From a virus: a stretch of DNA of 37,244 nt. Positions 1 through 37,244 of this stretch are shown one piece after another. The position numbers were made by a program, and so were the translations under genes. Positions within the stretch are counted from its first letter, which is position 1. Every line of letters starts with the position of its first letter. Location: the IMG/VR virus record IMGVR_UViG_3300025072_000016, positions 1 to 37,244 of that record; one strand, written 5' to 3'. The notes under the pieces are model-generated. The model was not told the origin of the DNA. It saw nothing but the letters and a program-made list of their open reading frames with translations, and did no database searches.

Positions 1-246
1 GATGTTTGGGGTGTTAAAAAGGGGACTATAGAGTCGGGGATCAGGTATCTTCGCTCTTATGATTGTATAGTAATACATGAAGACCTTAAGCACCTAATTG
101 CAGAGGCCAAAAACTACAAATACAAATTAGATCCAAAAACGGGGGATGTGCTCCCAATTTTGATTAAAGAGCATGATCACGGCTGGGACGCCATAAGATA
201 CGCCCTTAGTCGATTAATTGCCAAAGGAGCACAGAGTGACTACTAG
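1..246 (+). CDS. Terminase large subunit, C-terminal fragment (5' end outside window)
   Basis: Frame 1 is open from the first base to a TAG at 244-246, giving 81 residues. The end contains HDHGWDAIRYALSRL, which resembles the conserved 'D-A-x-RYAL' tail of phage large terminases of the terminase_6/PBSX type, where the C-terminal nuclease domain cuts concatemeric DNA during packaging. It is followed directly by the portal gene, whose GTG start overlaps its end, and a small terminase lies at the opposite end of the window, both as expected for a packaging module. The ATPase domain is missing, so the family call rests on this tail and the gene order. Confidence 0.8.
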   Translation, partial: DVWGVKKGTIESGIRYLRSYDCIVIHEDLKHLIAEAKNYKYKLDPKTGDVLPILIKEHDHGWDAIRYALSRLIAKGAQSDY

Positions 247-1696
247 AAAGATAGACGACACGGACAAGTGTCCACAACAATCAACAGATAGTTACACAGA
301 TATCAGGTGTGTAAATCCCTATATTGCCCTTGGCGATGCGTATACGGGTAGAGGTGGCTTTCTTCCAGAGGTGAATCGAACAGGTGGAAGAGCGGCAAGA
401 AATTATCTTGTGTACTCAGCCACAGAAAACTTCTTCGTTGATCGCTCAAAGCGTTCTGTGTATGTTAATCACTACAAACCCTCTATTGATTGCAAGGTTG
501 ATCCGGTATTTTCCAAGAAGGCTCCACGTGTTGCAGTAATGGCAGGAGAGACAGAGCTTGAAACTCATCCATACTTAGACTATTCTAAAAATGTTAATGG
601 CTTGGGTATGAATCAATTTTACATGAATCAGAATACTATTAGAGCCTCTCTTCGTGATGAGGTTGCTTTTCTGATTATGGATAAAGATGAAAACGGTGAT
701 ACATATGAGTATATTCAACCAGCGATTACGGTTGATCCTTATAGCATCGAGACAGAGGCAAACGGAAGACTAAGGCAAATAGGCTTCCTTGAGAATTCAA
801 AAGAAGATGATACAATAACAATTAGGAAACTGTGGACCGCTGATTCTCTTACTATTCAGCAGGCTAAAAATATAAACTATTCAGGGCTTGAGTCTGTAAC
901 ATGGGAGTTTGTTGAAGAAACACCTGTACAGATTGGATACATGCCAGTGCTTCCCGTTTTTGCCAATCCAAGAGTAGATGGCACTGATTATCTTCCTTGG
1001 CCTCAGTCTTACGGCATTATGCTAATTTGTTGGAAGATCTTTAATCTAATGAGTGATAGTGATTGGATTATTGCCCGTCAAGCCCATGATATTATGGTGA
1101 TAAAGAACGCCGAAGGAATAGAGGCAGTCAGAGAAGGTGTGACAAACGCTATTGCTGTGAATGATCCTACTGGAAACTCAAGCGGTGCAGATGTAACCCC
1201 TTACTCTCCAAACCCTGACCACGTACCAAACCACCTTGCAAACATTGAGCACTATTATCAAGAATTGAGAAGGGTAGCAGATGAGCACGGCATAAATACG
1301 GCTGAATCATCGGGCCAAGCTGAAAGCGGAATTGCAAAGGCTTTCACTTTCACCGCTCGCAATGAATCAATAAAACGCGTTGAATCTATTGCAAAAGCTA
1401 TTGACGAGTGGCGATATCTCACATGGCAGGAATACAACGGCGTTGGCTCTTGGATTGCTGAGACTGACTATGCAGGAGACTATACCCCTGAAATGAATCC
1501 CACTCTTGATGAACTACAAATAGGTGCTGAGTTTTTCAAGGCTAACGGCGTTGAAGATGGATTTCGTGAAGTTGCAAAAATGCTTGCTAAGAAACTACTC
1601 GGGACTAACAAACTAGCTCTTGACCTTGTAATTGATAACATAGAAAGCAGTGAAGTAATAGATGAACGAAATCCAAAAGTTGGCACTACAGACTAA
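236..1696 (+). CDS. Portal protein
   Basis: This 486-residue protein would form the dodecameric ring at the capsid vertex through which DNA is packaged and to which the tail joins. I place the start at GTG 236 because AAAGGAG lies at 223-229 at good distance; a TTG at 218 in the same frame lacks a ribosome site. The call is by position and size: it follows the terminase and precedes a Mu F-like head protein, the standard order. The C-terminal half has a long helical stretch (AESGIAKAFTFTARNES, about residues 365-385) like the helical stem region of portals of the SPP1/DUF935-like type. No short diagnostic motif is recognised, so the exact portal family is unassigned. Confidence 0.75.
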   Translation: MTTRKIDDTDKCPQQSTDSYTDIRCVNPYIALGDAYTGRGGFLPEVNRTGGRAARNYLVYSATENFFVDRSKRSVYVNHYKPSIDCKVDPVFSKKAPRVAVMAGETELETHPYLDYSKNVNGLGMNQFYMNQNTIRASLRDEVAFLIMDKDENGDTYEYIQPAITVDPYSIETEANGRLRQIGFLENSKEDDTITIRKLWTADSLTIQQAKNINYSGLESVTWEFVEETPVQIGYMPVLPVFANPRVDGTDYLPWPQSYGIMLICWKIFNLMSDSDWIIARQAHDIMVIKNAEGIEAVREGVTNAIAVNDPTGNSSGADVTPYSPNPDHVPNHLANIEHYYQELRRVADEHGINTAESSGQAESGIAKAFTFTARNESIKRVESIAKAIDEWRYLTWQEYNGVGSWIAETDYAGDYTPEMNPTLDELQIGAEFFKANGVEDGFREVAKMLAKKLLGTNKLALDLVIDNIESSEVIDERNPKVGTTD

Positions 1697-2732
1697 ATAC
1701 AATATGGGCCCTTATAATGAGGAGCTCATAAGTATTATCATAGACCTCTTGGAAGAGAATACCCCATCGGTCGCGGTTGATCTTGCGTACAAAGAGGCGG
1801 GCTACCTCTCACATATGGAAGACGTGCTAGTCAATGGGTCAATTAAGGCGTCACAGATAGGGCTTGCTCCTGTTCAGTTGTCGCTCAATCTTAATCTAGC
1901 AAAGAACTACTTTTTATTCACTAAGTTTGATAAGGGCGTTTCTCTCTCTGATACAATACACAGCGGGGAATCTCAAAAGGCTGTAAAGTCTGTACTGAAA
2001 GATTACTTTAAATTTAAAGGTAATGTTACCGACCTCACAAAGCAGATAGGCAAAGTCAACACGGCAAACCCTACTCTTTCAAAAACAGCTCAAGACTTAA
2101 TCAATGAATACAGGCGGGAAGGTTTCGCTTCTAAGGAATCAATAAACGCTCTGAAGAAGTTGCAAAAAAGTCTTGTTAATGGTTCGGGAATAAGGGCAAG
2201 TTATAACAAGTTAATCAAAGCCATAGAAGCAGGTCGAGACATAGAGAAAGCTGTGGGGTATGCAGTAAAGAAAAAAGCGGGTTATATCAACGAGAGAATA
2301 AGCCGTACAGAGATAGCTCGTTCTTATGATATGTCCTTTACAAGAGGAGCACACGAAAGCGGTGCAACTGGCTTTCAGTGGATTCTTTCTGCATCTCATC
2401 CACGGGCTGATATATGCGATTGTTATGCTGAGGCTGATGCTTATGGTATGGGCAAAGGTGTCTATCCTATTGATGCAGGGGCGAGAGTTCCAGCGCACCC
2501 CAATTGCCTATGTAGTAAAACCGCAGTATACCCAGAGAACAAAGGCCGATACTCTCAGGAAAGAGTGAAGAAATACCTCGATGGATTGAGTGAGAAAAAG
2601 AGGGCTCAAATCATAGGGGCAAGCAACTCAGAGAAGAAAAAGAATTATATTAAAGGGTTAGATAAACGAGGTTTTCAGCCTGATGATAAGGCTAATAGAA
2701 TGATCTCAAAATCTGTATTGAAAGAGGGATAA
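1662..2732 (+). CDS. Minor head / head morphogenesis protein, Mu F-like
   Basis: A 356-residue protein with a C-terminal Mu F-like domain (about residues 205-285): ISRTEIARSYDMSFTRGAHE, then WILSASHPRADICDCYAEAD and VPAHPNCLCS. The His-Pro-x-x-D-x-C and PAHPNC motifs typify the phage Mu gpF / SPP1 gp7 family, minor capsid proteins that bind the portal and help start head assembly or DNA ejection. The gene overlaps the portal by 35 bases, so translation is probably coupled; the ribosome site before ATG 1662 is weak and ATG 1704 is an alternative. The next gene is a scaffold-like protein. Confidence 0.85.
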   Translation: MNEIQKLALQTKYNMGPYNEELISIIIDLLEENTPSVAVDLAYKEAGYLSHMEDVLVNGSIKASQIGLAPVQLSLNLNLAKNYFLFTKFDKGVSLSDTIHSGESQKAVKSVLKDYFKFKGNVTDLTKQIGKVNTANPTLSKTAQDLINEYRREGFASKESINALKKLQKSLVNGSGIRASYNKLIKAIEAGRDIEKAVGYAVKKKAGYINERISRTEIARSYDMSFTRGAHESGATGFQWILSASHPRADICDCYAEADAYGMGKGVYPIDAGARVPAHPNCLCSKTAVYPENKGRYSQERVKKYLDGLSEKKRAQIIGASNSEKKKNYIKGLDKRGFQPDDKANRMISKSVLKEG

Positions 2733-2734
2733 TC

Positions 2735-3358
2735 ATGGAAGAAGTAAAAGACGTTTATGTGTACTTGGAGGGCTTAGGAACTCCAGAGGCAACAGCGGCA
2801 AAGGAAGTTCTAAAAGGTCACCATAAATCTATGGCAGATAGAGACGCCGCCGCTCGTATCATGGAAAATACAACCATTCCAAGCCTTAAGAGTCAGATCC
2901 AAGAGGCAGAGCAATCTGTACAGGGGTATGTGGACGGGAACGCTTCAAAAGATTCTCAACTACAGCAAGCCCTTGAAAGTATCAAAGACTTACAAGGCAA
3001 GTTTGACGCCAAAGAGAAGGCAGAGCAAGTACTCACTGAGGAAAACGCTTTTATTAAGACATCAGGCGACATCTTAAGCCAAGCAGAGGCCAACGGTATT
3101 AATCGAAGTGCTTTTGTTGATACGGCAAGCGGTAGAATTAAAGCGGGCACACTTTCTATTGAGGGTGGAGAAGTTAAGATGACCGATGGAGCCACAGAGC
3201 ACAAGGGTGCCGCAGTATGGGAAACTCTCAAGGCAAACAACCCTTGGTTAGTGGCATCTAAAGAGGGCACGGCTTCAAAGGCTCCGAGTGTTGCAGAGCC
3301 AAAAACCGACATCTCAAAGATGGAAGCGGCTGACCTTTTCGCTAGAGAATACAAATAA
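2735..3358 (+). CDS. Probable capsid scaffold protein
   Basis: A 207-residue, highly charged, Ala/Glu/Lys-rich protein predicted to be mostly helical. Residues about 45-105 look like coiled coil (IPSLKSQIQEAEQSV, then LQQALESIKDLQGKFDAKEK). It has no cysteine. Size, composition and position between a Mu F-like head protein and the major capsid gene fit a scaffolding protein of the phage GP20 type, which templates prohead assembly and is then lost. AGAGGG lies just upstream of ATG 2735. The assignment is by context and composition, not by a sequence motif. Confidence 0.65.
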   Translation: MEEVKDVYVYLEGLGTPEATAAKEVLKGHHKSMADRDAAARIMENTTIPSLKSQIQEAEQSVQGYVDGNASKDSQLQQALESIKDLQGKFDAKEKAEQVLTEENAFIKTSGDILSQAEANGINRSAFVDTASGRIKAGTLSIEGGEVKMTDGATEHKGAAVWETLKANNPWLVASKEGTASKAPSVAEPKTDISKMEAADLFAREYK

Positions 3359-3383
3359 ATAAATAAATACAGAATTAAGATAG

Positions 3384-3460
3384 TATATTACTAGAGAGGG
3401 CTACTCAGCTCTCTCTATCGCTTGAGGCGAAAAACTTTAAATATCTGCGGGATGTGCCCG
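3384..3460 (+). promoter_or_regulatory. Capsid-gene promoter-like box and structured leader
   Basis: The 136-base gap before the major capsid gene holds TATATT at 3384-3389 in the context TAGTATATTA, the same -10 context as the early promoters. No good -35 lies 17 bases upstream (AAATAA at 3361-3366). Directly downstream are two inverted repeats: AGAGAGGGCT/AGCTCTCTCT (3393-3416, one mismatch) and CGGG/CCCG (3448-3460). Together they could give a late promoter and a structured 5' leader that stabilises the abundant capsid message. Promoter activity is inferred. Confidence 0.4.
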
Positions 3461-3494
3461 ATTAATTAGAACTATTAATTATGAGGAGCGCAAA

Positions 3495-4388
3495 ATGGCC
3501 GCTTTTACTCTTGCCGAATATAAAATCGGTACCGATGACTTTCGAAAGGCTGGGATTGTTCAAACTTACCTGAATAATGCACCTTTCCTAAACCATATCA
3601 AAAATGAAAATATCACAGGATCAACTATCAAAGTGGTGAGAGAAAAGACTCTTCCTTCTGTTGGTTTTCGTGCTGTAAATGCTGATTGGACTCGTGCCAG
3701 CGGTGAAATCGAAGAGATCTCAGAAGATCTTAAAATCTGTGGTGGCGGTATGACTATCGACCGCTTTGTTTTGAAGACTCAGGGCGCTGGCCGTGCTGGT
3801 GTTGATGAAATGATGCGCGTTAAAGCTATTGCTCGGACAATGTCGGAAACCTTCTTTAAGGGTGACGGTACTGGAAACAGTTTTACTGGGTTGCAGTCTC
3901 GTGTTGCGGCTGGTCAAACGGTAAGCAATGGTACTGCAGGTCTTTCTCTTGGTTCTCTTGATGAAGCTATCGCAGAGCTTGAAGGCGACAACCGTGTGAT
4001 CTACTGTAATACTACTATGTATTCTAAGTTCGCACAGGCTATGAGAAACCCTGCTATTGCTGGTAACATCTACTTTACTCCAGACGAGTTCGGACGTGAA
4101 GCAATGTACTACAATGGTGTGCCAATTATTAAGGCTGGGCGTGACACTTCTGATGCTGAAATTCTTGATTTCTCTGAAACTGGTTCTACGACTTCACTTT
4201 ACTGTGTTTCTCATGACTCCAATGGTGTTATAGGTGCGCAAAACGGTGAGCTAAACTACTTCGACATGGATGGTGGCAAATCAGTTACTTCCAAATATGA
4301 TATCGAATGGTATTGGAATTTCGTACTTCAGCAGGCACGTGCGGCGATTCGTGTTGATGAGATTACTAATGCGGCAATGACAGCTTAA
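3495..4388 (+). CDS. Major capsid protein (HK97-fold type)
   Basis: A 297-residue protein preceded by GAGGAG and a structured leader. The N terminus (AEYKIGTDDFRKAGIVQTYL) leads into a segment rich in beta strands and glycine (SVGFRAVNADWTRASGEIEE), then a helical region (DEMMRVKAIARTMSETFFKG), and a C-terminal GVPIIKAG...VTSKYDIEWYWNF pattern typical of HK97-fold capsids, where a 'G-x-P-I/V' strand and a 'Y-x-x-E-W' end are common. Position after the scaffold-like gene and before small connector genes supports the role. Codon choice is more T-ending than in neighbours, consistent with high expression. Confidence 0.85.
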   Translation: MAAFTLAEYKIGTDDFRKAGIVQTYLNNAPFLNHIKNENITGSTIKVVREKTLPSVGFRAVNADWTRASGEIEEISEDLKICGGGMTIDRFVLKTQGAGRAGVDEMMRVKAIARTMSETFFKGDGTGNSFTGLQSRVAAGQTVSNGTAGLSLGSLDEAIAELEGDNRVIYCNTTMYSKFAQAMRNPAIAGNIYFTPDEFGREAMYYNGVPIIKAGRDTSDAEILDFSETGSTTSLYCVSHDSNGVIGAQNGELNYFDMDGGKSVTSKYDIEWYWNFVLQQARAAIRVDEITNAAMTA

Positions 4389-4397
4389 GGGGATAAC

Positions 4398-4580
4398 ATG
4401 AGCTTGTACAAATTGAAGATAACAAAGGGCAAAGAGGTGAGAGAGACCAGAACGGTTAATCTTGCTCCTTGGCTTGCGGACGGTTGGAAAGTAGATTCTG
4501 AATCATGTGAAGACATGCCAAAGGATAGAAAAGTTTTGATTAATAAAATGATTGAAGCTACTGCAAAACCAGCTAAGTAA
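4398..4580 (+). CDS. Small protein of unknown function (60 aa), head region
   Basis: A 60-residue, Lys/Glu-rich protein with ATG at 4398 and GGGGAT upstream. It begins SLYKLKITKGKEVRETRTV and contains NLAPWLADGWKV, giving a short beta-rich start and a helical end. It lies nine bases after the major capsid gene and before a stable hairpin. Genes here often encode capsid decoration or head-tail adaptor proteins, but nothing in the sequence decides this. Confidence 0.6.
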   Translation: MSLYKLKITKGKEVRETRTVNLAPWLADGWKVDSESCEDMPKDRKVLINKMIEATAKPAK

Positions 4581-4586
4581 TAAAAC

Positions 4587-4604
4587 GGGGGCCTTCGGGC
4601 CCTC
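4587..4604 (+). terminator. Stable hairpin with CTTCGG tetraloop after the capsid genes
   Basis: GGGGGCC, TTCG, GGCCCTC forms a 7-bp stem (one G-U) closed by a very stable C(UUCG)G tetraloop, directly after a stop codon. The downstream bases (AACTTTAAAGAG) are not a U-run, so it may act as an RNA-stabilising 3' end or a partial terminator that sets high capsid expression against the genes after it. Confidence 0.55.
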
Positions 4605-4624
4605 AACTTTAAAGAGGGATAAAC

Positions 4625-4942
4625 GTGAAGACCATAACCTTTCAAAAAACAGCATGTGCAGGACGCCCAGCGGGATTTTTAACACGATGGTACAGAGGTG
4701 AGGTGTATCAACCTTCTCACTACTGTATAGTTGTGTCTTATGAGTTGTATGATAAATTAAAGTACAAGCATACGGCAGGCCCAACAGATCCAGAGACAGG
4801 CCAGCCAACAGACAAAAGAGAGCTTAAAGGCGTTACTTATATCATAGATGTTGCACGACTTAAAGCGGAACATCCAGACTGTGAAACTAAAGCGGTTTAT
4901 ACAGAAGATGAAGCTCTATTAACGGTGGTGAACCTTGGCTAA
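4625..4942 (+). CDS. Unknown protein (105 aa), head-tail region
   Basis: A 105-residue protein starting at GTG 4625 with AGAGGG upstream. It has mixed charge, no signal peptide and no membrane span. The middle carries PTDPETGQPTDKRELKGV, a hydrophilic loop, and it ends in a short beta-like segment. It overlaps the next gene by eight bases. By position it might be a minor head protein; no family is recognised. Confidence 0.6.
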   Translation: MKTITFQKTACAGRPAGFLTRWYRGEVYQPSHYCIVVSYELYDKLKYKHTAGPTDPETGQPTDKRELKGVTYIIDVARLKAEHPDCETKAVYTEDEALLTVVNLG

Positions 4943-6011
4943 TTATACAGTAGGCTCAGGCGGAGACTTTGCCGATCTCGAAACAATAGCAACAGACCCA
5001 ACGGCGAACACTGCTGGTAATACTTGGACGCTTCTTGAAGATATGGCGCCAGTGGCTAATGTCGCGGCAATAGATACAGGTGTAATAGTTATTACAAACG
5101 GTTTTCAGGTTGACACTTCTCAAATCGCTTCAGGTGTTTGTATTACTGGTGGTACATGGGAAAAAGCAATAATCAAACGGTATAACAATACAGCGGCTAC
5201 ATTAATCAGTTCTGCCAATATTGACAACTGTACTGTATACGCACCTCTCCAAGACGCGGCCTGTGTGGGTTGTACTGGCGACGCTAATAGTATTGCTGGC
5301 TTGCTTGGTACTGTGAGCGGTATTGCGGGAAGTAATAACGTGTTTACTGTCAATATAAGCGGAGCTGAAGCGGCATATAAAATTAAAAACAATGCCTATT
5401 ATGTTGATGGGATTAACGACTCTATATCATTTCCCGAGCTAGAGATGACAGAGCTAAACATGTCTGTAAAAATGATCAATACTGGGACATTTGCATTTGT
5501 TTATGACAACAGGGACTCAGTTGGCGGCACATCTTTTGTGCTTGCAAATAATCTTGGCAATTGGCAGTACAGCAACTGCACCTTAGAAGTTGACGGGGTG
5601 CCAGTAGTTAGCGAGGTAACACCTGTAAATTTCTCAGAGGTGGGGCAGGTGCGGATTGCCTCAAGTTCAGGAACTATACCAATTTCTAGATTGATGCGCA
5701 AGGGCACCGATCCTGAATTTTATGCAAATGGATGTCTCAGAAATATAGCAATATCCAACTCGGGTGGAGTTATATCTAGGTATGTGTGCGATGGCGATTG
5801 GTCTACAACTGTACTGACAGACCATGAGGGCACAAACGATGGTACAATCGACGGAGCCACACCAGTACTGACAACAAGCTACACCCCATTAATAGACGGC
5901 TCTCTTTTGCTTCCTGATGGGAGTTATGCAGGAGCGGTAAATCCTTACGGCGTTGACATAGCGAGAAGGCCGATGTATTGGAGAATGCAAGGAAGAAGGG
6001 GGCGAAGATAA
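4935..6011 (+). CDS. Structural protein with beta-helix-like start and LamG-like region
   Basis: A 358-residue protein starting at TTG 4935, overlapping the previous gene. It begins ANYTVGSGGDFADLETI, like the 'YTVGSGGDYATL' start found in beta-helix and pectate-lyase-like phage proteins. Residues about 155-300 (INDSISFPELEMTELNMSV, then VRIASSSGTIPISRLM and CDGDWSTTVLTDHEGTNDG) resemble LamG/concanavalin-like jelly-roll decorations. A head fibre or decoration protein fits, since it lies in the head-connector block and not with the tail fibre. Function is inferred. Confidence 0.6.
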   Translation: MANYTVGSGGDFADLETIATDPTANTAGNTWTLLEDMAPVANVAAIDTGVIVITNGFQVDTSQIASGVCITGGTWEKAIIKRYNNTAATLISSANIDNCTVYAPLQDAACVGCTGDANSIAGLLGTVSGIAGSNNVFTVNISGAEAAYKIKNNAYYVDGINDSISFPELEMTELNMSVKMINTGTFAFVYDNRDSVGGTSFVLANNLGNWQYSNCTLEVDGVPVVSEVTPVNFSEVGQVRIASSSGTIPISRLMRKGTDPEFYANGCLRNIAISNSGGVISRYVCDGDWSTTVLTDHEGTNDGTIDGATPVLTTSYTPLIDGSLLLPDGSYAGAVNPYGVDIARRPMYWRMQGRRGRR

Positions 6012-6012
6012 T

Positions 6013-6414
6013 ATGTATTTAGACCCAAGCTTATTAGACGAAGACGAACACAGCGAATATATAAACGCAACTGAAGATGTTAGTGCATACCTTGGAGCCA
6101 TTGAGCGAGAGGTTAGGCTTATCTATAATGTGAATGGTATAGCTGTGGCTGATATTCCTGTTGATGGTAGTGACTATCTTACTGCTGATGTTGCTATTGC
6201 CTATACTGTAGCCTTTGCAATGTATAAGATCTTTCACGGCTACTGGGGAAAGCGTAAAGGTGAGCGTGATATCTATTTCGATAAAATGCAATCATATTGG
6301 GCTGACGTAACCAGAATACAGGGCATGATTACGCAGGAGAGCCTTAAGGGGCTTGAGGAAGATGGTGAAGTCAAGTGCAAGTATGCAACTGTAAAGAGTG
6401 TTCCAGTTGGCTGA
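6013..6414 (+). CDS. Probable head-tail connector protein
   Basis: A 133-residue, acidic and helical protein (LDEDEHSEYINATEDVSAYL, then TADVAIAYTVAFAMYKIFHGYWG) with an AAGGAAG-type ribosome site. Small helical proteins coded between the capsid gene and the tail tube gene are usually head completion or adaptor proteins of the HK97 gp6 / SPP1 gp15 kind, which extend the portal. The call rests on size, helical content and position. Confidence 0.55.
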   Translation: MYLDPSLLDEDEHSEYINATEDVSAYLGAIEREVRLIYNVNGIAVADIPVDGSDYLTADVAIAYTVAFAMYKIFHGYWGKRKGERDIYFDKMQSYWADVTRIQGMITQESLKGLEEDGEVKCKYATVKSVPVG

Positions 6415-6922
6415 TGCTGTAGAGGTAACAGGCATTGAGGAAATCAGAAGAGCCCTCAAAGCATACGACAAAGGCATAAATAGAGCCTCCGTAAAAGTAT
6501 TACAGAAGTACGGGCCAAAGATTGAGATTGAAGCCAAGGGTGATCATAGATTTAACGTGTCAAGTAAGGCGTCACAGGATAGGCACAGATACCCAGACAG
6601 GAAGCACTACAAGCCAACAGGAAACACAGAGCGATCAATACAGGCTCAGATAAATGTGAGGCGTATGCAATTAAAGTTCTGGATAAACCCCGACATAGTG
6701 ACAAGTGCGGGAAAGTGGAATATAGGATGGATTCAAAACGATGGGTCTAAAGAGCAATATAAAAAAGGTAAAATTTCCCCTCTTGCCTCTTCTTCTGGTG
6801 GTCGTGGAGGTGTTCCACATGATGATTTTATGGGTAAGGCTTGGAGTAAGTTCTTACCAAGAATGCAAGCAGAGATAAACGCAATTCCTCAAACGGTTGC
6901 AAGACAAGTAGGATTACAATGA
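6407..6922 (+). CDS. Probable head-tail joining / minor tail protein, HK97 gp10-like
   Basis: The start is probably TTG 6407 (Met-Ala-Asp...), which has AAAGAG eight bases upstream; GTG 6398 is an alternative. The product is about 171 residues and begins VEVTGIEEIRRALKAYDKGI, like the 'GLDELIKALKKL' start of HK97 gp10-type proteins. A conserved-looking middle (RYPDRKHYKPTGNTERSIQA) and the late GGVPHDDFMGKAW segment also fit that family, whose members help close the head-tail junction. The stop overlaps the next start as ATGA. Confidence 0.65.
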   Translation: MADAVEVTGIEEIRRALKAYDKGINRASVKVLQKYGPKIEIEAKGDHRFNVSSKASQDRHRYPDRKHYKPTGNTERSIQAQINVRRMQLKFWINPDIVTSAGKWNIGWIQNDGSKEQYKKGKISPLASSSGGRGGVPHDDFMGKAWSKFLPRMQAEINAIPQTVARQVGLQ

Positions 6923-7392
6923 GTAAGACAGCTATACATCAAGCTATTTATGATAGAGTTTCAGTGATGACCGTGGCCAATGGGTTTAATTTTGACTGGA
7001 CTTCTATCAAGAGTACTGAGAACGGGGCCAATATAACAAATGGCGTTGTTTTGAGTGCTGACCTAGGCGTTGAGACTGTTCTTGATGGTGGAGTAATGCA
7101 GAATGGATCTTATAAACTACAGTGCCCGATCACTATCAAGGGTTACTCAAAAAAAGGTTCTTCCACCTTAGCAAGTGAAGAGTTCGACCTGCAAGATCAG
7201 AAAAATAAAATGTGTGATGATATCCGGTCAGCCTTTGCATTTTGCTATGCAGCTTTATGCAGTGCAGGCGGTAACTATCTTGAATATATGAACGAATTAG
7301 AACCAGCGGAAACTTTCAAAGAGGACGCTTTTGAAGTAGAGGTAAATTGTGGATATACAGTCAGATTCTTCGCAACAGTATATGACGGTTAA
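6919..7392 (+). CDS. Probable tail completion / tail terminator protein
   Basis: A 157-residue protein starting in an ATGA overlap with the gp10-like gene. It opens with a helix (SKTAIHQAIYDRVSVM) and then alternating strands, and ends in a beta hairpin (VEVNCGYTVRFFATVYDG). Proteins coded between a gp10-like gene and the tail tube gene generally act as tail terminators (lambda gpU / SPP1 gp17 type). No motif confirms it. Confidence 0.55.
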   Translation: MSKTAIHQAIYDRVSVMTVANGFNFDWTSIKSTENGANITNGVVLSADLGVETVLDGGVMQNGSYKLQCPITIKGYSKKGSSTLASEEFDLQDQKNKMCDDIRSAFAFCYAALCSAGGNYLEYMNELEPAETFKEDAFEVEVNCGYTVRFFATVYDG

Positions 7393-7498
7393 AGTAAAGC
7401 CCACTGAGAAAGTGGTTGATAGTCGCGGGGTAGTCCGTGGAGCTGGTACAAAAATTAAGAAGTTAATAAAAAAGAGTGAGGTAAAAAATGAGCTTTGA
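7382..7498 (+). CDS. Small Lys-rich protein (38 aa), overlapping neighbours
   Basis: ATG 7382 opens a 38-codon frame ending at 7498, overlapping the end of the tail completion gene and the start of the tail tube gene. It fills what would otherwise be a 95-base gap. The product is basic (TKIKKLIKKSEVKN). There is no clear ribosome site, so translation would rely on coupling. It may be a chance frame. Confidence 0.4.
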   Translation: MTVKVKPTEKVVDSRGVVRGAGTKIKKLIKKSEVKNEL

Positions 7499-8414
7499 TA
7501 CTAATCGAATACAGGTAACTCTCGGAGTTGAGGCGGTAGCTGGAACGGTTGAAACATTAACGGCATCGGATCAAGATGTATACTGGTACTCATCGGGCCA
7601 AGCCTCATATGATATACCAAAAGAGTCAATTGGCGATCCAGCCATGGGAACCTTTGAAGAGGGTGAGCTTGTTTCAGGTGTTCAGCGCCTTTCTTTTCCT
7701 GATATTATGGCAGACTTTCGCCACTCTGGTGATCCTGCTGTTGCTCCTAAAGTATGGGGCTATCTTGGGGCCTTCGGTATGAAGGTAGACGGGACAACCA
7801 ATAAAAGGCTATACTGGGACGCCACCCCAACGTGTACAACTCTCACAGGTAATCTTAAGACTTACCAGTGTGACGACGCTTTTACGATGGACACTCTTCG
7901 CGGTGGTGTTGGTACTCTTACGATCGGGGCTGATGGCCCTAACTCACAGATTAAATACACCCTTGGGAATCTTACAGGGTTTGCACAGGATGAGACCGCA
8001 GGAAGTGGGCGCTTTGCACTTACTGGCGCTGATACTGGAGCAATCGAAACAATGGCAGATAAAACCTGCACTTTCGGCTCTCAAGTATACGCTGTAGTTA
8101 ATTGGACTTGGGAAATAAACGCAGACATTGCAGGAGAAGCGGCAAACAATGCTCAGGGTGGCGCTAAGATGAAGCACACAGGGCAAAAGGGAACGCTTAA
8201 CGCTCTTTTGATTGCCATTGGGCCTGCAACTGAGTCGCTTATTAATGACAATAAATCTAACCTAACCAAGGACCCCGTGACATTCGCAGGAACTAACATA
8301 GATATTGTTTTTGATAACGTGCAAACAAGCGAAGTAAACAAGGCAGATTCAGAAGGCACTCTTGCTCTTCAGATATCTGCAAAAATGACAGGTATGGATA
8401 TTACTTTAAAATAA
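7488..8414 (+). CDS. Major tail tube protein
   Basis: A 308-residue protein with GTGAGG before ATG 7488. It is rich in Gly, Thr and Asp with alternating strands and few helices. The N-terminal SFDTNRIQVTLGVEAVAGTVE resembles the opening 'G-x-E-x-x-x-G-T' of many siphophage tail tube proteins. It lies directly before the tail assembly chaperone pair and the tape measure gene, the conserved slot for the tube subunit that polymerises around the tape measure. Confidence 0.75.
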   Translation: MSFDTNRIQVTLGVEAVAGTVETLTASDQDVYWYSSGQASYDIPKESIGDPAMGTFEEGELVSGVQRLSFPDIMADFRHSGDPAVAPKVWGYLGAFGMKVDGTTNKRLYWDATPTCTTLTGNLKTYQCDDAFTMDTLRGGVGTLTIGADGPNSQIKYTLGNLTGFAQDETAGSGRFALTGADTGAIETMADKTCTFGSQVYAVVNWTWEINADIAGEAANNAQGGAKMKHTGQKGTLNALLIAIGPATESLINDNKSNLTKDPVTFAGTNIDIVFDNVQTSEVNKADSEGTLALQISAKMTGMDITLK

Positions 8415-8424
8415 GGCGTGAAAA

Positions 8425-8892
8425 ATGACTGAGGGATCAATCGAAATTAAAGAAGACAACAAAGGTGCAAAAGACAGAGACATAACTGTAAACGGTGAGC
8501 CAGTAGTAGTAGAAGTAAACGGGCTCAAGTTTACAATTAAGAACATGGACTACAAAGACAGAAGAAGCCACAGGGCAAAACTTCTCGATACTTTGCCAGA
8601 TGGATTTTTTGAAGCTGTGAAGGAGGAAGGTATTGAAGACCTCAAAGGAGCATCAAAGGAGCAACAGGCAAAAGTAAGCGGTAAGATGTCAATGGTAGAG
8701 AATGCGGTTAAAACTGCGGAGTATACTGAGTACATTGTAAAGAAGTATTGTTCTGGTGTTTCTGCAAAGTCTGGTGATTATTCTATTGATGATATTTTTA
8801 ATAGCATGGATCTTGATGAGTGTATTGATGACGTTTATGATGAGATTCTTTGTTTGTCTGGCCTTCGTGAAAAAGAGGCAAAGGCTTTATAG
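8425..8892 (+). CDS. Tail assembly chaperone, short form (gpG-like)
   Basis: A 155-residue acidic protein with a short beta start (VNGEPVVVEVNGLKFTIKNM) and a helical remainder ending LSGLREKEAKAL. It sits between the tail tube and tape measure genes, the fixed place of the lambda gpG-type chaperone that binds tape measure protein during tail assembly. The stop at 8890-8892 lies inside a second open frame at -1 that runs to 9296. Confidence 0.75.
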   Translation: MTEGSIEIKEDNKGAKDRDITVNGEPVVVEVNGLKFTIKNMDYKDRRSHRAKLLDTLPDGFFEAVKEEGIEDLKGASKEQQAKVSGKMSMVENAVKTAEYTEYIVKKYCSGVSAKSGDYSIDDIFNSMDLDECIDDVYDEILCLSGLREKEAKAL

Positions 8893-9296
8893 TTGAAGCA
8901 TTTATTCGGTCTGGCATTCTTGACGATTATCCCTCGTCAAAAGAGTGTCGGGCCGATCCTATAAAGAGAGATCTTTTTGGTTGGAGCGGCCCCGCTTCGG
9001 TAAGTGCTGGAGGGCAAAAGTATGACCGTCCTTTGTGCGGCATAAAAACAAGTTCAGGAATGTCTATTCAATTATACAGGCATCCAGACAAAGTAAGGCT
9101 TCCACACATTGAGGAATGGGTAGAAGACTACGAATATACAATAAGGCATGGAATACAAGTTCCAAGGCGTGAGCGTCATCCTGCATGGCTTGAGGCTGAA
9201 ACCCTTTACAGATCAATAATGGCGGAGTGTGAAAATGCCAAATACAATAGAAACAATATTCAGAGCAATAGACCAACAGTCAGCCACAGTAAATAG
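8871..9296 (+). CDS. Tail assembly chaperone -1 frameshift extension (gpT-like)
   Basis: The -1 frame is open from 8871, just after a TGA at 8868-8870, to TAG 9294-9296, about 141 codons. It has no good start of its own in its first half. A slip must therefore occur between 8871 and 8892. The five-A run at 8870-8874 lets an AAA codon re-pair exactly one base back; AAAG at 8880-8883 is a second candidate. The C-terminal part (IEEWVEDYEYTIRHG, then RRERHPAWLEAETLYRSIM) is coded up to the tape measure start, as in lambda G/GT. I infer a G-T fusion of about 290 residues. Confidence 0.65.
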   Translation, partial: KRGKGFIVEAFIRSGILDDYPSSKECRADPIKRDLFGWSGPASVSAGGQKYDRPLCGIKTSSGMSIQLYRHPDKVRLPHIEEWVEDYEYTIRHGIQVPRRERHPAWLEAETLYRSIMAECENAKYNRNNIQSNRPTVSHSK

Positions 9297-11382
9297 ACTG
9301 TCTGAACAATTAGAGGACTATGGTGACGCCGCTGAAGAAGCAGAAGGCCAAACCAGCGGAGCTTCTGGTGCTCTTGATGGGCTGAAAAAAGCGGCAATGG
9401 CTTTTATCTCTATCCAAATGGCAAAAAAGGTTGCACTAATGGCCCGCGAGATGGGTGAGCTTGGTGCAAAATCTAAATTTGTTTCTAAGAATTTTGAGAA
9501 CTTTGCCAACAATGAAGGCAAAGACTATAATAAAATGATGGACTCCATGAGGAGTGCAACTAGTGGGATGATTACCGACCTAGAGCTTCAACAGTTATCA
9601 ATGCAGGCTATGGTTGGTGGTGTTGATTTTGATCAAATGGTTGTCGCTATGGAGTATGTAAGTGCTCAAGCTTTGGCAACAGGGCAAGATGTTTCTTCTA
9701 AAATGCAAACGGTTATGACTGGTTTGGCTCGTGGTTCTGCCCAGTTTCTCGACGACGTTGGTATTCAGGTTATGGGTGCAAAGGATGTAGTTGGCGCGGC
9801 AGTAGACCAGATGAAGGAGAAGGTGGGAATTTTTGGAGACGCCGCAGAGAGCGCAATGGGTAAAATGGCCGCCTCTAAAGCCGACATAGAAAACATAAAG
9901 GCAAGAATAGGTGAAGACTTAATACCTGTTGCACAACAGTGGTATACGGTAATGGCTGATATTGCAAGGGTTACAAAAGAGATTCTAATAGACGGGCTCA
10001 AAGGTACAGATAAAGTTGCAGTAGCAGAAGCAAACCGACACATGGAGTTGATTAAGCAACACCAATTACTTAAAAAAATAAACAAGCTAGAAGGCTCAAA
10101 AGAGATCGAGGCGTCTGCCAAGGAGTATAAAGAGCTTGCAAAAGATCAAAAAATGTTGCAAAAAAGCCTGTCTTCTATGTCAAAAAGAACACTTGAAGAT
10201 GAGAAGAAAAGAAATGTTTTAGAGGATGAGATCTCAGCAATCACAAAGAAGAGAGTGGAGATAAACAAGGAGATTTCCAAGTTCTCAGGGGGACGCCTCA
10301 AGGGTGCAACAGAATACAACAGTGCCGTCAAGGCCACAATAGAACTAGAAAAAAAGTGGGGCATTGAAAAGGCAAAAGGGAAGAAGATAGACTTCGGAGG
10401 AAAAGGCAAAGGTGACGGGAAGGCGGCAGAGCTATCGGCAGAGGCAAAGGCGCAGATGGACCACGATCGCAAAATAGCAGAATGGCGCGAGGCTGTACAG
10501 GTTGTAGAGATTCAAAAGCGAGAGGCAAAAGAAGAAGCGACAAGAGAAAACAACTACAAACAGCAAGTAATTACAAATGATAAAATTATCGCCGAAGCCA
10601 AAGCAATGGAAGAGCTTATTACGCAGATCAAAAAAGAAGAGCTCGACAAAAGGGCTGAGGAAGAGAGAAAAGCCGAAGAAAGACTGTGGAAATCTGCACA
10701 AATGGTTGTTACTGGCATCAATCAAATATCAAGAGCAAAACAGCAGTCTCTTGCAATGGACTCACGCAAAGAAATTGAAGCTATTCAAAAAAGCACAATG
10801 AGCGAGAAGAAGAAAGAGATTGAAATTGCCAAGATACAAAAAAGAACCAGAGAAGAACAAGAGAAAACTGCGAATGTAGCATGGGCGGCAACTTCTGCAC
10901 TAGCCACAGCAAATGCGGCGGCGGCTGTTATTGATGTGATTAAGAACATGCCAACTGGCCCTATTGGTAAACTTGCGGCGGGTGCAACTATTGGAGCAAC
11001 TGTATTTGGATTAGCGGCACAGGTAGCAAGCTCAAAGCCTAAGTTTTACAATGGTTCAAACGGTGCAATCAATGATGGAAGCGGTAGAACATCGGACGGA
11101 ATAAGCGCATTAATCAGAAATGGGGAGAGCGTTCTCAATCCTGCCGAAACTGCGCTTAATGGTGTAATGAAAAGTAAGTTTTCCCGAGGGGTTACAAATA
11201 ACACGAATAGTATGTCTAATAGTTATCAAGTGAATGTGACTGTAAACGGTGGCGGTGATGCTGAGAACATACGAGCCGTGTTAGTTGCTGAGATACCAAG
11301 AGCAATACAAGAAGCTGATCAATCAAACGCTATTGATTATGACCAGATGACAAACATGAATGCAAAGTTTGTGAGGTCTTAA
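9235..11382 (+). CDS. Tail tape measure protein
   Basis: A 715-residue protein; ATG 9235 is chosen because GGAG at 9224-9227 lies seven bases upstream, while GTG 9229 is too close. It has a long helical, Ala/Lys/Glu-rich body with probable coiled coil at about residues 270-345 and 395-535. A hydrophobic Ala-rich stretch follows (WAATSALATANAAAAVIDVI, then AAGATIGATVFGLAAQVASS), and then the GRTSDGISALIRNGESVLNP segment typical of tape measure C termini. It sets tail length and is ejected with the DNA. By the usual 1.5 angstrom per residue rule, the tail would be about 100 nm. Confidence 0.85.
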   Translation: MPNTIETIFRAIDQQSATVNRLSEQLEDYGDAAEEAEGQTSGASGALDGLKKAAMAFISIQMAKKVALMAREMGELGAKSKFVSKNFENFANNEGKDYNKMMDSMRSATSGMITDLELQQLSMQAMVGGVDFDQMVVAMEYVSAQALATGQDVSSKMQTVMTGLARGSAQFLDDVGIQVMGAKDVVGAAVDQMKEKVGIFGDAAESAMGKMAASKADIENIKARIGEDLIPVAQQWYTVMADIARVTKEILIDGLKGTDKVAVAEANRHMELIKQHQLLKKINKLEGSKEIEASAKEYKELAKDQKMLQKSLSSMSKRTLEDEKKRNVLEDEISAITKKRVEINKEISKFSGGRLKGATEYNSAVKATIELEKKWGIEKAKGKKIDFGGKGKGDGKAAELSAEAKAQMDHDRKIAEWREAVQVVEIQKREAKEEATRENNYKQQVITNDKIIAEAKAMEELITQIKKEELDKRAEEERKAEERLWKSAQMVVTGINQISRAKQQSLAMDSRKEIEAIQKSTMSEKKKEIEIAKIQKRTREEQEKTANVAWAATSALATANAAAAVIDVIKNMPTGPIGKLAAGATIGATVFGLAAQVASSKPKFYNGSNGAINDGSGRTSDGISALIRNGESVLNPAETALNGVMKSKFSRGVTNNTNSMSNSYQVNVTVNGGGDAENIRAVLVAEIPRAIQEADQSNAIDYDQMTNMNAKFVRS

Positions 11383-12161
11383 TGTTACCAAGAACGCCCT
11401 ATAATACAACGGCAGTGCTCAACATGGAGATAAACGAACTAGCAAATAAAACGGTCTCTATTAGAGACAACGGCTTCGAGGGTGATGAATATACGTGCTC
11501 ATTCACCCTTGCCATAGACAAGACTGATTCAGCGGCTACCAATGCACTTGTACAAAATACATATAGAGATACTTCTGTATCACTTGCAACGCTCCTCGGA
11601 GAAGCTACACCAGCATTTTACCCCTTTGGCCCACATATAGACATGAGCGTGAGTGATTTGGTATTCGTGAAGAGCTGGGAAGATTCAGGCCAGATTGATC
11701 CATTTAATCAATACTTTTTATTCGATGTGGTGATAGTTCCAGACTTTGATATTGTCTATGATAATACTGTAGTCGATTGTGGTGCGGGTGGTTTTCGCTT
11801 TGGATCATTGAGCAACTTCTATTTACCAGAATTTACGGCCAAGATTGAAGATAAGCGGTTCCTCTCTCGCAATGGGCGGAGAGTTTCACAAAACTCAAAT
11901 AGTGCAGACTCACAGCACGACACAACGAAATTAGAGTTTGTTAATATCCGTACCGAGGGGGCAAGAAATATATTACTAGAGATAGTAAGGAATATCAGAG
12001 CAACCAGCACAACGATGAACGCTGGAACTAACTGGTATCCATTCGGATTTCAAGGCGGGCAAGGGGATAAAACTGTGAAACTCTCAAGTAAAAATATCAA
12101 GTTTTCAAATACAAGAGCCAATCTCTGGACTATTTCATTCGAGGTGATCAATGCAAGTTAA
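11382..12161 (+). CDS. Distal tail protein-like
   Basis: A 259-residue protein whose ATG overlaps the tape measure stop (TAATG). It is rich in beta strands and Asn/Thr. The first gene after the tape measure in siphophages is usually the distal tail protein or its lambda gpM/gpL equivalent, which makes a hexameric ring at the tail tip. No motif is recognised; context and composition support the call. Confidence 0.55.
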   Translation: MLPRTPYNTTAVLNMEINELANKTVSIRDNGFEGDEYTCSFTLAIDKTDSAATNALVQNTYRDTSVSLATLLGEATPAFYPFGPHIDMSVSDLVFVKSWEDSGQIDPFNQYFLFDVVIVPDFDIVYDNTVVDCGAGGFRFGSLSNFYLPEFTAKIEDKRFLSRNGRRVSQNSNSADSQHDTTKLEFVNIRTEGARNILLEIVRNIRATSTTMNAGTNWYPFGFQGGQGDKTVKLSSKNIKFSNTRANLWTISFEVINAS

Positions 12162-14934
12162 TGCAGGGGTTCAAATTCATCTCAATGTAACAGGTGGAAC
12201 CGTTTACGGCGATGACGCTTCTATTGGAATGACTGGCGGGGTTCTTACGTTTACTGAGGATGAGAGCAACATACCCGTAGGCGTAACTAATTACATGCCA
12301 TACTTGCTTACAAAAAACTGGGATTCTGGAGCAGGGAAGAAAATCCCCCTCCAAGATCATCCACGCCCTGAAGTAATATCGGGCGGTAAGATATCAATTG
12401 ACAACTTACAGGGGTACTATCAATCATTATTAGATCTTGGCATTGACATAACTGGTAAAATGATTACCAGAGTCTATTATACTGATGATGTTGTAGGGGA
12501 TTACACCAAGTTCACAAACTACATCAAAGCGGTGAAACCTTCGAGTAGAGTGGTAGAGTTAGAGCTAGGTGATATTAAAGATCAAATGAATGCAGATATG
12601 TCCTACTCAATTGATGGGGATACTTGGGCCCCGTTGATTATTGGGGATCATGAAAAAGGTGTGTGGGTTGGTTCTGGAGTAGAGTTTACTGATATAGACT
12701 CTACAAAATGGGGTTTTGTTGTTGATGATTTGAGCTCCACCCCTGACAATGTGGTTTTTAATTTTGCGACAAGAGAGGCAACAACAGCACTTACTCTTGA
12801 GACAGTGCCAGAGGATACAACAAAGGCCCTTCTTGACTATGCGTATACCGCTGATAATTTATATTTTGTGGTTGATTCTGGTGGTGGTGACGGGAAGAGC
12901 ATAAAAACTTATGCCTCTGCACCAGATGGAAACGTAATAGACATATTACTTGAGGCTATACCTGACTATATATCTGATGCTTGGGAGATTAAAGGCGCAA
13001 CTGGTGAGGGTTCGATTACTACCAATGTGTCTACAGGAAACCTTAAGCTTTTAAACTCTCTCTACTATACAGACCCTAACATTGTTTCAAGTGGGTCATC
13101 TTTAGTTAATGAAGACGGGGAGTCTTTGCCAGTTGATGCATGGGAGAAGTCAGGGCAAGAAGTCACAGTAACACCTAAAGTGTTAGAAGGTGACAATATA
13201 GCAGGGTACGACCTTGCAGAGTTTACAAGTTGTGCGATAAATTCAGCCGATGCAATACAATCAACAGGGACTTTTGTGTATGACTCTGATGGTGTGTGGA
13301 TAGAGAAAAGCTACGGAACAATAGCGACTACCCCATCGGGTGCAACTACAAATACAATTGACAGAGACGACACAACCAACTATAACACATCTACAGTATG
13401 GAGCGTAGGAACTCCAACCAATCCAAGCTATAGCGCAAAGGTGGCTTTATCGCTTACTCTTGAGGGTGATCTAGGACAGATTGAAAGCTTAATAAATGAC
13501 ATAGATACAACTATATCTCTAACTGGTTCTGGTGTAATTAAAACCAAAACAAATATAAGAGCCTATTATGTGTGGGATACTGGAGGCGGTGTATACAAGC
13601 AAATATCTAGCCCTGTGAACTCTGTCAACTATGAGCCAGCTACAAACCTTGTTGGCGGTGTAGTTAATTCTTGCCACGCTATTACAAGAGACACCCCAGC
13701 GGGATACTATGAAGACCCTAACACTACTTATACAAATTACAACAAAGAGTATTATAAGAGTGCTTATGAGCTGTATACGTCTGGGGTTGAGAGCTTCGCC
13801 ACGACTGACGACTTCAGCGGGAAGAAAAAGCCGACTCAATTACAGCTAGAAATAGTGACAGACATAACCGTGGATTCTATAGCGCCAGCAGAACCACAAA
13901 TCGACGTGACTGTAGACTATAAGGTATACGGCCTTGGCATGATTGCAAACAGTAGCGGGGTTACTATTTCAGACAAGCTCTTTACTTCTGTCTCTGGCCG
14001 ACCGTGGACAACAATGCAACTTTATCAAGACAAAGTGTCGCGGCATCAAAACGGCTCACGTTCAAATCTCACCTCTGTTGATTGGGGATTAGAAGAGTCT
14101 CTTGATATGACAGTAACCCAGAACGTAGCCAATACAACACCAGTGAGAGCACAGTGGACCGATAAGGGGCACTTGAATACAAAGTATCAAATAGAGCGTT
14201 TAATCTGGGAGGGTTGGAACGCTTGCCACGTTAATGCGCTTCAAACTGTGGTTTGGGATGGATTCTTGGATTCAATAGGAGCAGAAAGCCCGACTCACTC
14301 TTTTGTCCTTCCGAATAGCGACAAGGTAAAAGGGAAAGATACAGACACATTCAATAAGAGGTACATTTTCAACGCCTTTGAAATTCTCTATAATTGGGAT
14401 GAAGCAACGCAGAGTTACCTCGGGAAGATTTCACTCTCTAAAGATACCGCTGAGGGGATTACTTCTTCTGGCGTAGCCACAGAGCTCAAAACCAAGTGTG
14501 AGACCTTGTATAATATTTCAGGAGGCTCTCAAGCTTTGCCCGATGCAAGAAGTAAATTAAGATTAATCTATACGGAAGCCGATGCAATTGAGTACATTAA
14601 TCAGTGCATGCAATTTTACGGAATTATAGACGGTTCTTATTATCGGCCTCATATGGAGATTACAGTTACTCATGACGTACAGGATTTTCTTGCAATGGAC
14701 CTAATGGAAACTATTGGCTATACAATCCCCAATCTAACGGGAGGAGTTGAGGCCACTGGTGTAATAGTTGGCATTGACTACAAAAGTGGTGAAGGTGCAC
14801 AGAAGCTTTGTGACATTACGAGCATAATTAGAGCGAGTGATACAGTTGGAGTAATAGAAGAAAAGAACGGCAACACTGACACAATAGAAGAGTTGCAACC
14901 AAATACAGATACAATATCAGAGGTGGGGAAATAA
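12151..14934 (+). CDS. Large tail-tip / baseplate hub protein
   Basis: A 927-residue protein starting at ATG 12151 inside the previous gene, with GAGGTG upstream. The first 130 residues are a beta-rich domain (TDDVVGDYTKFTNYIKAV), followed by long Thr/Ser/Gly-rich tracts. Residues about 735-880 contain AFEILYNWDEATQSYLGKI and YINQCMQFYGIIDGSYYRP. That end, on cysteine protease- or hub-like tail proteins, often binds the tail tip. It lies between the distal tail-like gene and the tail fibre gene. I call it hub/tip by size and order; a peptidase activity is not evident. Confidence 0.55.
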   Translation: MQVNAGVQIHLNVTGGTVYGDDASIGMTGGVLTFTEDESNIPVGVTNYMPYLLTKNWDSGAGKKIPLQDHPRPEVISGGKISIDNLQGYYQSLLDLGIDITGKMITRVYYTDDVVGDYTKFTNYIKAVKPSSRVVELELGDIKDQMNADMSYSIDGDTWAPLIIGDHEKGVWVGSGVEFTDIDSTKWGFVVDDLSSTPDNVVFNFATREATTALTLETVPEDTTKALLDYAYTADNLYFVVDSGGGDGKSIKTYASAPDGNVIDILLEAIPDYISDAWEIKGATGEGSITTNVSTGNLKLLNSLYYTDPNIVSSGSSLVNEDGESLPVDAWEKSGQEVTVTPKVLEGDNIAGYDLAEFTSCAINSADAIQSTGTFVYDSDGVWIEKSYGTIATTPSGATTNTIDRDDTTNYNTSTVWSVGTPTNPSYSAKVALSLTLEGDLGQIESLINDIDTTISLTGSGVIKTKTNIRAYYVWDTGGGVYKQISSPVNSVNYEPATNLVGGVVNSCHAITRDTPAGYYEDPNTTYTNYNKEYYKSAYELYTSGVESFATTDDFSGKKKPTQLQLEIVTDITVDSIAPAEPQIDVTVDYKVYGLGMIANSSGVTISDKLFTSVSGRPWTTMQLYQDKVSRHQNGSRSNLTSVDWGLEESLDMTVTQNVANTTPVRAQWTDKGHLNTKYQIERLIWEGWNACHVNALQTVVWDGFLDSIGAESPTHSFVLPNSDKVKGKDTDTFNKRYIFNAFEILYNWDEATQSYLGKISLSKDTAEGITSSGVATELKTKCETLYNISGGSQALPDARSKLRLIYTEADAIEYINQCMQFYGIIDGSYYRPHMEITVTHDVQDFLAMDLMETIGYTIPNLTGGVEATGVIVGIDYKSGEGAQKLCDITSIIRASDTVGVIEEKNGNTDTIEELQPNTDTISEVGK

Positions 14935-17351
14935 TGGCCAACGAACTAAAGAACGTAAAGCGAATAGAGAACGCAGGGACCACCACAGAAACAGGTGCAA
15001 CCCTAATACCAAAACAGCTTGGCTTTGCTGAGTCTGGTGATAAAATGGTGTATAAAGATGCAGGTGGAGACTTGCACACATACTCACAGGATGGAGATTA
15101 CACGCCCACGAAGATCGAAAACGGCACAGCCTCGGTTGAGTGCGCGGCGTCTGCTGACGTTTCAATACTTCCACCAACAGGCTCGAAGATTAAAGTCACT
15201 GATGATGTGGTGATATCTCCTGTGACCAACGACAATACAAAAAGTGTCTACATTACCAATGACTCTACAACCTCAACACCTAACGGGGGCGGAATACTTA
15301 CCCTTTCCCCTTCTATTGTAATGCTTAGTCATGGTGCAGGGCTTGACAATGCGTTTACGGCAACAGCAAGCTCAGTAGGTGTGTTTTATGGCGGAACGGG
15401 TAGAGTTGAAATAGACGCAACGAGCACAGACCTAAGAAACCCCGCTGGAACTGTCGGCGTTGACGTTTCAAATACAGCAACAACCCTAACTGGAGTAGGT
15501 GCAAGTGTTACGCTAGACACAAACGGGGTTAAAAACACCAACACAGAAGCCCAATACGATGCAGACGGAACCAACACGGCAACGGTTAACAAGGAGATAC
15601 TTGAGGCAAAGCTTGCGGGACAGACACATGACTCATTAGCCGCAAAGGGTGTCGCTGGTGCTGGTGTGTCTTTTGGACATGTTAACGATCAAGCTCAAAC
15701 AATTGCAGGGGCCAAGTCTTTTTCTAGTCAAATAACCACTTCTGGAGGCATTGACGGAGATGGTGAGGACATTGTAAACGCCTCAAGTGTTGGGCTAGAA
15801 ACATATGGAGCAAACCTCAATTCGGGAATAGAATCATATAACTGCGGCGTATCTAGTGCTTTCGGTGGCTCAGATGCTGTTGACGTACAACACATTCACG
15901 GCAATTGCTATTACGACGGGGCGGACTACAGGTTTAAGGCGACTGGATACGCGCAGAGAGAGACATTTTCTGCATTGGCTGGGATACCTAGATTCAACAT
16001 TGACAGGTCAACAGCAAGCGGCAGTGCAGCGGGAGAAATTACATTTGAGTCTTTTTTGCAATTGCAAGACGACGGAGTTCTAACACTCGCACAATCCACA
16101 GTAGCAAATATCAACACAGCAGGAGTTAAAGCGGTAGCAACTAAAGAGTATGTGGACGACTTAGCAATACCATTTATCGAGGTAACGCCAACGGGAGACG
16201 ATAAAGGGCTAGTGGTGACAGAGCAGTTCTCAGTTGGAGCCCTTAACGATGGGAGAGAGTCGGTATTTGGTGAGGGGGATTCATACCCTGTGGAATATGC
16301 TTTTCACTGTACAAAGGGAGACACAACAGGAGACACAATAATAAACGCCGTAGACATTGCCTCTATACTCAACTCAGACTCGGGGTCCACTACGGGCCTA
16401 TTTGGAGGAACTGCGGTAGGAGATTATATTCTTGTGGGTGCCTCTGCTCAGTTTCAAGGGGTGAAAGTAAAGAGTACAGACTGCGGAGACATCGAGCCTG
16501 ACAATGTAAAGCTGTCTTCTTGGCGCGGTTCGGGCGTTTTCTTTACTGTGAACTTTATGAACACAAATGCAAACTTTCCCTATACTCAATATGGAAACGC
16601 CGTTTGCTCTGCACCTTCGGAACAGTGGCGGTTTGGGTTTGATCCTACTACGCCTTCAACGTGGGCACCTGTAACAATTAATATTAATGGGTCTGATATC
16701 ACTAAATACTGGGGGATTTTCGAAATCACATCTACAATTACAACAGATGCAACTATAGAACAAATGAAGATACACACTAATCGAACGGAGATAAACGCAG
16801 ACGGAAAGGTTGAGTATTTTGGGCTTGCTCGGTATCCCAGAACTTTATTTTCAGGCTTAAGTAATTATGTGGTAAACGCCCTATATGATCCAGCTAATGA
16901 AACGGTTGATTATGGATCAGAGTTTGAGGCTAAATACTTAGATAATGAGTTCGCCAACAATGCTATTGATGGTCTTGGATTTACTCAGGGAATTGTATCA
17001 GGGCTTGATACGAGTATCCCCTTGGTATTTTCAATCAGTTATTATGTAAAAGGCACTGGAACGGGGGATATAAAGTTTCACATAGATGCCTACCAAGTTT
17101 CTGATGGATTCGTGTTTGATGGAACTGCAACCCCAGACGAATACGACCTTATAGATACCGTTTCTGCATCTTCTAACTTAGTAAGAAGAACCGTGAGCAT
17201 TTTAATAGATGTGCATAAGATTAAGGACACTGGTGATCAAGTTGTGATTTCAGTAAGAAGAGACGCAACATCAGGAGAGCCAGAAGATACTTTAAACAAC
17301 AATGTAGTACTTGAAAACCTAACTTTAACAGGGTATTTCTGGGGGCCCTAA
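14934..17351 (+). CDS. Tail fibre / receptor-binding protein
   Basis: An 805-residue protein whose start overlaps the hub stop (TAATG). The first 60 residues form a probable attachment domain (TLIPKQLGFAESGDKMVYKD). Motifs common in phage fibre shafts follow: NDQAQTIAGAKSFSSQ at about 250-265 and GVKAVATKEYVDDL near 400. Residues about 460-480 (GDTTGDTIINAVDIASIL) resemble one half of a dockerin-like repeat. The C-terminal third is probably the receptor-binding head. It is the last rightward late gene and its stop overlaps the convergent lipoprotein gene by four bases. Confidence 0.7.
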   Translation: MANELKNVKRIENAGTTTETGATLIPKQLGFAESGDKMVYKDAGGDLHTYSQDGDYTPTKIENGTASVECAASADVSILPPTGSKIKVTDDVVISPVTNDNTKSVYITNDSTTSTPNGGGILTLSPSIVMLSHGAGLDNAFTATASSVGVFYGGTGRVEIDATSTDLRNPAGTVGVDVSNTATTLTGVGASVTLDTNGVKNTNTEAQYDADGTNTATVNKEILEAKLAGQTHDSLAAKGVAGAGVSFGHVNDQAQTIAGAKSFSSQITTSGGIDGDGEDIVNASSVGLETYGANLNSGIESYNCGVSSAFGGSDAVDVQHIHGNCYYDGADYRFKATGYAQRETFSALAGIPRFNIDRSTASGSAAGEITFESFLQLQDDGVLTLAQSTVANINTAGVKAVATKEYVDDLAIPFIEVTPTGDDKGLVVTEQFSVGALNDGRESVFGEGDSYPVEYAFHCTKGDTTGDTIINAVDIASILNSDSGSTTGLFGGTAVGDYILVGASAQFQGVKVKSTDCGDIEPDNVKLSSWRGSGVFFTVNFMNTNANFPYTQYGNAVCSAPSEQWRFGFDPTTPSTWAPVTININGSDITKYWGIFEITSTITTDATIEQMKIHTNRTEINADGKVEYFGLARYPRTLFSGLSNYVVNALYDPANETVDYGSEFEAKYLDNEFANNAIDGLGFTQGIVSGLDTSIPLVFSISYYVKGTGTGDIKFHIDAYQVSDGFVFDGTATPDEYDLIDTVSASSNLVRRTVSILIDVHKIKDTGDQVVISVRRDATSGEPEDTLNNNVVLENLTLTGYFWGP

Positions 17352-17704
17352 AGCTCATAAACCCACCGTTGACTTTCATTACCAAGAGAGTCAACGGTAA
17401 ACTCAAAGTATGACATAGGATCTATAATAGTATCAATAGTTCTTATGTTATGCTCAGAGTCTAACACAGACACTATACAGCCGTTTACAGGAACAGGACA
17501 TACAAGAACACTCTCTTTAAAGTTCATACCCTGGTTTGGTGTGTAGCTCTTGTCTTCATCAAGATCGAGGATGTATACATGAACAAGCTCACCAGCTTCT
17601 TTAATGGGCTTAAGTCCAATTGTTACACTTCCCCCCACTTCTGTAAACTCCACAGTCCCACACCCCACAAACAACACTATCAAAATTAATATTAAGTATC
17701 TCAT
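17348..17704 (-). CDS. Small lipoprotein (118 aa)
   Basis: The first 15 residues, MRYLILILIVLFVGC, are a lipoprotein signal peptide with a lipobox-like LFVGC; cleavage before Cys15 would leave a lipid-anchored mature protein of about 104 residues rich in beta strands. A phage lipoprotein at the cell surface may block superinfection or serve lysis, but neither role is shown. The gene is downstream of SSB in the leftward operon and convergent with the tail fibre gene. Confidence 0.65.
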   Translation of the reverse strand: MRYLILILIVLFVGCGTVEFTEVGGSVTIGLKPIKEAGELVHVYILDLDEDKSYTPNQGMNFKESVLVCPVPVNGCIVSVLDSEHNIRTIDTIIDPMSYFEFTVDSLGNESQRWVYEL

Positions 17705-17716
17705 TTTTAGCCTTTC

Positions 17717-18286
17717 TTAGAATGGAAGATCATCGTCTGATTGTTGTTGGTTGTTAAAGTTCTGTGGTTGCTGATACTGTTGGTTTTGGGGCTGGTTCTG
17801 GTTAAACTGTCTTGGCTGTGGTTGTTGTATGAATTGTAGTTGTTGAGGCTGTTGACACTGCTGTTGTTGCTGTTGCTGATTCTGTCCCTGTTGTTGCTGT
17901 TGAGGTTGCGAAGGTTGCTGGTTGTATTGCCCCTGCTGTTGCTGTCCTTGTCCTGCTGGTTTACTATCAAGAAACTGCATTGACGAAGCAACGATTTCTG
18001 TTTTGTATTTCTTTTGACCGTTGTCGTCCCATGATCGGGTTTTTAACTTGCCTTCGATGTAAACAGAACTTCCTTTTTTGAGATATTGGGCGGCTGTTTC
18101 TGCTAGCTTATTCCATGCAGAGACATTGTGCCACTCTGTATTCTCTTGCTGTTGTCCTTGAACGTCTTTGAAGCGTTCTGTAGTTGCAACTGAGAAACTA
18201 CAGACTGCTTTCCCTTCATTCGTTCTTTTAAGCTCTGGATCTCGTCCCAGATTTCCAATAACGATTGCTTTGTTTATTGATGCCAT
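17717..18286 (-). CDS. ssb: Single-stranded DNA-binding protein
   Basis: A 189-residue SSB. The OB fold spans about residues 1-105: INKAIVIGNLGRDPELKRTN, FSVATTERFKD, TEWHNVSAWNKLAETAAQYL, KGSSVYIEGKLKTRSWDD. A long linker at about 112-180 is strongly Gln-rich with Asn and Pro, and the protein ends in the acidic DDDLPF tip by which SSBs recruit repair and replication proteins. GAAAGAG precedes the start. It is the gene directly downstream of the last attC-like site in the leftward array. The linker DNA is repetitive (CTG/TTG triplets) and may vary in length. Confidence 0.95.
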   Translation of the reverse strand: MASINKAIVIGNLGRDPELKRTNEGKAVCSFSVATTERFKDVQGQQQENTEWHNVSAWNKLAETAAQYLKKGSSVYIEGKLKTRSWDDNGQKKYKTEIVASSMQFLDSKPAGQGQQQQGQYNQQPSQPQQQQQGQNQQQQQQQCQQPQQLQFIQQPQPRQFNQNQPQNQQYQQPQNFNNQQQSDDDLPF

Positions 18287-18307
18287 TTTTATCTCTTTCA
18301 GTAGGTT

Positions 18308-18366
18308 ACAACCTACGCTTTCATTAGTTCGCTCGCCCGGCTCCTGCCAAACGAAGCGAGCGTTAT
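18308..18366 (-). repeat. attC-like site A1, next to SSB
   Basis: Read leftward it begins ATAAC and ends GGTTGT, the only one of ten sites not ending GTTATG. The inner arms CGCTTCGTT and AATGAAAGCG pair with one extra A, as in sites A3, A4 and A5. The stop codon of the upstream cassette gene lies inside its ATAAC. Its SSB side is joined to a 16-bp palindrome, GTAGGTTACAACCTAC (18301-18316). Confidence 0.7.
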
Positions 18367-18590
18367 AGTAAAATTTCTTCTGCTAATCGTTCAGCAGTTT
18401 CTTTACTTAATCCCCAATTCATTTTCTTTCTGTAGCAATCTTCACAGTTTGCGTTCTTTTTTTCAACGGGTACTTCTTCGCCTTTTTCGTCATCCCACTC
18501 CCAATCTATGCCAGTCGGGTCGCAAGTGTCGCAATAAACACTACTGAATTTTGAAGTAAGCAATTCTACTATTTCACTCTTGTTTTTCAT
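18363..18590 (-). CDS. Cassette protein with two CxxC pairs (75 aa)
   Basis: ATG 18590 has AGAGG five bases upstream; an in-frame ATG at 18611 lies within the attC-like site. The 75-residue product has CDTC and CEDC about 30 residues apart, separated by an acidic loop (WEWDDEKGEEVP), as in a small zinc ribbon, and a helical end. The stop codon is inside ATAAC of site A1. No family is recognised. A DNA- or protein-binding role is possible. Confidence 0.6.
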   Translation of the reverse strand: MKNKSEIVELLTSKFSSVYCDTCDPTGIDWEWDDEKGEEVPVEKKNANCEDCYRKKMNWGLSKETAERLAEEILL

Positions 18591-18608
18591 ATCAACCTCT
18601 TTCGTTGT

Positions 18609-18672
18609 CATAACCACAGCATTGTCGATGACAATTCGCTTAGGCTCACCGCACAACACGCGAATTGTTATC
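18609..18672 (-). repeat. attC-like site A2
   Basis: Read leftward: ATAAC, arm ACAATTCGC, arm GCGTGTTG (sharing two bases), a centre with GCGGTGAGCCTAAGCGA, arm GCGAATTGT, arm CGACAATGC, then GGTTATG. The first and third arms are perfectly complementary over nine bases; the second and fourth pair with one extrahelical A. The central box is shared with site P4 in the other array. The stop codon of the neighbouring gene is in ATAAC, and GTTATG supplies an in-frame ATG to the next gene. Confidence 0.75.
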
Positions 18673-18862
18673 TATCATACCCCAGCAGTGAGCATCCATC
18701 GCAATTATTCTCGTGACTTAGCTCATATATTACTTTGTCTCTGTCATTTAACTCTATCTCCATTTTTAACAAATGCTCGTATATTTGAGCTTCTGATTTT
18801 TGCTTATAGAGGAATTTTGCCGTTTTACTTATTTTATCTGTGTCAATCTTTTTTATATCCAT
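18668..18862 (-). CDS. Cassette protein, helical with C-terminal CxxC (64 aa)
   Basis: A 64-residue, Lys/Glu/Asp-rich protein. The likely start, ATG 18862, is the ATG of GTTATG in site A3; an in-frame ATG at 18877 also lies in the site. The helical body (KTAKFLYKQKSEAQIYEHLL) is followed by NNCDGCSLLGY. The stop is inside ATAAC of site A2, so the whole cassette has almost no untranslated sequence. Function unknown. Confidence 0.55.
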   Translation of the reverse strand: MDIKKIDTDKISKTAKFLYKQKSEAQIYEHLLKMEIELNDRDKVIYELSHENNCDGCSLLGYDR

Positions 18863-18919
18863 AACCTTCGCTTTCATTAGTTCGCTCGCCCGGCTCCTGC
18901 CAAACGAAGCGAGCGTTAT
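18860..18919 (-). repeat. attC-like site A3
   Basis: Read leftward: ATAAC GCT, arm CGCTTCGTT, central GGCAGGAGCC hairpin, arm GCGAGCG, arm AATGAAAGCG, AAG, GTTATG. The outer ATAAC/GTTAT pair is separated from the inner pair by a short unpaired spacer, as in attC. The sequence is close to site P2 (32965-33025) on the opposite strand, with about five differences and one indel. Confidence 0.75.
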
Positions 18920-19186
18920 TTAAGATATTTTTACTACCGTCTCAGGGTCTACCTCAGTATAATGAAAATCTATTTTCTCCATTCCTGAATCTGCATATCC
19001 TGCTTTTACTGTATTTGATGTCATTTGGTGTAAAATAAAGCACCTTTTCTTGCTAAACCTATCTGGATATTTATCAAAACTCTCATCTGTTGTGAAGATA
19101 TCCTCTGATTCAACCTCTACCAGACTTCCACAACAAGGTCCAGCTAAAACCCCATTTATTGGCTCTCCTGTAAATATATGGTCCAT
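18920..19186 (-). CDS. Cassette protein of unknown function (88 aa)
   Basis: ATG 19186 is preferred, with AAGGG upstream at good spacing; ATG 19201 is in frame. The product has GPCCGSLVEVES near residue 20 and a mixed alpha/beta pattern ending DFHYTEVDPETVVKIS. It is the last of three genes between sites A4 and A3, and its stop is one base from ATAAC. No family is recognised. Confidence 0.6.
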   Translation of the reverse strand: MDHIFTGEPINGVLAGPCCGSLVEVESEDIFTTDESFDKYPDRFSKKRCFILHQMTSNTVKAGYADSGMEKIDFHYTEVDPETVVKIS

Positions 19187-19206
19187 CTTATTCCCTTTCA
19201 TAACTC

Positions 19207-19554
19207 CTACTTTGTATAATGTTCAATAATCGCGTTTGCGAGCTCTTCAGTGAGTTCAAACTCTTCATCTTCATTAATTATCTTAGCCTTGTCGGTACAA
19301 CCTCGATCTTTGTACCAGTTCATAACTAAGTAGCCTCTTTCGTCAAAATTCCAACTTATTGGGAGTGCTAGAACAGAGATTGACCCATTGTCTTCACCAT
19401 AAGTTTTAACTCCATTTTTATGGGAAAGTCCTCGAAGGAGGTTAAGTGTAGCACAGTTCCAGTTTTCGGGGGTAAAAGTGTCTCCTAAAGGGAACCCGCA
19501 CTTCGGATCAGATCCGTTCCATGTTTTTCCTCGTAAATCACAGTATTTGCACAT
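19207..19554 (-). CDS. Cassette protein with cysteine motif (115 aa)
   Basis: The start at ATG 19554 overlaps the stop of a 29-codon frame (TAATG). The 115-residue product begins CKYCDLRGKTWNG and continues DPKCGFPLG and NWNCATLN, a possible four-cysteine metal site in the first 40 residues. The rest is mixed (SISVLALPISWNFDERGYLV) with an acidic helical end. No relative is recognised. Confidence 0.6.
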   Translation of the reverse strand: MCKYCDLRGKTWNGSDPKCGFPLGDTFTPENWNCATLNLLRGLSHKNGVKTYGEDNGSISVLALPISWNFDERGYLVMNWYKDRGCTDKAKIINEDEEFELTEELANAIIEHYTK

Positions 19555-19643
19555 TATTTTTTCCGTTCTTCGATTATCCAAAGTTCATTGTTTAAGTCAG
19601 CAAGTTCCATCTTCATTTTGACCGTTTTATCACAGTCATTCAT
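19554..19643 (-). CDS. Small leader-like protein (29 aa) starting in attC-like site A4
   Basis: ATG 19643 is the ATG of GTTATG in site A4. The 29-codon frame (NDCDKTVKMKMELADLNNEL) ends in a TAATG overlap with the cysteine-motif gene, so translation is probably coupled. The fit of both ends argues for use; the peptide itself resembles nothing known. Confidence 0.45.
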   Translation of the reverse strand: MNDCDKTVKMKMELADLNNELWIIEERKK

Positions 19644-19701
19644 AACCTACGCTTTCATTGGTTCGCTCGCTCAACTCCCGCCAAACGAAGCGACACGTTA
19701 T
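19641..19701 (-). repeat. attC-like site A4
   Basis: Read leftward: ATAACGTGT, arm CGCTTCGTT, GGCGGGAG centre, GAGCGAGCGAAC, arm AATGAAAGCG, TAG, GTTATG. Only TCGC/GCGA remains of the alternative outer arms. The stop of the 110-residue cassette gene is inside ATAAC. Confidence 0.7.
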
Positions 19702-20030
19702 ATGTTGATATTTTTCAATTCCTCTATAGCTCCATCAATTCTACCGTAATCATAATCATCATTGTTATGGTCTAACAATTCAATAGAGCTGTATAGTTCT
19801 TGTATTCTATTACTTATTTTTTCTTCAACTAACTTACTATCTATCAGTAGTTTTGCATTTTCTTCTACTGTCTCCATTCTCATCTCAACAGCTTTTGCAC
19901 AATCTCGCTCAAGTCCCTTGGCATAATTGAACAACTCAAAGAACTTATCTTCGTCCATAATAGCTTCTGAGTTTTCGCTATTAATTGAGGTAAAATCCAC
20001 ATCGTTTATTTTGAAGCTATCTAAATCCAT
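19698..20030 (-). CDS. Cassette protein, acidic and coiled-coil-like (110 aa)
   Basis: A 110-residue acidic protein between sites A5 and A4. The middle (AKGLERDCAKAVEMRMETVE, then AKLLIDSKLVEEKISNRIQE) has heptad-like spacing and probably forms a helical bundle or coiled coil. It starts a few bases after GTTATG of site A5 and stops inside ATAAC of site A4: a clean one-gene cassette. Function unknown. Confidence 0.6.
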   Translation of the reverse strand: MDLDSFKINDVDFTSINSENSEAIMDEDKFFELFNYAKGLERDCAKAVEMRMETVEENAKLLIDSKLVEEKISNRIQELYSSIELLDHNNDDYDYGRIDGAIEELKNINI

Positions 20031-20034
20031 AAGT

Positions 20035-20094
20035 CATAACCTGCGCTTTCATTAGTCCGCTCGCTCGACTCCCGTCAAACGAAGCGGTCGTTAT
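20035..20094 (-). repeat. attC-like site A5, first of the leftward array
   Basis: Read leftward: ATAACGAC, arm CGCTTCGTT, a centre GACGGGAGTC, GCGAGCGG, arm AATGAAAGCG, CAG, GTTATG. CCGC/GCGG provides the alternative pairing that is CTCGC/GCGAG in A3, a compensatory change. The methyltransferase gene stops two bases before it, so that gene may itself be the first cassette, though no sixth site is seen upstream. Confidence 0.7.
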
Positions 20095-20096
20095 TC

Positions 20097-21122
20097 CTAC
20101 ATAAAACTCAACTGTGCTGTCTCTTCTGTTATTCTCTGTTGTGCCATTTCATAGTACTCTTTGTCTAGTTCAGACGATACCACATTAAGCCCTGCGTGAA
20201 ACCCCTCAATACATTCTGAGCCACTGCCACCAAAAGGAACTAGCATATTCATGCCTTTACGGCTACAGGTTCTTATAAGTGATGCACAAAGCTTAGGCGG
20301 TTTCATTGTTGGGTGTTTCCACCTTCCTGTGATGTGTGCTTGTTGTGAAAACTTCAATACATCCGTTAATTTCATGTAATTATTAAACGGCCTTCTAAGC
20401 TCTTCATACTCTTTTCTAAGCTCTTCATACTCTTTTCTAAGCTCTTCATACTCTTTTCTAAGATATTCATACTCTTTTCTAAGATATTCACCGTTTAGAT
20501 GTTCTCTTATTGTTAAGTACTGTTCTTCCGTTATCACATTTTGACCGTTAAGCCAATTAGAAACACAACCAGTTAAACCGCCTGTTTTTGATGGGAAAAG
20601 TTTGGCTATTTCTTTATTTGTAACCTTTGCTCTTTTAAATTCATCTCTCAAATATTTAGCAATTGGGCTCTTCGGGTTTATGTGTTCTTCCATTACTCGC
20701 TCAAGCCCCGTTTTATCCCACTCTTCGGGCTCTGTTCCGTTTGAGTAACACAGAATGCGCTCATTGTGAGTGTTGAACCTTCTGGCCATTTCGGGGCTGT
20801 AATATTGATACTGCATAGAGTCGCATTTTTCCCATATGAGAGAATTTTCAAGGTTGAAATGTTTATCCAGTATTATTTGAGAGTATGCTATTTTCCTATC
20901 ATTCCCCCACCAAAACAAAGTCCCATTATCAGCCATAACCCTTTTAATTTCTATAGCCCACTTTTCAACATCTTTTAAATAGTCCTCAAAGCTTGACCAA
21001 ATAAAATCAAACTTTCCTTTAACTTCAAAGTAAGGAGGATCAACTATTATCAAGTGCTGACTTTTATCTTCAAGTGTTGCCATGAGTTCCATGCAATCAC
21101 AGTTTTTTAAGTCTATTTTCAT
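20097..21122 (-). CDS. DNA methyltransferase (N4/N6 type) with heptad-repeat insert
   Basis: A 341-residue enzyme that should methylate adenine N6 or cytosine N4 with S-adenosylmethionine. DPPY is at residues 28-31 (LIIVDPPYF) and the cofactor motif VPFGGSGSECIEGF is near the C terminus, so the catalytic motif comes first. TMKPPKLCASLI is typical of DNA_methylase N4/N6 proteins. An insert at about 165-250 combines a helix-turn-helix-like segment (NKEIAKLFPSKTGGLTGCVS) with four to five heptads LRKEYEE, probably target recognition plus a helical spacer. It would protect phage DNA from host restriction or mark it. The ribosome site is AAAGGAAAGGA. No partner endonuclease is adjacent. Confidence 0.9.
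   Translation of the reverse strand: MKIDLKNCDCMELMATLEDKSQHLIIVDPPYFEVKGKFDFIWSSFEDYLKDVEKWAIEIKRVMADNGTLFWWGNDRKIAYSQIILDKHFNLENSLIWEKCDSMQYQYYSPEMARRFNTHNERILCYSNGTEPEEWDKTGLERVMEEHINPKSPIAKYLRDEFKRAKVTNKEIAKLFPSKTGGLTGCVSNWLNGQNVITEEQYLTIREHLNGEYLRKEYEYLRKEYEELRKEYEELRKEYEELRRPFNNYMKLTDVLKFSQQAHITGRWKHPTMKPPKLCASLIRTCSRKGMNMLVPFGGSGSECIEGFHAGLNVVSSELDKEYYEMAQQRITEETAQLSFM
20395..20490 (-). repeat. 21-bp tandem repeat in the methyltransferase gene
   Basis: A 21-bp unit, CTAAGCTCTTCATACTCTTTT as read on the + strand, occurs three times exactly (20395-20457), once with three changes (20458-20478), and then in part. Each copy codes the heptad LRKEYE(E/Y). Unit length in frame allows copy number to change without a frameshift, altering the spacer length in the enzyme. 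Confidence 0.9.
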
Positions 21123-21189
21123 TCTTGTCCTTTCCTTTTAATACTACCGATTTCAAGAGCCTGAAACTCAAAACTCAACCCCCTAGGGG

Positions 21190-21762
21190 CTATAAGAATT
21201 CTACATTTGTTATTCTATGAACATGCCCGCCACAACCAAGAAAGTCGGGGCGAACACTTGACACTTCTGCATATGACGGACCAAGAACTCCAGACTTTTC
21301 AAGGTAGTCAAGATGTTTTTCTTTTGTGTCCAATAACAACCCACAAGAGGAAACAAAGCACATGCAATCTTGATTATAAGACAAAATAGCATGTGAAGAC
21401 CTGTGCTGTTCTGGCTTCATATAAATAATATCATAAATGTCTTGGTCCCTGTAAGACCAGTGATGAGCATGAAATTTCATACATGTAAGACCAGCCCTAT
21501 AACACGCCTTTTCTGCCCGTATAACTTCTGGGTGCGTGGCCTTAAATGACTTTCTGCTTGCTCGCTTGCTTGCCTTGTATGCACTACAGCCTTTGTAAGA
21601 AAGGTTGTATTCTCTTATTCTGTCTTTATTTTTTGCTCTTTCAATCTTTGCAACAGCTTTTTTACAAGGCTTACAAACACCCTTAAGCCCGTCCTTAGAA
21701 ATTGAGCTTTTGTGAAATTCGCTTAGAGGTTTTACCTCCTTGCATTTTGAACATTGCTTCAT
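21190..21762 (-). CDS. HNH endonuclease-like zinc-finger protein
   Basis: A 190-residue protein starting at ATG 21762, next to an AGGTGG ribosome site; an upstream in-frame ATG at 21831 reads through the hairpin and is unlikely. Cys4/Cys7 and Cys30/Cys33 make a zinc-finger start (CSKCKEVKPLSEFHK...CKPC) seen in phage HNH proteins. Residues 98-124 (HAHHWSYRDQ...MKPEQHRSSH) fit an HNH-type beta-beta-alpha metal core. It may be a free-standing homing nuclease that spread into the leftward operon, or a packaging/recombination nuclease. Confidence 0.7.
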   Translation of the reverse strand: MKQCSKCKEVKPLSEFHKSSISKDGLKGVCKPCKKAVAKIERAKNKDRIREYNLSYKGCSAYKASKRASRKSFKATHPEVIRAEKACYRAGLTCMKFHAHHWSYRDQDIYDIIYMKPEQHRSSHAILSYNQDCMCFVSSCGLLLDTKEKHLDYLEKSGVLGPSYAEVSSVRPDFLGCGGHVHRITNVEFL

Positions 21763-21763
21763 A

Positions 21764-21872
21764 CTACCACCTATAAAACAAAAGGCCATGCTAAGAGTGG
21801 TAGAGGGTGAACAAACCCTAATTCTTAGCACAGCCTAAAATGATTCTTGTTCTTTAACGCTACCACACGTTA
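21764..21872 (-). promoter_or_regulatory. HNH gene leader with competing complementary segments
   Basis: Read leftward, GTGGTAG (21866-21860) lies in the loop of a TAACG/CGTTA hairpin (21872-21855). CTACCAC (21803-21797) lies in the internal loop of a larger hairpin with stems TGCTAAGA/TCTTAGCA and AGGGT/ACCCT (21789-21830). GTGGTAG (21770-21764) overlaps the HNH ribosome site. The middle segment can pair with either flanking copy, which suggests control of HNH translation. Confidence 0.45.
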
Positions 21873-21914
21873 GTCATATAATAAATAATAAATACACAAA
21901 GTGCAACAAAAAAA

Positions 21915-21952
21915 GTAAAATAGTTAAATAAAGTTGTATTTTAGAGTATAAC
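21915..21952 (+). promoter_or_regulatory. Probable promoter of the lysis operon
   Basis: GTAAAATA at 21915-21922 lies just before TTAAAT (21924-21929), then 17 bases, then TATAAC (21947-21952). The A-rich box directly upstream of -35 is shared with the promoters near 23927, 27757 and 30437. The first gene starts at 21965. Confidence 0.45.
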
Positions 21953-21964
21953 AAGTGAGGCAAG

Positions 21965-22696
21965 ATGATAGAAGAGATTACAGAAGCATCGGGCTCCTTT
22001 AATGGAGGACAGTGGGGCGTGTTACTAACAATTGTATTAACAATGTTTACGGCTTTGGTATGGTATTTCAAATATCACACTCGTAAGACTGAAGAAGCAA
22101 TTGAGAGAGCTAAACACGAAAACAGGGAGTACAACAGACAGAGAGACGCTTTCAGAAGCTCAATGTTTGACTCAGGGCGTAAACAGTTTGATGAGATGGT
22201 TTACGATTTAAGCGGGCACTTCTTCAAGAAGATCAAAGAGATTGATGGAGAGTTTAAGTGCATCAATAAGAATCCCATTGATAGAGTTATCCCAGTATCG
22301 AGAAAGTCAGAACCTATTCTGCATCATAATGAGAGTGATTTCAAAAGTAGATTTCACGAGAATGCAGAGAAGATCTTTGATATTGTTACACAGGGCGTGA
22401 TTGGCTGCTATGACGAGTATTGTATATTCAAAACTATAGGGCCACACATCAACGGTGAAGTTTCTGAGGTTGCAGACACATACACAAGAGACCTCAATTC
22501 AAGAGCAGAGGTTTATACTAAGTCTCTCAAAGGGCGATTAATAATTGACACTTGGAGCCATGAGATAGTAGAGGCAAGCATTGAAGAAGTTGTTACAAAA
22601 GATAAAGTCGAAAAAATCATTCATTCGATATTTGAGAACTTTTACAACCGTGAATCTGCAATTGAAAAAAGGTCTCAAGATATACAGAGGCATTAA
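21965..22696 (+). CDS. One-pass membrane protein, helical cytoplasmic part (243 aa)
   Basis: A 243-residue protein with one membrane span at about residues 17-35 (WGVLLTIVLTMFTALVWYF), followed by a basic, helical segment (TRKTEEAIERAKHENREY) likely to be coiled coil. The soluble part of about 200 residues is mixed and charged. It is the first gene of an operon with a DUF1353-like and a DUF5675-like gene, so it may help lysis, but it is much longer than a typical holin. Function is not assigned. Confidence 0.6.
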   Translation: MIEEITEASGSFNGGQWGVLLTIVLTMFTALVWYFKYHTRKTEEAIERAKHENREYNRQRDAFRSSMFDSGRKQFDEMVYDLSGHFFKKIKEIDGEFKCINKNPIDRVIPVSRKSEPILHHNESDFKSRFHENAEKIFDIVTQGVIGCYDEYCIFKTIGPHINGEVSEVADTYTRDLNSRAEVYTKSLKGRLIIDTWSHEIVEASIEEVVTKDKVEKIIHSIFENFYNRESAIEKRSQDIQRH

Positions 22697-22697
22697 A

Positions 22698-23273
22698 ATG
22701 GCAAAAGTAAAAATTCTATCAGTAAAGTTGTACGGCAATATTGACACTGTGATTCTTGAGAAGAACAGGTATAGAGAACAGCGCCAACACTTAGAGCTTG
22801 AACTCGGTGAAGAGATGCCGGAGTACTATGAGATTCCTTTCTCTAATGCTCAAAGCTGGCGCATGCTTGCCAAAAATCTAAAAGTAGTTATTACCACAGA
22901 TAAAGAAGCTTTTGAATACCACCTTAATGCTGGTATGATAACGGACTTTGCGTCAATCCCTCGAATCTTCAGGGCTCAGAGATCTCTCAAAACTTTATTC
23001 GTGAGAATGCCAGACAATGACGATCCACGTATTTTGTGGCCTTCACTAATCCATGATGCAGGTTGTTCGTTTAAGCTCTTCGGAAGTGATAAGGATGGTT
23101 TTAAATTCAATAATGATATGTTCTATGCTACATGTCGATACTTTGGGCTTTCACGGGCTCAGTGTCGCCTTTTGTGGGCTGGTGTGTCTTCTCCTATTGG
23201 ATGGAACTTATACAAGAGCGGTAGAGGATACGAGAACTATGAGAGAGCACAATTAATAAGAGAGGCAAGATAA
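22698..23273 (+). CDS. DUF1353-like phage protein
   Basis: A 191-residue protein; ATG 22698 with AGAGG upstream is preferred to an upstream start inside the previous gene. The segment GMITDFASIPRIFR and then SLIHDAGCSF match the DUF1353 pattern 'TDFASVPR' and 'HD', found in many tailed phages near lysis or tail genes. The His-Asp and Thr-Asp pairs suggest a metal or catalytic site, but the biochemical role of the family is not established. Confidence 0.75.
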   Translation: MAKVKILSVKLYGNIDTVILEKNRYREQRQHLELELGEEMPEYYEIPFSNAQSWRMLAKNLKVVITTDKEAFEYHLNAGMITDFASIPRIFRAQRSLKTLFVRMPDNDDPRILWPSLIHDAGCSFKLFGSDKDGFKFNNDMFYATCRYFGLSRAQCRLLWAGVSSPIGWNLYKSGRGYENYERAQLIREAR

Positions 23274-23681
23274 ATGAATCCAACAGCAAGAATAAGCAGA
23301 ATAGCTTCAGGCCCAGAAAAAGGAACATTTGGCTCAATGGTATTTTTAGATGAGCCAATTTGTAACACGCTGGAACCATACCACAGAGATAACGCTTCAA
23401 ATGTATCATGTATACCAGCAGGGCAATATCTTTGTAAAAGGGTAAAGTCTCCCACATACGGAAATACTTTCGAGGTTACAGGAGTACAGGGTAGATCAAG
23501 TATCCTGATCCACTACGGGAACACAGCAAAGAATACACAAGGCTGTATTGTCTTAGGAGAGGAATTTGGAAGGCTTAAGGGTGATACTGCGGTGTTAAGT
23601 TCAAAGAGAGCCTTTCAAGAGTTCATGAGCCTATTAGAGGGTTGTGATGAATTTACTCTCACTATAGTAGATTGCTATTAA
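23274..23681 (+). CDS. DUF5675-like protein, probable peptidoglycan peptidase
   Basis: A 135-residue protein. CIPAGQYLCKRVKSPTYGNTF and then GRSSILIHYGNTAKNTQGCI match DUF5675. His80 and Cys91 in 'IHxGN...GC' resemble the catalytic pair of L,D-transpeptidase-like folds. In other phages such proteins replace or assist endolysins. It is the last gene before two terminators, and no amidase, muramidase or other endolysin is recognised in the window, so it is the best lysis-enzyme candidate. Confidence 0.7.
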   Translation: MNPTARISRIASGPEKGTFGSMVFLDEPICNTLEPYHRDNASNVSCIPAGQYLCKRVKSPTYGNTFEVTGVQGRSSILIHYGNTAKNTQGCIVLGEEFGRLKGDTAVLSSKRAFQEFMSLLEGCDEFTLTIVDCY

Positions 23682-23734
23682 TTATATTCTTTACATGAGA
23701 TAATTAACCTTTCCGTTTCAATCTCTGTTCGTAA

Positions 23735-23753
23735 GGGGGCCTAATCAACCCCC
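23735..23753 (+). terminator. Hairpin after the lysis operon
   Basis: GGGGG, nine bases, CCCCC forms a short GC stem 54 bases after the DUF5675-like stop, without a T-run after it. It may be a weak terminator or RNA 3' end stabiliser upstream of the stronger one at 23838. Confidence 0.45.
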
Positions 23754-23837
23754 GCTCTGAAAATGATTTTTATAAATAAACGATCTGCTTGAGCCCAAGG
23801 GAGCTCGCATGCAACATTGCTTAATCCTCTTTCCTTG

Positions 23838-23862
23838 GCCTCTCAGAAATGAGGGGCTTTTT
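23838..23862 (+). terminator. Rho-independent terminator
   Basis: GCCTCTCA, loop GAAA, TGAGGGGC (one G-U pair), followed by five T. This is a standard intrinsic terminator. It closes the lysis operon. The rest of the 305-base gap (23682-23986) holds a GC hairpin and the next promoter; I see no gene there. Confidence 0.85.
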
Positions 23863-23875
23863 CTATATCCAGACC

Positions 23876-23955
23876 CTACTGTTTAAGCCAGATTCAAATT
23901 TATTTTTAGAAATAGTAAAATAAAACGTGATATTCCCGTAACTTTACGGTATATT
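23876..23955 (+). promoter_or_regulatory. Early promoter with palindromic operator CCGTAACTTTACGG
   Basis: A 15-bp box (CTACTGTTTAAGCCA, 23876-23890) is followed by TAAAATAAAAC just before GTGATA (-35, 23927-23932), 17 bases, and TATATT (-10, 23950-23955). The 17-base spacer contains the perfect inverted repeat CCGTAA-CT-TTACGG (23936-23949), a clear repressor site between the two boxes. The same box at the same distance occurs at 33338-33417. Confidence 0.7.
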
Positions 23956-23986
23956 ATAATTATCAACAAAACAATGGAGGTTGATT

Positions 23987-24175
23987 ATGAGAAAAGCAGA
24001 CAAGAGGATGTGTGAGAAGTGTGTTTATAGAAGTAGAACTCAGTGCAGTTCTGGCGGGGCGAAGTGGTGGGCCTCTGGAATGGTTGCCGATGTTTGTAGT
24101 CATGAGGACCTCAAAGAAGATACTATTATTGTTCTTCTTGACAAGTGTCCAGCCGACAGGAGCGATGAAGTATAA
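23987..24175 (+). CDS. Small cysteine-rich protein (62 aa)
   Basis: ATG 23987 has TGGAGG seven bases upstream. The 62-residue product has CEKC near its start and further cysteines at about 20, 37 and 54 (CVYRSRTQC, DVCSHED, DKCPADR), with WW in the middle. The spacing suggests metal binding. It is the first gene from the operator-containing promoter and overlaps the next gene by one base. Function unknown. Confidence 0.65.
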   Translation: MRKADKRMCEKCVYRSRTQCSSGGAKWWASGMVADVCSHEDLKEDTIIVLLDKCPADRSDEV

Positions 24176-24324
24176 TGGCAAACAAAAAGAAGTGGATCAA
24201 CCCCGTTCGTGTTGAGATCCAAGTTGAAGAAGCTACGAACACTAAAATCGAAAAGTTGACCAACAACAAAACAGACTGGATCAACGAAGCAATAAAAGAG
24301 AAGCTAGAAAGGGATAATAAATAA
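24175..24324 (+). CDS. Ribbon-helix-helix-like regulator (49 aa)
   Basis: A 49-residue protein starting in a TAATG overlap. It reads as a short strand (PVRVEIQVEEA), a helix (TNTKIEKLTNN) and a second helix (KTDWINEAIKEKLERD), the pattern of Arc/CopG-type ribbon-helix-helix proteins, which bind DNA as dimers through the strand. The 14-bp palindrome in the promoter about 230 bases upstream is a natural candidate operator, so autorepression is a fair inference. Confidence 0.6.
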   Translation: MANKKKWINPVRVEIQVEEATNTKIEKLTNNKTDWINEAIKEKLERDNK

Positions 24325-24467
24325 TGGATAGAAAAACAGCAGTAGAAGCAATGAAGGTAGTAAAAGGGTGGTGTACAGAAGTGCAGTGCTCAGAGTGTCC
24401 GCTTCTGTTTAGTTGCGGGTGTGAAATGGATACGCCTGAAAACTGGGAAATTAGAGAAGAGGATTAA
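24324..24467 (+). CDS. Small cysteine-rich protein (47 aa)
   Basis: A 47-residue protein, start overlapping the previous stop (TAATG). After a helical start (DRKTAVEAMKVVKGW) come five cysteines in 17 residues: C-x4-C-x2-C-x5-C-x-C. It ends in an acidic tail. This looks like a compact metal-binding knuckle. No family is recognised. Confidence 0.6.
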   Translation: MDRKTAVEAMKVVKGWCTEVQCSECPLLFSCGCEMDTPENWEIREED

Positions 24468-24698
24468 ATGACTTACACACAATGTACAAACTACGACGGC
24501 GGGAAATGTAACAGCCAAAGAACAACAGACGGTTGTTACTACGGAGGAAAAAGAGAAAAGCGGTGCTTAGGCGAACTTTTGAGCAGTGCCTCAATAACGT
24601 GTGTGACGCAAGTAAAAGAGGACAAGGGGGCAAAGTATAGATGTATGATAAAAGAGCTTGCATCTACTGGAAAGAAGGATGTACCAAAGGCAGGCTAG
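24468..24698 (+). CDS. Small cysteine-rich protein (76 aa)
   Basis: ATG 24468 directly follows the previous stop. The 76-residue product has six cysteines spread over residues 6-59 (YTQCTNYDGGKCNS, DGCYYGG, RCLGELL, ITCVTQ, RCMIKE). The N-terminal part resembles small phage zinc-ribbon-like proteins. It overlaps the next gene in another frame. Confidence 0.55.
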   Translation: MTYTQCTNYDGGKCNSQRTTDGCYYGGKREKRCLGELLSSASITCVTQVKEDKGAKYRCMIKELASTGKKDVPKAG

Positions 24699-24826
24699 AC
24701 AATATGGAATGCTTAGAGTTTGATACAGCAATGTTTCAATACTGCTATGAGAAAATGAACGGGATTGACAGATACAAAGGAAAGAGGAAGAAAAATGCCA
24801 ATGGAACCACTACCAACAATAATTAG
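24641..24826 (+). CDS. Small cysteine-containing protein (61 aa)
   Basis: A 61-residue frame overlapping the end of the preceding gene by 58 bases. It has cysteines at 7, 14, 24 and 35 (RACIYWKEGCTK, NMECLEF, YCYEKM) and a basic tail. The layout Cys-x6-Cys is like its neighbours. The overlap lowers confidence, but it covers a stretch otherwise without a gene. Confidence 0.5.
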   Translation: MYDKRACIYWKEGCTKGRLDNMECLEFDTAMFQYCYEKMNGIDRYKGKRKKNANGTTTNNN

Positions 24827-25109
24827 CGTATCAAGTAACAACTACGGACACTGCCATTCAATAGTAGGCAAGAAGAAAACCTGCAACAACTGTGCTCATG
24901 ACAGGCTGAACGATGAAAAGCTAGAGGAATATGACGAGAACGGCAATGTACTAGAGGCTGTTTTCTGTAGAAGTGAAGAAAGTGGATACGGCGAGAAGGA
25001 CAGGAGAAAGAGACGTGCAAAAATAAAAGAGTTTGAGGATGTTCCAGAGCTGGAGTGTTTTGAGAAGAGGCAAATATTAAACGTTATTATCAAAAAGGCA
25101 GACAGATGA
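24795..25109 (+). CDS. Cysteine-containing protein (104 aa)
   Basis: ATG 24795 with AGAGGAAG upstream. The 104-residue product contains KKTCNNCAHDRLND, then EAVFCRSEES and LECFEKR. The CxxC plus distant cysteines again suggest metal binding. The second half is basic and helical (GEKDRRKRRAKIKEFEDV). Its stop overlaps the next start (ATGA). Confidence 0.55.
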   Translation: MPMEPLPTIISVSSNNYGHCHSIVGKKKTCNNCAHDRLNDEKLEEYDENGNVLEAVFCRSEESGYGEKDRRKRRAKIKEFEDVPELECFEKRQILNVIIKKADR

Positions 25110-25198
25110 GTGAACAATCAAGAGTGGATCAAGAAAATAAATGTGTAGCAAGTGTAGAGTATTTGTGCAAAGCTGCATTCATAGACGACCCAAACTAA
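25106..25198 (+). CDS. Very small protein (30 aa) at operon end
   Basis: A 30-codon frame in ATGA overlap with the preceding gene (SEQSRVDQENKCVASVEYLC). Coupling and its fit before a promoter support it; nothing is known of its role. Confidence 0.4.
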   Translation: MSEQSRVDQENKCVASVEYLCKAAFIDDPN

Positions 25199-25201
25199 TC
25201 C

Positions 25202-25260
25202 TTGCAATACAACAGTAATTAGACTATATTAAGAGAGTGGATATTGTGGTGATATTCACT
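25202..25260 (+). promoter_or_regulatory. Promoter with operator at the start site
   Basis: TTGCAA (25202-25207), 17 bases, TATATT (25225-25230) make a good sigma70-type promoter. An imperfect palindrome, AGTGGATAT (25236-25244), seven bases, ATATTCACT (25252-25260), lies across the expected transcription start and could bind a repressor. The palindrome differs from those at 23936, 30437 and 33364. Confidence 0.65.
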
Positions 25261-25287
25261 CTTGACAAAATCAGCAAATTAAACAGG

Positions 25288-25362
25288 CTCTTATAGAGCG
25301 GTGTTTTGTGTAGCTGATGCACAAAGGGACTAACCATCTCCACCGTTTTATAAGAGTTTTTT
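25288..25362 (+). ncRNA. Structured leader or small RNA with terminator-like end
   Basis: CTCTTATA (25288-25295) pairs perfectly with TATAAGAG (25349-25356), continued after an internal loop by CGGTG (25299-25303) with CACCG (25341-25345). Inside are a TTTGTG/CACAAA hairpin (25305-25325) and a weaker GGGA/TCTC stem, so the fold is a three-way junction. Six T follow at once (25357-25362), like an intrinsic terminator. It lies between the promoter and ATG 25381. It may be an attenuator, a riboswitch-like element or a small RNA; no known class is recognised. Confidence 0.6.
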
Positions 25363-25380
25363 CGTTTTAAGGAGAAAAAT

Positions 25381-25614
25381 ATGTATGAAATTGTCTTGCA
25401 CGAAGATTACAACTACGAGAGCGTAAGATTCCCATTCCCAAGAGAGTTGTCAATAGGGGAAACTATAGTAAACGCTGATAAAGAGGTTATTTATGAGGTG
25501 CATGAAAAACTATGGTCCAATAAACACCACATATCAATAGGAACAGAAATAGGCGGGTGTAAAGTCTACGCTACACTAGATTACAGGGTTAAAATCATTG
25601 AAACATCAATTTAG
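25381..25614 (+). CDS. Unknown protein (77 aa) behind structured leader
   Basis: ATG 25381 has AAGGAG upstream, just past the T-run of the structured leader. The product is mostly beta strands with mixed charge (SVRFPFPRELSIGETIVNAD, then HHISIGTEIGGCKVYATLDY). It heads the operon with the replication protein. If the leader is an attenuator, this gene and the ones after it would be the regulated ones. Confidence 0.6.
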   Translation: MYEIVLHEDYNYESVRFPFPRELSIGETIVNADKEVIYEVHEKLWSNKHHISIGTEIGGCKVYATLDYRVKIIETSI

Positions 25615-25625
25615 GAGCAAAACAA

Positions 25626-25817
25626 ATGAGTAGAGAATACAAAGTACCAATACTATCTATCTTGTCATCAGATACAAAAACAAGAGCATTGTCATATTGT
25701 AACTCAAACAGCAACGAGTGCAAGATTAACTGTAAAGAGTGCGTGTTTTGTGTAAAAAAGTGGACACCAGAAAGAGAAGCCGCATTTCTAGCATGGGAAA
25801 GAGGAGAGAATGAGTAA
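25626..25817 (+). CDS. Small cysteine-rich protein (63 aa)
   Basis: A 63-residue protein ahead of the replication gene, overlapping it by eight bases. Four of its five cysteines lie close together: NECKINCKECVFCVKKW, giving C-x3-C-x2-C-x2-C, a dense metal-knuckle-like pattern. The C-terminal WTPEREAAFLAWERGE is helical. No family is recognised. Confidence 0.6.
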   Translation: MSREYKVPILSILSSDTKTRALSYCNSNSNECKINCKECVFCVKKWTPEREAAFLAWERGENE

Positions 25818-26517
25818 GCTTAGAAAAAGGTCAAACTTCACCATAATGCCAAACGAGCTTATAAGAGACAGCTCTATGTCTTGGAAAGCAAAGGGTATCT
25901 ATTCTTATTTAGCCTCTCAAGATGACGGGTGGGACTTCTATGTTGACGAAATAGAAACTAGGAGCACTGACGGAGTTACAGCCGTTAGAACAGGATTAAG
26001 AGAGCTTGAGGATGCTGGATATATAGAGAGGCACAGAATCAATGGTGAGGGCGGAAAGTTTCACTATGATTACGAGATATACGAAACAGCAACAGCAAAG
26101 AAAGGTCAACCGCATGCAGAAAACCCGCATACGGTTTCAACCGCAACGGCAAAACCTCACACTAATAATACTAACTCTACAAGAAAAACAAAGAAAGAAG
26201 ATATTAATATAAAGCAAAAGGCCTGTACTGAAAGAATGGATCTTTTTTACAAATCTCTTCAATCTTACATAGGAGAATACAGCAAGGAAACAATAAGAGC
26301 TTTTTATGATTATTGGACAGAGGGGAACAAGAGTAAGACCAAAATGAAGTGGGAGCTACAGCAAACATGGGACTTACCCAGAAGGCTCTCACGGTGGAAA
26401 GGTTCAAACAGGTCACAAATTAAGAAGACACCTAAAAGAGTAAATCAATTCGCAGGAGTTCAAAGAGTTGGAATGCCTGCACCAGCTGGGCAAGATAACG
26501 GGGAGTGGATGAGATGA
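25810..26517 (+). CDS. Replication initiation protein, DnaD / helix-turn-helix type
   Basis: A 235-residue protein. Residues 1-85 match the winged helix of phage replication proteins: FTIMPNELIRDSSMSWKAKG, IYSYLASQDDGWDFYVDEIE, then GLRELEDAGYIERHR. These open DNA at the origin and help load helicase. A polar linker at about 95-135 rich in Thr, Asn and Lys follows, and then a helical DnaD-like end (YWTEGNKSKTKMKWELQQTW). The origin is often inside such a gene, but I see no iteron array. Confidence 0.8.
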   Translation: MSKLRKRSNFTIMPNELIRDSSMSWKAKGIYSYLASQDDGWDFYVDEIETRSTDGVTAVRTGLRELEDAGYIERHRINGEGGKFHYDYEIYETATAKKGQPHAENPHTVSTATAKPHTNNTNSTRKTKKEDINIKQKACTERMDLFYKSLQSYIGEYSKETIRAFYDYWTEGNKSKTKMKWELQQTWDLPRRLSRWKGSNRSQIKKTPKRVNQFAGVQRVGMPAPAGQDNGEWMR

Positions 26518-27131
26518 AGAGAGCGCAAATATTAGCAGAGCTTGAAGATCTAAGAGTATTAAATAATTGGTATGATATCAAAGACGTAAACGACATACCA
26601 GAAATGCACATTCAATCAATACAAAAACACTTTGATCGATTGAAACCAGAAGAGCAACGGATAGTATGGGATAGAATCTTGAACGACTACAGGAAGCCAT
26701 ATCTTCCAAACGAGCAATATTACAAAAGCATGGTTGGCGTTTATCTGAATGAAGTAATCCCACTCAGAAAGGATCGCTCACAATACGACCCATTAACACA
26801 AGAGGAGAAAGAGGAAGTTGCAAAAGCCGCAAGTGATGCCTATATGGAATACTCTAAAACAATGGATAATACTTACGGGGTGAAAGAAGAGAAGTCTAAT
26901 GTTGACGCTAGAAAGGCTAGGATACTTCAAAACGTTAAGAAAGGGCTAGTGGAGGTAGTAGATTGCTCTTTAATGGCTGAACGCCTCAGAAACGGCCCTA
27001 TATGGATTTCTAAGAGTGAGGCAGAGTCAAGAGGGTTAGAGTATAGAGATCATACTCCAGACGTACTTGGTGAGATGGGTGATCTTGGAAGAGTTGGAAC
27101 AATGAACGCAGTTAAACAGTTTAGAAAGTAG
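26514..27131 (+). CDS. Unknown protein after replication gene (205 aa)
   Basis: ATG 26514 overlaps the replication stop and has GGGGAG nine bases upstream; GTG 26505 is too close to it. The product is charged and helical (IQSIQKHFDRLKPEEQRIVW, then NEQYYKSMVGVYLNEVIPLR), with a C-terminal part like WISKSEAESRGLEYRDHTP. Position suggests a helicase loader or replication accessory protein, but no P-loop is present. Confidence 0.6.
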   Translation: MKRAQILAELEDLRVLNNWYDIKDVNDIPEMHIQSIQKHFDRLKPEEQRIVWDRILNDYRKPYLPNEQYYKSMVGVYLNEVIPLRKDRSQYDPLTQEEKEEVAKAASDAYMEYSKTMDNTYGVKEEKSNVDARKARILQNVKKGLVEVVDCSLMAERLRNGPIWISKSEAESRGLEYRDHTPDVLGEMGDLGRVGTMNAVKQFRK

Positions 27132-27137
27132 GAAGAG

Positions 27138-27539
27138 ATGGAATATCTAAAATTAACCAATACAAAAGAATGCCTAAAGCTTGCAGAGTGTTTAGTAGGT
27201 AGTGATACATTTAAGGTTTTCAATATGGAGCCTTACGAGGTTCAAGGTGAGTTGCTCGGGGTTTGTGGAAATGATTTTCTAATAAGAGATTCAGGCGACG
27301 AGTGCGACTATGGATTTTTAAGTGAATTTGTTTTTATTTCTGTTGAGTCGATAAAATTAAACTCGTTTAAGTGTTGTGAGCACTCGATACCAGTTGTTGT
27401 CGACCGTGGTATGTGGGGAAAAGAAAAGAGAGATAATCAAAGCACTCTCTTGAGCCTTTTAGCACAGAATTGTCCGTTTGAATTGGACTTAGGAAGATTA
27501 CCAGCAGGAGCGACAATTGAGAGCCATAGGGCACAATAG
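27138..27539 (+). CDS. Unknown protein (133 aa)
   Basis: A 133-residue protein with AGGAAGAG before ATG 27138. It is mixed alpha/beta: TNTKECLKLAECLVGSDTFK, then strands EVQGELLGVCGNDFLIRDSG. The C-terminal part is more polar. It lies in the replication operon; no family is recognised. Confidence 0.55.
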   Translation: MEYLKLTNTKECLKLAECLVGSDTFKVFNMEPYEVQGELLGVCGNDFLIRDSGDECDYGFLSEFVFISVESIKLNSFKCCEHSIPVVVDRGMWGKEKRDNQSTLLSLLAQNCPFELDLGRLPAGATIESHRAQ

Positions 27540-27568
27540 AACGACAAAGAACGGAAAGAGGGGAAGAA

Positions 27569-27730
27569 GTGAGTGTTATTGCAGTTATGGTATTTGTTGT
27601 GTTGGTGTGCCTGTCTCCTGCGTTTGCATATACAGCCATAAGCAAAGATCCACGTGTTGAGGTTTTTATGGTGCTTCTTTTTACATTTACATACGGCCTT
27701 TTTATAGCTGTGATAGTGTGGAAGAAATAA
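27569..27730 (+). CDS. Small two-span membrane protein (53 aa)
   Basis: A GTG start at 27569 with GAGGGGAAG upstream gives 53 residues, two hydrophobic segments at about 2-20 (VIAVMVFVVLVCLSPAFAY) and 33-50 (FMVLLFTFTYGLFIAVIV), joined by a short polar loop SKDPRVE, and a basic end WKK. Such proteins often act as holin-like pores or superinfection factors. Here it is in the early operon, away from the lysis genes. Role not assigned. Confidence 0.55.
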   Translation: MSVIAVMVFVVLVCLSPAFAYTAISKDPRVEVFMVLLFTFTYGLFIAVIVWKK

Positions 27731-27743
27731 AAATAGCCCCAAA

Positions 27744-27784
27744 GTAAAATAAAACATTGCATACGTTGCACAATGTAGTATATT
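27744..27784 (+). promoter_or_regulatory. Early promoter of the recombination operon
   Basis: GTAAAATAAAAC (27744-27755) is next to TTGCAT (27757-27762), 16 bases, TATATT (27779-27784). The spacer carries TTGCACAATG, largely the same as at 30448-30456. Downstream are GGAAAGGAAAGGGG and a start at 27807. Confidence 0.7.
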
Positions 27785-27806
27785 GTAGGAAAGGAAAGGG
27801 GTGAGC

Positions 27807-28025
27807 ATGGAACTAGTACAGCATAGAATCTACGAGAATTTGATTGATGAAATTAAGCTTGATTTTGATGAAGCTTGTAATAGTTTCATAACTCTTAAAT
27901 ATTTAGAGTGCCAGTGTGCATTGTTGATAGAACACTTTGCAACTAACGAGAATCAGTTTGAAGTAGAGATAAATGGAATAGAGTTTATGTGCACGGTGCA
28001 CGATAATTGTGTAGAAGTAGATTAA
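27807..28025 (+). CDS. Unknown protein (72 aa), first gene of recombination operon
   Basis: ATG 27807 with AAAGGGG five bases upstream; an in-frame GTG at 27801 is less likely. The 72-residue product is acidic, with helices (LIDEIKLDFDEACNSFITLK) and a beta end (NQFEVEINGIEFMCTVHDNC). It is first after a strong promoter, ahead of the coiled-coil protein and recombinase genes. A small anti-host protein is possible at such a position but is not shown. Confidence 0.6.
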   Translation: MELVQHRIYENLIDEIKLDFDEACNSFITLKYLECQCALLIEHFATNENQFEVEINGIEFMCTVHDNCVEVD

Positions 28026-28039
28026 GGAAAGAGGGAAAG

Positions 28040-29131
28040 ATGAATGAATTAAGTGTGATGAAAAATCCAGTAGCATTATTTACTGACGGCGGAGTCGATG
28101 AGTTTATCAAAAAGGCTCGTGAGTCTGCAAAGGCAGAAGTGTTTGACGTTTCTACTGCAAAAGGAAGAAAGTCTATAGCCTCAAAAGCAAACGATGTTGC
28201 AAAGATGAAGGTTGCAATTGACAAGGCTGGTAAAGAGCTTGTAGGAGGCTGGAAAGAGAAGGCGAAAGTAGTTGATGCAGATAGAAAGAAGATCAGAGAT
28301 GAGTTTGATGCGTTAAAGATCGAAGTTAGAAAGCCGTTGACCGATTGGGAAGAAGAACAGAAGGAGATTGAAGCCCAGAGAAAAGAACAGATTCAACTCA
28401 TTAAAGATATGCTTTGCACTGATGGTGAGGGTTCTGCTTTTATTGGTCGTGGCATTGAGATTCTTAGCAAAAGGGAAGATGAAGACGAAGAGATAAAGGA
28501 TCTTGTTGAATCAGTCCTTGAGAGATTGCTAGCAAAGTTTATCATTGCAGAGAATGCAGAAAAGGAAGCTGAAGAGCTACGCATTGCAGAAGAGAAAAAG
28601 GCAGAAGAAGAGCGCATTCAGAGAGAAAAAGAAGAGGAAGAGAAACGCATTGCCAGAGAAGAAGAGATAGCTCGCAAGGCAAAAGAAGAAGCTGAGGCAA
28701 AAGCGGCAAAGGAGGCCAAGGAAAAAGAAGAGGCTCACAAAAGAGAGCAAGCCAGACAGCAACAAGCCATTGAAGACGAAAAGCGAAGAGCTGACGAGGC
28801 AGAAAAGCAAAGAATTAGAGACGAAGCTATTGCAGAAGAAAACAAAAAGAGAGCACTTGAACAGGCTGAGGCTGACAAGAAAAGAGCCCTTGAAGTTGCA
28901 GAAGAGAACAAGAAAAAGGCAATTGAAGCAGAGCGCCAAAGAGTAGAGGCTGAAAAGGCCAAACAGCTTAGAGAAGAACAGGCAAGAGCCGAAGACTTGG
29001 CACACAGAAAATCAGTAAACAATGAAGTGCTTGAGTCTATTATGTCAGTTGGAATCTCAGAGGAGCAGGGCAAAGCTCTCATGAAAAAAATGATTGCCGG
29101 CGAAGTTCCCAACGTAAAATTTAAGTATTAG
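28040..29131 (+). CDS. Coiled-coil phage protein upstream of the annealase (363 aa)
   Basis: ATG 28040 follows AAGGAAAGAGGG. Residues 1-115 form a helical domain (SKANDVAKMKVAIDKAGKEL, then ADRKKIRDEFDALKIEVRKP). Residues about 165-330 are an almost pure Glu/Lys/Ala/Arg coiled coil with TolA-like composition. A short globular end (EVLESIMSVGISEEQGKALM) follows. Proteins of this build (DUF1351-like and relatives) are usual next to phage single-strand annealases and exonucleases and may scaffold or regulate them. Confidence 0.65.
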   Translation: MNELSVMKNPVALFTDGGVDEFIKKARESAKAEVFDVSTAKGRKSIASKANDVAKMKVAIDKAGKELVGGWKEKAKVVDADRKKIRDEFDALKIEVRKPLTDWEEEQKEIEAQRKEQIQLIKDMLCTDGEGSAFIGRGIEILSKREDEDEEIKDLVESVLERLLAKFIIAENAEKEAEELRIAEEKKAEEERIQREKEEEEKRIAREEEIARKAKEEAEAKAAKEAKEKEEAHKREQARQQQAIEDEKRRADEAEKQRIRDEAIAEENKKRALEQAEADKKRALEVAEENKKKAIEAERQRVEAEKAKQLREEQARAEDLAHRKSVNNEVLESIMSVGISEEQGKALMKKMIAGEVPNVKFKY

Positions 29132-29144
29132 GAAAGAGGAAAGC

Positions 29145-29828
29145 ATGAGTGAGAATAATATGGTGCAGGTTTATTCTACGGGCGTTCAGTCCGTAGATGA
29201 CGTGCAAAGGCTAAAGCTAGAAATACAAAATTTCCATGAAGACCTAAACAAAAGACCAGACCCAAAAACAGGGGCATCAAGAAACGGAAACTCTTATGTT
29301 GTTATATCACACATTGAAATGATGCTTGACGAAATGTTTTACGGGCACTGGTCAACAGAGAACTTTCAATACAAGCAGATTGCAAATGAGATAGTAGGAA
29401 GCATTACTCTTAAGTATATGCATCCTAAAACTGGGGTGTGGCTTACAAGAGAGGGTGCGGCTTCTGTGCAGATAATGCAAGACAGGGGAGCTAAAATAAG
29501 TACCATAATGGACACTAAAAAGAAAAATGCTTTAGAGACTGGTTTCCCAAAGCTAAAAGCCATGTGTTTAAAAAATGCCTCTGCAACAATAGGAAAAATG
29601 TTTGGAAGAGACTTAAACAGAGACAACCAAGCTGAATATGAAAAACAAGGGCTAGAGGATCGAGTGTTCAGTCCTGAGCAGGTGCTTAAGGTTTTGGGTC
29701 TTATTGATGGGTCTGAAGATCTAATGAATAAGGTTTTAAAAAGTGCCCGTGTTGAGTCTATTGAGATGATACCAGAAAATAAGTATGAAAGAATAATTTC
29801 ATGGCTGGAGGAAAAATGTTCGAAGTAA
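29145..29828 (+). CDS. Rad52/Sak-like single-strand annealing protein
   Basis: A 227-residue protein. The segment YVVISHIEMMLDEMFYGHWS, then IVGSITLKYMHPKTGVWLTR, and GFPKLKAMCLKNASATIGKM resembles the Rad52/Sak-like annealase core: a helix, a beta sheet with 'G', and a helix carrying 'K-x-x-x-x-K-x-A'. It would anneal complementary strands after end resection by the YqaJ exonuclease coded next door; the two genes overlap. It could be a related Erf-type protein. Confidence 0.7.
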   Translation: MSENNMVQVYSTGVQSVDDVQRLKLEIQNFHEDLNKRPDPKTGASRNGNSYVVISHIEMMLDEMFYGHWSTENFQYKQIANEIVGSITLKYMHPKTGVWLTREGAASVQIMQDRGAKISTIMDTKKKNALETGFPKLKAMCLKNASATIGKMFGRDLNRDNQAEYEKQGLEDRVFSPEQVLKVLGLIDGSEDLMNKVLKSARVESIEMIPENKYERIISWLEEKCSK

Positions 29829-30433
29829 AAGCGGAGCAAGGAACTCCAGAATGGTTTGAGGCAAGACTTGGGAAAATTACAGCGTCTCGCTTCAAGGACG
29901 TAATGACAAAGGGGCGTGGAAAAGATGAAAAGTGGGGGAAAACAGCCCTCACATATCGCAACGAAATTATAAGCGAGATTCTAACTGGAGAGCAAAAAGA
30001 GATTTCTGGTAGAGCTTTAGAATGGGGGACAGAGAACGAGTCTTTTGCTATTGATGAATATGAAGATAAAAAAGATATATTTGTTGAGGCTTCTGGGCTT
30101 ATTCTTCTACATGAATTTGCAATGATAGGGGGCTCACCTGACGGTAGGCCATTGGGAAACTGCATAGAGGTAAAGTGCCCTTACAATTCAGCAATACATA
30201 TCAATACAGTGCTTGAGGGAATGCCAAAGGAGCATACACCACAAGTACAAGGAAACATAAACTTTACAGAGGCAGACTGGTGTGACTTCATTTCGTTTGA
30301 TCCAAGGGTAAAAGGTCCATCAAGATTGTACATTGAAAGAGTCTTCAGAGATCAAGAATACATCGACACTATGTTCGAGAGATTAGAAGAGTTTCAAGAG
30401 GAAATAGAAAAAACTTTACAGAAACTAAAATAA
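29816..30433 (+). CDS. YqaJ-type viral exonuclease (recombinase)
   Basis: ATG 29816 with GGAGG is chosen over an upstream ATG at 29801. The 205-residue product has the YqaJ/lambda-Exo fold motifs in order: GTPEWFEARLGKITASRF (9-26), ALEWGTENE (67-75), GGSPDG (105-110) and IEVKCP (117-122). Asp109, Glu118 and Lys120 fit the PD-(D/E)XK catalytic residues. HTPQVQGNINFTEADWCDFI continues the family pattern. It digests 5' ends for annealase-driven recombination. Confidence 0.9.
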   Translation: MFEVKAEQGTPEWFEARLGKITASRFKDVMTKGRGKDEKWGKTALTYRNEIISEILTGEQKEISGRALEWGTENESFAIDEYEDKKDIFVEASGLILLHEFAMIGGSPDGRPLGNCIEVKCPYNSAIHINTVLEGMPKEHTPQVQGNINFTEADWCDFISFDPRVKGPSRLYIERVFRDQEYIDTMFERLEEFQEEIEKTLQKLK

Positions 30434-30465
30434 AACGTGCATAGTGTTGCACATTGTAGTATATT
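30425..30465 (+). promoter_or_regulatory. Early promoter with operator GTGCA-N6-TGCAC
   Basis: CTAAAATAAAAC (30425-30436) adjoins GTGCAT (30437-30442), 17 bases, TATATT (30460-30465). The inverted repeat GTGCA...TGCAC (30437-30452) covers the -35 and spacer. A small HTH gene starts at 30480, about eight bases after the expected start of transcription. Confidence 0.7.
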
Positions 30466-30479
30466 GAAAGGTATAGAGT

Positions 30480-30677
30480 ATGACAGACGTTGAAAAGTTA
30501 ATTGATAGATACAAGACAATCTCTGAGGTAGCTCGGAGATTGGACACCGACAGAAGCACAGTGTATCGGTGGACAGAAGGAAAGCCAATATCGAGGGCTT
30601 TTAGAATTAGAATTAGTAACCTACTGGAGAAGAAAAATGACAAAAGAAGAGCAAATAGGAGCGGCAGAACTAGTTAA
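30480..30677 (+). CDS. Small helix-turn-helix regulator (65 aa)
   Basis: ATG 30480 has AAAGG upstream. Residues 12-45 (KTISEVARRLDTDRSTVYRW, then GKPISRAFRIRI) form a standard helix-turn-helix of Cro/phage regulator type, with the 'S-x-V-A-R-x-L' and 'S-T-V-Y-R-W' helices. The C terminus is basic. It is the first gene from a promoter with a palindrome over -35, so an autorepressor is likely. Confidence 0.8.
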   Translation: MTDVEKLIDRYKTISEVARRLDTDRSTVYRWTEGKPISRAFRIRISNLLEKKNDKRRANRSGRTS

Positions 30678-30846
30678 GGCAGAGCTTGAAATGGCAATTG
30701 CTAATACTGGTAACAAGAGAATAAAATCAACCCTTGAGGACCTTAAGAGGGAATTGTCGTGCGAAATAGGAAACTACTATTGGAGAGAAGATTGGAAAAA
30801 TGAGATTGCAGAAGACATTTACAATAAGTGGATTTTAGGGAAATAA
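30637..30846 (+). CDS. Unknown helical protein (69 aa)
   Basis: ATG 30637 with GGAGAAG upstream, overlapping the HTH gene by 41 bases. The product is helical and charged (AAELVKAELEMAIANTGNKR, then NYYWREDWKNEIAEDIYNKW). Conceivably an antirepressor or toxin-antitoxin partner of the HTH protein by position; not shown. Confidence 0.55.
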   Translation: MTKEEQIGAAELVKAELEMAIANTGNKRIKSTLEDLKRELSCEIGNYYWREDWKNEIAEDIYNKWILGK

Positions 30847-30868
30847 GCGCAAAGGAAAGAGGCAAGAG

Positions 30869-30934
30869 ATGAAAGTAATAGCAGTATATGTAAGAATAAA
30901 CGGGGTGAACAGGCCCCCAAGGGTGGCGAAGTGA
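30869..30934 (+). CDS. Very small protein (21 aa)
   Basis: ATG 30869 with AGAGGCAAG upstream codes 21 residues (KVIAVYVRINGVNRPPRVAK) and overlaps the next gene by four bases (GTGA). It may serve as a leader that couples translation. Confidence 0.4.
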   Translation: MKVIAVYVRINGVNRPPRVAK

Positions 30935-31140
30935 TAACAGTAAACGGCAAATACTACGAAGTAACAAGCCAGCTCCTTCCAGAATATAAAAAGTGTGACG
31001 GCTGTGCATTTGGGAAAGAAAGACCTTGCCCAGTAATAGCAGAACTAAAGAACATGTATTGTACTGTGCACCCCACAGTGATATACACAGAAGCAACGCA
31101 AGAAGTAAACGAAGAATTAATTAAGAAGGGTGCGAAATAA
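30931..31140 (+). CDS. Small cysteine-containing protein (69 aa)
   Basis: A GTG start at 30931, coupled to the preceding frame. KCDGCAFGKERPCPVIAELK resembles the 'CxxC...CP' segment of small phage zinc-binding proteins, and YCTVHP follows. The end is helical and acidic. It belongs to the set of small cysteine proteins of this phage. Confidence 0.55.
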   Translation: MITVNGKYYEVTSQLLPEYKKCDGCAFGKERPCPVIAELKNMYCTVHPTVIYTEATQEVNEELIKKGAK

Positions 31141-31379
31141 TGAAACACGAATTAAAAACACTGAAGTGCTATTTTGCTCCAATATTATCAGGTGAGAAAA
31201 CTGCAGAAGTTAGAAACAACTCTGACAAGGGATTTCAAAAAGGTGATATAGTGGAGTTTGTTGAAATTGATGAAGATAAAAACGAAACTGGCATGGCCTG
31301 TATTGGGATGATAACTTATGTTTTTAACTGGGATCAAAAAGAAAATAATGTAGTATTTTGCTTCGAGCTTGAAGCATGA
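31140..31379 (+). CDS. DUF3850 (ASCH/PUA-like) protein
   Basis: A 79-residue protein: KHELKTLKCYFAPILSGEKT, then EVRNNSDKGFQKGDIVEFVE. This matches DUF3850, a small phage family with the ASCH/PUA-like RNA-binding beta barrel; the 'LSGEKTxExRxNDRGFxxGD' pattern is diagnostic. It ends with the expected strand ITYVFNW...VVFCFEL. ASCH proteins may bind or modify RNA; the phage role is unknown. Confidence 0.85.
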   Translation: MKHELKTLKCYFAPILSGEKTAEVRNNSDKGFQKGDIVEFVEIDEDKNETGMACIGMITYVFNWDQKENNVVFCFELEA

Positions 31380-31498
31380 AGCATCTAATTGCACATATAA
31401 ACGAATTATTCGAACTACTCTCACCACTAGGCAATTACTGCCAGTGCGGGGCAAAAGTTGCAGGGCGTGAGTGTAAGTACTGTGGAAGGGAAAGATAG
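31376..31498 (+). CDS. Small zinc-ribbon-like protein (40 aa)
   Basis: ATG 31376 overlaps the DUF3850 stop (ATGA). A helical start (KHLIAHINELFELLSP) is followed by YCQCGAKVAGRECKYCGRER: CxC and CxxC, a one-knuckle zinc ribbon. Its size is below the usual annotation cut-off. Confidence 0.6.
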   Translation: MKHLIAHINELFELLSPLGNYCQCGAKVAGRECKYCGRER

Positions 31499-31499
31499 A

Positions 31500-31769
31500 A
31501 TGAAATATGAAGTTGAAGACGAAAAGGGTTTTAATGCTTGTAAGAAGGCTTATGAAAGCCTAAGTGATGACCTAAAGGCAGATGTTTCAAAGCTTGAAAT
31601 GTGTGGTGCAACGCCATTTTTAACAATGGGGAATGACATTATGCACCTAGACAGAAACAGGTGTCGGTGTATACAGTTTCACGTTGAGGGGTTTGTCAGA
31701 GTCCACTATGACAATCTCACCCTTAACAACAAAGCAAGGAACGTAAGAATAGAATACTCAGATGAATAG
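31500..31769 (+). CDS. Unknown protein (89 aa)
   Basis: ATG 31500 with AAGGGAAAG upstream. The 89-residue product starts helical (NACKKAYESLSDDLKADVSK) and then forms strands (CRCIQFHVEGFVRVHYDN). It overlaps the next gene by eight bases. No family recognised; the two products share a similar 'VEGxxxxxY' strand pattern (here GFVRVHY, next GVAKFYY) and may be related. Confidence 0.55.
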   Translation: MKYEVEDEKGFNACKKAYESLSDDLKADVSKLEMCGATPFLTMGNDIMHLDRNRCRCIQFHVEGFVRVHYDNLTLNNKARNVRIEYSDE

Positions 31770-31968
31770 TGCATATATCATAGACGGAGATAAACACATT
31801 CAAATAAACGGGGAAAACTTACAGTCAATAAAATTTATGATTGATGTGAACATAGTAGGCTTGTGCTGTTGTGTTGAAGGTGTTGCAAAGTTCTACTATT
31901 CAGATAAGTACAAAATGCAAATAATACTAAATGGAAACATAGCCTTTGACAATACGGGGGAAGAGTGA
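31762..31968 (+). CDS. Unknown beta-rich protein (68 aa)
   Basis: A 68-residue protein, with IIDGDKHIQINGENLQSIKF and a cysteine triplet (GLCCCVEGVAKFYYSD). It is mostly strands. It overlaps the NinG-like gene by four bases (GTGA), so is probably co-translated. Role unknown. Confidence 0.55.
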   Translation: MNSAYIIDGDKHIQINGENLQSIKFMIDVNIVGLCCCVEGVAKFYYSDKYKMQIILNGNIAFDNTGEE

Positions 31969-32450
31969 CAAGTATAAAACCACTTGGTGCAGTTCCGAAG
32001 AAGGGGAAGAAAGAGAAGGCAAAAAACTACAGTCTGATGAATGAGGCAAAGGCAAGCAAGAGAGAGTCAACATTGTGGCGGTGGGTGTCTCTATTCGTTA
32101 GATTGAGTGCAGTCCCAAGTGATGAAACTTACGGATTTGCAATATGCTTTACTTGTGGCGCTCGAAAGCACTATAAGGAGATGGACGCGGGGCACTGCTT
32201 AAGTAGAAGACACAAGAATACAAAATATCATGAAGATAATCTCAGGTGCCAGTGCGTACATTGTAACCGAAATTTATATGGGAATGTTGCAGAGTTTGAA
32301 AAAAGGCTAGGGTTAGAAATTGTAAATAAGCTTAAAGCTTTAACAAAACTTCCTGCAAAGAAAATGCCACTCTGGGAAGTTGAAGCAAAGATTGCAGAGT
32401 ACAGGCAAAAGGCAAAAGACGAAGCTTACAGAGTTGGGGTGACATTATGA
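31965..32450 (+). CDS. NinG/Rap-like recombination protein
   Basis: A GTG start at 31965 gives 161 residues. CFTC (61-64), AGHCLSRRHKNTKYHEDNLR (75-94), CQCVHCNRNLYGN (95-107) follow the NinG pattern of two zinc-binding cysteine pairs and an HNH-like 'AGH...H..N..CN...G'. Lambda NinG (Rap) cuts branched DNA, including Holliday junctions. A link to the annealase and exonuclease coded 2 kb upstream is natural. The attC-like array begins 100 bases after it. Confidence 0.85.
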   Translation: MTSIKPLGAVPKKGKKEKAKNYSLMNEAKASKRESTLWRWVSLFVRLSAVPSDETYGFAICFTCGARKHYKEMDAGHCLSRRHKNTKYHEDNLRCQCVHCNRNLYGNVAEFEKRLGLEIVNKLKALTKLPAKKMPLWEVEAKIAEYRQKAKDEAYRVGVTL

Positions 32451-32545
32451 AAACAGGTTGGCAAATAGTATTTCTAATACTAGGTATAATCATGATAGCT
32501 ATGTGTAGCTATGCAATAAGTGTTTCAGGGTTTACGGCAGGGTAG
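32447..32545 (+). CDS. Small membrane protein (32 aa)
   Basis: ATG 32447 overlaps the NinG stop (ATGA). The 32-residue product is one hydrophobic span (WQIVFLILGIIMIAMCSYAI) with a short polar end. Its opening 'MKTGWQI' is like that of the membrane protein at 36446 (MKIGWQI), so the two may be related. Confidence 0.5.
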   Translation: MKTGWQIVFLILGIIMIAMCSYAISVSGFTAG

Positions 32546-32548
32546 AGA

Positions 32549-32604
32549 ATAACACGGCAGTGGTTTGCCGAGGAACGAGGTCATAACCAACGGCAAAGGT
32601 TATG
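32549..32604 (+). repeat. attC-like site P1
   Basis: ATAAC, then TTTGCCG (32564-32570) pairing perfectly with CGGCAAA (32591-32597), then GTTATG. TGGTT/AACCA gives the alternative arms. It is the most divergent of the ten sites and the shortest at 56 bases. It marks the left edge of the array. Confidence 0.55.
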
Positions 32605-32624
32605 ACTATTTGAAAGGAACAACA

Positions 32625-32951
32625 ATGGAATGTGGAATGGATATTAATACAGATCCCGATTCAACGAAAATTGCTTTGTGTTTTGAAAATGAAATTTATG
32701 TTGGTGAAGATCTTGATTCACTTATTGAACAAGTTCGAGAAGCTACAGGATATGACATTGAAACTATTGCAAGTATGCTACAAAGAACTGCTCAATCTTT
32801 TGAAACTCTTGGAGAGGCAACCTCTTTAGTAGAAAAGAATATGATTGAATTTAAAAGACTTGTGAGCGAGGGAGATGTTTATCTTCCAAATGCAATTGAA
32901 ACAAATCATTTCTATGATCCAAAGCGAAGTAAGAAACGAAAACAGTGGTAA
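32625..32951 (+). CDS. Cassette protein of unknown function (108 aa)
   Basis: ATG 32625 with AAAGGA upstream; the longer frame from 32565 would start inside site P1 and is not preferred. The 108-residue product starts with a beta segment (DSTKIALCFENEIYVGEDLD) and continues helical (DIETIASMLQRTAQSFETLG). It ends in a basic tail KRSKKRKQW. Codons are more A/T-ending than in neighbours. No family recognised. Confidence 0.6.
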   Translation: MECGMDINTDPDSTKIALCFENEIYVGEDLDSLIEQVREATGYDIETIASMLQRTAQSFETLGEATSLVEKNMIEFKRLVSEGDVYLPNAIETNHFYDPKRSKKRKQW

Positions 32952-32964
32952 ATTTAATCACTAT

Positions 32965-33025
32965 ATAACGCTCGCTTCGTTTGGCAGGAGCCGAGCGAGT
33001 GAGCACAATGAAAGCGAAGGTTATG
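32965..33025 (+). repeat. attC-like site P2
   Basis: ATAAC GCT, arm CGCTTCGTT, GGCAGGAGCC hairpin, GCGAG, arm AATGAAAGCG, AAG, GTTATG. The outer pair ATAAC/GTTAT and inner pair CGCTT-CGTT/AATG-A-AAGCG leave one extrahelical A and a three-base unpaired spacer on each side, close to textbook attC form. It is nearly the same as site A3. Confidence 0.75.
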
Positions 33026-33043
33026 GCACAGAAGGCAGGCAGG

Positions 33044-33262
33044 ATGACATCGAGAAAGACGATAGAAAAATTCTGTGAAGAAAACGGAATAACTATAAGT
33101 AAGCTTGAGTACGATAAAAACTATGAATCTATATATGGGGATTGTAGTAATGTATCAGAGTGGATAATTGAGTGTCTAGTTAAGGGGGAAGAGGAAGTTC
33201 TTCACGCCTATACAGCTTACGAATTAATTGATGAAATACAGGATGCAATTGACAACCTATAA
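33044..33262 (+). CDS. Cassette protein of unknown function (72 aa)
   Basis: ATG 33044 has AAGG eight bases upstream; in-frame ATGs at 33008 and 33023 lie in site P2. The product is acidic and helical (RKTIEKFCEENGITISKLEY, then VSEWIIECLVKGEEEVLHAY). The first segment could be a degenerate helix-turn-helix. The stop lies inside ATAAC of site P3. Confidence 0.55.
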   Translation: MTSRKTIEKFCEENGITISKLEYDKNYESIYGDCSNVSEWIIECLVKGEEEVLHAYTAYELIDEIQDAIDNL

Positions 33263-33317
33263 CACCTGTGTGTGGTGCGGTGAGGTACGAACAGTCATCC
33301 ACAACACATAGGTTATG
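33259..33317 (+). repeat. attC-like site P3
   Basis: ATAAC, ACCTGTG, arm TGTGTGG, GCGGTGAGG centre, ACAG, arm CCACAACACA, TAG, GTTATG. TGTG-TGTGG pairs with CCACA-A-CACA leaving one extrahelical A. CTGT/ACAG is the alternative pair. Sequence differs from P2 but the fold is kept. Confidence 0.7.
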
Positions 33318-33337
33318 ATTTTATTTCATTTGGAACA

Positions 33338-33417
33338 CTACTGTTTAAGCCAATCTTGAATAAATCTTTCAGAAAGTGAAAGAAAGTGTTGTGTTATCTT
33401 TCAGAAAGTAGTATATT
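33338..33417 (+). promoter_or_regulatory. Promoter with twin operators CTTTCAGAAAG inside a cassette
   Basis: CTACTGTTTAAGCCA (33338-33352), -35 TTGTGT (33389-33394), 17 bases, -10 TATATT (33412-33417). The 14-bp repeat ATCTTTCAGAAAGT, which contains the palindrome CTTTC-A-GAAAG, occurs at 33364-33377 and 33396-33409, 32 bases (about three helical turns) apart; one lies between -35 and -10. The layout and the 80-base length equal those at 23876-23955. Confidence 0.75.
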
Positions 33418-33423
33418 ATTAGT

Positions 33424-33462
33424 GTTGAGAGGGAAATGGTTCTCTCCAACAGCCTCGGAGGC
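33424..33462 (+). promoter_or_regulatory. Leader hairpins covering the ribosome site
   Basis: GTTGAGAG (33424-33431) pairs with CTCTCCAAC (33442-33450) with one bulge. GCCT/AGGC (33452-33462) forms a small hairpin that contains the GGAGG ribosome site of the next gene. Translation may thus be controlled at the RNA level. Confidence 0.45.
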
Positions 33463-33466
33463 TTGT

Positions 33467-33640
33467 ATGTTTGGTAAGGATTACATTGGTAAGGTTGGCG
33501 GTCGTGAGTGTTTTAAGGTTCTTACTGACATCGGTACAGTTATCGAGGTTGGAAGTATCACTCTTGTTTATAAGAGCGGTGACTCTAATAGAGAGTGCAT
33601 CTACCGCTTAAGAAAGGCGGTGGCTAAGTATGGACTTTAA
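33467..33640 (+). CDS. Unknown protein (57 aa), cassette with own promoter
   Basis: ATG 33467 lies five bases after GGAGG. The product is beta-rich and basic (KDYIGKVGGRECFKVLTDIG, then SITLVYKSGDSNRECIYRLR). It overlaps the next gene by 11 bases. First gene from the twin-operator promoter. Not recognised; by context it could be one half of a two-gene regulatory or toxin-antitoxin-like pair. Confidence 0.6.
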   Translation: MFGKDYIGKVGGRECFKVLTDIGTVIEVGSITLVYKSGDSNRECIYRLRKAVAKYGL

Positions 33641-33812
33641 ACAAGTCTTAAGGGAGAGAGGGTTTCTTCTCTCCTTTCGTGATTTTGGTAGAATTGTAAA
33701 ACTTACTCCACACCATTTGAGAGAATTATATAGAACTGACCAAGATAGATTTTTTACACTACTTGACACTGCAATAGAAAGATGGGATTCGATATGCAAA
33801 AAGATAAAATAA
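33630..33812 (+). CDS. Possible helix-turn-helix protein (60 aa)
   Basis: ATG 33630 with GGTGG upstream, overlapping its neighbour. Residues about 16-37 (SFRDFGRIVKLTPHHLRELY) look like a helix-turn-helix: a helix, a turn at K-L-T, and a recognition-like helix. The rest is helical and charged. It is a candidate binder of the CTTTCAGAAAG palindromes 220-270 bases upstream. Confidence 0.5.
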   Translation: MDFKQVLRERGFLLSFRDFGRIVKLTPHHLRELYRTDQDRFFTLLDTAIERWDSICKKIK

Positions 33813-33994
33813 ATACACTGGAAGAAACATTAAAACACAAAAGGCTCACCGTGTTTTTCAATGCAAAAAAGTTTCTCGTAACTGCTTTGAAGAACGCAAA
33901 CGGCTATATGTTTTCAGAATGTATCTGCGGGGCAACTATGGCGGAGTTTAATGCTGTAGAGAAATATGTATCAAGTGAGCTAGGAACAATATAA
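33794..33994 (+). CDS. Unknown protein (66 aa), last gene of three-gene cassette
   Basis: ATG 33794 with GGGA upstream; ATG 33782 is an in-frame alternative. It overlaps the HTH-like gene and stops inside ATAAC of site P4. The product has helices (INTLEETLKHKRLTVFFNAK) and a cysteine pair near MFSECICGATMAEF. Not recognised. Confidence 0.55.
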   Translation: MQKDKINTLEETLKHKRLTVFFNAKKFLVTALKNANGYMFSECICGATMAEFNAVEKYVSSELGTI

Positions 33995-34052
33995 CGTGTC
34001 GCATGTTGGGCGGTGAGCCTAAGCGAGCAGACACGACAATGCAGAGGTTATG
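33991..34052 (+). repeat. attC-like site P4
   Basis: ATAAC, arm CGTGTC, arm GCATGTTG, centre GGCGGTGAGCCTAAGCGA, arm GACACG, arm CGACAATGC, AGAG, GTTATG. CGTGTC pairs perfectly with GACACG; GCAT-GTTG pairs with CGAC-A-ATGC leaving one A out. The centre and last arm are the same as in site A2 in the other array. Confidence 0.75.
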
Positions 34053-34081
34053 GAATTAAATTTAATAGAAAAGAGAGCGAT

Positions 34082-34291
34082 ATGAATGTTGGAGAAATGC
34101 GAGAGTGGATTGACGGCCTAGAAGATGACGTTGAAATAAGATTGACCGATGATTCTTTAGGTGGCGACACTGAAATATTAAACTTTACGCTTGCAGAGGA
34201 GTATGCTGTTTTGCACATTGATTCAGAGACGGACGCACATTTGGATTCGATTGTGTCAGACTTTGTGGAAAACTTAAAAAATTGGAAATAA
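34082..34291 (+). CDS. Cassette protein, acidic (69 aa)
   Basis: ATG 34082 has AAAAGAGAG upstream and overlaps by four bases (ATGA) the end of an 11-codon frame that starts at the ATG of GTTATG in site P4 (34050-34085), so translation may be coupled. The 69-residue product (NVGEMREWIDGLEDDVEIRL, then DDSLGGDTEILNFTLAEEYA) is like small phage proteins of the 'L-x-x-L-P-D-D-A-x-V' kind, which are known from many cassettes and phages but have no set role. It stops inside ATAAC of site P5. Confidence 0.6.
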   Translation: MNVGEMREWIDGLEDDVEIRLTDDSLGGDTEILNFTLAEEYAVLHIDSETDAHLDSIVSDFVENLKNWK

Positions 34292-34348
34292 CGCTCGCAT
34301 GGTGTGCAGTGAGTGAAACGAGCAGTCACCACCCATGCAGAAGTTATG
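34288..34348 (+). repeat. attC-like site P5, end of rightward array
   Basis: ATAAC, arm GCTCG, arm GCATGGTG, AGTGAGTGAAA centre, arm CGAGC, arm CACCCATGC, AGAA, GTTATG. GCATG-GTG pairs with CAC-C-CATGC leaving one C out; GCTCG/CGAGC is the alternative pair. The backbone promoter-like repeat begins 20 bases downstream. Confidence 0.7.
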
Positions 34349-34368
34349 AACAAAAACAAGAAAAGCCC

Positions 34369-34405
34369 CAGTAATTAATGTATATTCTATGTAAGGTAAT
34401 TACTG
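34369..34405 (+). promoter_or_regulatory. Perfect 9-bp inverted repeat around a TATATT box
   Basis: CAGTAATTA (34369-34377) and TAATTACTG (34397-34405) are perfectly complementary and flank 19 bases that contain TATATT (34381-34386) in the context AATGTATATT. No good -35 is seen. It is probably a regulated promoter for the gene at 34422. Confidence 0.5.
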
Positions 34406-34421
34406 AACCAATGAGGCGAAG

Positions 34422-34730
34422 ATGAACGAACAAATTCAAAAAGTAATAGAGGGTCTTATTGTGACCCTTGAAGAGAAAAAGGAACTCTTAGACAATAGCA
34501 CTTCCTTTCGTGCAAGAGCGATTGCAGAGGTTAAGGGTAAGATTGTAGAAGCCCTTCGAGACTCTCTATGGAGTGAAGTAAGAGCACTTTCAGACTGGCT
34601 TGATACCTATGATACAAAAGATGATGTTGAAGCAATTGTTAGCGATACTCTTGAGTCGGTAGATTTAACTATCAACGACAGCCAAGAGGCAGAAATGCTT
34701 GACACTGGTGAAATAATTGTAACACAATAG
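34422..34730 (+). CDS. Unknown helical acidic protein (102 aa)
   Basis: ATG 34422 with GAGGCGAAG upstream. Almost fully helical: EGLIVTLEEKKELLDNSTSF, RARAIAEVKGKIVEALRDSL, then TYDTKDDVEAIVSDTLESVD. The net charge is strongly negative and there is no cysteine. Such acidic proteins in phages may mimic DNA, but no evidence decides this. Confidence 0.55.
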   Translation: MNEQIQKVIEGLIVTLEEKKELLDNSTSFRARAIAEVKGKIVEALRDSLWSEVRALSDWLDTYDTKDDVEAIVSDTLESVDLTINDSQEAEMLDTGEIIVTQ

Positions 34731-34736
34731 GAACAC

Positions 34737-34803
34737 AAGGAGTCGGGCACCTGCGCGGGTGTAGAGGGTCGAGTTTATCTTGCCTCCCCTCGTTCGGCTC
34801 CTT
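34737..34803 (+). ncRNA. Structured segment, three-way-junction-like
   Basis: AAGGAGTCG (34737-34745) pairs with CGGCTCCTT (34795-34803), eight Watson-Crick pairs and one G-U. Inside, CACC/GGTG and GAGGG/CCCTC form two further stems. It fills most of the 112-base gap between two genes. There is no T-run. It could be a small RNA, a leader of the DUF1367-like gene or a processing site; the inner 49 bases are too few for a tRNA. Confidence 0.4.
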
Positions 34804-34842
34804 CCTTAATCAAAGCAAGGTTTGCAAGATAGCAGGATAAAG

Positions 34843-35286
34843 ATGAAAGAACAAAAAGCAATACACTTAGTAAAACGTGAAGACGGTTCAATATACCCCG
34901 CTGACGGCGAGAGTGCTTCTATATGGTCCGAAATGAAGGTTGGCACATGGAAGTTTATATTTTCCCCCGTCAAGGTTATAAATAGAAACGTGTATTTTCA
35001 TAGAATGTATTTCAGTATGATGAACACGGCTTTTTCAAATCAAGAGAGATTTCCAACCGTTGACTCCTTGAGAGAAGCTGTAACAATAGAGGCTGGTTTT
35101 TATGATCCACTGTACTGCATGGATGCAATTCTAAAAAAGGCCAAAAGCATCGCGTTTAATAAGATGGATCAAGAAAACTTCGAAGTGCTATACGAAAAGA
35201 GCGTTGATATATTAATGGAGTCCTTTGGGTGGGATGACGATATGTATGTAGTATTAATGAGTTATTTAAAAAAAAGAGGCAGGTAA
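34843..35286 (+). CDS. DUF1367-like phage protein
   Basis: ATG 34843 with AGGATAAAG upstream; ATG 34822 is unlikely. The 147-residue product has FHRMYFSMMNTAFSNQ, then LREAVTIEAGFYDP, AKSIAFNKMDQENFEVLYEK. These match DUF1367, a family coded in the nin region of lambda-like phages near NinB/NinG, with the pattern 'HRKFFALLNLAF...AGFY...AKSI.F..M'. The biochemical role is unknown; context is recombination. Confidence 0.75.
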   Translation: MKEQKAIHLVKREDGSIYPADGESASIWSEMKVGTWKFIFSPVKVINRNVYFHRMYFSMMNTAFSNQERFPTVDSLREAVTIEAGFYDPLYCMDAILKKAKSIAFNKMDQENFEVLYEKSVDILMESFGWDDDMYVVLMSYLKKRGR

Positions 35287-35288
35287 GA

Positions 35289-35591
35289 ATGAGTAATGAG
35301 TTATTAGCAAAGGTTGCATTAAATGCAATGCGTGGAGACGCTGAAGAGGCACAGCTTCTATTTGAGGAGTATTGTGAGAAAAGCGATACAGGCTTGACGC
35401 CTAAAGAGTTAAACTTGGCAAAGGTTGCAACTTCTTGCATGGAGGCGCTTTCTGGTGATGATTACCGTGATGGTGTTTGTGATATTGCAAAAGAGTTTGG
35501 TTTTTCACATGTGGCATTTTCAGAAGCCCCAAACGAAGTAGATCAAGTCACGGACAACTTGGAGATCTCACAAGAGAGCTCAACAAATTAA
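35289..35591 (+). CDS. Unknown helical protein (100 aa)
   Basis: ATG 35289 with AGGTAAG upstream, three bases after the DUF1367-like gene. The product is helical and acidic (LLAKVALNAMRGDAEEAQLL, then LNLAKVATSCMEALSGDDYR). Two segments share 'AKVA', suggesting an internal helical repeat. Not recognised. Confidence 0.55.
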   Translation: MSNELLAKVALNAMRGDAEEAQLLFEEYCEKSDTGLTPKELNLAKVATSCMEALSGDDYRDGVCDIAKEFGFSHVAFSEAPNEVDQVTDNLEISQESSTN

Positions 35592-35695
35592 TAGATAGTC
35601 TAGAACTTCCCCCGAGTGCTTAATTATTAATTCTAATTAAATAAGTAATTAAAACATTTATCTGATGTGAAAACTGTGGGGGTTGTTTCTAATAG

Positions 35696-35770
35696 GTAGC
35701 AGTAGCTCAAGCATATTGGTAGAGCAGAATAGGCATATTCAGGTTGGCGGTTCGAGTCCGTCCTGCTACC
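35696..35770 (+). tRNA. tRNA-like gene with abnormal anticodon loop
   Basis: GTAGCAG pairs with CTGCTAC (7-bp acceptor), TA, D-stem GCTC/GAGC, and T-arm GGCGG-TTCGAGT-CCGTC with the T-loop consensus. The variable loop AGGTT is standard. The anticodon stem GAATA/TATTC, however, encloses only GGCA (four bases, not seven), and the D-loop is 13 bases with GGT kept. GCATATT occurs in both the D-loop and the anticodon arm. No normal anticodon can be read. The 3' end runs into CCA. It is either a decayed tRNA or a tRNA-like RNA with another use. Confidence 0.65.
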
Positions 35771-35793
35771 CATTAGGAACAAAGAGAGGCAAG

Positions 35794-36090
35794 ATGCAAA
35801 GAAAAGCAATATTTTTAGGCGGTCACTATTCAGGAAAAAGAGAAAACCTCTTCCCCGAAATACAAGTGGAGAGAGATGGGGATACCTACACCCTTGTATC
35901 AAACTGCACAAGGCATTCAACGGTCGTATATGTGCTCTCAGGAGCAATCACAAGAGTGCAGGAGTTGCTTGTCACCGAGATTGACAGACTTGATGGAGAG
36001 AATGAAGCTCTAAGCAAGGATAATGCAGGAGATAAGGCGTATATCAGAAGGTTGTTAAGTGAAACAGAACAGTTTAAGGCGGTAGGGTAA
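35794..36090 (+). CDS. Unknown protein (98 aa)
   Basis: ATG 35794 with AGAGGCAAG upstream. Residues 1-50 are beta-rich (FLGGHYSGKRENLFPEIQVE, then LVSNCTRHSTVVYVLSGAIT), the rest helical with coiled-coil features (TEIDRLDGENEALSKDNAGD). It lies 23 bases after the tRNA-like gene. Not recognised. Confidence 0.55.
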   Translation: MQRKAIFLGGHYSGKRENLFPEIQVERDGDTYTLVSNCTRHSTVVYVLSGAITRVQELLVTEIDRLDGENEALSKDNAGDKAYIRRLLSETEQFKAVG

Positions 36091-36449
36091 TGGACGAAAA
36101 GAAGTATCCACAAATAGGCCCAACTGGTAGCGGTTCAAGCCTTGAGGATAAAGTAAATGCGGAGTATTTAGAGGCACGAAAGGCAGGAGCAGAGGCGAGT
36201 GCAGTCTTAGCAATGCTATCTATTAAGCAGAAGTATGAGAAGCTCAAAGCTCAAAGCCAAACCAGAGAGACAGAGAACTTTAAGCGTGTAGGTGATTTTG
36301 TTTATGGCAAGAGCTTTCAGATGGCTTTTGCAGTTTCGGCTGTGGTTTCATTTTACGGAGTTGCAGGAAATGTCACCATAAGGCTTGGCGGTGGCGCTGA
36401 CATGCACGGTGCTGGCACAGTAGAAGAACTACTAGAGATACTGCAATGA
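36090..36449 (+). CDS. Unknown protein (119 aa)
   Basis: Its start overlaps the previous stop (TAATG). Helical N-terminal half (EYLEARKAGAEASAVLAMLS), then a hydrophobic stretch (MAFAVSAVVSFYGVAGNVTI) and a Gly-rich end. It might bind the membrane, but the hydrophobic part is mixed. Overlaps the next gene (ATGA). Confidence 0.55.
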   Translation: MDEKKYPQIGPTGSGSSLEDKVNAEYLEARKAGAEASAVLAMLSIKQKYEKLKAQSQTRETENFKRVGDFVYGKSFQMAFAVSAVVSFYGVAGNVTIRLGGGADMHGAGTVEELLEILQ

Positions 36450-36637
36450 AAATAGGCTGGCAAATATTAACAACACTAATACTATTAGGTGCATTGTATT
36501 ACTACTATGAGGGAATACTACTTGAGTATAGGGGTTTTGGTGGTGCTTCCCTCAATTTTCAGCGTGGTAATACGGTAATGATTTGCTTGATCGGTTTGTG
36601 CTGTTGGGTTGGGATGTTGCGTAAAAATGGATCTTGA
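36446..36637 (+). CDS. Small two-span membrane protein (63 aa)
   Basis: Hydrophobic spans at about residues 4-21 (GWQILTTLILLGALYYYY) and 43-58 (TVMICLIGLCCWVGML), with a polar loop between. Holin-like in size and form, but placed just before the terminase. Begins 'MKIGWQI', like the small membrane protein at 32447. Confidence 0.55.
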   Translation: MKIGWQILTTLILLGALYYYYEGILLEYRGFGGASLNFQRGNTVMICLIGLCCWVGMLRKNGS

Positions 36638-36704
36638 AACAGTATTGCCAGTAATAGTTTTTGTGTTGGTGTTGGTAGCGTTGAAAAAAGGAAAGAGGTT
36701 GTAG
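36627..36704 (+). CDS. Very small membrane protein (25 aa)
   Basis: ATG 36627, overlapping the previous gene. One span (DLETVLPVIVFVLVLVALKK) and a basic tail. Form resembles small pinholin-like or anchoring peptides. No clear ribosome site, so it would depend on coupling. Confidence 0.4.
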   Translation: MDLETVLPVIVFVLVLVALKKGKRL

Positions 36705-36705
36705 G

Positions 36706-36771
36706 GTGGAAAATAGAGACAGATTAAGAGAGATACAAGAGCGTAGAAGCAAAGTTGATTTAAGGGGGTAA
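36706..36771 (+). CDS. Very small charged protein (21 aa)
   Basis: GTG 36706, with AAAGAGG upstream, codes 21 residues rich in Arg and Glu (NRDRLREIQERRSKVDLRG). It fills the gap before the small terminase gene. Could be a chance frame. Confidence 0.35.
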   Translation: MENRDRLREIQERRSKVDLRG

Positions 36772-36773
36772 TT

Positions 36774-37244
36774 ATGGCACGGGTAGCGTGGGAGCCAACA
36801 GAGAAACAAATAGATACAATAAGAGAAATGTCTACCCTTGGTGCGTCTGATTCTAAAATAGCAAAAGCATTAAACATACATAGGAATACATTCTCAAAGT
36901 ATAAAAATGCACAAGATGAAAATGTGCAAAATGTGCAACCTATAAAAAAGGCTCTTGAAGAGGGTAGTGAAGAGCGCCGTGTCTCTGTTCTTGAAGAAGT
37001 AGAAGACGCAATGAGGAAGACAGCTTTAGGGTACTTTATAGAAGAGGAAGAAACATTCTATAAGTGTGTGCAAATAGAAGACGGTGAAGGCAATGTAATA
37101 AAAGAGTATGACACACCAGAGAGGAAAGTTAAAAGGCGTAAGTTTGTTAATCCTAACGCTACTCTCCAAATGTTTCTAGGAGTAAACCTCTCAGAAGGCA
37201 AATATCAATCTATCAACAAGGTAGAGGTGAAGCAAGAGAACAAC
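36774..37244 (+). CDS. Terminase small subunit (3' end outside window)
   Basis: ATG 36774 with AAGGGGG upstream, open to the end of the window (157 codons). Residues 10-40 (EKQIDTIREMSTLGASDSKI, then IAKALNIHRNTFSKYKN) form a helix-turn-helix, the DNA-binding part of small terminases, which recognise the packaging site. The second half is charged with FIEEEETFYKCVQIEDGEGN. The large terminase, whose end opens the window, should follow. Confidence 0.75.
   Translation, partial: MARVAWEPTEKQIDTIREMSTLGASDSKIAKALNIHRNTFSKYKNAQDENVQNVQPIKKALEEGSEERRVSVLEEVEDAMRKTALGYFIEEEETFYKCVQIEDGEGNVIKEYDTPERKVKRRKFVNPNATLQMFLGVNLSEGKYQSINKVEVKQENN

Follow-up and report, generated by a model that had tools for sequence, protein, structure and literature searches.

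Facing arrays of attC-like sites with reversed gene polarity in a tailed phage genome

Integron cassettes are usually viewed as bacterial cargo that is occasionally carried by phages. In sedentary chromosomal integrons, such as those of Vibrio, the gene precedes its attC site on the same strand. Clusters of attC sites without an integrase (CALINs) have been described in the virulent phages TJE1, P12002L, and PH101, and IntI1 was active on five of six phage attC sites (Qi et al., 2023; PMC9892861). A sequence-only reading of the DNA analyzed here had proposed two cassette arrays in a tailed phage as an unusual vehicle; clusters of attC sites without an integrase in tailed phages, virulent ones included, were thus already on record. 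The present genome resembles the published cases in being that of a tailed phage with small genes and methyltransferases between attC-like sites and no integrase. In contrast, the bulged bases of the TJE1 site and of the clearer P12002L sites lie in the arm that is normal for the gene direction, whereas those of the phage group described here are reversed throughout, and the present phage carries two facing arrays with an inversion between them. In the open-access literature, preprints aside, no report of a systematically reversed polarity or of an array-to-array inversion in a phage was found. The uniform reversal of polarity, the sister-phage evidence for exchange bounded by sites, and the array-to-array inversion are new.

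The window, that is, the whole stretch of 37,244 nucleotides analyzed (IMGVR_UViG_3300025072_000016), is a tailed-phage contig with genes for a portal, head morphogenesis, a major head protein, a tail region, and SSB. SSB is followed by the left array, a central segment, the right array, and NinB/Orf with further genes. The central segment encodes a methyltransferase, a replication initiator, a RecE-type exonuclease, and NinG/Rap. Judged from the contig of a sister phage (G003; IMGVR_UViG_3300025873_000024), the window is a nearly complete genome with a full size of about 38.2 kb; about 995 bp are absent at the contig ends, a stretch that in the sister contains the greater part of a terminase-like gene. 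When the window tail region was used in a DNA search of isolated phages, no matches were obtained. The DNA methyltransferase at 20097–21122, which adjoins one end of the central segment (end A), has a tandem heptad-like repeat (EYLRKEYEELRKEYEELRK). The sister retains only about the last 60 bp of this gene next to the site and has a different N6/N4 methyltransferase in a cassette.

All ten sites of the sequence-only reading were recovered at their positions, in two arrays on opposite strands. They are 56–63 bp long and read ATAAC...GTTATG on the gene strand, five beside leftward and five beside rightward genes; strands given here for sites are those of the attC orientation, opposite to the gene strand. 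The left array (sites on the plus strand, genes on the minus strand) starts with an outer anchor at 18308–18367, whose GTTATG box is degenerate (GTTGT), and continues with sites at 18609–18671, 18860–18919, 19641–19701, and 20035–20094, the last adjoining end A. The right array (sites on the minus strand) comprises sites at 32549–32604, which adjoins the other end of the central segment (end B), 32965–33025, 33259–33317, and 33991–34052, and an outer anchor at 34288–34348. A CALIN requires at least two attC sites without an integron integrase, and two clusters of five are present here.

The bare ATAAC...GTTATG pattern was rejected as evidence, as a reversed control matched about equally often (4 + 4 versus 5 + 4). 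Two models of the whole site were used. Because the training of one (R1) included some of the window sites, the fair test is the other (R2), which was built only on sites of other phages. Scanning both strands, R2 found six of the ten sites: 32549 (59.5 bits, E = 5e-10), 33259 (54.4 bits), 18609 (37.1 bits), 34288 (33.3 bits), 33991 (30.7 bits), and 20035 (29.6 bits; type A in the feature list), the latter five with E-values of 1.3e-3 or better. The sole extra match in the rest of the window was 22 bases long and not convincing (E = 0.6). The type-A sites 18308, 18860, 19641, and 32965 were missed by R2 under default filters and were detected by R1 alone (30.3, 45.3, 38.3, and 48.4 bits); type-A sites within the window are 81%–98% alike. 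R1 also detected the site of TJE1. The sister contains a 26-bp mini-site, ATAACCACTTGAATGTAGTGGTTATG (L013:5463-5488; G003 21463-21488), in which the outer boxes are present and the inner stem is absent; it is perhaps a decayed site.

The proposed attC-like folding was borne out by paired changes in an alignment of 35 sites from the window, the sister, five other phage contigs, and one bacterial metagenome-assembled genome (MAG). Standard pairs occupy 92.1% of stem cells, against 77.7% in shuffles, and 64 stem cells show changes on both sides, against 15.7 in shuffles, none of 500 of which reached 64. The signal holds when window and sister sites are removed (94.3% paired; 37 double changes versus 8.6). 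Each site has R boxes, ATAAC/GTTAT, unpaired spacers, a 10-bp inner stem with a bulged T and A, and a variable tip. The boxes, with the conserved AAC/GTT of attC, are nearly invariant as GTTAT, the RRRY part of GTTRRRY not being strict, and the covariation indicates an inner L stem and unpaired spacer in which structure is conserved over sequence. The extrahelical bases are confined to one arm in every site, with a spacing of five rather than the six of aadA1. Among 345 inner-stem cells, 305 are Watson-Crick, 39 are others, and only one is G-U, where shuffles give 15; this near-absence of G-U would point to a hairpin of DNA rather than RNA. By these tests of sequence and structure the ten sites are attC-like, and they are predicted to be recombined by an integron integrase.

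Comparison with the sister phage reveals what is exchanged. The two genomes are 98.6% identical over 1–4857 and 98.9% over 15533–18671, yet most of their cassettes differ, for the most part at the predicted cut site, and the cassettes that had been postulated between the sites are indeed swapped at site borders. Four sites are common to both almost base for base: 18609 (63/63), 19641 (60/61), 33259 (59/59), and 34288 (60/61). None of the four keeps its ATAAC-side flank: from 0–2 bases off the site onward, the sequences are unrelated (36–40 matches in 60, where random pairs average 33.5 with a maximum of 41). The flank on the GTTATG side is common to both phages in three of the four, the exception being 33259, where both flanks differ. 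At 34288 the outer flank is the same and the inner gene different, and site 19641 travels together with gene 19207–19581 into the sister's right array. The central segment behaves alike at its two ends, A and B, where a flank common to both phages gives way to unrelated sequence at ATAAC. Of the junctions at site edges, all read from metagenome contigs, six thus lie at ATAAC, where identity falls from full to background within 0–2 bases, and one at GTTATG (33259); a further break, outside this count, lies at a lone GTTATG (19199). Not every exchange has therefore taken place at ATAAC. Unit boundaries and the borders of gain, loss, or swap coincide, as the sequence-only reading had required of related phages. 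The left anchor 18308 holds the same position in the sister with a different interior (54/61), and in each genome there is another site to which it is near-identical. This pattern is suggestive of a second process, gene conversion between repeats.

The 13.9-kb segment between 18672 and 32548 is inverted in the sister. The match between the two genomes reaches 18671, the ATAAC end of site 18609, and continues with window positions 32554–32447 on the other strand; additional blocks from the central segment also align in reverse orientation. The right breakpoint is the ATAAC end of site 32549. A crossover at the ATAAC of these two sites predicts the order of the sister's right array as 19641 with its gene, 33259, and 34288, as seen; the agreement, in three markers, is only consistent with such a crossover. 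Recombination from one array to the other would, given their facing orientation, invert the segment without deleting it. Shufflons and phage tail-fiber inversion systems likewise invert DNA between oppositely oriented recombination sites. Unlike these, the segment here is 13.9 kb long, holds early genes, is bounded by attC-type hairpins, and has no resident invertase.

The least improbable of the alternatives, though still unlikely, is that the sites are 60-bp dispersed repeats on which a homologous or annealing system of the phage itself acts, with no integron integrase. The RecE-type exonuclease, NinB/Orf, and NinG/Rap genes would supply such a system, and both the similarity of the type-A sites and the conversion-like anchor 18308 fit it. 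Against this, the two partner sites of the inversion share only six bases (ATAACA), and the four common sites are full length with a sharp ATAAC border, the breakpoints not being spread through the repeat.

The position of the bulged bases sets the orientation of the sites. By definition, the extrahelical bases of attC lie on the R''-L'' arm (PMC2727003). Three controls carry the bulges in the gene-following arm: the TJE1 site, an integron site of Vibrio anguillarum, and the attC of aadA1 from plasmid R100. The clearer sites of P12002L (38938 and 32283) match this normal layout, others being ambiguous. In all 35 aligned sites, the bulges are in the opposite arm, on the GTTATG side, and the window sites are therefore reversed relative to their genes. 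When Bouvier et al. moved the extrahelical bases to the other arm, the recombination point shifted to R'' (PMC2727003), so that hairpin structure and natural breakpoints agree on ATAAC. Two expectations of the sequence-only reading had to be turned around: the genes run against the attC orientation rather than with it, and the bulged bases and most sister junctions place the swaps at the ATAAC end rather than at the GTT of GTTATG. The crossover end is likely ATAAC, and the mobile unit the site plus the gene after it. The canonical cassette, a gene followed by its own attC in the same orientation, is not what was found; all phage arrays are reversed. In a census of 65 sites, 49 had both neighboring ORFs antisense to attC and none had both in sense, the rest being mixed or incomplete, with the longest ORF taken as the neighbor and possibly a spurious overlapping one. 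It is quite unlikely that this call is wrong and that the sites are ordinary attC sites whose bulges are unusual and whose cut falls at GTTATG. In favor of that view, stop codons directly adjoin ATAAC and leaders come after GTTATG, as in ordinary cassettes, and GTTATG is the break point at one site edge and at one lone box; the bulges of all 35 sites, set against the three known controls and ten chromosomal sites, and the six junctions at ATAAC speak for the reversed orientation.

Nine other phage contigs (G005–G009, L112, L113, L115, and L117) carry the same sites, likewise reversed relative to their genes. A cassette common to the window and G005 (32565–32951, plus strand, 128 aa; 89% DNA identity) has different surrounding sites in each, and site 32549 recurs in G008 with one mismatch. 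A type-A pattern search found only the sister and one relative. In G007, a lone site (L069:9538-9598) lies between ORFs, distant from the array and near structural-looking genes. This recurrence of the layout bears on whether the inversion or the array differences are assembly artifacts, which is very unlikely. The contigs are metagenomic with repeated near-identical sites, and only the sister turned up in a search for other contigs containing the ends of the central segment. Against a misjoin, the six bases in common at the inversion are too few to drive one through a repeat, and a contig of a different sample (G002) repeats the outer part of the sister's right array with 99.9% identity.

The cassette genes are small, and a Pfam search of those tested in the window gave no match. 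In the left array they lie on the minus strand at 18363–18659 (98 aa; shared with the sister along with site 18609–18671), 18668–18877 (69 aa), 18920–19201 (93 aa; preceded by the lone GTTATG at 19199–19204 and no full site), 19207–19581 (124 aa; 98.8% identical over 505 bp, including the site, in the sister's right array), and 19698–20030 (110 aa). In the right array, on the plus strand, 32565–32951 is followed by 32981–33262 (93 aa), a long inter-site segment at 33318–33990, and 34013–34291 (92 aa). Genes 18668–18877, 19698–20030, 32981–33262, and 34013–34291 were taken from the ORF list and included in the Pfam search. The long segment holds three small ORFs (33386–33640, 33630–33812, and 33782–33994); the usual post-site leader is absent there, and it possibly has its own promoter. 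DNA methyltransferase genes occur in some cassettes of relatives (G003, G006, and G008). Directly after each site comes a leader that contains a ribosome-binding sequence, and different cassettes often have similar leaders. At many phage sites, genes often end in TTAATCAC-A/T-AT right before ATAAC, so that the trailing end of the cassette is partly conserved, like the leader. The weakest alternative takes the hairpins for RNA elements that precede genes, namely processing sites, terminators, or leaders, and explains the borders by phages replacing genes with those of other phages. It can draw on these leaders but is highly improbable, given the scarcity of G-U pairs, the lack of an Rfam match, the weak predicted folds, and its failure to predict exact exchange borders or an inversion.

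Neither the window nor the sister has a match to Pfam Phage_integrase, in keeping with the earlier statement that no tyrosine recombinase is visible, and the locus is not a complete integron; attI and Pc, which one would also contain, were not noticed in the phage. With no recombinase found in either genome, an integron integrase would be expected to act in trans. The integrase of phage G005 was considered as a candidate and rejected, being Xer-like and far below the integron integrase cut-off. A scan of genome contigs gave 26 matches, about the number expected by chance, and an array only in MAG bin_47 (L057/G004). This MAG has the same site family in the normal layout, with sites on the gene strand and, in most, a stop codon against the site. 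AttC-like sites were located by script beside the integrases of two integrons from the same phylum (G052 and G012), and these also have the normal layout. The phage sites share with these sedentary chromosomal integrons and with those of Vibrio the attC hairpin, two bulged bases, an unpaired spacer, and a variable tip; only the chromosomal genes precede attC on the same strand, the phage genes running against it. R1 found no sites near eight integrases of this phylum and no further sites in 80 relatives and 168 genomes of the phylum, and the phage capsid protein had no match in genomes of the phylum. Integron integrase matches were obtained in 18 of the 168 genomes (L094–L109), 14 of them over the cut-off; many lie in open frames of 410–600 aa, which exceeds the 315-position model.

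The reading favored here, with a probability of roughly 0.8, is that of a phage in which two integron-type arrays flank the early/replication segment and an integrase acting in trans recombines the folded strand at ATAAC, giving both swaps and inversion. Each site would fold as an attC hairpin of single-stranded DNA. An integron integrase, probably from the host, would recombine this strand in its folded state, with the cut inside the ATAAC box (between G and TTAT on the other strand). The mobile unit would be a site with the gene that follows it, which would explain why the genes are antisense to the attC orientation, and the outermost site of each array would stay as an anchor. Recombination within one array would swap cassettes, and that between the oppositely oriented arrays would flip the central segment without deleting it. 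Transcription may run outward through the arrays.

Arrays built to one consistent, reversed design are present in about ten phage lineages. It is an even bet that these phages share a cassette pool of their own, set apart from the chromosomal pool by the reversed polarity of gene and attC, and that, with the two arrays facing each other, an integron integrase can exchange cassettes and turn the early segment around while keeping it in the genome. Given the opposite polarities, a cassette from either pool would insert antisense in the other. Several members of the pool are DNA methyltransferases, a plausible counter to restriction and hence a possible benefit of carrying the arrays. If this reading is true, phages would be active users of integron recombination with their own gene pool, and the reversed arrays would offer a natural test of how gene direction is determined in integrons.
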